NCBI GenBank assembly: GCA_029964075.1
Contig: CM057135.1
Span: 23,772,863 to 23,836,862 of the forward strand
DNA from: Patiria pectinifera
Taxonomy: Eukaryota > Echinodermata > Asteroidea > Valvatida > Asterinidae
Direction of reading: 5' to 3'
Length of the DNA stretch: 64,000 bases
In this document: piece after piece, positions 1-64,000 of the stretch
Position numbering within the stretch: the first letter of the stretch is position 1
How the letters are laid out: each line of letters opens with the position of its first letter
The notes under the pieces: model-generated
The model's input: the letters and a program-made list of their open reading frames with translations, nothing else
Databases searched by the model: none
Told to the model about the DNA's origin: nothing
Translations under genes and position numbers: made by a program

Positions 1-262
1 TTAATTTTTACATTCAACGGCAATATGTATTTAACTTTCAGGGTCGATGGTCACACCATTCTTCTCGAGAGTGAACTCAAGAAACAACTGCAAGTTCCGG
101 CTGATGTGACTCAACGATGCATCAATCTGCCTGGAAACTTGCAGTTGTTCCCTGTCTACTTGCAGGCGCTCACGCTCCAAAAGTAGACGCTCTCTCTCAA
201 GAAGAATGATGGACTCGTTGGAATTGAATCTTGAGCTCGATGATGGTGGTGCTGGTAGGGGT

Positions 263-1431
263 CAGTGTTGGAGCAAAGGCTTTGACCCTCAAGGCCAAGG
301 CCAAGGCTTTGACCCCCAAGGCCAAGGCCACGGCCAAGGCTTTGACCCTCAAGCCTCAAGGCCAAGGCTTAACCCTCAAGGCCAAGGCCAAGGCCAAGGC
401 CCTGTTTTATGAAATGACCACTGATATAGAACTAATTATAGTCACATGAGTGACACATCATCACGCAAGGGCGGATGCAGAACACAATTTTTTTTGGGGG
501 GGGGGGGGCAAAGTAATTTTGGTTCCCCCCAAAAAAGTGGGTCTGTGGTGCGATTTGAGGCAATTTCTGACCGTTAAATTTAACCGATGTTTTTTGAGGA
601 AAAGATGGTGGTGTACTCATTGCCTGCCTTTATTACGACGTCACATAAAAAAAATGGTTTCGTTTTTTTTTTTGGGGGGGGCATGGCCCCTTTAGACCCC
701 CCTGGATCCGCCCTTATCATCACGAATTGCTCGTTACAAAGAACAACATTTCTTTAATTGCAATCAACATGCTCGCATAGGCCTACACCGTTTTATGACT
801 GCACTGTATCTATTAAAGTATAGGTTCAGGTCTTCAATATGGTTTAACTTAACAAAATAATGATTTACTTCTATATTGACACACAATTCTCCCAAGTGTA
901 ACAAAAGGGGGATCCAAGAAATTGATTTGGGAAATTTTTATTTGCTGGCCCAACATGGTCAGAAATATCAGCATTATCTAAAACAGATACATGCAAATCT
1001 TTAGCACTTATCAGGGAGACATATACAACCAATCAGATCTATTCCATAGTTATATGCAATTAAAGTGATCGTTTCATTAGCCCCACAAATGTACGGAATA
1101 TTTTTGCAGCAAATCTACTACAATGGTAACAAAATGTGATGCTACAAAAGTGGAAGTGTGCCCAGCACACAAATCTATAGGGTGCTTCCCTCCTCCATGG
1201 TAATACGATTAAAATGGTAACAGCAAAATTTCGAACAGATTTATCTGGAAAATGCAAAAATCTATGGGCCTTGAAGAGCCTTGACTCAAAATTGCAAGGC
1301 CCTGAACCCTCAAGGCCTGGGCCAAGGCCAAGGCTTTTGCCCTCAAGCCTCGAGGCCAAGGCCAAGGCCCTAAAATCCAGCCTTAAGGCAGCCTTAAGGC
1401 CAAGGCCCAGCATCAAGGCACTACATCACTG
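263..1431 (-). mobile_element. hAT-type non-autonomous element inside Harbinger ORF1 (left arm)
   Basis: This is the counterpart of 49712-50873, with target duplications GTAGGGGT at 255-262 and 1432-1439. It carries the AAGGCC-type minisatellite at about 282-405 and again at 1270-1415. It is present in both arms, so the insertion is older than their divergence. The apparent repetitive reading frames over the minisatellite are not genes. Confidence 0.87.
466..715. mobile_element. MITE nested in the hAT element (left arm)
   Basis: Inverted ends are AAGGGCGGATGCAG and AAGGGCGGATCCAG, followed by poly-G/poly-C stretches. Direct repeats of 8-9 bp, ATCATCACG, lie at 457-465 and 716-724. TIR style and duplication length suggest another hAT-derived MITE. 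Its partner in the right arm is 50428-50671. Confidence 0.8.
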
Positions 1432-2110
1432 GTAGGGGTTGATCTTTGCCGGAGTTAGCTGCTGCCAAAGACTCATCCTGATCCTCGAACTCCTCTTCTA
1501 TTCTTATCTCAGCAGTTGTGACGGCTTAAAAAATAAGATATACAGGAAAACAGATTTATTAAGATTTAAGATTTATCATATTAATGTCCAATCATATGTA
1601 TTGCATGTATTAATGATTTATATTATAGTGATTGAAAGCAAATAGTTATTTTGTGAAACAAATTATATTTACAAAAATATTAAATTATCAAAAATATGAA
1701 GTATTTCTTTCAAGAAATACAAACAAGTTCTCTGAACTGTTAGTCTTGTATATTCTTTTGAAAAATTGTAGCGCTACTAGTATTCTGTCAGCATTCTTAC
1801 CTTCAGCGACTATGTCCATCAGGAAATCAACTTCTGGTTGGAGTGGGTCTGTTTCTCCTTCCTCCTGATTAAGGATGCCATCCTTGGCAATGGGCAGCAA
1901 TGCCTCCAAAACAAAATCGACTGTCTTGTTTGTGGCTGGCTTCTCACCTCCTCCTGAATAAAAACAACAACAACTTTAGAAAGTGGTCTAGGACTCTAGG
2001 TTCATACTCATTACAGGCATGAGAATGAATTGCAATGAAAAAATACATGAAATTTGTTCCAAAAGGGGGAAAATGTGTGCAATCAAGCAAAAAAAATAAT
2101 AATACCCATA

Positions 2111-2475
2111 GGCCCAAAAATAAGTCTCCGGTTTCTGGTATGCGCGCGCGTCGCTGTAGCCATGCGCGTCGGCAAAATGAAAAAGTTTTTTTTTCAATGA
2201 AAGATGATGTCTCAAAACCGCCAAACTCACTGGTTTGACTGGAATCCTGCTGCTGCACAATTTTAACGTGTTTTTAGATTAGATTATGGTCGAGAATAAG
2301 CTTTATGTGACCTCTCTGGACTCCCATATATTTGCACTAAGTTTAGTCGGGCACCATTTGCAGTCATCAGCACACATTTGAAGCAAAAAATCAGGTAAAA
2401 AAAAAAAAAAAACCGCGTCACCGCACCACTTTTTAGGCAAGCTCCATACCAGAAACCGGAGACTTTTTTTTTGCC
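2111..2475. mobile_element. MITE family 1, copy in left arm
   Basis: Terminal inverted repeat GGCC, poly-A, then AGTCTCCGGTTTCTGGTATG, matched in inverse at the other end. It is flanked by the 3-bp duplication ATA (2108-2110, 2476-2478). A 3-bp A/T target duplication is usual for Harbinger-type elements, so these may be mobilised by such a transposase (inference). The interior is non-coding. Confidence 0.82.
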
Positions 2476-2605
2476 ATAACTGGCTAAAAATAAATTAAAG
2501 TGCAAAAATTTTGGCCAAAAAAACAAACAAAACAAAGCAAAACAAAAACAATTAATCCCTGTTTCAACAGAAAGAATCTCATGCCTGTCATAAGCATTTT
2601 CAGTC

Positions 2606-3165
2606 GGTTCTACTAAAATGCGTCAGCAAGCGTCAATAAGTGTCAACTGGCTTCAACAAACTTCAACGGTCGTCAATCCAGCGTCAACAAATTTTGTAGA
2701 ACTTAGAAGTTTTGGAAAATCTAAAACAGCTTTATAGTACAAATGGCAACAAAGAACACCTGCAGCATATAATTTAAAGTAAAATCTATTTCAAAAGTTT
2801 TTTTTTCAACGCGAAACGTACGACAAGCTGTCGAGTTTGTGTTGGCTGCCATTTTGTTTACGTGAAGCTAGCCATACTACACATGCCTGACGTGTACAGA
2901 GCCATACTACGCATGCGTGAAGTGTACAGCGCCATCCAAACAAGATGGGGGGCAACACTCGACACACTTGTCGTACATTTCGCGATCAAAAAACATGTTT
3001 TTAAATAATTTCAACTTGAATAGATTTGCAGAAGATGTTCTTTATTGCTTTTTCTACCATGCATTATAAAGCTACTTTTAATTTTCGAAAGCATAGGCTA
3101 TACAAAATGTGTTGATGCTTGTTGACAATTACTGTTGATGCTTGTTGACGAATTTAGTAGGAACC
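2606..3165. mobile_element. MITE with GTCAA-repeat inverted ends (left arm)
   Basis: The ends read GGTTCTACTAAAATGCGTCA and, inverted, GGTTCCTACTAAATTCGTCA. Each leads into a short tandem series of roughly 11-bp units containing GTCAAC/TCAACA. TTTTCAGT occurs directly outside both ends and may be the target duplication. An inner inverted pair (2812-2850 and 2945-2985) surrounds the GCCATTTTG-containing centre. It is in both arms, in intron 1 of Harbinger ORF1. Confidence 0.65.
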
Positions 3166-4153
3166 TTTTTTCAGTTGTCGTTGAGATGATTGATGAAAAA
3201 AAAGCAGTGTCAGATTTGCACATTCTTTCCTATAGGCTTATCTGACTTTTCATGTTGAACTAGTTCTAGGTCCTATAGCCTAACTAGAAATAACATAAAA
3301 ATAATAAAATATTTAATAATAATAGGCCTAATGTTAGGCCTAATTAATAGGCTATTTTATAAAGTATAATATTTACCTGTTCTGTTCATGTCTCGGTGAT
3401 ACGTCCTTGCTTTCCTGGTCATATCCTGCCATTTCTTTCGTATTTTCTGGTAATCTCTGGGAATGCCTCCATTCTCAACAAGTACTTTCCCTGCCTCTTT
3501 CCAATAGTGGATCTTTTATACTTTTTCCACGTTTGCCTTTGATTTTTTGCCTTTGCAACTGCTGCCGAAGAGCTCATTCAAGTGCTCGTGCACATTACAT
3601 GACATACTGGCACAGAACAGCGACTTCTTCATGGGTCCAGTTTTTAGGCCGTTTTTTTTCCACATTTTCCATTGTGCTCCGTTCGTCATGTCTAATGACT
3701 CCGACTCTCAGTTCCTGCTGATTTCGTTCAGTTTTCGCGCGACAGAATCACTACGCCGATCCAAATAAACCCCCATAACAATCAATGCACTAAACTTACC
3801 TTGAAAATTGCAGGCAGATGAGAGCAGACGACATCAAAAGATGACACTTTTGGACAGCAAATTTCTTCCAATCATTTCAAGTTTTTCCCGCGTTTTGCAG
3901 ACGTGTTGATTCCAACGACTATTTTGTGACTAAAACATTTTCAAACATAAATTTGTTGTAGGTGAGAAAAGAAGTAGGCTCGTCCAAGAAATGTATGTCA
4001 GTAAAACTGAAAATGCAACGCATCGCCCTTACGACGCGTTTAGTGAAATTGTTTGCAGAACACGTCGCAGCTACGACGTGTCGCAGGGCTGCGACGCATC
4101 GTAAACCGTGCGACGCGTCTTAAGTTAAGAAGAGTTTAGTGAAATCGGGTGCT

Positions 4154-4807
4154 GCACCCGATTTCACGAAGCGCTGCGACGCGTCGCAACTCGAGTTACG
4201 ACGTGTAACACGTCACAACTCGCGACGCGTAGGTATCTTCCATTTCACGAAAGTTGCGATGTGTTGAACGCGTCGCAAGTTCCTTGACAACGGCTTAAAA
4301 CACGTCGCAAGTTACGACGTGTCTAGTGGTCATCGCAAAATAAGAAGAGTCATTTCTAAGCCAGTTTTATGCCACAAACATTACATTAACGAGATTATAA
4401 TACCGAGGCAATGTGTGTAAAGTTGTAAATAGAAAATTCATTGAATTATGAATTAGACCGGAATATTAGAGTTGAAATTTCAAAGTAGCTATACAGTCCA
4501 ATGAGAGCTTGTTTTTCTTCACAATTGCATTGCACGGCCGCCATTTTGTTTTACGTTTTAACAAATTTCGAGCTGAGATCCGACGACTTTTTGTTGAATA
4601 TCAGACGACTATTTACTGTACGCTGACTAAAGACATAAAACAGTCACCGAGTTGTGCTATAAATACACCTACGACGCGACGCACTTACGACGTGTTTAGT
4701 GAAATGGATCGCAGGACGCGTCGCAGCTGCGACGCATCGTAGAGATACGACGCGTCGCAGCGCTGCGATGCATCGTAAGTTACGAAGAGTTTGGTGAAAT
4801 CGGGTGC
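4154..4807. mobile_element. Short non-autonomous Harbinger derivative (left arm)
   Basis: This is the counterpart of 46327-46980. Its end faces the end of the ORF1-bearing element at 4152 across one base, giving a GGTGCTGCACC joint. Both TIR arrays of ACGACGCGTCGC-type units are visible. Confidence 0.8.
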
Positions 4808-4902
4808 TGGTCACTGATGCGTGTACCAGTCCAGTGAATGGTGTGTCCTGTACGTTGCTCGCGTATGGTCGCGGATATCGCTGACTTGTTGGCTAGCTAC
4901 GA

Positions 4903-5148
4903 CTGGGGCCAATTTCACGGTGCTGCTATGCACAACAAATTGCTTAGCACAAAAAAGTCTGGCTTATAAAAGCAGGTTACCAGCCAAAACTATACGTGAT
5001 GCATATTGCTCGTGATTAATATTTAGCTGTTGTTTGCCTAGCATGAAAATCACATGGAGTTTTGACTGATAACCTGCTGCTATAAGCCAGACTTTTTTGT
5101 GTTGAGCAATTTTTTGTGTGCTTAGCAGCGCCGTAAAATTGGGCCCAG
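4903..5148. mobile_element. MITE with ~105-bp terminal inverted repeats (left arm)
   Basis: The outer segments pair for about 105 bp each with few mismatches, from GGGGCCAATTTCACGG at the start to its imperfect inverse at the end. Both arms contain AAAAAAGTCTGGCTTATA. A short loop of about 35-40 bp separates them, so the element can fold into one long hairpin. No coding sequence. Confidence 0.78.
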
Positions 5149-5682
5149 CTAGTGACATAGAGGATCCAATGTCGGCCCTCTCTGCTGACATGAAATAATT
5201 TCAAGAGTTGGACAACGGGTTTCGGGGACAAATCCCGTGCGGTCATGTAGGGTGGGAGCGTTCTCGAGTCATTCTTTGATGATTGGGATGGCTTTATCCA
5301 CTGAGCATGGCACTCACATCACATGACACTTAACAATCTGTACGAAGCACCTTCATGTCCCTAACTTGGCCAGCGAAATCCTGGGAGTTTCGGTTGTGAT
5401 GCTCCATGTTCCCAACCAAGGTGGATATGACACTGTAACTGTAGCTGCTAAGCAGTGGCACATTGAACCTATCCTAGATACGATGGGGCGAAGGGGGAAT
5501 GTGTCTTAGGTAAGCCGTAGAACCGAGGGCGGGGGGGGGGGGGGGGTTCCCAGATTGTAGGATAAACCGTCTTGTAGAGATTCTCGGAAATTTGCTTCAG
5601 CAATTTGTGAGCGTGTCATCGACTCTGAGGCGTGAGACTTGCTAGGTCGGCATGTCAACGTTTGTGACTGACTGACTGACGG

Positions 5683-5741
5683 ACGGACCGACCGACCGAC
5701 GGACCGACCGACCAACCGACCGACCGACCGACCGACCGACT
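5683..5741. repeat. (GACC)n / (CGAC)n microsatellite, left arm
   Basis: This is an interrupted 4-bp repeat of about 60 bp. The right-arm counterpart is nearly pure and clearly longer, so the locus has changed length between the arms. Confidence 0.9.
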
Positions 5742-5961
5742 TGATGATTTGTTGACCAGCTATCCCGCATCTAATAAACCAATTCACGTATACGTGAATT
5801 GGTATCCACAACCGTGATCAAGTTCATGCCGTAGTTCATAAAGTGTGGCACAGAGGCTCACGTGCCGTTGCACACCTATGCAGTGGTCGCTGGTTTAGTG
5901 GATAATGTGACATAAAGGTAAATTAAGGTTATTGTTTACATTCATTTGTTTTCTTCCCCAG

Positions 5962-8900
5962 CTGCCACGTTTCGGCGCCCGTTTCGTATTTCTTGCGGGA
6001 GCTTTTGTCACCGGCGGTTGCAGCGTCCTGCTGGGGTACGTTTTATCTGCTGGCATTGCTGCTTTCTGTTGCTTTACAAGATGTTTATTAATTTTATTGC
6101 AAATCAGGCCCCCTTTAAAAGAAAACCCCTCCTTGAAAGGAATAAGGAATACAGCGCTATAACACCACAATAACGAACATTTGGCTATAACGAACATCCC
6201 CTTTGACTCTCCAAACATTAAATGTTATGATAACGCACAATAACAATAACGACCACTATTACGAATATGTTTTAATGGACCCCATAGTGTTCGTTTTGTC
6301 TTTGGCGTTGTACTGATGGGTGCATACCTATGTTCCCTAATATCTGTGTTCCCCAATACCTATGTTCCCCAATACCTATGTTCCCCAACCCTAACTCTAA
6401 ACCTCATCCTAAGGATTTTGGAAAACATCGATATTTGGGAACGTCGGGTAGACCCCGTACTGATATATGTATGTATCCTTTTCCCCTTTAAACTCTTTAT
6501 TGGGTTTTGAGAACGATTAACTGAAGAGATACATGTATATTTTGCTGGTCCCAGGGGGGCCGGCTTACACTCCCCTTCCAACCTGACTGTCCAAAAACAG
6601 ACTCACTCACTGACTATCACTTGTGAATTAAACCTTCCTAAGTCTAATTGTGGCCTAAACGTTTGAAATGTGCACGATTACCCCATATGCAAATAAAAGG
6701 GTTAAATCCGGCTTATCATAACACGTGTAGGCCACACTCATGCAACAAAAATTAGGTGAATATATTAAAGCCTGTCAGTGAATATATTAAAAGCCAAGTC
6801 ATTTTCTTCTTCTTGCAGCTTCGTTGGGGATATGCCTACATTGGCAACCTTTACAGGTTTCACTTTTGCCATACGGACCCTAGAAGGCCTTGGATCGTCC
6901 GCCTGCAATACTGCTATAGGTGCCATTCTCACCTACACCTTCAAGGATAAGGTCGGCGTTGCAACAGTAAGTACATATTTTACTAAGGGAATAAATGTGT
7001 GCTCGAGAGGTTTTTATCACTCTGTTTAAGACCGCTTAGAGTCTGGGTGCTGATATCCGGCTCGGGTAATTATCAGCACCCAGACTCTAAGCGGTCTTAA
7101 ACAGAGTGATAAATACCGACCGAGCACATATTTATTTCCATTCATAAATACCTTTTCGGTAAAAATATATCAAATAATTCGTTCAAAAAATCCCGATTTT
7201 GTTCAACAAGTTCACTTCATGCTTTTTGAAACACCCTTCTGGCAAAATAATGGAGTGTTCAGCTGGCGAGTAAGATGTAAACAGCCCTTATATGGAGATT
7301 GACGCGCGCGTAGCATGTTCTGCGCGATGTCGCGCAGAACGCACATGGGGCGTTGCGTTTTGAATTTAGAACTATACAATTCTGACTCGCTGGTAGTGTT
7401 GCGCATGCCTACGTGAGGATTGTGAACGCTTAACCAATGAAACGGTAAGAGGCACTGGAATTTTAGGAGTCCACATTTTATTGTGACACTGGAAAAGTGT
7501 TTAAGACCAGCTAGCCATGTCTTTATCATCCGTTTAAGACCGGCCACGTGACGGGCTCTCGACCAATAGGAATAGCTAAACTGTCTGAGGTATTTATGAA
7601 TAAGGAATAATAACACATTTAGACGGTATTTTCGAAAAACGGGGGTCCGGCTTCGGTTAACTTACTGAAAGAAGTTTGTCTATGTAGCCAAATGGAAACA
7701 TTCCAACGGCTTTGCTTCATCTCGTAGGGTTTGATTTGTTGCAAATTGTGGACCGATTATGAGCCGCAGTCCTCCAAAGACAAGGGGCCTAAAGTTCCAC
7801 AGTGTGACAGCTGAAGACGAAGCTGAGGTTTTAAAACTCTCAATTGTCTGTTGTTTTTGCTGCAGTGATCATGACCACTTATACCTTACACTTCACAGTA
7901 ATCATGCGTTTTCCTTTCTGTCTTCTCTCAATGTTTTGTACAACTTAGAGCTTGATGGAAACTGTCACCGGGACGTCGTTTACACTTGCACCAGTAATAG
8001 GCGGACTCTTATATCATGTAAGTATTATCAATCAAGTATTGTAACTGAACTCTAAAAAACAAAACAAGTACAATTGTATACATCTCGAGAGATTTTGATT
8101 AATCCCTTCCCATCCCCCACCCACCTCACCAACAAGCCATTCCAGCCCCGCCCCTTCTGCCCCCTCATGACCACATCCATGCCCACGCCCTGGTGACTTG
8201 TCAAACCCCATGTTGTGCATCAATGGAAGTGGCCATTCGTGAACCCATCTGTGAATTCATTCCTCTTTAATATTCACCACTGATAAAAGACGCATTTGTT
8301 TCTGAACAGGCCGGCGGTTTTAAGCTCCCGTTCCTTGTAAATGGCGGGTTTGTCTGGGCTTGTGTTGCTGTCAATTACTTCTTGATGCCGAAGATTGGTA
8401 AGATTGATTCAAAGAGAATTATTTTTTCTTCACAAACACAATGTCCTCATACGGATCATGTGACTATCTGGGGTTGTTGTGAGCAGTTTATTAGCCTGTC
8501 GCTACGCTCAGAACCACGCCCATGACCACACCCACGACTATGCCAATGACTACGCCCACGATCACGACCATGCCGATGACAACACCAACGACAACACCAA
8601 CTTAAACACGCCCGAAGCCTCCTGACCGTCACCGTTTTCACGAAGAGCCACATAATGTCAAAATTACCATTTTTTCGATTTCGATTTTTTCAATATTTTG
8701 CTTTAAAACAATGTTCTTACCCATAATGTAAGCAAAACATCATTGAATTCCAAGTTACATTAATGTTGCAAGGGGCAGAAATCTCGATAAATGCATTTTG
8801 CATTTGTCGAAGGCCACATACTTTTTGGCCCCTTGAACGTGTACAAAACCTATTGCACGGAAATACGTAAAAGTTATTCAACTGAGATTTCCGTTTTCAC

Positions 8901-11900
8901 GAAGAGCCACATAATTATCTTTGTTACATTTTCAGCTGCGCGCGTGTACTCACTATGGAATTCACGTTGAACAGAAATGGCCAATATGTCGGAAACCTAA
9001 ATTTTCGTTTTTACGAAGAGCAACATATCTTTACTAATAAAGTTTTACCAATTAACTGCTGTATTAGGTATTTAATTACTGGGTTGGCGTAAATTTTAAT
9101 TCAGCTCTCATGGAATCGTGTGATGGTTTCCTTGCTGCACAAAATTGTTGCAAAGTGGTCTTTTTTGCAGTTTTAAATATATGAGAAAATTGTTTTGCGA
9201 TTATCTCGAAAACGCTTTTTCTTCAAAATCAACATAATGTGGCTCTTCGTGAAAACGGTGACGATATGAACACGACGTAACCATGCCCACAACAACACAG
9301 AGACGAAAAGAAAACAATGTTGTGCAAGTGCAGGTGTCTCCACATTAATGACTCACCACATCGACACATATAGCAGCAATTACTGTTGAGTCAGGCTGCA
9401 CACGAAAGCAGTATAGAGCCTGAAAGTTGACCCCTGGTGGCACGCTTCCGGACCCTCGAATAGGATAATTAGCGCGTAAAAGTCGGAGTTTTGAAAATTA
9501 CTTTTGGACCATTGATTTCTTAAAAAGATCACCCTCGGAAAAGGCCTTTGTAAAATTGTTATTAGCATCTCATTGTGTGGAAACCGAAAATCACTTGACG
9601 TAAACGAGAAATATAGAACCAAAAATTGATCCCTCACTTTCGAAAATCCAACATACATGAGGACTATTGGAACTCGGAGCACTCGTACAAAGATAAACAT
9701 TTATGAAATAATTTTGTGGCGGTCATTGGGTTAAAACTGAAAATTAAATAGGAGACAAAGATGTCTTTCGGGACACACATTTTTTTTAATAAACTTGAAG
9801 AACTCCAATTGGCCTCATGGGGAAAAAAGCATATCCTCAATCCTGCAAATTGCTCCATTATTTCTTGAATATGGTCCGTGGAAGGGTGACCACAGCCTGA
9901 ATCCTGCAAAATCCTGCGGCAATGGCTGTCAATATGTTGAGGCTTGGCCAGTGACATCCTGGAGCAGTACAGAGGATTTCAAGCATAATCCAGGCTTATA
10001 TTTATGCATGGCTGATCAAAAACAAAACAAGGTACGGCCCAAGACACTGACAAAGTGCATACTACAAAATCAGTAACGCACTTTTGCCGTGTAACCTCAA
10101 TCATCCAAATTCCTCCACTTTGGCAAAGAGGATTTTGAAGGATTCAGGGTGACCGTTGATAAGAACTGTATTTAAGCAAGCCCAACGTAATCTATAATCC
10201 ATCGGTATAGGTAGGTAATCTCCGCGTCGCAATCATTTTCGTTCCAAGTAAAGGGTTGGGACAACAAACGTGATCGAAAAAGGAGACCTATAGGTACGAA
10301 ACTCCGGATATAAAAGGTTGTAAGTAAAATTCGTTTTTACTCATCTCCAGCTGATTTGTCATCATTTTGTTGTGGAATGCCAGGATAACATTTCAGCATG
10401 AACGTTTCTTGCGGTGATTACGGGTGGAAATCATGGTCAAAAATTATAGCAAGAGAAATGGCAACCCCATGTACACTGTCCATAGAAGGGTCGCGGAGGG
10501 TCCAGAAGCTTAAAGAGAAATGGCTTACTTTCAGGCTCTGTTATCGTTTTTTTTAAACAGAGTGTTATTGCTGCTCCAATTATGTTATCAAGACAAAATA
10601 ATTTCTTTGGAAAGGGAGCCAACATGAGGAAACCGGGCCTATGATTGAAGTTATGAAGCTGCCAGCTGTCTGGGTAGTCTTACTTGCCAGTTCTTTCAGC
10701 TTTCTTGCGTACTCTGCATTGGACCCAGTGCTGGCACCTCATCTTAAGCAGGTATGTCGCCATGGTAACACTGATCGCAGAACCAAATAATGACGTCTTA
10801 TGATTCACCAAAAAACACGCGGGGAGCATGCTTAAAGGCAGAGTACATCATTTGCAGCGATCCAAAATGTTACTGACAAAATTATTATTGTTGAAAAACA
10901 TATTTGGTTTAAAGATGCACTGGTACTTGTTAAATTATTCTGGCATGCCGTCATTTTGAAGAAAACAATAAAAGGACATTTCCAACGACGCGTCTAAAGA
11001 CGCATTTTTGGAAATGTCCGTTAGTAGTTCGTTTTTAATTCGGCAAAGCTGTGAATGAGTGCGTACAAGTGTTGACACGATTGCTATTATTTTGTCAGTT
11101 CAGAGCTTGACATCGCCTATAGCTGCAATCGACTGACTGAGAACGCGGCTTGCCCCGGACGCTGATTCGCGCGCAATTCAAAACATGACTCGGCAAGTTT
11201 TTTCGAGATCTTCGAATCGTTTTCTCGGAACCTACAGCATCCACTGAGCTGAAACTTTATTGGGTTAGTTGTTAAGCACCCTTCTTTAGATTTTGAGCAC
11301 TTTAGTTGCTTCAAACGAAAAAAAAGGCACAAAATGACAAATGATGTACTCTACCTTTCATGATCAAGTAAACTTGATTCCACGATCCTGATTGGTCGAT
11401 CCATGGCAACAAGCTGTGCTACATAATAACCGTGTAGCACGGCCACGGTCCATACTGCACTTCGCATATTGCACTATTAAGATGCACGCGCCGTTCCGTA
11501 CAAGAAGCATCTGTGATAGGCAACCTCGTCCCCTGAGGATGTCGAGCAGTACGCGCCCATCACTACCTGCTCTCTCACCCTGGTATTGGATCATTTGCCT
11601 GTGCAAGATTTTTGAACACGTATGCAAATAAGGAATAGTTTGGTGCCTGCATGTGCGTTACATTAGCGTTTGTTTTTGTATGCGGTGTCTGGGGTAAAAA
11701 CAGAGTCAATTTGTCGCAGCAAGAGCATGGCGTGAGTTACGAAACCACATTTGTTTTTCATTTAAACTGTTACGATCCTATCGAGACAATATTCCGTGTT
11801 CCACTCGCGCTCGCAAGATAACTAATAATGTAGTGCGTCTGTCGGCCGAGTGGTATGTGGGACACAGACGCACTACATTTTCCGTGTTCCACGAGCGCGA

Positions 11901-14900
11901 GCGCGATAACGAATTTATCTTCAAGCAAACTTGACGCGCAGTACAGTTGGAACTAGCACGCTTTACACGGACATTCAGCAGCTTAGCGTATGCAGCTGGA
12001 ATGTCGCTCGCATCTTGGAATAGCGCAATACGCGGAGTGCGGTATGGACCGTGGCCGTGCGGTATGGTTATATGTAGCACGGCTTGTTGCCATGGATCGA
12101 CCAATCAGGATCGACGATTCAAGTTTGCTTGAAGATAACATAGAGTATTACATTTCTTATTAATATAAACAATATTGGAAAGGAAATGATCGCGCAAACA
12201 CGTACTGCACGTTGTGAATAACAACACCAAGTACACGATAACAATCCATTACTATCCAATTGCGGTATCGAATCAGGATACAGGAAGACAGTTTCCTATC
12301 CAGGGCTTACTATTGAAAACGTGATTGGAAAAAAAGGTAAGCACTGGGGACGAGGTTGGTGTTTTAGGATAACCGCTGAAGAGATCGTGCACAGCCATAG
12401 AGCCATATTGTTGGTAGAGTACATCATTTTGTGAGGGACATAAGCGCTATATTTAGAAGTCAATATTATTATAAAATAATTATTATTAGTATGGTTTTCT
12501 TTCAAACAGATGTTTGAAATAGGATAAGTAAATAGTCCAAAACATAACATTTTCGGGGATTTCAGGACGCAGTCTTTAAAACAACTGGATGCAAGGTGTG
12601 TTTTTTTTATTAGCAACGCACACCAGCAGTTTGAAACGGAAAATAAAATACGAGGGAAATATGGACAAAACGTCGAAAGAAATATCCAGCTTGATAACCC
12701 ATTTTGAATTTTGTTGGAGAAATAACTTAATACTGTTAAAAAAATACTTTTCTGGACATACAAATACACTTTTGCATACAAACCAACAAAAGTGAAGGTG
12801 CGCGTAACGCAACTTTTGCCCCACGCGCTAACAAATCGTGACAGTTTTCACGAAGAGGCGAATTTAGTAATTCAATGTCTGAAAAAACATTCCAGAGAAT
12901 TGAGTTTAAAGTTGGTTCTTTTTTCATTTGACAATTTGAAACCTAAAGATGCATAAAATATGCAAGATTTAGGTATCAGAGGAAAGAAGAGATCATAATC
13001 TTCTTAAATAAAGCAAACTTTAAGAAAAACAGGTGACTAGTTTTGCAGAATTAATCAATTAAGAGAAGTGGCTGTTCGTGAAAACGAAAAAAAAGAGACC
13101 AATTAGCAATTCGTCCATTTATTCCTCGTATTTATTTTCTGTTCTAAAATGCTGGTGCGCGTTGCTAAAAAACCCAATGCATTCAGTTTGAAGTGCTATA
13201 TGCTTCAGAATAAGAACAGGGTACATGTGTAGCCCTCTAGCCTTCATCAACTTACAAAATGATGATCATTTTTAACGTCTTTTTCTCGTACTTGTGATTA
13301 ATTATTGGTTTAGAACATCTTGGGGCGGGGCTTTATTGCAAGCATTGGGAGCTCAATGTGCCTAACGGCCCGAACATGGGATGCTCTAAAGGAATCATAT
13401 TTTGAACGCGAACAAGAGACCTGTGCTTTGCTATGTGCCCAGTTTACTTTTTGGTATTATTGTTCTCCGTAGCTTGGTTATAGTGTCACTGGCATTAGTC
13501 TGGTGTTTGCAGGTTGGGGCGCTGCGTACGCTGTGACTGCTACCCTCTGGGGCTACATTGTCGATAAAAAGGTGATTTACATACAATTTACGTCTGTGAC
13601 AAATCATAAATATCTTTGTCATCGTTCTGTTTTAAATATATATTTATCTGTAAAAAAAGTCAACTAAGAGGCATTATGATAAATTGCACTTTCCCAAAAA
13701 GTAACCTACCGAATTATTATCACAAAATTACCAAAAAAACCGATTGTACTGGCACTAAACATTTCTGGAAACGTTTCCGTCTTGCTTTATAATGTCCAAC
13801 TATCAGTCAAGTGACTGGATTTTTTTTGGTATTTTTTTTTAAGCCAAGAGTGTCATGGACGAAATCGTGTTTCGTGGATAAAAGGTTGTGAATGGTTTAT
13901 CACTGTTATCTTATCTTAAAGTGTAATATCTTTCAGCTGAAACCTTAACGGGTTACGTTTTGAACGTTCTAGTAATTTAAAAACAAAAACAAAAACAAAA
14001 CAAAACAGCTTTCTTTCATTGTCTACCTTTACGTATATAGGGGATCTCAAGAATCCTAATGGTTATGGGAGTGTTTGCTTCTGCAATAGGTTTCATCCTA
14101 ATTGGGCCCTCTCCGTTCTTCAATATTCCCCCGTGAGTAAAGTTTAGTTTTTTCCTAACGGCTTCATTTGATTAAAAAAAAATGTACAGTCCAGTGAGTG
14201 ACTGTAACAAAGTTGAGTTTTATTTTTGCTGGTCCCAGACAAAAGTCATCTTTGAACCTGACTGACTGACTCACTCATTGTCACTTGTAACTTACACGAG
14301 GTGTCGGCTAGTGAGGACAGTCTGTTTGGTGCATGTAAAGCTTGACAAACGTGTTCGTGCAGCTTTCTCTCCTTTTCTCATTTTTGTGGGCAACATATTC
14401 ACTCCTTGCCTCCAATCTTGCATTGTGCAGCTGTCTACATCTCCTAGATAACACAAGGCAACTTTTATATAGCATTCATCTGTCAGCAGTCATTGGATAC
14501 TGCTGAAATTCCCCATGACTGGAGGATTGCAAACGTAGCGCCCATATATCAGAAAGGTGGTTGCAGTGTACCAATTACCAACCAGTATCGCTCACAACAA
14601 TGCATGTAAAATCCTTGAGTATATCATCTTCAGCCATATGATGGGTCATTATGATACTCGTGAGGTCTTAATCGAAAGTCAACATGGCTTCCGCCATGGC
14701 CGCTCTTGTGAATTACAGCTTATCATCGTAGCTAATGATTTTGCAAAAGCCCGGGATGACAGAAAGTAAACGAACTCCATTACCTTTGACTTCTCCAAGG
14801 CTTTTGATCGAGTACCCCACCAAAGGCTCCTACTTAAATTACAACACTCTGGAGTTTGAGGCCTCTCTTGAAGAGGCTCAACAACTTCTTTACCAAAATA

Positions 14901-17900
14901 TCTCAACGAGTTGTGCTGGAAGGCGAAGCCTCAGAGAGTCCGGTCAATTTTGATTTGGAAGAAATTGCAATAGAAACAATTTAATTGTCAACCAACTTTA
15001 AATAAATACACAGAACATGTGAACTAGAACAATACAGTCGAACACCTTTATAACAAGGTCCTTGTGACTTTACAAATTACCTTGTTGTAACAGGTACCTT
15101 GTATTAACAGTATTGGAAAACAAAGACTTGGGACTTCAAACTTTGCTTGTTATAAGCAGGATGTAGTATTAACAGTGCTCTTCTTATCAGGGTTCGAATG
15201 AAGAACAAGAACATGTGAAAACTCTATTTTTTTATGGAGTGGAAAGGTGTTTTTAAAGCTCTTTTTGAAAATACAATTTGAGTTGTTCGTACCTGAACTA
15301 TGGAGGGCACCCTTCAGTTCAGACTTCGTCTGGTGACTTTCCTCAAATTTACCTACATCGTAGTATTCATAGGATGGAATTTGTGCCGGGTTGATGCAAA
15401 TCAATATTAGGTTTGTTTGCCCTTCACCGACGCATAAACACTGTATTCTCAGTGTGTTACCTCCCAAGGTTAAAGTTGGGAAAATACTCGGGTGAGACTC
15501 GATCCCACGACCTCTTGCTTTCCAATGCAGACGTCTTACCACTCGACCACCGAGCTTCAGGATCGGTATAGGTTGGTTCTAATTTGATGTACATAGTACC
15601 GCATTAAGGTAAGACGTCTGCACTAGAAAGCAGGAGATGATGAGTTCGAGTCCTACCCGAGTTATTATTTTTTTTCAAACTTTTACTCGGGAGGTAACAC
15701 ACTGAGTATACAGTGTCTATTATGTCTGTGAAGGGCAAAAAACCTAAATTTTGATTTACATTGTAACAGGTAATGCATAGGATTTGTGACCATAGGTGAC
15801 TGCGACAGACTAAGCACCATCGGTATCTTGGAAAAGTATCATTTCACGTGATATGGAGTTTATTTTTGCTGTCTAATATAAATAATATGACTTAATTATA
15901 CACAAAAGCAGTATGGTGATGTGATTTGGTTAAAATTTAGGCCTTTGACGGGAATATCTTCCTTTCTTAATCAGAATATCACCGGGCAGAATGTATGTAC
16001 ACCAGTGGACAAGTGTGTTTTTGTAATGAGCTACACGAAACGCTTGTAAGTTGTATGCCAGGAATAATGGCTGTCGCTGGCGGAAGCACTGGACGATTTG
16101 CTTATTGTCAGAGCAGGCCAAAGTGAACATATTGAATTTCGCCTCAAGACTTAAACATTTACTGCAATCTGAATTGTGTAGAAAAGTACAATAAAATTTA
16201 GGCTTATGCTCGATATACAAATATATTTATCTTCATTTCGGCTGTTTTAGATTGTACAAATTTCCAACAAATGAGGTTGTGCCAATAAACTCAATTTCTC
16301 CACAAATTCTGAATTTCGGATTTATACCCCACATAAAACGACAAATATAGCAAATTTAAAGATTGGACTGAGACCCCATGTTCACGTTTTTAACTATGCC
16401 GATGCAAGGATCTCACGGGAACGAATGATTTACTGAGCTGCAATACTGTTCAATAAATTGGTGGAAAATAATTAAGGTAGTAAAAGAAAATCCAAATTCT
16501 TCTTAATAAAACCCTATACCCTAAAGTTTGGCGCGGCAACTTCCCGGCAAGGTAAAAATCAGAACGATTTCGATACATTATGTTGACAGGAAAAAGCCTT
16601 CTGTTTTGATCAGTCGTGTTTCCCGACGTTTCCAGTGTGATGTGAACGGATATGCTGACGGGCAACTGACGCTGATCATGAAACATTGTCACAGTGCAAA
16701 GGACAGTTTACGTGTGAACGCGTTACAAAAAAATCAGTCAAGAAAAGGCAAGTAAAACAACCTTTCCACTCCCTGGATAAAATTTTCCACTCCCTGGATA
16801 AAATGTTAATCGTGATTTTTCCTTCGTGTGATAGTGTTAAAATAAATTATTTTGCAATTACTTCTAGGTCAAAGCTGTTTTGTAGTAAATTGACCGGACT
16901 CGGCGTCATATTCTTTCTGAAGTGGCCCCAAGGCACGGTTCTATACATGTATAGGGTAACTGCTCTTCCCAACATTCATAAACGACATATCAGACTCCGT
17001 CACATCGTCTTCACGTCTATTCGCCGATGATTTCATGTACTAGTCTATAAAGACCGTAGATGACTGCAGAGCTCTTCTGAAAGATCTTAATACGCTGCGC
17101 TCCTGGACAACCAAGTGGCAGATGAAGTTCAATTCAGACAATTGCCATGTGATGCAAGTCTCCCAACGCATAAACAACATAATTATGTAGGCTTTGACTA
17201 TCACCTTGGTGATGACATAATAGGACGTCAGTTAAACGAACATCCACACCTTTCACAACCACAACTTTCACATCCAAGTTCTCATGGAAGACGCACATAT
17301 CAAACATCACCTTGAAAGCCAACCGGGTCCTAGGGTATATTAAAAGGAATATGAAGCATTGCAACCCACGGTTGAAACACCAAGCTAACATTTCTCTGGT
17401 CAGGCTACATCTAGAATATCGCACCACTGTTTGAAATCCCCAACACCAAACTACACTATCAACCAGGTTGAAGCCATTCAGAATAGAACAACTAGATTTG
17501 TGCAGAACATCTACTAACGTACTGAAGTGTGAGTGCAATGCTGCTGAATCTGCAGTGGGCTTCATTTCAATCCAGACGGGAAGCGATCATCAAAACCATG
17601 CTGTACAAGATATCACACCACCTCACTGCAATAAGCAAAGATGACAGATACCAGACCAAGAAACTACCATCCGGCAAGATACCAACTTCTCACAATACCA
17701 TTCATCTCTAAGGACATCTTATTCCTGCCTACAGCAGTCTGACTCTCAGAATGCCCATCTTGTAGACGTCATCACTAGCTCCGTCTGTGGACGTCTTTAA
17801 GGCACACATCTCTGCCCGCTAGCTCCAAGATTGGAGTTGTTTCGCCCACTTAACTTGTCTTTTGCACAAGCTTCCCCCTGCTTCACATGCACCTAATTAA

Positions 17901-20863
17901 GCTTCACCTCAGCGTTAACAGTCAGAAGTGAACTCTGCTGAGTACTGGCGTAGATGTAGATGTAGATGCATCGTACCAGATTAACCAGTGACTCAATGAG
18001 TGGTCTAAATCCGGTCCACTGTGTAGACCAGATGCATGAAAAGACTTTCATTGAACAGGCGTTCTGTATCAACTTGTATAGAATTTTCGGTGCTCTGGGA
18101 CCAGCTTTACTAAACTCATCTTGTTTTGTTTTTATCAGAAGCATGACTTTAATTGGTGTTGCCTTGCCCGTCACCTCCTGTGTGATATCCATGGTCAATG
18201 TTCCATCAATGCCAGATATTCTCATCACAACAAAGTAAGTTTTTAGTTTGTAATGTGAAACTGCATTAATTTTTCTGGTGTAATTTTAAAGTTTTTAGTT
18301 CTCTGAGAAATTGAGACTTTGTACAAATGTACAAAGCATCTCCTCATGTGTATCACAGGGGAACAAAAAACCTGTCTTGTACCCCAGAGTCATATCCCAG
18401 CTGGTTCCGGTCTTGTAGAAGCTTGGTTACCTCTGATCGGGGGTGTCCCGTCAAGGCTTTAATCCTTTCCATCCATCTTGCTTTTGGACGTCCGGGTCTA
18501 CAAGAACCTTCGATTTTGCCTTAAATTAGCATGCTTCGATGTTAATAATTCACAATTAGTTTTTATCTTTTTCAATATGCTCAATTAATCGCTGGGGTAT
18601 CCTTTTAATAGTTTCTTCAATCTTCAGAGAGAAAAAAAAAATAATATATTGTTAACAAAGTTACGTAGATATTTGTATATCCTGTTCTTCACTTCATCTT
18701 TGTCATACAGATGGTATGGTATCCCTGAAAATCTAGGACTGAATAGTGTTGTATCCGGTCTATGGTTTGCGTCATTGTCATTGGGGTAAGTTAAATGCTG
18801 CATGCAACTGCATTAGTTTGTATCAGCTGGTAATTGGATTGCTGTTTGTTTTGCCGGTGCTGCACTGGTGCCGGTGTAGCATGAATTTAGGTTTTATGAA
18901 ATACGGACTCATTGGTGGTATTGCGCATGCTCATGTATAGATAATTAGGAGAGGGACTGGTCACGTGAGAGGGTTTAACCAATAAAAGAGAAAAAGAGTC
19001 CGATTTTCATACATGTCCGATTTTCATATGACACCGGTGCTGCGCTGTTGCAACTGTGCATGTTGTTGCTGCTGCGCATGTTGTTGCTGCTGCACATGCT
19101 GTTGCTGCTGTTACCGATGTTGCTGTTGTTGCTGCTGCTGCTGTTGTTGCTGCTGTTGCTGTTGTTGCTGTGGCTGCTGCTATTGCTGCTACCGTTGCTG
19201 CTGTTGTTTCCGTTGCTGTTGCTTTTGTTGCTGCTGTTGGTGTTGCTGTTGTTGGTGCTGTTTTTTGATGCTGTTGCTGCTGCTGATACCGTTGTAGCTT
19301 TTGCTGTAGCTACCGTTGCTGATGATGTTGCAGTTGGATGATATTGCATTAGGATTATGATCACATACTATTTCGTGAATTTGTCGATTCTATGGCAGGT
19401 CAATGCTGGGCCCTATCATAAGCGGTACCTTGACCGATTACTATGGATTTGATTACGCAACAACAGTGTTAGCATGTGGCTTTCTTGTGATTACGCTTAT
19501 AATGTGTTTCTTCGGGGTCTGGGAGTACCGATGTGGAAAAGGGTAGGTGTGTCAGAGTTATATGAGTAATGAATATGTATATTTTGAGGGCGGGGCGCAG
19601 AAACTTTTGAGACGCTTCATCATCATCATCAGGTCGGCCACAGCCGCTTGGTGGCAGCAAACAAATGCACCACGTGGCGGCGCCAGACTATTTTTTTTTT
19701 CAATGGGGAAACATCGGGGCAATTTTTTGGGGCAGTCAAAATAAAATCTGATATCTAAAATCTAAGGGGTAGTATTCGACATGTATGCATAGCCTGGGTA
19801 CGCATGCGTGCCCATTTGCAATGGTCCGGAAATAAAAGCAACTTGTGTAGTCGTTTGTAATGAATAAGAAATGTATCAAACCGCAGAATTATGTACAACA
19901 AATGTATGACAAATGTACAAATACGTTGGCTGCACGATATCTTCGGCTGTATAAATGACTGTCGCGTGTTTTGTCATCCAAAGTAGTAGCAATGTTTATA
20001 ATGATTTCATTGGCCCGAAATGTGTTATGTTAGCATGTTTCCACTAAGGAAAGAAGACATACACAACAGATCTAGACTAAAGAGATTTGGATGCAGCCTA
20101 GACTAATGTGTTTATGCTCAAAATGACTGAAACAACAAAAAATGACTGGTTTGTTTGCTGCCACCAAGCGTCTGAAAATTCTCTTTGATTCTGTGAGTCA
20201 TTTATTTAATTTAATTGGTTATCTAATCAGTTCACCACAGATGACGAGGCTAGAATGTTTTGTCCACTTTAACCAAAAAGGGGGAAAACGCCTAAAGCGG
20301 AATATATACATACGACATTTTAAACACATAATGCGTGGACCCGATATGTCATATTTAGTATTCTATTTATTTAAAACATCTTGTGATTGGGCAATAGGTT
20401 CTCTCGAATGACGTTTCATCGTACATCCGCGGCATTTTGCGCATTAAATTTTTGGCTGTGGCGCATCCGGTTCGTTAGTGTGACGTCATCTCATTCAACC
20501 CTGCTGCTTCACATGGTGTAGCATAGCACGAATGTAGCCGGAAGTTAACGCACTTCGAGCGTTTATCCCATGGGCGCTAGTAAAAAGTGGTGCGCGCGCA
20601 TGTATAAAAGTTTGAGCAACATGCGCGCGCATTTAGAACATAAATTTGCACCCTGCGCGCATACGAGTTGTAATTTTCCTACGAAGATAACGTCCTTTTA
20701 GAGGAGTCTATTGGTCTCTCGTCCATCCTTTTGCCAGGCTCAGATTAACTTAATATACATTGTTCTTGACCATTTCAGGAGGCGATTGCCAAAACACTGG
20801 CTTGTTGAGGAGGCTAGCTCAACAGAAAAAGAGAGGGTGTCACTTCTTTCAAAAGAGAATTAA
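5962..20863 (+). CDS. SLC18B1-like: SLC18B1-like MFS transporter, left copy (exons 3-13; 5' part outside the window)
   Basis: Exons, plus strand: 5962-6035, 6819-6966, 7949-8017, 8310-8397, 10615-10751, 13473-13571, 14041-14132, 18139-18234, 18711-18785, 19399-19542, 20779-20863, with a TAA stop at 20861-20863. All borders are GT-AG and phases join without a break. Exons 3-6 carry TM3-TM6, exon 7 TM7, exon 8 TM8, exon 9 TM9, exon 10 TM10, exons 11-12 TM11-TM12 and exon 13 the cytosolic tail with ERVSLL. Exons 1-2 would lie left of the window. Compared with the right copy I see a Gly/Val difference early in exon 4 (FVGDMP versus FVVDMP) and a last residue of Asn versus Thr. This copy keeps exon 7. 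With exons 1-2 of the right copy the total is 1482 nt, a 493-residue protein, about the usual length for the family. Introns hold the MITEs, LINE, SINEs and microsatellites listed separately and otherwise nothing I recognise. Confidence 0.85.
6326..6392. repeat. 17-bp tandem repeat, left arm intron
   Basis: About four copies of a unit of the form TATGTTCCCCAATACC lie in the intron after exon 3. The right-arm partner is about 44715-44790. Confidence 0.75.
7014..7112. repeat. Perfect 42-bp hairpin, complete only in the left arm
   Basis: The stem is 7014-7055 paired with 7071-7112 without mismatch around a 15-base loop. Imperfect pairing extends outward through AATAAATGTGTGCTCG at 6990. It starts only about 50 bases after the exon 4 donor. 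The right arm has only part of one stem (44070-44100) and no hairpin. Confidence 0.9.
7129..7610. mobile_element. Putative MITE in intron 4 (left arm)
   Basis: The inverted ends are TTATTTCCATTCATAAATACC and, from the other side, TTATTCCTTATTCATAAATACC. The interior is non-coding and contains two GTTTAAGACC motifs also present in the neighbouring hairpin. The right-arm counterpart is about 43596-44070. No target duplication was identified. Confidence 0.5.
8508..8605. repeat. Degenerate minisatellite in the intron after exon 6 (left arm)
   Basis: Tandem, imperfect units of the form ACCACGCCCATG / ACGACTATGCCAATG. The partner in the right arm is about 42608-42722. Spacing and sequence are too irregular for a CRISPR array, and the context is eukaryotic. 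Confidence 0.7.
8637..9263. mobile_element. MITE A with repeated GTTTTCACGAAG motif (left arm)
   Basis: The ends are CGTCACCGTTTTCACGAAG and its inverse. Between them the same motif recurs: near 8811 (degenerate), 8892 and 9003 on plus, with the terminal inverse at 9243-9263. Each is followed by GAGCCACATA or a near variant. The interior is non-coding. In the right arm one end is missing, because the exon 7 deletion begins inside this element. No clear target duplication. Confidence 0.7.
9264..11350. other. Left-only intronic sequence around exon 7
   Basis: Apart from exon 7 (10615-10751) I see no gene, RNA or clear repeat here. It is part of the 9233-11816 block that has no equivalent in the right arm. 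Confidence 0.7.
10615..10751 (+). CDS. SLC18B1-like: Exon 7 of the transporter, present only in the left arm
   Basis: The exon encodes a hydrophilic linker followed by LPAVWVVLLASSFSFLAYSA and DPVLAPHLKQ, the seventh membrane segment, with a GTATG donor. The acceptor at 10613-10614 is chosen because it is the only nearby AG that matches the phase left by exon 6; its pyrimidine tract is poor, so the 5' border is less sure than the rest. At 137 nt it is not a multiple of three, so skipping or deleting it breaks the frame. The sequence is not found anywhere in the right arm. Confidence 0.8.
11351..12145. mobile_element. Cluster of CTTCAAGCAAACTTGA-ended MITEs with a GC-rich hairpin (left arm)
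   Basis: Two partial or whole copies share the subterminal block GATCCTGATTGGTCGATCC and CATGGCAACAAGC (11383-11412 and 12087-12115). The second ends ATCTTCAAGCAAACTTGA on both sides (about 11916-11935 and 12118-12138). Between them, 11788-11910 is a palindromic segment built from TTCCGTGTTCCAC and AATGTAGTGCGTCTG. This cluster marks one edge of the block missing from the right arm. Confidence 0.65.
12610..13168. mobile_element. MITE B with TTAGCAACGC ends (left arm)
   Basis: The inverted ends start TTAGCAACGCNCACCAGCA and pair imperfectly for about 55 bp, through AAATACGAGG. Inside are two inward-facing copies of the GTTTTCACGAA motif (12843 and 13073-13087) that also occurs in MITE A. Non-coding. 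Partner: 40255-40803. Confidence 0.72.
15370..15558 (-). repeat. tRNA-derived SINE, first of a head-to-head pair (left arm)
   Basis: The head, minus 15556-15490, has a polymerase III box A (GGTCGAGTGGTAAGACG) and box B (GATCGAGTCTC), with terminal pairing GCTCGG...CCGAG as in a tRNA. The body contains GGTAACACACTGAG and GCGTCGGTGAAGGGC, shared with the other copy. It is not a functional tRNA: the anticodon arm does not pair properly. Confidence 0.72.
15597..15780 (+). repeat. tRNA-derived SINE, second of the pair (left arm)
   Basis: It has the same body (GGTAACACACTGAG, GTGAAGGGCAAAAAACC) and a box B of GTTCGAGTCC. The 5' part of box A is degenerate. It lies about 40 bp from the first copy and points away from it. 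Confidence 0.68.
19045..19345. repeat. CTG/TTG trinucleotide repeat in intron 11 (left arm)
   Basis: About 300 bp of irregular (TTGCTGCTG)n sequence ends about 50 bp before the exon 12 acceptor. The long Cys-, Leu- or Ala-only reading frames over it are repeat artefacts. Exon 12 continues the transporter independently at 19399. Confidence 0.95.
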
Positions 20864-21130
20864 TTTCCTTTTGTTCATATTCGCCATGATAAATTTAATC
20901 AAAGTTTGCAACGGGTTTAGTTCAAACAAAATTACTTAGCTTTTTTACTGGACCGCTGAGCTTTTAAAATAATTGCAATGCCAAAATCAATAATTGCATT
21001 ATACATGTACATTGCAAATTTCAAGCTACATAAACTTAGGTCAACATCAAAGTTATTTTTCAATTAATTGGCGTACAGCTTAGCACAAAATTACTGATGT
21101 GTCATGAAAGTTGGATTGAGAATCACATAT

Positions 21131-24100
21131 TGTGGCGGAAAGTGAAGTGAGTTTTAGCTAGTCTAGTGCTAAAACAGTGATTGTGCGGGGATGACTGGGC
21201 GTGGCTTAGCGCTCAGCGACTGAATGCATGTACATGATTGGTTCCCAAATTCCACATGCATGTGTGGTTGTACATGCGTGCGTGTTTACTTGGGAGGTTG
21301 CACGTGATCGTGACGCTCTTTATTAGTTGAGTTGTGGACGGCGTGCAGTGAGGAAGTGTATTGCTTGTACACTGTGTTATGGGTACAGGCCGTCACTGTG
21401 CTTGAGTCGCGCTATGTACGAATATTCTGACGCAGCCGTACGAGTGACGCTGGCTTACATGGGTGAAGTTTGGTCATAGCACGAAGCTGAACGGGTTGTA
21501 TTCTTGCGCGGTGTACATTACTTACATTGGCGTGCGTTGTTTACAATTAGTGTGCATTACTTACATTGTGTATACCGTGTTGTGCATTGCTTATGTGGCA
21601 GAGCCAAGTTTTACTTGTAGTTTTTCAATGTATTTTTGTAGTGCTTTAGTATAGGAGTAGACCCCCTGAATAAATCACCCCTTTTTTACAAGATGTCCCC
21701 CACCCTTTCATAGTAGTGTTTCCCCTGATTAGCTTTCCCCAGTAACAGTCCACATTGTATGTAAATTGTTCCCGTGCCATTGGTTCCCCCTGTCCCAAGA
21801 CCATGTGCCCTGCCACCCTGTAAGACCACAGACCCCTCATGGTCAGTAGCAGACCAGTAGCAGTAGAGAGAGGACCGTGCATTATATTTCCTCTCTTTTC
21901 CCCTTGATTTTCTTGGGTGCGCCTTGCCCTATGTGAGTGTTTATCTGCTCGAGTTATTGGTGAGTTTTGATATATATTTTTCTTTGTATTTTCTCATTAA
22001 GTGTATTAAGTTTTAGAAGTTTTGATCTGTTTTGGTATTATTCAGAGTTTGACAATCAAGTTTTATAGAATTCTTGAACAGCCTTGTAGGAATTATCACT
22101 TGAAGTTTATTTAGAAATTGCTTGAGGAAAGTTAACTTGTATTGTTTGATTTGATTGATCAGGATCGTTAGACATTGTTAGAGTTCTGTTATTTTTGAGG
22201 AAAACTGTGTTGTCAGAAGTTTGATTTATTTCATTGACTAAGACTTAATTTCCGAAAAATGACTTGGATAAACGCATTGCATTGCCTTTTGATTATTAGG
22301 TTAATTGTTGATTTGATACTTTTCTTTTGACATCTGATTTCAGTATTTTGGATGGTGTTTTCTTCATTACCTTTATTGTTTTATTGTACATGTTTAAAGC
22401 CAAGAGGAGTGGTTTTCCCACCGACTTCTTACTGATTAGTTTGCCATGTTTATTCATTAGTTAGACTTGTCGTTTACTGTAGACCTGCATTTCCTTTATT
22501 TTGTATTTAGCCACCTGTTGCATTTAGTTATTCTTATCTGCTTTGGACCTTTGCAAGTTTACTGCTCAGGAATGTTGAATTCCCCCATTGGTGATTAGTC
22601 CCACCTGGTATTCAGAAGACAGGGACCACTGTTTATCTTGCTCATTAAGTATTCACAAGAGATTTTGGTGTTCTTGGCAAGACTGTATAGAAGGTCCACA
22701 GTGCATTGTTTATATTACTTTAGACCTAATGTAGCTTGAGTTTGTTTGCATTGTTTACCTGTTTCTTATTATATTCTTTACTCTCTTATCTTGTTAACAG
22801 ATTTCTGCCAGAAGTGTCTTTAAGGTCTTCTTATTATACACACTGTGTTGGTTAAATACTTTGGTTTTTAACTTGGTTTTAAGTCTTTGGTTTAATTTTT
22901 GTTTTAGGTTTGAGTCTTTGGTTTTTAGGTTTAAGTTTGGTTTTTAATCTTCGTGGGCTTGGTTTAATAATTATCTGATCATTTTTAAAGTTCTTGTAAA
23001 TAAATTCTTTTTGTCTTTTTTTGTTCGAAATCTAGAATTTGTGTCCCTTGTCTCTATTCATTCAATCTCCTCGCGCCTTTTCCCTTCAAAGATCCCGAGT
23101 TTAGTTTAGTCGTAGTAGTTTTAGTGCGAGTTTCCCATAGTGTGTCATTTTTCCAGGTTACACTTACATTTTTTTAAATTGTTACTGACGTAATAGCGCA
23201 CTGCTTACATTGTTGTACATTGTTGATGCTGTAGTGACTCTGCTGACAATGTGTTTGATTAGTATTGTTAATTTGTATCGTTAATTGTGCTGTGGTGTGT
23301 TGTCGGTTGATTGTTGTCTGTTGTTTGTGTTGTGTGTGATTGTTGTGGTTGTGTTCAGTCATGAGCGAACGTTTGCAGGGTCTAACGGGTAGCTCAAGTG
23401 CTGAGGCCGAGGTGCAGCGATTGCGAATGGAAGTTTAATTTCTGCGATGTAAAAAAATACCTCATTGCAAAGAAGTTGGAGGTGTCCATGCAGGTGCAGT
23501 CGAATGGTTTTCAAAAGACGGGGAACCTGAGCGCGCCAGGTGGGAGCCGGCGTATGCTCCATCCGTCGGATACCGATATGTTGGGAAGTGGTTGCCCGAA
23601 GAGACTACGTGGTAGTCGGGCGCAAAGTTAGTGCCTGAGTGGGCCCACAAACGTGCGAGGGAGGTGAGCTTTATGACGTGCGAGGGAGGTGAGCTTTATG
23701 GAGACCACACTCCTGAAGAACTCGGGATCAAGGATAACACCTAGAGCAGGGTCGACGCTAATCACCTGGGATGGAACTCCAGAGTCAAGTTATTAATGAC
23801 CTGACGCTGTTCCTGTTGGGCAAGGTGGCATGGAATAGGGTAAGCCAAGTACTAACCCGTTTGTCCGGGATAAGGAAAAAGTAAACCATACACTGGTTTA
23901 CAGCGATCTGCTAAGTTTTCACAACTTGATCAGTCGAGGCGAAGAACAGCAGTTCAGCTGAAAAAGTGGACGGCTCGTCAGTTGGTCATTGGCCACTGAA
24001 ACGAGGGGCACGTGTCCATGGTGACTTGGGTCCGAAGGGAAGTTTGAAGCCACCAGATCGTAGGCGAAACATAACCCCTGACCCGGTATGGTGGGAAAGT

Positions 24101-25330
24101 GCTCTGGAAGGAGTACTTCCGCTATTTTGAGTTATGCCATGAGGAGCAAAGCGCAAGCTGCGAAGTAGTTGTCCGCAAGCTTGAAATGGGATGCTCTACC
24201 GACGGTGGGCGACTCTGGCCAAAAGCCTACGTAAAATGCACTGGTCAAGTTGCTTGATTGTAGGTTTGGGTCAGCTCGATAGAGTGAGAATTGTCTCGCT
24301 CAGAAACCGGCGCGAAAAGGATAGCTAGAGTTAGGGCAGGCAATCCATGAGTTAACTGTAAGAGCGAATCTGAAATGCAAGAAGAAGCTCGAGAGAAGTT
24401 GGCAAAGAACCATTTCATCGATGCCGTTGACAGCCACTAAGTTAGAGAGGGCATCAATACAGGCTGCCCTGGAGACTGAGAATTTTGAGAAGGTCGAACA
24501 GCATTGATTGCTGGACCGAAAGCCCGCCAAATTGGCTAGGACTATAGACTCTGTAATAGAGAGTTAGGGACTTTAGAAGAAAGTCTCAATGAGCAGGTCA
24601 AGACATTGAAATCTGTGGCCGACTTGGTCAAGCCATTGTCCTACCAGAGCAAAGGCCCGGGCAAGGCAAGTGCGTGTTGTCCCCCAAGTCACACAAGCCT
24701 GGGAAAGCCAAACTTGCAACCTTTATGTGTTTCAAGTGTGGTGGGCATTTTCGCCCGGGAGTGTAAAGGAACTCCAAAGCAGGGACCCACGGGAACTCTG
24801 GGATGGCTGAGTGGTCAAAAGGGTCCAAAAGCAGACTCGGTGAAGCCAAAAATGGAAAAGCGAGGTAAAAACATAAAGATAGGCAACGAGTATTTAATCT
24901 GCCTGATCCAAGCCGTGGTCCTCGATATGGTTTGTTTTTGGATGAGTTGGTAAGGGCAACCAAGTTTCGATTCTGGATTCACACAGGGTCAACCGACACG
25001 TTAATAAGTAATGCGGTGCATTACCATATCCCAAAAGAGAAAAAACCCGTCTTGTAGACCATAGACGTCCAGGTAAAACAGGTGGACGGAAGCCAGTTAG
25101 CTGTGCAAGGCATGACTTTGGTTGAGGTGCAAGTTGGTAGGACCATGCACCAAGTGAAGGCAGTGTTCGCAGAAATCAAATACAGTGGATCCTTGGCATG
25201 GATTTTCTCGTGCCAACAGGTGAAAACATAGACTTCCAATCAAGGGAGTGGAGGCTCAACATTTGGTCAGGCGAGCCCTTTGTAGGACGCGTTGTAGTTT
25301 CCAAAACTACGGTAATCTAATCAGGTCATG
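21131..25330 (+). mobile_element. LTR retroelement remnant, gag and protease part (left arm)
   Basis: A fossil LTR element, broken. A candidate 5' LTR/leader is 21131-23168 (starts TGTGGCGG, ends CACTTACA, AATAAA near 22999), with boundaries unproven. A gag-like region starts about 23361 (MSERLQGLTGSSSAEAEV). A CCHC zinc knuckle lies near 24725-24770, and a protease-like region ends in ILGMDFL near 25190-25210. Style suggests a Gypsy-type element. No reverse transcriptase or second LTR is visible before the gap. With only one possible LTR no age can be given, except that it predates the divergence of the arms. Confidence 0.7.
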
Positions 25331-25547
25331 ATGCTGTGGACCCGGGAAAATTGCTCGGAGGGGCATATGAGTTTGTGAGGTCAAGTAAACGGGATTTGCC
25401 GACGCAAACCACAGCACGTGTCGTTTTCAGCCTAAAAAAACACCCATTCTGGACTTCTTTCGTCATAATCCAATACTCGCTCACTGTATAATTTAGTTGC
25501 TTGCAGAAAGAAAAAGTTCATCTTTCACTCTTCCAAGTCATATCATT

Positions 25548-25990
25548 TTTGGAAAGAATAAAGATAAAATACCTCCGTTATTTTTGTGAAAGCTGAAAAC
25601 TTGCTAAATATTTGGCAGCTTGGCAGCTTCTACGGATTGTACTAAGAAACCCCCTAAGCTACCGAAAAGTTGTTTCGCTAAAAACAAAATTCAGGTCACA
25701 AGCATTTTACTGATAAGAAAGCCATTTTGATTGGATGAAATTTCCCTCCGTCAATTTAGACATCAAAAAGTTCACCCAATAGTCGACTTTCTCGCAAAAC
25801 CCATACGTTGTTGAACAAACTGTTTGTGGGCATGTTGCAGGATGAGTGCATGACAGCGAAGCTATTTTCGGCCTTTTCTGTCGGTAAGTTATACCCTTAA
25901 ATAGCATTTATATGTATCACAAGTAACACCAAACGAAAGAGTAATTTTGCTCACATTTAGGACTGATAAAGATGATACGATGATGTAAAA
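25548..25990. other. Unpaired spacer on the left side of the gap
   Basis: This AT-rich stretch has no partner in the right arm, because the right contig starts at the equivalent of 25547. I see no gene, terminal repeat or RNA in it. It is either the loop of a true palindrome or sequence missing from the other contig end. Confidence 0.7.
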
Positions 25991-26490
25991 NNNNNNNNNN
26001 NNNNNNNNNNNNNNNNNNNNNNNNNNNNNNNNNNNNNNNNNNNNNNNNNNNNNNNNNNNNNNNNNNNNNNNNNNNNNNNNNNNNNNNNNNNNNNNNNNNN
26101 NNNNNNNNNNNNNNNNNNNNNNNNNNNNNNNNNNNNNNNNNNNNNNNNNNNNNNNNNNNNNNNNNNNNNNNNNNNNNNNNNNNNNNNNNNNNNNNNNNNN
26201 NNNNNNNNNNNNNNNNNNNNNNNNNNNNNNNNNNNNNNNNNNNNNNNNNNNNNNNNNNNNNNNNNNNNNNNNNNNNNNNNNNNNNNNNNNNNNNNNNNNN
26301 NNNNNNNNNNNNNNNNNNNNNNNNNNNNNNNNNNNNNNNNNNNNNNNNNNNNNNNNNNNNNNNNNNNNNNNNNNNNNNNNNNNNNNNNNNNNNNNNNNNN
26401 NNNNNNNNNNNNNNNNNNNNNNNNNNNNNNNNNNNNNNNNNNNNNNNNNNNNNNNNNNNNNNNNNNNNNNNNNNNNNNNNNNNNNNNNNN
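25991..26490. other. Assembly gap of exactly 500 N
   Basis: This is an unbroken run of 500 N, a round number usual for a placeholder of unknown length. It sits at the centre of symmetry of the inverted duplication, so the junction between the arms is not actually sequenced. Confidence 0.99.
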
Positions 26491-26713
26491 TTGGAAGAAT
26501 TAAAGATGAACTGTTTCTTTCTGCAAGCTACTAAATTATACAGTGATCGAGTATTGGATTATGACGAAAGAAGTCCAGAATGGGTGTTTTTTAGGCTGAA
26601 AACGACACGTGCTGTGGTTTGCGTCTGCAAATCCCGTTTACTTGACCTCACAAATTCATATGCCCTTCCGAGCAGTTTTCCCGGGTCCACAACATCATGA
26701 CCTGATTAGATTA

Positions 26714-27061
26714 GGCCAAAAAAAGTCTCCGGTTTCTGGTATGGAGCTTGCCAAAAAAGTGGTGCGGCGACGCGGCTTTTTTTTTTTTTACCTGATTTGT
26801 TTGCTTCAAATGTGTCGTCTTGACTGCAAATGGTGCCCAACTAAACTTAGTGCAAATATATGGGAGTCCAGAGAGGCCACATAAAGCTTATTCTCGACCA
26901 TAACCCAATCTAAAAACACGTTAAAATTGTGCAGCAGCAGGATTCCAGTCAAACCAGTGAGTTTGGCGGTTTTGAGAAATCATCTTTCATTGAAAAAAAA
27001 CTTTTTCATTTTGCCGGCGCGCATGGCTACGGCAGAAACCGGAGATTTTTTTTTTTTGGCC
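26714..27061. mobile_element. MITE family 1, copy found only in the right arm
   Basis: It has the same ends as 2111-2475. The left arm carries the uninterrupted target, GATTAGATTACCGTAG in reverse complement near 25315. The flanks are TTA (26711-26713) and GTA (27062-27064), an imperfect 3-bp duplication. It lies beyond the protease-like region of the LTR element. Confidence 0.85.
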
Positions 27062-27555
27062 GTACCGTAGTTTTGGAAACTACAACGCGTCCTACAAAGG
27101 GCTCGCCTGCACCATTTGTGCACTTGATTCGCTGACCAAATGTTTAGCCTCCACTCCCTTGATTGGAAGTCTATGTTTCCACCTGTTGGCACGAGAAAAT
27201 CCATGCCAAGGATCCACTGTATTTGATTTCTGCGAACAACTGCCTTGACTTGGTGCATGGTCCTACCAACTTGCACCTCAACCAAAGTCATGCCTTGCAC
27301 AGCTAACTGGCTTCCGTCCACCTGTTTTACCTGGACGTCTATGGTCTACAAGACCATAGACCATTTTTTTTTCTCTTTTGGGATATGGTAATGCCCCGCA
27401 CTACTTATTAACGTGTCGGTTGACCCTGTGTGTGAATCCAGAATCGACACCTGGTTGCCCTTACCAACTCATCCAAAAACAAACCATATCGAGGACCACG
27501 GCTTGGATCAGGCAGATAAATTACTCGTTGACCATCTTTATGTTTGGACCTCGCT

Positions 27556-27825
27556 CATGGACGTCGCGAGGGGGCAAGGGCCACTTCCCCCCCGGAAAAC
27601 CCCCCAAGGGGGGCAAGCACTTCCCCGGCTTTAAAGGAAGAAAAATAAAAAGAAGAAAAAGAGGCGCGAAGACAAAGTGGTGTAAATTTAATGAGTGGGG
27701 GGGGGGGGGCAAAATGTCCCTGCCCCCCTCTAAAACTGATAAATCGAGAGTGTGTTGAGAAATACAAGCATTTTTTGGCAAAAATTTGTTTGCCCCCCTC
27801 TAGAAAAATCCTGACGACGCCCATG
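27556..27825. mobile_element. hAT-like MITE, right arm only
   Basis: 270 bp with inverted ends CATGGACGTCGCGAGG and CATGGGCGTCGTCAGG. The perfect 8-bp target duplication is ACCTCGCT (27548-27555, 27826-27833). The left arm shows the empty site with one copy (reverse complement, near 24860). Confidence 0.9.
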
Positions 27826-28582
27826 ACCTCGCTTTTCCATAATTGGCTTCACCAAGTCTGCTTTTGGACCCTTTTGACCACTCATCCATCCCACAGTTCC
27901 CGTGGGTCCCTGCTTTGGAGTTCCTTTACACTCCCGGGCGAAATGCCCTTTCTCACCACACTTGAAACACACAAAGGTTCCAGGTTCGGCTTTCCCAGGC
28001 TTGTGTGACTTGGGGGACAACACGCACTTGCCTGTCCCTGGCCTTCGCTCTGGTAGGACAATGGCTTGACAAAGTCGGCCACAGATTTCAATGTCTTGAC
28101 CTGCTCATTGAGACTTTCTTCTAAAGTCCTTAACTCTCTGTTATAGTGTCTATAGTCCTAGCCAATTTGGCGGGCTTTCGGTCCAGCAATAGATGCTGTT
28201 CGACCTTCTCAAAATTCTCAGTCTCCAGGGTAGCCTGGACTGCTTCATCCGAGGTTTTAGGACGGGCTGTATTGATGCCCTCTCTAACTGAGTGGCTGTC
28301 AACGGCAAGGATGGAATGCCAACTTCTCTCGAACTTCTTCTTGCATTTCAGATTCGCTCTTACAGTTAACTCATGGATTGCCTGCCCTAACTCTAGCTAT
28401 CCTTTTCACGCCGGTTTCTGAGCGAGACAATTCTCACTTTATCGAGCTGACCCAAACCTACAATCAAGCAACTTGACCAGTGCATTTTACGTGTGCTTTT
28501 GGCCAGAGTCGCCCACCGTCGGTAGAGCATCCCATTTCAAGCTTGCGGACAACCACTTCGCAGCGTGCTCTTTGCTCCTCAT

Positions 28583-29248
28583 CGTCACCGACACCACGAA
28601 GTAACACTCGACCGTGTTAAAGCATATTCAGTTTTGTGGACTTTTAAACATTATTCATCAAGGCCTACCATTGCATGAAGTTTCAAAGCTTCAAGAGCTT
28701 TAGTTTAATAATTACGCTAAGTATCCATGGCAACTTTTGCGCAAAAGTGACAATATTCGTTTTCACGGAGTAACACTCAAGTTCCATTTTCCATTGCAAT
28801 GCATGGCTTTAGTTTAATAATTACGCTAAGTATCCATGGCAACCTCTGCTCATAAGTGAGCAAAAACGTTTTCACGAAGTAACACTCTTCTTGTAACAAG
28901 TTGTATGAGCGCGCGCGCGCTGACCTGAAGTTGCACTTTCCTCGTGTTAAATACATTGAAGAGTGTTACTTCGTGAAAACGAAAATTTACAGTTTCGCAG
29001 CTTTTTCGGTTTCACAAACTAACACTTATCTTTTTTCTCTTATTTCTTACACAAACGAGTGAAAAACGGCAGATTTAATAAATTCAATTCATCCACAACG
29101 TGTCCACAACGAGAAACCCAACTGAAAATACTCTGTCGTTCTGACGCAAAGTGTTGTTTTAGAAGGCGTTCAACTTTAGTTGCCGTTTTCTCCGATTACT
29201 AGTTTTTACTGGTATGTAGATGGGTGTTACTTCGTGGTGTCGGTGACG
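28583..29248. mobile_element. MITE C with repeated TTCACGAAGTAACACTC motif, right arm only
   Basis: 666 bp. The ends CGTCACCGACACCACGAAGT are inverted, with 4-bp duplications TCAT at 28579-28582 and 29249-29252. The left arm has the empty site (CTCCTCATGGCAT, reverse complement near 24140). Further motif copies lie at about 28757, 28868 and 29010 on plus and 28962 on minus. No coding potential. Confidence 0.88.
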
Positions 29249-32200
29249 TCATGGCATAACTCAAAATGGCGGAAGTACTCCTTCCAGAGAACTTTCCCAC
29301 CATACCGGGTCAGAGGTTATGTTTCGCCTACGATCTGGTGGCTTCAAACTTCCCTCCGGACCCAATTCACCATGGACACGTGCCTCTCGTTTCAGTGGCC
29401 AAGGACCAACTGACGAGCCGTCCACTTTTTCAGCTGAACTGCTGTTCTTCGCCTCGACTGATCAAGTTGCGAAAACTTAGCAGATCGCTGTAAACCAGTG
29501 TAGGGTTTACTTTTTCCTTATCCCGGACAAACGGGTTAGTACTTGGCTTACCCTATTCCATGCCACCTTGCCCAACAGGAACAGCGTCAGGTCATTAATA
29601 ACTTGACTCTGGAGTTCCATCCCAGGTGATTAGCGTCGACCCTGCTCTAGGTGTTATCCTTGATCCCGAGTTCTTCAGGAGTGTGGTCTCCATAAAGCTC
29701 ACCTCCCTCGCACGTCATAAAGCTCACCTCCCTCGCACGTTTGTGGGCCCACTCAGGCACTAACTTTGCGCCCGACTACCTCTTAGTCTCTTCGGGCAAC
29801 CACTTCCCAACATATCGGTATCCGACGGATGGAGCATACGCCGGCTCCCACCTGGCGCGCTCAGGTTCCCCGTCTTTTGAAAACCATTCGACTGCACCTG
29901 CATGGACACCTCCAACTTCTTTGCAATGAGGTATTTTTTTACATCGCAGGAATTAAACTTCCATTCGCAATCGCTGCACCTCGGCCTCAGCACTTGAGCT
30001 ACCCGTTAGACCCTGCAAACGTTCGCTCATGACTGAACACAACCACAACAATCACACACAACACAAACAACAGACAACAATCAACCGACAACACACCACA
30101 GCACAATTAACGATACAAATTAACAATACTAATCAAACACATTGTCAGCAGAGTCACTACAGCATCAACAATGTACAACAATGTAAGCAGTGCGCTATTA
30201 CGTCAGTAACAATTTAAAAAAATGTAAGTGTAACCTGGAAAAATGACACACTATGGGAAACTCGCACTAAACTACTACGACTAAACTAAACTCGGGATCT
30301 TTGAAGGGAAAAGGCGCGAGGAGATTGAATGAATAGAGACAAGGGACACAAATTCTAGATTTCGAACAAAAAAAAGACAAAAACAATTTATTTACAAGAA
30401 CTTTAAAAATGATCAGATAATTATTAAACCAAGCCCACGAAGATTAAAAACCAAACTTAAACCTAAAAACCAAAGACTCAAACCTAAAACAAAAATTAAA
30501 CCAAAGACTTAAAACCAAGTTAAAAACCAAAGTATTTAACCAACACAGTGTGTATAATAAGAAGACCTTAAAGACACTTCTGGCAGAAATCTGTTAACAA
30601 GATAAGAGAGTAAAGAATATAATAAGAAACAGGTAAACAATGCAAACAAACTCAAGCTACATTAGGTCTAAAGTAATATAAACAATGCACTGTGGACCTT
30701 CTATACAGTCTTGCCAAGAACACCAAAATCTCTTGTGAATACTTAATGAGCAAGATAAACAGTGGTCCCTGTCTTCTGAATACCAGGTGGGACTAATCAC
30801 CAATGGGGGAATTCAACATTCCTGAGCAGTAAACTTGCAAAGGTCCAAAGCAGATAAGAATAACTAAATGCAACAGGTGGCTAAATACAAAATAAAGGAA
30901 ATGCAGGTCTACAGTAAACGACAAGTCTAACTAATGAATAAACATGGCAAACTAATCAGTAAGAAGTCGGTGGGAAAACCACTCCTCTTGGCTTTAAACA
31001 TGTACAATAAAACAATAAAGGTAATGAAGAAAACACCATCCAAAATACTGAAATCAGATGTCAAAAGAAAAAGTATCAAATCAACAATTAACCTAATAAT
31101 CAAAAGGCAATGCAATGCTATCCAAGTCATTCCTCGGAAATTAAGTCAATGAAATAAATCAAACTTCTGACAACACAGTTTTCCTCAAAAATAACAGAAC
31201 TCTAACATGTCTAACGATCCTTATCAATCAAATCAAACAATACAAGTTAACTTTCCTCAAGCAATTTCTAAATAAACACAATCTCAAAACTTCAAGTGAT
31301 AATTCCTACAAGGCTGTTCAAGAATTCTATAAAACTTGATTGTCAAACTCTGAACAATAGCAAAACAGATCAAAACTTCTAAAAACTTAATAAAACACTT
31401 AATGAGAAAATACAACAAAAAAAACATATATAAAAACTCACAAATAACTCGAGCAGATAAACACTCACACAGGGCAAGGCGCACCCAAGAAAATCAAGGG
31501 GAAAGAGAGGAAATTTAATGCACGGTCCTCTCTTTACTGCCGCTGGTCTGCTACTGATCATGAGGAGTCTGTGCATGGTCTTACAGGGTGGCAGGGCACA
31601 TGGTCTTGGGACAGGGGGAACCCATGGCATGGGAACAATTTACATACATTGTGGACTGTTACTGGGGAAAGCTAATCAGGGGAAACACTACTATGAAAGG
31701 GTGGGGGACATCTTGTAAAAAAGGGGTGATTTATTCAGGGGGTCTACTCCTATACTAAAGCACTACAAAAATACATTGAAAAACTACAAGTAAAACTTGG
31801 CTCTGCCACATAAGCAATGCACAACACGGTATACACAATGTAAGTAATGCACACTAATTGTAAACAACGCACGCCAATGTAAGTAATGTACACCGCGCAA
31901 GAATACAACCCGTTCAGCTTCGTGCTATGACCAAACTTCACCCATGTAAGCCAGCGTCACTCGTACGGCTGCGTCAGAATATTCGTACATAGCGCGACTC
32001 AAGCACAGTGACGGCCTGTACCCATAACACAGTGTACAAGCAATACACTTCCTCACTGCACGCCGTCCACAACTCAACTAATAAAGAGCGTCACGATCAC
32101 GTGCAACCTCCCAAGTAAACACGCACGCATGTACAACCACACATGCATGTGGAATTTGGGAACCAATCATGTACATGCATTCAGTCGCTGAGCGCTAAGC

Positions 32201-32540
32201 CACGCCCAGTCATCCCCGCACAATCACTGTTTTAGCACTAGACTAGCTAAAACTCACTTCACTTTCCGCCACAATATGTGATTCTCAATCCAACTTTCAT
32301 GACACATCAGTAATTTTGTGCTAAGCTGTACGCCAATTAATTGAAAAATAACTTTGATGTTGACCTAAGTTTATGTAGCTTGAAATTTGCAATGTACATG
32401 TATAATGCAATTATTTATTTTGGCATTGCAATTATTTTAAAAGCTCAGCGGTCCAGTAAAAAAGCTAAGTAATTTTGTTTGAACTAAACCCGTTGCAAAC
32501 TTTGATTAAATTTATCATGGCGAATATGAACAAAAGGAAA

Positions 32541-35500
32541 TTAAGTCTCTTTTGAAAGAAGTGACACCCTCTCTTTTTCTGTTGAGCTAGCCTCCTCAAC
32601 AAGCCAGTGTTTTGGCAATCGCCTCCTGAAATGGTCAAGAACAATGTATATTAAGTTAATCTGAGCCTGGCAAAAGGATGGACGAGAGACCAATAGACTC
32701 CTCTAAAAGGACGTTATCTTCGTAGGAAAATTACAACTCGTAGGCGCGCAGGGTGCAAATTTATGTTCTAAATGCGCGCGCATGTTGCTCAAACTTTTAT
32801 ACATGCGCGCGCACCACTTTTTACTAGCGCCCATGGGATAAACGCTCGAAGTGCGTTAACTTCCGGCTACATTCGTGCTATGCTACACCATGTGAAGCAG
32901 CAGGGTTGATTGAGATGACGTCACACTAACGAACCGGATGCGTCACAGCCGAAAATTTAATGCGCAAAATGCCGCGGATGTACGATGAAACGTCATTCGA
33001 GAGAACCTATTGCCCAATCACAAGATGTTTTAAATAAATATAATACTAAATATGACATATCGGGTCCACGCATTATGTGTTTAAAATGTCGTATGTATAT
33101 ATTCCGCTTAAGGCGTTTTCCCCCTTTTTGGTTAAAGTGGACAAAACATTCTAGCCTCGTCATCTGTGGTGAACTGATTGGATAACCAATTAAATTAAAT
33201 AAATGACTCACAGAATCAAAGAGAATTTTTAGACGCTTGGTGGCAGCAAACAAACCAGTCATTTTTTGTTGTTTCAGTCATTTTGAGCATAAACACATTA
33301 GTCTAGGCTGCATCCAAATCTCTTTAGTCTAGATCTGTTGTGTATGTCTTCTTTCCTTAGTGGAAACATGCTAACATAACACATTTCGGGCCAATGAAAT
33401 CATTATAAACATTGCTACTACTTTGGATGACAAAACACGCGACAGTCATTTATACAGCCGAAGATATCGTGCAGCCAACGTATTTGTACATTTGTCATAC
33501 ATTTGTTGTACATAATTCTGCGGTTTGATACATTTCTCATTCATTACAAACGACTACACAAGTTGCTCTTATTTCCGGACCATTGCAAATGGGCACGCAT
33601 GCGTACCCAGGCTATGCATACATGTCGAATACTACCCCTTAGATTTTAGATATCAGATTTTATTTTGACTGCCCCAAAAAATTTCCCCGATGTTTCCCCA
33701 TTAAAAAAAAAAATAGTCTGGCGCCGCCACGTGGTGCATTTGTTTGCTGCCACCAAGCGGCTGTGGCCGACCTGATGATGATGATGAATCCCTCAAAAGT
33801 TTCTGCGCCCCGCCCTCAAAATGTACATATTCATTACTCATATAACTTTGACACACCTACCCTTTTCCACATCGGTACTCCCAGACCCCGAAGAAACACA
33901 TTATGAGCGTAATCACAAGAAAGCCACATGCTAACACTGTTGTTGCGTAATCAAATCCATAGTAATCGGTCAAGGTACCGCTTATGATAGGGCCCAGCAT
34001 TGACCTGTCATAGAATCGACAAATTCACGAAATAGTATGTGATCATAATCCTAATGCAATATCATCCAACTGCAACATCATCAGCAACGGTAGCTACAGC
34101 AAAAGCTACAACGGTATCAGCAGCAGCAACAGCATCAAAAAAACAGCACCAACAACAGCAACACCAACAGCAGCAACAACAGCAACAGCAACGGAAACAA
34201 CAGCAGCAACGGTAGCAGCAATAGCAGCAGCCACAGCAACAACAGCAACAGCAGCAACAACAGCAGCAGCAGCAACAACAGCAACATCGGTAATAGCAGC
34301 AACAGCATGTGCAGCAGCAACAACATGCGCAGCAGCAACAACATGCACGGTTGCAACAGCGCAGCACCGTGTCATATGAAAATCGGACATGTATGAAAAT
34401 CGGACTCTTTTTCTCTTTTATTGGTTAAACCCTCTCACGTGACCAGTCCCTCTCCTAATTATCTATACATGAGCATGCGCAATACCACCAATGAGTCCGT
34501 ATTTCATAAAACCTAAATTCATGCTACACCGGCACCAGTGCAGCACCGGCAAAACAAACAGCAATCCAATTACCAGCTGATACAAACTAATGCAGTTGCA
34601 TGCAGCATTTAACTTACCCCAATGACAATGACGCAAACCATAGTCCGGATACAACACTATTCAGTCCTAGATTTTCAGGGATACCATACCATCTGTATGA
34701 CAAAGATGAAGTGAAGAACAGGATATACAAATATCTACGTAACTTTGTTAACAATATATTATATATTTTTTTTCTCTCTGAAGATTGAAGAAACTATTAA
34801 AAGGATACCCCAGCGATTAATTGAGCATATTGACAAAGATAAAAATTAATTGTGAATTATTAACATCGAAGCATGCTAATTTAAGGCAAAATCGAAGGTT
34901 CTTGTAGACCCGGACGTCCAAAAGCAAGATGGATGGACAGGATTAAAGCCTTGACGGGACACCCCCGATCAGAGGTAACCAAGCTTCTACAAGACCGGAA
35001 CCAGCTGGGATATGACTCTGGGGTACAAGACAGGTTTTTTGTTCCCCTGTGATACACATGAGGAGATGCTTTGTACTTTTGTTGTTTGTGAATTCAAGTA
35101 AGTCTCAATTTCTCAGAGAACTAAAAACTTTAAAATTACACCAGAAAAATTAATGCAGTTTCACATTACAAACTAAAAACTTACTTTGTTGTGATGAGAA
35201 TATCTGGCATTGATGGAACATTGACCATGGATATCACACAGGAGGTGACGGGCAAGGCAACACCAATTAAAGTCATGCTTCTGATAAAAACAAAACAAGA
35301 TGAGTTTAGTAAAGCTGGTCCCAGAGCACCGAAAATTCTATACAAGTTGATACAGAACGCCTGTTCAATGAAAGTCTTTTCATGCATCTGGTCTACACAG
35401 TGGAACGGATTTAGACCACTCATTGAGTCACTGGTTAATCTGGTACGATGCATCTACATCTACATCTACGCCTGTACTCAGCAGAGTTCACTTCTGACTG

Positions 35501-38500
35501 TTAACGCTGAGGTGAAGCTTAATTAGGTGCATGTGAAGCAGGGGGAAGCTTGTGCAAAAGACAAGTTAAGTGGGCAAAACAACTCCAATCTTGGAGCTAG
35601 CGGGCAGAGATGTGTGCCTTAAAGACGTCCACAGACGGAGCTAGTGATGACGTCTACAAGATGGGCATTCTGAGAATCAGACTGCTGTAGGAATAAGAAA
35701 TTGTAGATGTCTATAGCTTAGAGATGAATGGGTTGTGAGAAGTTGGTATCTTGCCGGATGGTAGTTTCTTTGTCTGGTATCTGTCATCTTTGCTCATTGC
35801 AGTGATGTGGTGTGATATCTTGTACAGCATGGTTTTGATGGGTGCTTCCCGTCTGGATTGAAATGAAGCCCACTGCAGATTCAGCAGCATTGCACTCGCA
35901 CTTCAGTACGTTAGTCCTGCACAAATCTAGTTGCTCTATTCTGAATGGCTTCAACCTGATTGATAGTGTAGTTTGGTGTTGGGGATTTCAAACAGTGGTG
36001 CAATATTCTAGATGTAGCCTGACCAGAGAAATGTTAGCTTGGTATTTCAACCGTGGGTTGCAATGCTTCATATTCCTTTTAATATACCCTAGGACCCGGT
36101 TGGCTTTCAAGTTGATGTTTGATATGTGCGTCTTCCATGAGAACTTGGATGTGAAAGTTGTGGATGTGAAAGGTGTGGATGTTCGTTTAACTGACGTCCT
36201 ATTATGTCATCACCAAGGTCGTAGTTAAAGCCTACATAATTATGTTGTTTATGCGTTGGGAGACTTGCATCACATGGCAATGGTCTGAATTGAACTTCAT
36301 CTGCCACTTGGTTGTCCAGGAGCGCAGCGTATTAAGATCTTTCAGAGGAGCTCTGCAGTCATCTACGGTCTTTATACATGAAATCATCGGCGAATAGACG
36401 TGAAGACGATGTGACGGAGTCTGATATGTCGTTTATGAATGTTTGGAAGAGCAGTTACCCTATACATGTTTAGAACCGTGCCTTGGGGCACTTCAGAAAG
36501 AATATGACGCCGAGTCCGGTCAATTTACGACAAAACAGCTTTGACCTAGAAGTAATTGCAACATAATTTATTTTAACACTATCACACGAAGGAAAAATCA
36601 CGATTAACATTTTATCCAGGGAGTGGAAAATTTTACCCAGGGAGTGGAAAGGTTGTTTTACTTGCCTTTTCTTGACTGATTTTTTGTAACGCGTTCACAC
36701 GTAAACTGTCCTTTGCACTGTGACAATGTTTCATGATCAGCGTCAGTTGCCCGTCAGCATATCCGTTCACATCACACTGAAAACGTCGGGAAACACGACT
36801 GATCAAAACAGAAGGCTTTTTCCTGTCAACATAATGTATCGAAATCGTTCTGATTTTTACCTTGCCGGGAAGTTGCCGCGCCAAACTTTAGGGTATAGGG
36901 TTTTATTAAGAAGAATTTGGATTTTCTTTTACTACCTTAATTATTTTCCACCAATTTATTGAACAGTATTGCAGCTCAGTAAATCATTCGTTCCCGTGAG
37001 ATCCTTGCATCGGCATAGTTAAAAACGTGAACATGGGCTCTCAGTCCAATCTTTAAATTTGCTATATTTGTCGTTTTATGTGGGGTATAAATCCGAAATT
37101 CAGAATTCGTGGAGAAATTGAGTTTATTGGCACAACCTCATTTGTTGGAAATTTGTACAATCTAAAACAGCCGAAATGAAGATAAATATATTTGTATATC
37201 GAGCATAAGCCTAAATTTTATTGTACTTTTCTACACAATTCAGATTGCAGTAAATGTTTAAGTCTTGAGGCGAAATTCAATATGTTCACTTTGGCCTGCT
37301 CTGACAATAAGCAAATCGTCCAGTGCTTCCGCCAGCGACAGCCATTATTCCTGGCATACAACTTACAAGCGTTTCGTGTAGCTCATTACAAAAACACACT
37401 TGTCCACTGGTGTACATACATTCTGCCCGGTGATATTCTGATTAAGAAAGGAAGATATTCCCGTCAAAGGCCTAAATTTTAACCAAATCACATCACCATA
37501 CTGCTTTTGTGTATAATTAAGTCATATTATTTATATTAGACAGCAAAAATAAACTCCATATCACGTGAAATGAAATTTTTTCAAGTTACCGATGGTGCTT
37601 AGTCTGTCGCAGTCACCTATGGTCACAAATCCTATGCATTACCTGTTACAATGTAAATCAAAATTTAGGTTTTTTGCCCTTCACAGACATAATAGACACT
37701 GTATACTCAGTGTGTTACCTCCCGAGTAAAAGTTTGAAAAAAAAAAATAACTCGGGTAGGACTCGAACTCATCATCTCCTGCTTTCTAGTGCAGACGTCT
37801 TACCTTAATGCGGTACTATGTACATCAAATTAGAACCAACCTATACCGATCCTGAAGCTCGGTGGTCGAGTGGTAAGACGTCTGCATTGGAAAGCAAGAG
37901 GTCGTGGGATCGAGTCTCACCCGAGTATTTTCCCAACTTTAACCTCGGGAGGTAACACACTGAGAATACAGTGTTTATGCGTCGGTGAAGGGCAAACAAA
38001 CCTAATATTGATTTGCATCAACCCGGCACAAATTCCATCCTATGAATACTACGATGTAGGTAAATTTGAGGAAAGTCACCAGACGAAGTCTGAACTGAAG
38101 GGTGCCCTCCATAGTTCAGGTACGAACAATTCAAATTGTATTTTCAAAAAGAGCTTTAAAAACACCTTTCCACTCCATAAAAAAATAGAGTTTTCACATG
38201 TTCTTGTTCTTCATTCGAACCCTGATAAGAAGAGCACTGTTAATACTACATCCTGCTTATAACAAGCAAAATTTGAGGTCCCAAGTCTTTGTTTTCCAAT
38301 ACTGTTAATACAAGGTACCTGTTACAACAAGGTAATTTGTAAAGTCACAAGGACCTTGTTATAAAGGTGTTCGACTGTATTGTTCTAGTTCACATGTTCT
38401 GTGTATTTATTTAAAGTTGGTTGACAATTAAATTGTTTCTATTGCAATTTCTTCCAAATCAAAATTGACCGGACTCTCTGAGGCTTCGCCTTCCAGCACA

Positions 38501-41500
38501 ACTCGTTGAGATATTTTGGTAAAGAAGTTGTTGAGCCTCTTCAAGAGAGGCCTCAAACTCCAGAGTGTTGTAATTTAAGTAGGAGCCTTTGGTGGGGTAC
38601 TCGATCAAAAGCCTTGGAGAAGTCAAAGGTAATGGAGTTCGTTTACTTTCTGTCATCCCGAGCTTTTGCAAAATCATTGGCTACGATGATAAGCTGTAAT
38701 TCACAAGAGCGGCCATGGCGGAAGCCATGTTGACTTTCGATTAAGACCTCACGAGTATCATAATGACCCATCATATGGCTGAAGATGATATACTCAAGGA
38801 TTTTACATGCATTGTTGTGAGCGATACTGGTTGGTAATTGGTACACTGCAACCACCTTTCTGATATATGGGCGCTACGTTTGCAATCCTCCAGTCATGGG
38901 GAATTTCAGCAGTATCCAATGACTGCTGACAGATGAATGCTATATAAAAGTTGCCTTGTGTTATCTAGGAGATGTAGACAGCTGCACAATGCAAGATTGG
39001 AGGCAAGGAGTGAATATGTTGCCCACAAAAATGAGAAAAGGAGAGAAAGCTGCACGAACACGTTTGTCAAGCTTTACATGCACCAAACAGACTGTCCTCA
39101 CTAGCCGACACCTCGTGTAAGTTACAAGTGACAATGAGTGAGTCAGTCAGTCAGGTTCAAAGATGACTTTTGTCTGGGACCAGCAAAAATAAAACTCAAC
39201 TTTGTTACAGTCACTCACTGGACTGTACATTTTTTTTTAATCAAATGAAGCCGTTAGGAAAAAACTAAACTTTACTCACGGGGGAATATTGAAGAACGGA
39301 GAGGGCCCAATTAGGATGAAACCTATTGCAGAAGCAAACACTCCCATAACCATTAGGATTCTTGAGATCCCCTATATACGTAAAGGTAGACAATGAAAGA
39401 AAGCTCTTTTGTTTTGTTTTTGTTTTTGTTTTTAAATTACTAGAACGTTCAAAACGTAACCCGTTAAGGTTTCAGCTGAAAGATATTACACTTTAAGATA
39501 AGATAACAGTGATAAACCATTCACAACCTTTTATCCACGAAACACGATTTCGTCCATGACACTCTTGGCTTAAAAAAAAATACCAAAAAAAATCCAGTCA
39601 CTTGACTGATAGTTGGACATTATAAAGCAAGACGGAAACGTTTCCAGAAATGTTTAGTGCCAGTATAATCGTTTTTTTTGGTAATTTTGTGATAATAATT
39701 CGGTAGGTTACTTTTTTTGGAAAGTGCAATTTATCATAATGCCTCTTAGTTGACTTTTTTTACAGATAAATATATATTTAAAACAGAACGATGACAAAGA
39801 TATTTATGATTTGTCACAGACGTAAATTGTATGTAAATCACCTTTTTATCGACAATGTAGCCCCAGAGGGTAGCAGTCACAGCGTACGCAGCGCCCCAAC
39901 CTGCAAACACCAGACTAATGCCAGTGACACTATAACCAAGCTACGGAGAACAATAATACCAAAAAGTAAACTGGGCACATAGCAAAGCACAGGTCTCTTG
40001 TTCGCGTTCAAAATATGATTCCTTTAGAGCATCCCATGTTCGGGCCGTTAGGCACATTGAGCTCCCAATGCTTGCAATAAAGCCCCGCCCCAAGATGTTC
40101 TAAACCAATAATTAATCACAAGTACGAGAAAAAGACGTTAAAAATGATCATCATTTTGTAAGTTGATGAAGGCTAGAGGGCTACACATGTACCCTGTTCT
40201 TATTCTGAAGCATATAGCACTTCAAACTGAATGCATTGGGTTTTTTAGCAACGCGCACCAGCATTTTAGAACAGAAAATAAATACGAGGAATAAATGGAC
40301 GAATTGCTAATTGGTCTCTTTTTTTTCGTTTTCACGAACAGCCACTTCTCTTAATTGATTAATTCTGCAAAACTAGTCACCTGTTTTTCTTAAAGTTTGC
40401 TTTATTTAAGAAGATTATGATCTCTTCTTTCCTCTGATACCTAAATCTTGCATATTTTATGCATCTTTAGGTTTCAAATTGTCAAATGAAAAAAGAACCA
40501 ACTTTAAACTCAATTCTCTGGAATGTTTTTTCAGACATTGAATTACTAAATTCGCCTCTTCGTGAAAACTGTCACGATTTGTTAGCGCGTGGGGCAAAAG
40601 TTGCGTTACGCGCACCTTCACTTTTGTTGGTTTGTATGCAAAAGTGTATTTGTATGTCCAGAAAAGTATTTTTTTAACAGTATTAAGTTATTTCTCCAAC
40701 AAAATTCAAAATGGGTTATCAAGCAGGATATTTCTTTCGACGTTTTGTCCATATTTCCCTCGTATTTTATTTTCCGTTTCAAACTGCTGGTGCGCGTTGC
40801 TAATAAAAAAACACACCTTGCATCCAGTTGTTTTAAAGAAGCACTGCGTCCTGAAATCCCCGAAAATGTTATGTTTTGGACTGTTTACTTATCCTATTTC
40901 AAACATCTGTTTGAAAGAAAACCATACTAATAATAATTATTTTATAATAATATTGACTTCTAAATATAGCGCTTATGTCCCTCACAAAATGATGTACTCT
41001 ACCAACAATATGGCTCTATGGCTGTGCACGATCTCTTCAGCGGTTATCCTAAAACACCAACCTCGTCCCCAGTGCTTACCTTTTTTTCCAATCACGTTTT
41101 CAATAGTAAGCCCTGGATAGGAAACTGTCTTCCTGTATCCTGATTCGATACCGCAATTGGATAGTTATGGATTGTTATCGTGTACTTGGTGTTGTTATTC
41201 ACAACGTGCAGTACGTGTTTGCGCGATCATTTCCTTTCCAATATTGTTTATATTAATAAGAAATGTAATACTCTATGTTATCTTCAAGCAAACTTGAATC
41301 GTCGATCCTGATTGGTCGATCCATGGCAACAAGCCGTGCTACATATAACCATACCGCACGGCCACGGTCCATACCGCACTCCGCGTATTGCGCTATTCCA
41401 AGATGCGAGCGACATTCCAGCTGCATACGCTAAGCTGCTGAATGTCCGTGTAAAGCGTGCTAGTTCCAACTGTACTGCGCGTCAAGTTTGCTTGAAGATA

Positions 41501-44500
41501 AATTCGTTATCGCGCTCGCGCTCGTGGAACACGGAAAATGTAGTGCGTCTGTGTCCCACATACCACTCGGCCGACAGACGCACTACATTATTAGTTATCT
41601 TCAAGCACACTTGAATCCTCGATCCTGATTGGTCGATCCATGGCAACAAGCCGTGCTACATATAACCATACCGCACGGCCACGGTCCATACCGCACTCTG
41701 CGTATTGCGCTATTCTAAGCCTACGTGACGCGATTAGTGCTGCACAATTCACTGTGAATTCAAAAGTTGCGCGTAGGTTACACAGCATGCGTGTTCCAAC
41801 TTTACTGTGCGTCAAGTTTGCTTGAAGATAAATTCGTTATCGCGCTCGCGCTCGTGGAACACGGAAAATGTAGTGCGTCTGTGTCCCATATACCACTCGG
41901 CCTTCGGCCTCGTGGTATGTGGGACACAGACGCACTACATTATTCCGTGTTCCACTCGCGCTCGCAAGATAACTAATATTGATTTTGAAGAAAAAGCGTT
42001 TTCGAGATAATCGCAAAACAATTTTCTCATATTTTTAAAACTGCAAAAAAGACCACTTTGCAACAATTTTGTGCAGCAAGGAAACCATCACACGATTCTA
42101 TGAGAGCTGAATTAAAATTTACGCCAACCCAGTAATTATATACCTAATACAGCAGTTAATTGGTAAAACTTTATTAGTAACGATATGTTGCTCTTCGTAA
42201 AAACGAAAATTTAGGTTTCCGACATTTTGGCCATTTCTGTTCAACGTGAATTTCCATAGGCGCGCGTGAGTACGCGCGCGCAGCTGAAAATGTAACAAAG
42301 ATAATAATGTGGCTCTTCGTGAAAACGGAAATCTCAGTTGAATTACTTTTACGTATTTCCGTGCAATAGGTTTTGTACACGTTCAAGGGGCCAAAATGTA
42401 TGTGGCTCTTCGACAAAACGCAAAATGCATTTATCGAGATTTCTGACCCTTGCAACATTAATGTAACTTAGAAATCAATGATGTTTTGCTTACATTATGG
42501 TAAAGAACATTGTTTTAAAGCAAAATATTGAAAAAAAATCGAAATCGAAAAAATGGTAATTTTGACATATGTGGCTCTTCTTGAAAACGGTGACGGTCAG
42601 GAGGCTTCGGGCGTGTTTAAGTTGGTGTTGTCGTGGGTGTTGTCAGCGGCATGGTCGTGATCGTGGGCGTAGTCATTGGCATAGTCGTGGGTGTGGTCAT
42701 GGGCGTGGTTCTGAGCGTAGCGACAGGCTAATAAACTGCTCACAACAACCCCTGATAGTCACATGATCCGTATGAGGACATTGTGTTTGTGAAGAAAAAT
42801 AATTCTTTTTGAATCAATCTTACCAATCTTCGGCATCAAGAAGTAATTGACAGCAACACAAGCCCAGACAAACCCGCCATTTACAAGGAACGGGAGCTTA
42901 AAACCGCCGGCCTGTTCAGAAACAAATGCGTCTTTTATCAGTGGTGAATATTAAAGAGGAATGAATTCACAGATGGGTTCACGAATGGCCACTTCCATTG
43001 ATGCACAACATGGGGTTTGACAAGTCATCAGGGCGTGGGCATGGATGTGGTCATGAGGGGGCAGAAGGGGCGGGGCTGGGATGGCTTGTTGGTGAGGTGG
43101 GTGGGGGATGGGAAGGGATTAATCAAAATCTCTCGAGATGTATACAATTGTACTTGTTTTGTTTTTTAGAGTTGAGTTACAATACTTGATTGATAATACT
43201 TACATGATATAAGAGTCCGCCTATTACTGGTGCAAGTGTAAACGACGTCCCGGTGACAGTTTCCATCAAGCTCTAAGTTGTGCAAAACATTGAGAGAAGA
43301 CAAAGGAAAACGCATGCTTACTGTAAGGTAAGTGGTCATGATCACTGCAGCAAAAACAACAGACAATTGAGAGTTTTAAAACCTCGGCTTCGTCTTCAGC
43401 TGTCACACTGTGGAACTTAAGGTCCCTTGTCTTTGGAGGACTGCGGCTCACAATCGGTCCACAATTTGCAACGAATCAAACCCTACGAGATGAAGCAAAG
43501 CCGTTGGAATGTTTCCATTTGGCTAGATAGACAAACTTCTTTCAGTAAGTTAGCCGAAGCCGGACCCCCGTTTTTCGAAAACACCGTCTAAATGTGTTAT
43601 TATTCCTTATTCATAAATACCTCAGACAGTTTAGCTATTCCTATTGGTCGAGAGCCCGTCACGTGGCCGGTCTTAAACGGATGATAAAGACATGGCTAGC
43701 TGGTCTTAAACACTTTTCCAGTGTCACAATAAAATGTGGACTCCTAAAAATCCAGTGCCTCTTACCGTTTCATTGGTTAAGCGTTCACAATCCTCACGTA
43801 GGCATGCGCAACACTACCAGCGAGTCAGAATTGTATAGTTCTAAATTCAAAACGCAACGCCCCATGTGCGTTCTGCGCGACATCGCGCAGAACATGCTAC
43901 GCGCGCGTCAATCTCCATATAAGGGTGTTTGCATCTTACTCGCCAGCTGAACACTCCATTATTTTGACAGAGGGGTTTTTCAAAAAGTATTAAGTGAACT
44001 TGTTGAACAAAATCGGGATTTTTTGAATGAATTATTTGATTTTTTTTGTGCGAAAAGGTATTAATGAATAGACTCTAAGCGGTCTGAAACAGAGTGATTA
44101 AAACCCTCTCGAGCACACATTTATTCCCTTAGTAAAATATGTACTTACTGTTGCAACGCCGACCTTATCCTTGAAGGTGTAGGTGAGAATGGCACCTATA
44201 GCAGTATTGCAGGCGGACGATCCAAGGCCTTCTAGGGTCCGTATGGCAAAAGTGAAACCTGTAAAGGTTGCCAATGTAGGCATATCCACAACGAAGCTGC
44301 AAGAAGAAGAAAATGACTTGGCTTTTAATATATTCACTGACAGGCTTTAATATATTCACCTAATTTTTGTTGCATGAGTGTGGCCTACACGTGTTATGAT
44401 AAGCCGGATTTAACCCTTTCATTTGCATATGGGGTAATCGTGCACATTTCAAACGTTTAGGCCACAATTAGACTTAAGAAGGTTTAATTCACAAGTGATA

Positions 44501-47500
44501 GTCAGTGAGTGAGTCTGTTTTTGGACAGTCAGGTTGGAAGGGGAGTGTAAGCCGGCCCCCCTGGGACCAGCAAAATATACATGTATCTCTTCAGGTAATC
44601 GTTCTCAAAACCCAATAAAGAGTTCAAAGGGGAAAAGGATACATACATGTATCAGTACGGGGTCTACCCGACGTTCCCAAATACCGATGTTTTCCAAAAT
44701 CCTTAGGATGAGGTTTAGAGTTAGGGTTGGGGAACATAGGTATTGGGGAACATAGGTATTGGGGAACACAGGTATTAGGGAACATAGGTATGCACCCATC
44801 AGTACAACGCCAAAGACAAAACGAACACTATGGGGTCCATTAAAACATATTCGTAATAGTGGTCGTTATTGTTATTGTGCGTTATCATAACATTTAATGT
44901 TTGGAGAGTCAAAGGGGATGTTCGTTATAGCCAAATGTTCGTTATTGTGGTGTTATAGCGCTGTATTCCTTATTCCTTTCAAGGAGGGGTTTTCTTTTAA
45001 AGGGGGCCTGATTTGCAATAGAATTAATAAACATCTTGTAAAGCAACAGAAAGCAGCAATGCCAGCAGATAAAACGTACCCCAGCAGGACGCTGCAACCG
45101 CCGGTGACAAAAGCTCCCGCAAGAAATACGAAACGGGCGCCGAAACGTGGCAGCTGGGGAAGAAAACAAATGAATGTAAACAATATCTTTATCTTTATGT
45201 CACATTATCCACTAAACCAGCGACCACTGCATAGGTGTGCAACGGCACGTAAACCTCTGTGCCACACTTTATGAACTACGGCATGAACTTGATCACGGTT
45301 GTGGATACCAATTCACGTATACGTGAATTGGTTTATTAGATGCGGGATAGCTGCTCAACAAATCATCAAGTCGGTCGGTCGGTCGGTCGGTCGGTCGGTC
45401 GGTCGGTCGGTCGGTCGGTCGGTCGGTCGGTCGGTCGGTCGGTCGGTCGGTCCGTCCGTCCGTCAGTCAGTCAGTCACAAACGTTGACATGCCGACCTAG
45501 CAAGTCTCACGCCTCAGAGTCGATGACACGCTCACAAATTGCTGAAGCAAATTTCCGAGAATCTCTACAAGACGGTTTATCCTACAATCTGGGAACCTCC
45601 CCCGCCCTCGGTTCTACGGCTTACCTAAGATACATTCCCCATTCGCCCCATCGTATCTAGGATAGGTTCAATGTGCCACTGCTTAGCAGCTACAGTTCCA
45701 GTGTCATATCCACCTTGGTTGGGAACATGGAGCATCACAACCGAAACTCCCAGGATTTCGCTGGCCAAGTTAGGGACATGAAGGTGCTTCGTACAGATTG
45801 TTAAGTGTCATGTGATGTGAGTGCCATGCCCAGTGGATAAAGCCATCCCAATCATCACAGAATGACTCGAGAACGCTCCCACCCTACATGACCGCACGGG
45901 ATTTGTCCCCGAAACCCATTGTCCAACTCTTGAAATTATTTCATGTCAGCAGAGAGGGCCGACATTGGATCCTCTATGTCACTAGCTGGGCCCAATTTTA
46001 CGGCGCTGCTAAGCACAAAAAAAATTTGCTTAACACAAAAAAGTCTGGCTTATAGCAGCAGGTTATCAGTCAAAACTCCATGTGATTTTCATGCTAGGCA
46101 AACAACAGCTAAATTTTAATCACGAGCAATATGCATCACGTATAGTTTTGGCTGGTAACCTGCTTTTATAAGCCAGACTTTTTGTGCTAAGCAATTTGTT
46201 GTGCATAGCAGCGCCGTGAAATTGGCCCCAGTCGTAGCTAGCCAACAAGTCAGCGATATCCGCGACCATACGCGAGCAACGTACAGAACACGCCATTCAC
46301 TGGACTGGTACACGCATCAGTGACCAGCACCCGATTTCACCAAACTCTTCGTAACTTACGATGCATCGCAGCGCTGCGACGCGTCGTATCTCTACGATGC
46401 GTCGCAGCTGCGACGCGTCCTGCGATCCATTTCACTAAACACGTCGTAAGTTCGACGCGTCGTAGGTGTATTTATAGCACAACTCGGTGACTGTTTTATG
46501 TCTTTAGTCAGCGTACAGTAAATAGTCGTCTGATATTCAACAAAAAGTCGTCGGATCTCAGCTCGAAATTTGTTAAAACGTTAAACAAAATGGCGGCCGT
46601 GCGATGCAATTGTGAAGAAAAACAAGCTCTCATTGGACTGTATAGCTACTTTGAAATTTCAACTCTAATATTCCGGTCTAATTCATAATTCAATGAATTT
46701 TCTATTTACAACTTTACACACATTGCCTCGGTATTATAATCTCGTTAATGTAATGTTTGTGGCATAAAACTGGCTTAGAAATGACTCTTCTTATTTTGCG
46801 ATGACCACTAGACACGTCGTAACTTGCGACGTGTTTTAAGCCGTTGTCAAGGAACTTGCGACGCGTTCAACACATCGCAACTTTCGTGAAATGGAAGATA
46901 CCTACGCGTCGCGAGTTGTGACGTGTTACACGTCGTAACTCGAGTTGCGACGCGTCGCAGCGCTTCGTGAAATCGGGTGCAGCACCCGATTTCACTAAAC
47001 TCTTCTTAACTTAAGACGCGTCGCACGGTTTACGATGCGTCGCAGCCCTGCGACACGTCGTAGCTGCGACGTGTTCTGCAAACAATTTCACTAAACGCGT
47101 CGTAAGGGCGATGCGTTGCATTTTCAGTTTTACTGACATACATTTCTTGGACGAGCCTAATTCTTTTCTCACCTACAACAAATTTATGTTTGAAAATGTT
47201 TTAGTCACAAAATAGTCGTTGGAATCAACACGTCTGCAAAACGCGGGAAAAACTTGAAATGATTGGAAGAAATTTGCTGTCCAAAAGTGTCATCTTTTGA
47301 TGTCGTCTGCTCTCATCTGCCTGCAATTTTCAAGGTAAGTTTAGTGCATTGATTGTTATGGGAGTTTATTTGGATCGGCGTAGTGATTCTGTCGCGCGAA
47401 AACTGAACGAAATCAGCAGGAACTGAGAGTCGGAGTCATTAGACATTACGAACGGAGCACAATGGAAAATGTGGAAAAGAAACGGCCTAAAAACTGGACC

Positions 47501-50500
47501 CATGAAGAAGTCGCTGTTCTGTGCCAGTATGTCATGTAATGTGCACGAGCACTTGAATGAGCTCTTCGGCAGCAGTTGCAAAGGCAAAAAATCAAAGGCA
47601 AACGTGGAAAAAGTATAAAAGATCCACTATTGGAAAGAGGCAGGGAAAGTACTTGTTGAGAATGGAGGCATTCCCAGAGATTACCAGAAAATACGAAAGA
47701 AATGGCAGGATATGACCAGGAAAGCAAGGACGTATCACCGAGACATGAACAGAACAGGTAAATATTATACTTTATAAAATAGCCTATTAATTAGGCCTAA
47801 CATTAGGCCTATTATTATTAAATATTTTATTATTTTTATGTTATTTCTAGTTAGGCTATAGGACCTAGAACTAGTTCAACATGAAAAGTCAGATAAGCCT
47901 ATAGGAAAGAATGTGCAAATCTGACACTGCTTTTTTTCATCAATCATCTCAACGACAACTGAAAAAAAGGTCCTACTAAATTCGTCAACAAGCATCAACA
48001 GTACTTGTCAACAAGCATCAACACATTTTGTATAGCCTATGCTTTCGAAAATTAAAAGTAGCTTTATAATGCATGGTAGAAAAAGCAATAAAGAACATCT
48101 TCTGCAAATCTATTCAAGTTGAAATTATTTAAAAACTTGTTTTTTTGAACGCGAAATGTACGACAAGTGTGTCGAGTGTTGCCCCCCATCTTGTTAGGAT
48201 GGCGCTGTACACTTCACGCATGCGTAGTATGGCTCTGTACACTTCAGGCATGTGTAGTATGGCTAGCTTCACGTAAACAAAATGGCAGCCAACACAAACT
48301 CGACAGCTTGTCGTACGTTTCGCGTTGAAAAAAAAAAACTTTTGAAATAGTTTTTACTTTAAATTATATGCTGCAGGTGTTCTTTGTTGCCATTTGTACT
48401 ATAAAGCTGTTTTAGATTTTCCAAAACTTCTAAGTTCTACAAAATTTGTTGACGCTGGATTGACGACCGTTGAAGTTTGTTGAAGCCAGTTGACACTTAT
48501 TGACGCTTGCTGACGCATTTTAGTAGAACCGACTGAAAATGCTTATGACAGGCATGAGATTCTTTCTGTTGAAACAGGGATTAATTGTTTTTGTTTTGCT
48601 TTGTTTTGTTTGTTTTTTTGGCCAAAATTTTTGCACTTTAATTTATTTTTAGCCAGTTATGGCAAAAAAAAAAAAGTCTCCGGTTTCTGGTATGGAGCTT
48701 GCCCAAAAAGTGGTGCGGTGACGCGGCTTTTTTTTTTTTTTTACCTGATTTTTTTGCTTCAAATGTGTGCTGATGACTGCAAATGGTGCCCGACTAAACT
48801 TAGTGCAAATATATGGGAGTCCAGAGAGGTCACATAAAGCTTATTCTCGACCATAATCTAATCTAAAAACACGTTAAAATTGTGCAGCAGCAGGATTCCA
48901 GTCAAACCAGTGAGTTTGGCGGTTTTGAGACATCATCTTTCATTGAAAAAAAAACTTTTTCATTTTGCCGACGCGCATGGCTACAGCGACGCGCGCGCAT
49001 ACCAGAAACCGGAGACTTTTTTTTTGGCCTATGGGTATTATTATTTTTTTTTTGCTTGATTGCACACATTTTCCCCCTTTTGGAACAAATTTCATGTATT
49101 TTTTTTCATTGCAATTCATTCTCATGCCTGTAATGAGTATGAACCTAGAGTCCTAGACCACTTTCTAAAGTTGTTGTTGTTTTTATTCAGGAGGAGGTGA
49201 GAAGCCAGCCACAAACAAGACAGTCGATTTTGTTTTGGAGGCATTGCTGCCCATTGCCAAGGATGGCATCCTTAATCAGGAGGAAGGAGAAACAGACCCA
49301 CTCCAACCAGAAGTTGATTTCCTGATGGACATAGTCGCTGAAGGTAAGAATGCTGACAGAATACTAGTAGCGCTACAATTTTTCAAAGAATATACAAGAC
49401 TAACAGTTCAGAGAACTTGTTTGTATTTCTTGAAAGAAATACTTCATATTTTTGATAATTTAATATTTTTGTAAATATAATTTGTTTCACAAAATAACTA
49501 TTTGCTTTCAATCACTATAATATAAATCATTAATACATGCAATACATATGATTGGACATTAATATGATAAATCTTAAATCTTAATAAATCTGTTTTCCTG
49601 TATATCTTATTTTTTAAGCCGTCACAACTGCTGAGATTAGAATAGAAGAGGAGTTCGAGGATCAGGATGAGTCTTTGGCAGCAGCTAACTCCGGCAAAGA
49701 TCAACCCCTACCAGTGATGTAGTGCCTTGATGCTGGGCCTTGGCCTTAAGGCTGCCTTAAGGCTGGATTTTAGGGCCTTGGCCTTGGCCTCGAGGCTTGA
49801 GGGCAAAAGCCTTGGCCTTGGCCCAGGCCTTGAGGGTTCAGGGCCTTGCAATTTTGAGTCAAGGCTCTTCAAGGCCCATAGATTTTTGAATTTTCCAGAT
49901 AAATCTGTTCGAAATTTTGCTGTTACCATTTTAATCGTATTACCATGGAGGAGGGAAGCACCCTATAGATTTGTGTGCTGGGCACACTTCCACTTTTGTA
50001 GCATCACATTTTGTTACCATTGTAGTAGATTTGCTGCAAAAATATTCCGTACATTTGTGGGGCTAATGAAATGATCACTTTAATTGCATATAACTATGGA
50101 ATAGATCTGATTGGTTGTATATGTCTCCCTGATAAGTGCTAAAGATTTGCATGTATCTGTTTTAGATAATGCTGATATTTCTGACCATGTTGGGCCAGCA
50201 AATAAAAATTTCCCAAATCAATTTCTTGGATCCCCCTTTTGTTACACTTGGGAGAATTGTGTGTCAATATAGAAGTAAATCATTATTTTGTTAAGTTAAA
50301 CCATATTGAAGACCTGAACCTATACTTTAATAGATACAGTGCAGTCATAAAACGGTGTAGGCCTATGCGAGCATGTTGATTGCAATTAAAGAAATGTTGT
50401 TCTTCGTAACGAGCAATTCGTGATGATAAGGGCGGATCCAGGGGGGTCTAAAGGGGCCATGCCCCCCCCCCAAAAAAAAACCCGAAACCATTTTTTTTAT

Positions 50501-53500
50501 GTGACGTCGTAATAAAGGCAGGCAGTGAGTACACCACCATCTTTTCCTCAAAAAACATCGGTTAAATTTAACGGTCAGAAATTGCCTCAAATCGCACCAC
50601 AGACCCACTTTTTTGGGGGGAACCAAAATTACTTTGCCCCCCCCCAAAATTGTGTTCTGCATCCGCCCTTGCGTGATGATGTGTCACTCATGTGACTATA
50701 ATTAGTTCTATATCAGTGGTCATTTCATAAAACAGGGCCTTGGCCTTGGCCTTGGCCTTGAGGGTTAAGCCTTGGCCTTGAGGCTTGAGGGTCAAAGCCT
50801 TGGCCGTGGCCTTGGCCTTGGGGTCAAAGCCTTGGCCTTGGCCTTGAGGGTCAAAGCCTTTGCTCCAACACTGACCCCTACCAGCACCACCATCATCGAG
50901 CTCAAGATTCAATTCCAACGAGTCCATCATTCTTCTTGAGAGAGAGCGTCTACTTTTGGAGCGTGAGCGCCTGCAAGTAGACAGGGAACAACTGCAAGTT
51001 TCCAGGCAGATTGATGCATCGTTGAGTCACATCAGCCGGAACTTGCAGTTGTTTCTTGAGTTCACTCTCGAGAAGAATGGTGTGACCATCGACCCTGAAA
51101 GTTAAATACATATTGCCGTTGAATGTAAAAATTAATTAGAGTTAAAATAAAACACAATTTATAATTTCTTTCTATTTTTTACAGGCATCTATAACCCGCA
51201 TGACAATATGCACACATACATTTTAAATTTGAATGCGTTTTGCTTGAAAATGTATTTAAAACTTCAATACTTAAATACTGCCGTTGCCGTTGAATGTAAA
51301 AATTAATTAGAGTTAAAATAAAACACAAATTATAATTTCTTTCTATTTTTTACAGGCATCTATAACCCGCATGACAATATGCACACATATATTTTAAATT
51401 TGAATGAGTTTTGCTTGAAAATGTATTTAAAACTTCAATACTTACTTACTAAATAAAACTTAATTCCAGATGGGTAGTTAAATCCCGGTGCAAGCGTACT
51501 TAAGTGCTTAACCAAATTCTTTAATTAAATGTTTTATATGTGCACTATATTTTCCCTTTTAGACTCACTTGATGTTTTAGACTCACTTTATATCAGATTG
51601 TTTGTTTTACACTTGACTTTTTACATGACATTTTAATGTTTAATTTCATTTACTGTCATAATAAACCAGAAATATAATGAGAACCAAGAGTGAAACTGGT
51701 CTAATGTGATTTGAGGTTTAAACATAAATATTCCGATTTTGAGGTCTCTAAACTAAGCGACTAAAGGGCTGACTCTGCTAAGCATCTTTTCATTTTTTCC
51801 CCGTAAACTTTGCTGTTACATTTGTTCATGTTCATACGACTTTTTGCCACATTGGCCTAAGTTATCTTGTGTGCGCCAGCGGAACACGGAAAAAGTATAT
51901 AGGCATCAGTTATCCCGCAAGCACGAGTGGAATACGGAAAATGTAGTGCGTCTTTATCCCGCGTACCACAAGGCCTTTGTATGTAGAACACAGACGCACT
52001 GCATTTTCTGTGTGTTCCACGAGTGCGAGCGCAATAACAAAAAAATCTTCAAGTAAACTTGACACACACTTAATAGGGTGCAGACCAGTAAATCGGTCGG
52101 AAATTGCCTATACGCCGGCCAAATCACGATTTGCATGCCCTCAAAATCTTCAGTATTTGAGCATGCTGTGGGCCATGAACTTGAGGGTTTGTAAAACATA
52201 TGGGTGGAAGCCGTGCACAGGACTGGGAGCTTGCAGTTCTGTGTAATTTGGATGTAATTTGGACCCTAAAAGCGCTCTATTTTGCGATGGAGTGTAGGCA
52301 TCGTTTTTCAAAATGGCGATGGGCTTCAGGACTATTTTTAGGGGTGATCATCTTCAGATGGAAATTTCTCCTAAAAGTTGACCCCCCGAAAATTGACAAT
52401 AAAATGAAAGATGATGAAATAAGCTTTAATTTGATGTGTGTCTCGAACACCTTGGAGAGTTGTGAGTATTTTTCCCGAATTTTTGAAGTGGGAGCATTTA
52501 CCATTGGGGTCTATGGAAGTTTATTTACTGGTCTGCTACCTATAGGGCGCATAGTTCCTATGTGTATATACATGTACATGTAGTACTTTTAGCCGTGCAC
52601 AGAAAGATTGCAAAAATAGAAAGCTCCACATGACTCACTCTCGGCCAATCAAGACACAGAATCTGTGGGTGAGGTGTTACAATATACAAATATTGAGTGG
52701 CTCAGCATGGAATGGGAGGAATATTATCGCAAGGCAACTGGAAAAGTCTGGATTTTACCGAGCGATAATATTCCTCTCATTTCACAATTTAAAGCCACTC
52801 AATATAGATCCTTGTCATTTGATATATTTGAACTTAAATTTCAATACAAAACTGGAGGAAAATGTATTTCCCTCTTCCAAACCACCCCTTCAAGAAAATG
52901 TTTGAACCCAACGCTGTAGCACAGGCACTTTGGAACAGTACGCGCTACGCGTAACGCTGAACGCGTAAACCAGCACATGTTTCAGTTCAAACATGGTTCC
53001 AATGAAAACCACAGCTGCGTGATAAATATTTATTTATAAAATCATAGTGTTTTTGCCACGGATTCGACCAATCAGGATCACGGATACAAGTCATCTTCAA
53101 GCAAACTGGTGGGGGGGGGTGAGAATTGGAGGTGCTTTCCAGTCGTGTGGCAGCAGATAACAATATTTTATACACATTTAACCTTTTTTATTTTGTATTT
53201 AGAAATATCTGTTGATGAGCATGATGCAATGGAGTTGCCCATCATGGATATGACCTTCATACAGCAAGTCATCATCCTCATCAGCATTGTCATCGTCTCC
53301 GTCTTCCAGATCCGGCTGGCCAAACTCCTTGGAGAGGTTGAAGAGCACGCAGCAGGCCCTGATGATGACACATGCCCTCTGAGGAGCCACTCTCATGCCA
53401 AGAGCCAGACAAGGAAATTTCCTCTTGAGTTGGCCGAACGTCTGCTCAATGACCACTCGCGACTTTCTGTGACTCCTGTAATTTGAGGGACTGCATATTG

Positions 53501-56500
53501 TGGCGGTTTCGTCTCTTGTCCCTGCAACCCGGTCGGGCCAGCCCACGTCAGCGAGCGGTCTAGCGTTAGAAGGCCGGCGACGCCGATCCGTTTTGGCGGC
53601 AGTTTACCGCCTGGCCCGCAGCACACCACTAAGTTCAATCAACCACACCCAAGCCTAATCTCGTCACACCTCGTTGGACGGGGGACGACAACAATAATGG
53701 GGGGACAGACACAATAGATACAGGGCAGGGCTTCTTCTTTATTCTAAAACACGTGCGCCTTTACTAAGGCGCTTCACCTATCGTACATCTCTACGCCTCG
53801 CACCATAAACGTTGAATTACATAGAGTGTGAATTACTGATTCTTTGAGGATTTATTAGTTGTCGATCACTTAATTAAACAATTCACAGCGTGGTCCTAAA
53901 GTGAATTACCTATACTGGTTTGGGTCTCGGCTGCAAATACAACTCACACTTACTCCACGTAAGGCTCTTTCCCCGGAGTTTACGGGACCCAATTGCTCAG
54001 CTTGATTGACACGTCTGCTCAGGACGGCTGCCACGCGGGAAGAGAACGAGTCACGCCTGCTTCCTGCTTTTATACATAAATGCCACGCCTGGCTGGTACC
54101 CTCAAACATCGTGCTAAACACATATAACGGTTGGACACCAACTAGGGTATAATTAACCAACTACAATTCGAGTCTCGCATTAATCGATTCTGCATTACGT
54201 TACAATATCAAAGGTATGTGTTATTAATCTAGACTTGAATCAAAGTTAATTTAAACTAATGATTCAAGTGTGCAATTCCGTTCATTGGGATAAGCTGGGT
54301 TCAAGATGGGGGTCATCAGCCATGGACGAAGTGCATAGCCTGTGTCTCCAAGGAGCACTCCAGTTAGTCTGCAATACAATAGAGCACAAATGTTCCATTT
54401 TTAAGTGCAGTAATTGCATCATGGCTTAGCAGTTTTTCCATGTGGCTCCCACAAATCGTGGCAGTTACTGGGCCTATATAACAAGTTTTCAAGGCTTCAA
54501 TCGTTCTCTGAGTCTCAGAATAGGAAACAGAAGTTCACACAATAATTTTAAATTCAAGGCCCTCGATCAGTTTTATTGTCTTCCAATATTGCCTTTGCTT
54601 ACAGACGATATGTTTTCCTGAGATCCATTCATAGCTCCAAAACACCCAAATATTGATCCATAGACTCGAGAGAAAGTCAAAAGGATGTCAAAGAGGTTGA
54701 AAAACTTTAATCCTCCGTACATCCTATCACTCGCCATCCCATAATAATGACAACAAACTTTTCTTACAATAGAGGGCGCTATATCTGTCTTAAGCAGTGA
54801 TTTGGCACGAACTGTTGTAAATATTGCACTGATATTATTGGGTTGATAGTTTGACAAGAAGAAATGCATTTTATATTTTTGTTTATGGTCTGATTAGTAA
54901 TTTTTTGTTTTAATTCTCAGACTTGGTGATGTTTGACTTACTGTCCATTGGTGAATCTCTCTCCAAGGATGCTTCCATTGATGATGGCGCTATCGTGGCC
55001 TGGACATTGATGCTATGGTAACCCTTGCGATTCACATAGACATGTTCTGCTTCTCCCAGTGGAGCTCCATACAACCTGACATATCAGTGCAGTCTAATGC
55101 ACCGACAACGTTGGGAAAACTGGCAATCTCAAAGAACTCGTGCTTCACTCTTGCTACATCCTGAGGATGCACAGGAAACTGGATGACCCTTGGGCTTAAT
55201 CTGGCCACTGCATGTGCCGCTCGATGTACAATTCGGCATACTGAGGGTACACTGATGTCATGGAGGTCACCATGAACAGTGTAATATGAGCCTGTGGCAA
55301 GAAGCGCAGCGTTGCCAGAAGTTGCATGTGGGCAGGGATTGCATTGCTGCGCTGTAAAGAAAATAATGTACATCGTACACAGTAATAATTAATTAATTTC
55401 AATATTATAGAAATTAATTAACAAATGTACCTGCTCTAGCTGAAATTTGAAATTATAGTTTTGCAATTAATAATTATTTTGTGGCATCACCCAAGGCATT
55501 CACATTTTAGATACCAATTATTGGTACAGTACATGAATAATGACATTTTAATCAAAATTATATTCAGAATAAATACATGTATGACTATATTTTGTGCAAT
55601 AGGTTACGTGCAGGGTGAACGATATTTATAAAGAATATATTATTTAAACTTTTGTTGATAAAATACAATTTTTTTTAAAGCTACATTGTACTTCAAATGC
55701 AACAGTTAATATATTGAATGAATAATAAATCTGAATAATTTGTAATAAAATGTTTACTTAATATATCTTAATTAAAAAGATATTTATTTTATCCATTGTT
55801 TTGCATAATTTTGTTATCATGCATCGTCTGTCAAAATTATACTAAGTGCTTGTGTGTGGGGATATCTTTGTGGAATTGCAGGATTGACTGCCTTTATTAG
55901 TAATAATATGCACGAAGGTTGTTGATTAGAGCGCGACTCTTGCATTATATACAGTACTGGTTATGGACTTGCTTTGAATCTGATAGCTTTGTCAGTGTGA
56001 TTATTATTAGGGCTGTATCCGAAACGGGGATTAATGGTTAAGGTATGGCTATTTTCCTATTCTCTACCATTTCAAGTTGCCTGGCCAAAATTTCGGTTTT
56101 GGACGTGAAGCCATTAACATTATCCTGCCCATGCAGACCGTTGGCGGCGCTGTCACAAATCAACATAAATTAAGCAGCCCCTCCCTAGTAACCTCGGTCC
56201 AAAATTGTGGCCACCGGTATGATTGGAATAAGGCCCAAAAAAAAAAGTATTCGGTCTCTGGTCAGCGCGCGCGTCGATTTTAATCATGCGCGTCAACCTT
56301 TTTTTTTTCCAAAATGTTCCGCGGTAGCTCCAACATTATTGCCGCCCCTCCTCATTTTTTTTTTACCAAAGAGCACCAAGATGGGAAATTGCACCAAGGC
56401 AAATGATTGAGAGCACCAAGGCAAATTATGGAGGACACCAATGTACATGAGGACACCCAAAAAGCAAAATAGTACCCCACCTTGTCTGTAAAATCCAAGC

Positions 56501-59500
56501 TTGAAGAAAAAAAAAAGCCAAAAAAAAAAAAGCCGCGTCCCCGCGTCAATTCCGGAACTTTGGTCTGACCAGAGACCGAATATTTTTTTTTGGCCTAATC
56601 AGCGATTGTTTGCAAGATAAACACATCTCGTGTTGGAGTGTAATCACCTTTTTTTTCCTTCAAAATGTCCATTAAAATGCTTATTACCACTCTGGGGGCG
56701 GTACCTTGCGCATGCGCACTACAATCATTTATGCCCGATTTGATGCTGACCAAACCCCCATGATGGCCTAATTGCGCGTTGCGCGCGGGTACAGGTGGAT
56801 GATGATATCGATGCCTTCACGTCAGAAAAATCAATTCAAATGGAAAGTTAGTACGTAATACGGTTAGGCTAAAACAAAACCATCCCAAACATATAATGTT
56901 TACAAGCGACCCCCTTTCCCAAAATCTCGATAAAGTTGCATAGAGTAAATATCTTTGAGTCTTTCTCCACAAATTAAAAAGTCGATCCTTGCACCTACAA
57001 ACACGTAAGCCTACGATTAATAAATAGGTCATACATCGTTAGCGTTTCTGTACCTGTGTATCAGGCTGAATGCTATTTTCAACTCTTTCCAAGAGCTGAA
57101 CAATCGTGTGAAACGATATCTTCTGTACGTTTTCTCGTCAGTTAAATTATCTAAGGGATCGCGCCTATCTCTGAACACTCTCTCTCTTCTTAATGCTCTT
57201 CTGGTTTCACGGTCTGCAAGGAGCATAAGCGCCATCTTAAATATTGTTTCATATAGTTACGACGACCCAAATACACGTCGTAACTTACGACGTGTTTCAT
57301 GCCGTTGTCAAGGTACTTGTGACGCATTGAACGCATCGTAACTTTGGTGAAATGGAATTTAAGACGCGTCGTAAGTTACGAAGAGTTACTCTTCGTAACT
57401 CGAGTTACGACGCGTCGCATCCTTTAGTGAAATCGGGTGCAGGAGGCACACTTTGGTGCGTTCGATTACTTCCCCCGCGCTTATACTCGTGTAAGCGCGA
57501 CAGCGTTCGATTTACCTCTCACGTGACTTCTCGCGCTAACTCGAGCCTGGCCCAAGTAACCGACTCGCCGAGCCGGTTACTTGGGTAAGTATTCCATAAG
57601 GCCAAGCAACGTCCGGCGGGCGCCTCATCAGGCCGTGTCCGAAACGGGCTTCCACGGAGCATAGAGCTACAAACCCAATGTAGCTCTATGCACGGAGCTA
57701 CGACTACGAATTGTTGTCAGCACTTCCCCGCGTATTTTCACTGGGTGTGGACGTGCATGCTCTAGACAGTTAATTGATTCGGATGCAGCCTGGGAAAAAT
57801 GTTTATTTAGCTCCATTGCGCTTGTCTGTCATTGCGCGAGGAGCCAGGCGCGAGTAAGCTGGGAGAAGTAATCGAACGCACTCTTTATCACGAAAAATAC
57901 GGGAGGCAATCTACATCCGCCACCATAAAGCCGTTAATAAACCGTGACAAGGGTTACCAGCTAGCGCTGGTCTCCGAGGCAGATTTACGGCCTCGTAAAC
58001 AGAGACTGGACAGTAGCCGCGGCGTCACGTACATTGAGAAAGACAGCCAGATGGTTGCCGAAAGCTCTGATAGAACTTTCCCGTGCTGATGTACAAGAAT
58101 AATTTATATTATGACTAATTCCCAGCAAAAGAAACTTCATGCTTTTATTTTCTAAAAATGTATTTTTACGTTATTTTCGGGGGAAAAATACGGAAACATG
58201 CCCTCCTCCCCCTTTTTTTTAACAGTGGGGAGATATATCGTTTATATTCGGGTTTTCAGGATTTTTTTTTAATTCCCTTGAGCAGTTAAATACCAGTGTA
58301 CCGGCCACCACCAGCAGGAAACAATTATCATTTGATTGCGTGACTTGTTGTTACGTTTGCCTAAAGCCTTCTTGAGTGGCCAAAAGAGCAACGTTCAGTG
58401 GCCTTGGTGTAAACAGAATTTCAATAATATAATATCTAGTGTAATGTTCAGTGGCGTAGCGTAGCCACGGTGGGGCGTGGGGGGCGACAGCCGGCCAAGT
58501 ATGACCAGCACAACTCTTCACAATAAGCCCAGTGTTAACAATATTTCTCGTTGTGGGTCTGAAAATGAAAATTGTCGGTTTGTGTATTATGAATATGATC
58601 AAGTGAAATTATTTATGCAGTATTTTGCCCATTTCCCTCAAAATTGCATATTGTAATATTGTACAGTTTTATCAATTTGCTAGAATATGTGATACCTCAC
58701 CAACAAGTATCTTTTAACGAAATTCAATCAGAATATTTATCAATTTTTAAAACAATTTTAGTTGTTTTGTTACTTGTTGGTGTCCCTGCCACACTGTACG
58801 ATGGTGTAGCACGTGCATTGTTTACTTTCGTTTTGACGGGGACTTTACTGAATAGAGTCTGGTGACATTACAGAAATTTCTTTGAATAAAAGTCGAATCG
58901 TTCATTCGTGTACACTTGTTATGCAAAGCAGGGGCAGTGGTTCAAGGATATCTATGTCGACTTGCATAAAGTGTGCAAGAACGCGATTTGAATGCTTTTA
59001 TGTGTTCACAATACAACGACGCTGTTTAGTTATTTCACTGTGTGACACAGTGAGAAATTGTTGAATCATAATGGCGTCAGCGATACTTGCTGGGGAGCTC
59101 TTGCGTACGACTTTCTGTACTTTAGTACTGTTGTCTCCAGGACAATTGTGTGTACGGTAACCCGACGTACCCAGATTTTTAAAGACGAAATTGCCGACCT
59201 CAAACTTGTTAGTGCCATATTTGGCAACTATATGTGCGTTATTAGTTTAATTAAACAAATGAACAGGTTAATTAAACATAGTACCATTGACGGTACCTAA
59301 AAGTTAACATAACAGCATAGAAGACCGACAGACGAACATAAAATGTTACAAAATCAACACATTTGTCTGGATAATTTTTAGGGCGTTACCGGCAAGTTAA
59401 CACAAACTTGGTGTCAAATTGATCATGGGAGTTACTTTTCTTTGACTTTTTATACAGGTTTACATAAACTTTAACTGTATGACCTGCAGTGGCGTAGCCA

Positions 59501-60519
59501 CGGGGGGGGGGGCGACCCCCCCCCCCCCATGAGACCTTGTCGCCCCCCAGTCTCCCCCACCGAGATTTTGAGTTTCTAAAAAAATTATCATTGATCTACA
59601 TGACGCCCCCCCCCATGAAATGTTCCAGAAGAAAAGCAACCACACGACAAAACCCAACAAAGAGCAGTGGTAAACGTTATATACAAGTAAGTTCAAATCC
59701 AAAAGTCTTACAACTTTGCCCCAGATCAGTGCACCTATACCAGACGCGATGAAGAAGCAGCTAAACACAAGTCCTACGACCGTCTGCGACATTCCTTTCG
59801 CTTCAGCCTGCGAAACGTGTGAAAAAAATAACAAATGACCATTTGTTAAAGGGGTATAATGGCGCTGTATGTAATGACGTCATTTTCTGGGTAAATATCA
59901 CAAGTGTAAAGACTACGCTTATATTTGTTTTCCATGGAAGCAATGTAGCAAATTGCCTTTTCTTGACATTCATGATTGTAAAAAGGCAAGTTACGAATTA
60001 AAGCAACGACTTACATGTTCTGATAAAAACTAGCCGATGAATTACAATTGTGTTTTTTTGTAAACCACAAACTTTAGCTGGACAGCGCCCTCATCGGTCG
60101 TCGTTGTAATAAAAGGGGAAAGTGCGACACCAAGCGTGTGCCTCAAAGACGCCATTTGTTTTTATTGTCAACTTGCTTTTGTCCTGTAGTTTAATAGTTG
60201 GCCGCCACTCTTGTTTTGACGTTCGGTTTGTACCCACCTCTGTCGCAAAGAAAACTGAAATGATGGCATAGGAACTCCAAGTTGAGAAGGAAGTCAAACC
60301 CGCGCTGAGAAAGATGATCTTTTGGTGAAAAGTGAACTTCGACCTTGGAGCGGCAGCAGAATCACCATCACTTGCAGCAGCTGGGTTGCTTGGATTTGTG
60401 GGCGTGACATCGAGTGATGTCTCTTGCCATTGGTTGTTTTCCGTGACCTGATCGTTGCCGTTTGGGGTTATGGGCGGGGCATTTAGATTGGACTCTTCTG
60501 ATGGGCTGCGGTCGGCCAT
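32541..60519 (-). CDS. SLC18B1-like: SLC18B1-like MFS transporter, right copy (exons 1-6 and 8-13; exon 7 missing)
   Basis: Exons, minus strand: 60519-60238, 59807-59715, 45153-45080, 44296-44149, 43272-43204, 42911-42824, 39940-39842, 39371-39280, 35280-35185, 34692-34618, 34004-33861, 32625-32541. All have GT-AG borders and compatible phases except the exon 6 to 8 join. The start ATG is supported by an in-frame TAA two codons upstream (60525-60523). Exon 1 gives a polar, Ser/Pro/Asn-rich cytosolic N-terminus and TM1 ending FFATE; exon 2 gives KGMSQTVVGLVFS and TM2. The TM2-TM3 loop GKLPRFGARF resembles MFS motif A, and TLAPVIGG in TM5 resembles motif C. The C-terminus has an acidic dileucine signal, ERVSLL. 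SLC18B1 proteins are vesicular proton-coupled transporters, with polyamine export into vesicles known in mammals; substrate here is inference. Exon 7 (137 nt, TM7) is absent, so this copy as assembled is frameshifted after exon 6. Intron 2 is about 14.5 kb and holds a whole Harbinger element. A different SLC18-related MFS member is possible. Confidence 0.82.
34062..34365. repeat. CAG/CAA trinucleotide repeat in intron 11 (right arm)
   Basis: Reverse complement of 19045-19345 with minor length and base differences, about 55 bp upstream of exon 12 in gene orientation. Confidence 0.95.
37630..37815 (-). repeat. tRNA-derived SINE (right arm, partner of 15597-15780)
   Basis: Minus-strand copy with box B GTTCGAGTCC and the same body; box A is degenerate, as in the left arm. 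Confidence 0.68.
37857..38050 (+). repeat. tRNA-derived SINE (right arm, partner of 15370-15558)
   Basis: Box A GGTCGAGTGGTAAGACG and box B GATCGAGTCTC are intact, followed by the GGTAACACACTGAG body. It diverges head-to-head with the copy at 37630-37815. Confidence 0.72.
40255..40803. mobile_element. MITE B with TTAGCAACGC ends (right arm)
   Basis: This is the counterpart of 12610-13168 in reverse complement, with the same 55-bp imperfect terminal pairing and the two internal TTCACGAA motifs. Confidence 0.72.
41276..41979. mobile_element. Tandem CTTCAAGCAAACTTGA-ended MITEs with long hairpins (right arm)
   Basis: Two adjacent copies, 41276-41500 and about 41600-41830, each run from CTTCAAGC to TCAAGTTTGCTTGAAG. 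Each is followed by a GC-rich palindrome. The second palindrome (41834-41975) has stems of about 70 bp centred on GGCCTTCGGCC. The second copy plus palindrome occupies the place of the 2.6-kb left-arm block that contains exon 7. Confidence 0.7.
41980..42595. mobile_element. MITE A, truncated copy (right arm)
   Basis: This is the reverse complement of 8637-9232. It starts abruptly at 41980, where left-arm homology ends at 9232, so it lacks the terminal motif on that side. The recurrent GTTTTCACGAAG-type motifs are present near 42580, 42405, 42320 and 42200. Confidence 0.75.
44715..44790. repeat. 17-bp tandem repeat, right arm intron
   Basis: About four copies of a GGGGAACATAGGTATTG-type unit, the reverse complement of the left-arm repeat. 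Confidence 0.75.
45370..45463. repeat. (GGTC)n microsatellite, right arm
   Basis: This is a near-perfect 4-bp repeat of about 80-95 bp, expanded relative to 5683-5741. Reading frames of the form VGRSVGRS over it are artefacts of the repeat. Confidence 0.92.
45986..46231. mobile_element. MITE with ~105-bp terminal inverted repeats (right arm)
   Basis: This is the counterpart of 4903-5148 in reverse complement, with the same hairpin-forming layout and scattered base differences. Confidence 0.78.
46327..46980. mobile_element. Short non-autonomous Harbinger derivative abutting the large element
   Basis: The left end GCACCCGATTTCAC and about 130 bp behind it match the left end of the large element (46982 onward). 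The right about 180 bp (46800-46980) match its right end (57262-57440), including GCCGTTGTCAAGG. The interior is unrelated and non-coding. Only one base separates the two elements, so this copy inserted at, or excised and rejoined next to, the terminus of the large one. Confidence 0.8.
47969..48530. mobile_element. MITE with GTCAA-repeat inverted ends (right arm)
   Basis: This is the counterpart of 2606-3165 in reverse orientation, with the same double inverted structure and the same GTCAA-type units inside both ends. Confidence 0.65.
48661..49029. mobile_element. MITE family 1, copy in right arm
   Basis: This is the partner of 2111-2475, with the 3-bp duplication TAT at 48658-48660 and 49030-49032. 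It sits in intron 1 of Harbinger ORF1. Confidence 0.82.
49712..50873 (+). mobile_element. hAT-type non-autonomous element inside Harbinger ORF1 (right arm)
   Basis: The ends are CAGTGATGTAG and, inverted, CAGTGTTGGAG, the usual hAT terminus. It is flanked by perfect 8-bp duplications ACCCCTAC at 49704-49711 and 50874-50881. The interior is non-coding and holds G/C-rich runs of CTTGGCCTTGAGG-type repeats near both ends and a second MITE (50428-50671). It splits exon 3 of ORF1, which reads straight through once the insert and one duplication copy are taken out. Confidence 0.88.
50428..50671. mobile_element. MITE nested in the hAT element (right arm)
   Basis: This is the counterpart of 466-715, with flanking duplications CGTGATGAT at 50419-50427 and 50672-50680. 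The poly-C/poly-A runs just inside the ends differ in length between the arms. Confidence 0.8.
51115..51456. repeat. Two tandem copies of a 171-bp unit after ORF1
   Basis: GCCGTTGAATGTAAAAATTA starts at 51115 and again at 51286, with near-identical sequence following. The left arm is cut by the window inside the first unit. The unit is AT-rich and non-coding. Confidence 0.9.
51457..51840. other. AT-rich interior of the Harbinger element
   Basis: I see no gene, terminal repeat or RNA here. It separates ORF1 from the MITE cluster that precedes the transposase. Confidence 0.6.
51888..52045. repeat. Third copy of the GC-rich hairpin element
   Basis: It contains GGAAAATGTAGTGCGTC and the inverse GACGCACTGCATTTTC around a GTACCACAAGGCC centre, related to 41834-41975 but more diverged. 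It is followed at about 52050 by CTTCAAGTAAACTTGA, and a matching end occurs near 53095, so the element may have been opened by later insertions. Confidence 0.65.
52073..52545. mobile_element. MITE with GCAGACCAGTAAAT ends
   Basis: The inverted ends read ATAGGGTGCAGACCAGTAAAT and, from the right, ATAGGTAGCAGACCAGTAAAT. It is nested in the CTTCAAG-ended element between Harbinger ORF1 and transposase. The 127-codon frame over it (52200-52583) looks like chance, with no recognised domain. Confidence 0.6.
53499..54204 (-). mobile_element. Solo LTR of a retroelement inside the transposase gene
   Basis: 706 bp. On minus it begins TGTAACG and ends CGCCACA, with the 4-bp target duplication ATAT at 53495-53498 and 54205-54208. 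A TATA-like TATAAAAGC (54081-54071) and a downstream AATAAAG (about 53740) give the U3-R-U5 orientation. No internal region remains, so this is a fossil left by recombination between two LTRs. Family is probably Gypsy-type by duplication length (inference). Confidence 0.75.
55400..56228. other. AT-rich intron 1 of the Harbinger transposase
   Basis: No gene or clear repeat is recognised here before the MITE at 56232. Exons 1 and 2 of the transposase lie on either side. Confidence 0.6.
56232..56595. mobile_element. MITE family 1, diverged subfamily member
   Basis: The inverted ends begin GGCC, poly-A, then TATTCGGTCTCTGGTCAG, which is related in layout to but distinct in sequence from the copies at 2111 and 26714. 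The 3-bp duplication is TAA (56229-56231, 56596-56598). It lies within the large intron of the Harbinger transposase. Confidence 0.82.
57456..57881. mobile_element. Putative MITE with GTGCGTTCGATTACTTC ends
   Basis: A perfect 17-bp inverted repeat lies at 57456-57472 and 57865-57881, immediately outside the right end of the Harbinger element. The interior holds a smaller inverted pair (GTAACCGACTCGCCGAGCCGGTTAC region, about 57557-57582) and no coding sequence. Target duplication not clear. Confidence 0.6.
58090..59460. other. Intron 2 sequence without recognised genes
   Basis: Only short chance reading frames are visible. A GTGGCGTAGC-type motif near 58450 resembles the start of common G-rich MITEs, but no second end is evident. 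Confidence 0.6.
59489..59620. mobile_element. Short G-run MITE fragment
   Basis: It starts CAGTGGCGTAGCCACG followed by G and C homopolymers, a widespread non-autonomous transposon end. A second C-run near 59608 may belong to it. It lies about 95 bp downstream of transporter exon 2 in gene orientation. Confidence 0.45.
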
Positions 60520-60965
60520 GCTTTATTCACGAAACACCTCGTTCTGAGTTGTGCTGTGATATATTATTATTCAATTCGTAGATTCTTCGGGGAAAGTGAA
60601 AAGAAACAATAACTGTCCAAAACAATTTGGTGCATGTATACGTTATAATATTTTGCATAGTTCTTAACATATCGGCCCCATTTATAATTGTAGGGTGTTA
60701 ATGCCGAACACAGATGAACTGTAATGTCTGGCAAACTGCATTCTCATATAAAGCCGGCTTGGTTCAAATATTAGATGCCAGACTTTACTCAGACTGAAGC
60801 ATATTGTAATACTTAAGAATAATTTCAAACAAATCAGCCTCTTACTCGATCCCTTTTGTGAAACGGTGTTTTTTTTTAACAAAACTCCCCACAACTTCCA
60901 ACATGTAAAACAACAACATAAACAAAATCTCAGACTACTGCGCCAACCTACATTTACCGTGCGGA

Positions 60966-63770
<2,805 letters not shown>

Positions 63771-64000
63771 AGACAATGAATTGCAACAAAACTATTACAA
63801 AAGGTATCCAATCATTAACAACCAAAAATAGGCCACTGCGGACATATAGGAAGCTCTAGCTCTGCTTAATCAACTTCCAAATTCTATTTTGGTTTTGGGG
63901 TACTGAATGGCAAGCACAGCTGTCACTGCAGCAGTTTGTGCAGTGAAAATTTACCTGTGTGTTTAAACAGTTTTTAATATTATTTAATATTTGCCATTAA
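63771..64000. other. Window end without recognised features
   Basis: AT-rich sequence following the last array unit. I see no gene, repeat or RNA. Confidence 0.6.

Follow-up and report, generated by a model that had tools for sequence, protein, structure and literature searches.

Described false duplications and palindromes

False heterotype duplications, in which two diverged copies of a region stand on one scaffold with an assembly gap between them, have been described for other genomes (PMC9516828, PMC8081667), and the marks given for recognizing false duplications include half read depth, gaps between the copies, discordant read pairs and 1-copy k-mers (PMC9516828). Undercollapsed heterozygosity in a Hi-C assembly was likewise described for the Aedes aegypti assembly AaegL5, where alternative haplotypes were merged afterwards, in a paper that also carries a statement on 500-bp gaps (PMC6421076). 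Homologous blocks lying as inverted copies on a single scaffold were reported for the 2013 assembly of Adineta vaga and for Folsomia candida, and the resulting palindromes were discussed as signatures of asexuality (PMC5916493, PMC5490193, PMC7953838). For the 2013 A. vaga assembly, 23 palindromes were counted among the 25 homologous blocks that shared a scaffold, against none in A. ricciae, and many of the breaks in collinearity were noted to fall across scaffold gaps (PMC5916493); artificial palindromes, moreover, can arise from erroneous scaffolding (PMC7953838). Palindromes considered to be real have been described as well. Those of Botryllus were judged so after depth, duplicated BUSCO genes and structural errors had been examined (PMC12448946), and the large inverted arms of the human Y-chromosome palindromes evolve in concert by gene conversion (PMC5490193, PMC7953838).

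The locus considered here was found in a 64,000-nt stretch of a 44.85-Mb scaffold, C7 (C7:23772863-23836862), hereafter the window, whose own positions are given without prefix. Like the false heterotype duplications, it consists of two diverged copies on one scaffold with an assembly gap between them; unlike those described, its copies are inverted, the word 'inverted' being absent from both texts (PMC9516828, PMC8081667). In contrast to AaegL5, where haplotypes were merged, both would here remain in the assembly (PMC6421076). The arrangement as inverted copies on one scaffold is that of A. vaga and F. candida, although no claim regarding asexuality is made for the window. Large inverted arms are also shared with the human Y palindromes, but whereas the latter evolve in concert, the arms of the window form a mosaic of 0-10.7% substitution per kb and carry private insertions, and the edge of one neighbouring duplication is the end of a contig. 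Judging from sequence comparisons, the inverted duplication is very probably a false (heterotype, haplotypic) duplication, produced by scaffolding allelic contigs end to end.

Inverted arms around a 500-N gap

The arms were found by self-BLAST of the window and extended by adding 100 kb on each side and repeating the comparison, while assembly-wide searches were run against all 613.5 Mb (1,020 records). Self-BLAST returned a collinear minus-strand chain leading from position 1, paired with 51135, through to 25536, paired with 26491, thereby bearing out the original prediction of reverse-complement arms around a 500-N gap, with 1.30% substitution in clean blocks. Since a single block extends over 12.4 kb at 98.4% identity between arms, a chance match is excluded. 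The sole N run in the window is exactly 500 N long (25991-26490; C7:23798853-23799352), and the sequence is otherwise N-free from -100 kb to +164 kb. The contigs to the left and right of this gap are referred to as contigs A and B [Table 1].

The two contigs differ in how they reach the inner edge of the duplication. Contig B starts at the homology, its first base already being homologous, as had been anticipated, while contig A overshoots the last homologous base by 454 bp. The left arm thus ends at 25536 and not at 25547, and the gap, which had been placed exactly at the symmetry centre, is displaced from it by this unpaired part of contig A (25537-25990). Between the arms there is only the placeholder gap, consistent with either a spacer or none. 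Both contigs have their gap-facing ends in a dispersed repeat, which is plausibly the cause of both contig breaks.

Table 1 Features of the window and of the neighbouring duplications on C7 (last four rows, C7 coordinates)
Feature	Position	Strand	Observation
Left copy, part (contig A)	1..25536	+	Copy reaches leftward beyond the window to at least C7:23648174
Contig A tail, 454 bp	25537..25990	+	No right-arm partner; nothing else in the window matches it by BLAST
Placeholder gap, 500 N, between contigs A and B	25991..26490	.	N run
Right copy, part (contig B), in reverse orientation to the left arm	26491..64000	-	First base homologous to 25536
Dispersed repeat	24000..25363	+	Matches dozens of genomic sites, mostly at 70-83% identity; holds gap-proximal ends of both contigs
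MITE-like insertion, right copy only, 670 bp	28583..29252	-	Clean empty site at left 24139 and 4-bp target duplication (ATGA); terminal inverted repeats perfect over 25 bp
MITE-like element, right copy only, about 350 bp	26714..27064	-	GGCC...GGCC ends
Right-copy-only sequence, 278 bp	27546..27823	-	Arm comparison
Right-copy-only sequence, 706 bp	53499..54204	-	Arm comparison
Left-copy-only sequence, 95 bp	7045..7139	+	Mostly an inverted copy of the nearby 6987-7055
Repeat-rich length difference	Left 9236..11814 (2,579 bp) vs right 41602-41975 (374 bp)	+	About 2.2 kb extra on the left
LTR-retrotransposon-like insertion, right copy only, 7.8 kb	63921-71698 on the scaffold; in-window part 63921..64000	.	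Two 769-bp repeats, 5-bp target duplication, left empty site
Two open frames	59463..60522	-	First MFS-like, second without Pfam match
24.28-Mb duplication pair	24100001-24106000 with 24456928-24462574	inverted	Assembly-wide query
24.28-Mb duplication pair	24005809-24010808 with 24559191-24564273	inverted	Assembly-wide query
24.28-Mb duplication pair	24402500-24406000 with 24156076-24158343	inverted	Position as predicted from the two earlier pairs
23.47-Mb duplication pair	23576001-23586000 with 23352089-23379563	inverted	Assembly-wide query

Extent beyond the window and recurrence on C7

With 100 kb added per side, the comparison yielded 38 inverted collinear blocks, the pairing reaching the left limit of the added DNA, and a further query (C7:23926863-23936862) extended it to C7:23648174 on the left and C7:23936862 on the right. 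The arms are at least 150,225 bp (left) and at least 137,510 bp (right) long. Of the 25-kb arms originally predicted at 1-25547 and 26491-51136, the homology therefore stands while the limits do not: the apparent size was set by the edge of the window, position 1 being that edge and 51135 its partner. Positions 51136-64000 likewise belong to the right arm, where the pairing is broken by insertions absent from the left copy. Contig B pairs with contig A to at least C7:23936862. The next gap found rightward is again of 500 N (C7:24005309-24005808), making contig B at most 205,956 bp long by a gap search that, to the right of C7:23936862, covered 23972001-23974500 and the stretch from 24000001 onwards.

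Eight places outside the window, all of them on C7, were used as assembly-wide queries. A long inverted partner on C7 was obtained for five of the eight, ranking first or close to first in the match list of every positive query, and the other three were without one among the matches listed. Besides C7:23926863-23936862, which belongs to the window's own duplication, the other four positive queries revealed at least two more duplications of this inverted type on C7, within 1.2 Mb and with centres near 23.47 and 24.28 Mb [Table 1]; identities there ranged from about 80 to 99%. No gap was present at the centre of the 24.28-Mb duplication in the interval examined (24276301-24286300). At its outer edge, the contig that follows the second 500-N gap is homologous from its base 19 onwards, in inverted orientation with 24564273, and the partner continues gap-free past 24564273 to at least 24566000. 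Because homology starts within 18 bases of the contig start, the outer edge of this duplication is the end of a contig, which would be a coincidence for a real palindrome and is expected for a haplotype contig.

These observations bear directly on whether the structure could be a genuine large palindrome, that is, a segmental duplication in inverted orientation whose arms measure 138 kb or more, with an unassembled centre and partial homogenisation by gene conversion. Collinear inverted arms about a centre are what such a palindrome would display, and there are reports of large palindromes in animals, including the Botryllus ones that their authors regarded as real (PMC12448946). Yet at least three structures of this kind would be needed within 1.2 Mb of one scaffold, one of the neighbours would have an outer limit no more than 18 bases from where a contig starts, and the arms carry several insertions that the other copy lacks; we consider a genuine palindrome very unlikely. 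Even less likely is a whole series of at least three real neighbouring palindromes within 1.2 Mb, with arms of roughly 0.1-0.3 Mb, in which gene conversion would have generated the mosaic and transposons the private insertions.

The queries that lacked a partner came mostly from the distal portion of contig B. The 5.3-kb stretch leading up to the second gap (24000001-24005308) is repeat-rich and had no allelic partner among the matches listed, nor did it pair with the candidate partner site C7:23576001-23586000; the last 804 bp and the last 464 bp before that gap similarly had no partner among the matches listed. The query 23972001-23974500, swamped by a 550-bp repeat, was without a partner among the matches listed, as were its first 1,310 bp, for which repeats filled the list. 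A control query at 25.0 Mb (25000001-25006000) returned repeat matches only and no long partner among the matches listed, which repeats again filled. All of these negatives, the control included, weigh less than the positives, since repeats took up the 40 candidates scored per query. Containment of the whole of contig B in contig A was not borne out by the queries from its last 33 kb, which had no partner among the repeat-filled matches listed. The want of a listed partner in this region would fit a true outer edge of a palindrome there.

It would also fit a real variant of one haplotype, either a heterozygous inverted duplication or an inversion, in which the contigs would be correct and the scaffold would mix haplotypes. 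Such a variant would likewise accommodate the patchy divergence described below, but several independent variants would have to lie side by side, and the coincidence of a duplication edge with a contig start would be left unexplained. We regard this explanation as extremely unlikely.

Divergence between the arms and probable origin of the duplication

In the seven clean blocks of the window, 296 of 22,758 aligned columns carried a substitution (1.30%), 142 of them transitions and 154 transversions, and there were 59 gaps; a single alignment of the whole arms, into which the unequal 9.2-11.8 kb stretch was forced, gave 450 in 23,156 (1.94%). Divergence was far from uniform: the two long blocks had 0.8-1.0% substitution and the block at 7.1-9.2 kb had 2.6%, while values of 3.8-5.9% were reached in the four blocks of the gap-proximal 1.4 kb, which is mostly dispersed repeat. 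Across the longer chain of 38 blocks, 2,559 mismatches were counted in 93,076 aligned columns (2.75%), and in 73 one-kb bins from the larger blocks substitutions ranged from 0 to 10.7% (median 1.1%, interquartile range 0.3-2.9). Counts per 500 bp within the window were overdispersed, with a variance-to-mean ratio of 6.1. For comparison, heterozygosity values given for other animals are 1.6% for a female zebra finch (PMC8081667) and 3.63% for Botryllus (PMC12448946).

The arms differ patchily, as recombining alleles do. A single duplication of one age would be expected to leave a flatter profile, and recombining haplotypes a mosaic. A mosaic is also expected of a palindrome undergoing partial gene conversion, so that the mosaic alone is not decisive, and the kilobases of near 100% identity could then be gene-conversion tracts. 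Near-identity of the arms, as gene conversion would maintain, was not observed (up to 10.7% substitution per kb), a finding that leaves a palindrome without conversion unaffected.

Sequence private to one copy was found in both arms, in agreement with the transposon-sized indels originally noted; each copy has insertions that are flanked by target duplications and face an empty site in the other [Table 1]. The end repeats of the 7.8-kb LTR-retrotransposon-like insertion are 99.87% alike, and a 16.8-kb Maverick-like element is present in the left copy only, outside the window. A relative of the MITE-like element at 26714..27064 is common to both arms (2156-2470 and 48669-48984).

The divergence and the insertions also argue against a chimeric long-read artefact, in which reads folded back on their template would have been assembled as a false palindrome. 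False chimeric palindromic PacBio sequence, at a read length of 7-17 kb, is mentioned in PMC9516828. Copies of the same molecule should be almost identical, however, and those studied here differ by 1.3% in the window and by 2.75% over the longer chain; their insertions are not the same, reads of that kind are much shorter than the arms, and the two copies meet at a scaffold gap. The likelihood of such an artefact is close to negligible.

Altogether, the original preference for two haplotypes joined head to head over a genuine palindrome is supported by the length of the arms beyond the window, the recurrence on C7, the duplication edge at a contig end and the patchy divergence. The published mark of a gap between copies on one scaffold was also found here, as the 500 N at 25991-26490. 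The structure is most likely not a real genomic feature and would belong to a known class of error, unmerged haplotype contigs joined end to end. The animal sequenced would have been a heterozygous diploid, whose two alleles the assembler would have written as contigs A and B and left unmerged. The scaffolder would then have joined their mutually allelic ends, placing the reverse complement of contig B after contig A with a 500-N placeholder in between; since any join between allelic ends places the copies in opposite orientations, an inverted pair would result. From the 44.85-Mb size of C7 and its 500-N gaps we infer that Hi-C data were used, and contacts between the allelic ends, probably inflated by ambiguously mapped read pairs, could have driven the join. 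The scaffolders 3D-DNA and SALSA write gaps of 500 N. Read depth on the arms would be expected to be half.

A false haplotypic duplication of this kind matters to users of the assembly as quality control, and not as biology. Genes next to the gaps would stand in a false order, surveys of C7 for palindromes or inversions would yield false positives, and genes in the duplicated stretches, such as the MFS-like and transposase open frames, would count twice. Each false palindrome would, on the other hand, offer a ready comparison of allele with allele, with clean empty sites for transposon insertions.

With regard to coding content, 20 stop-free frames of the window, picked by eye from the listed frames, were scanned against Pfam. 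A DDE_Tnp_4 transposase fragment scored above the cut-off, and the remaining scanned frames gave matches below the cut-off or none. The first of the two frames at 59463..60522 matched MFS_1 under the curated cut-off, its closest relative in the PDB being, weakly, SLC18B1, and counterparts of both frames lie in the left copy at -7630 to -8678, outside the window. The idea of a palindrome carrying a selected gene was dropped, the scan of 20 frames having yielded only the transposase fragment above its cut-off, with the MFS_1 match and any others below theirs. ARAGORN called no tRNA in the window, and the Rfam search gave one tRNA match in each arm.

Insertions present in one of the two copies

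Two large insertions each occupy one of the inverted copies, with an empty site in the other, and are listed with the remaining features in the table below. The Maverick/Polinton-like element of the left copy is bounded by terminal inverted repeats of ~240 bp that are 95% alike and by an apparent 6-bp target duplication, its empty site lying in the right copy at 63574-63581. Its open frames include Pfam matches to an integrase core (PF00665) and of the Pox_A32 type (PF04665), together with a frame of 1,319 amino acids, presumably the DNA polymerase, which yielded an Endonuclease_7 match below the cut-off; two further frames of the element were without a match. The LTR-retrotransposon-like insertion of the right copy harbors end repeats of 769 bp sharing 99.87% identity and is associated with a 5-bp target duplication, and positions -28204 to -28200 of the left copy form the corresponding empty site. 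A 706-bp stretch missing from the left copy starts within the frame of the DDE_Tnp_4 fragment.

Features in and around the window (window coordinates, negative values lying to its left; C7, scaffold CM057135.1)
Feature	Position	Strand	Remarks
DDE_Tnp_4 transposase fragment	53202-53603	-	Pfam, above cut-off
Maverick/Polinton-like element, 16.8 kb	-27858 to -11038 (C7:23745004-23761824)		left of window; left copy only
LTR-retrotransposon-like insertion	63921-71698		right copy only; exits window at 64000
Tandem duplication, 171 bp	51113-51444		98% alike
Four TCTG tetranucleotide arrays	60999-63139		inside a set of 0.3-1.7-kb direct repeats

Tandem and direct repeats

Because the left edge of the window lies opposite the tandem duplication, the latter looks like the end of the right arm; the inverted homology runs on beyond it. 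The direct repeats containing the TCTG arrays are largely common to both copies.

Candidate mobile elements elsewhere on the scaffold

To the left of the second gap, the stretch C7:24000001-24002278 holds 2.3 kb or more of an element. Copies 99-100% identical to it occur on five other records among the matches listed, and it is therefore probably a recently active mobile element. In the second inverted duplication, one copy carries a dispersed repeat of ~847 bp (positions 2791-3637 of the query C7:24402500-24406000) that the other lacks, the empty site being C7:24158053-24158056 with a 4-bp overlap; dozens of further genomic copies of this repeat were among the matches listed. In the third, a stretch of ~17.4 kb (C7:23356878-23374300), close in length to the Maverick-like element, is found in only one of the two copies, and the matches flanking it overlap by 5 bp in the manner of a target duplication.
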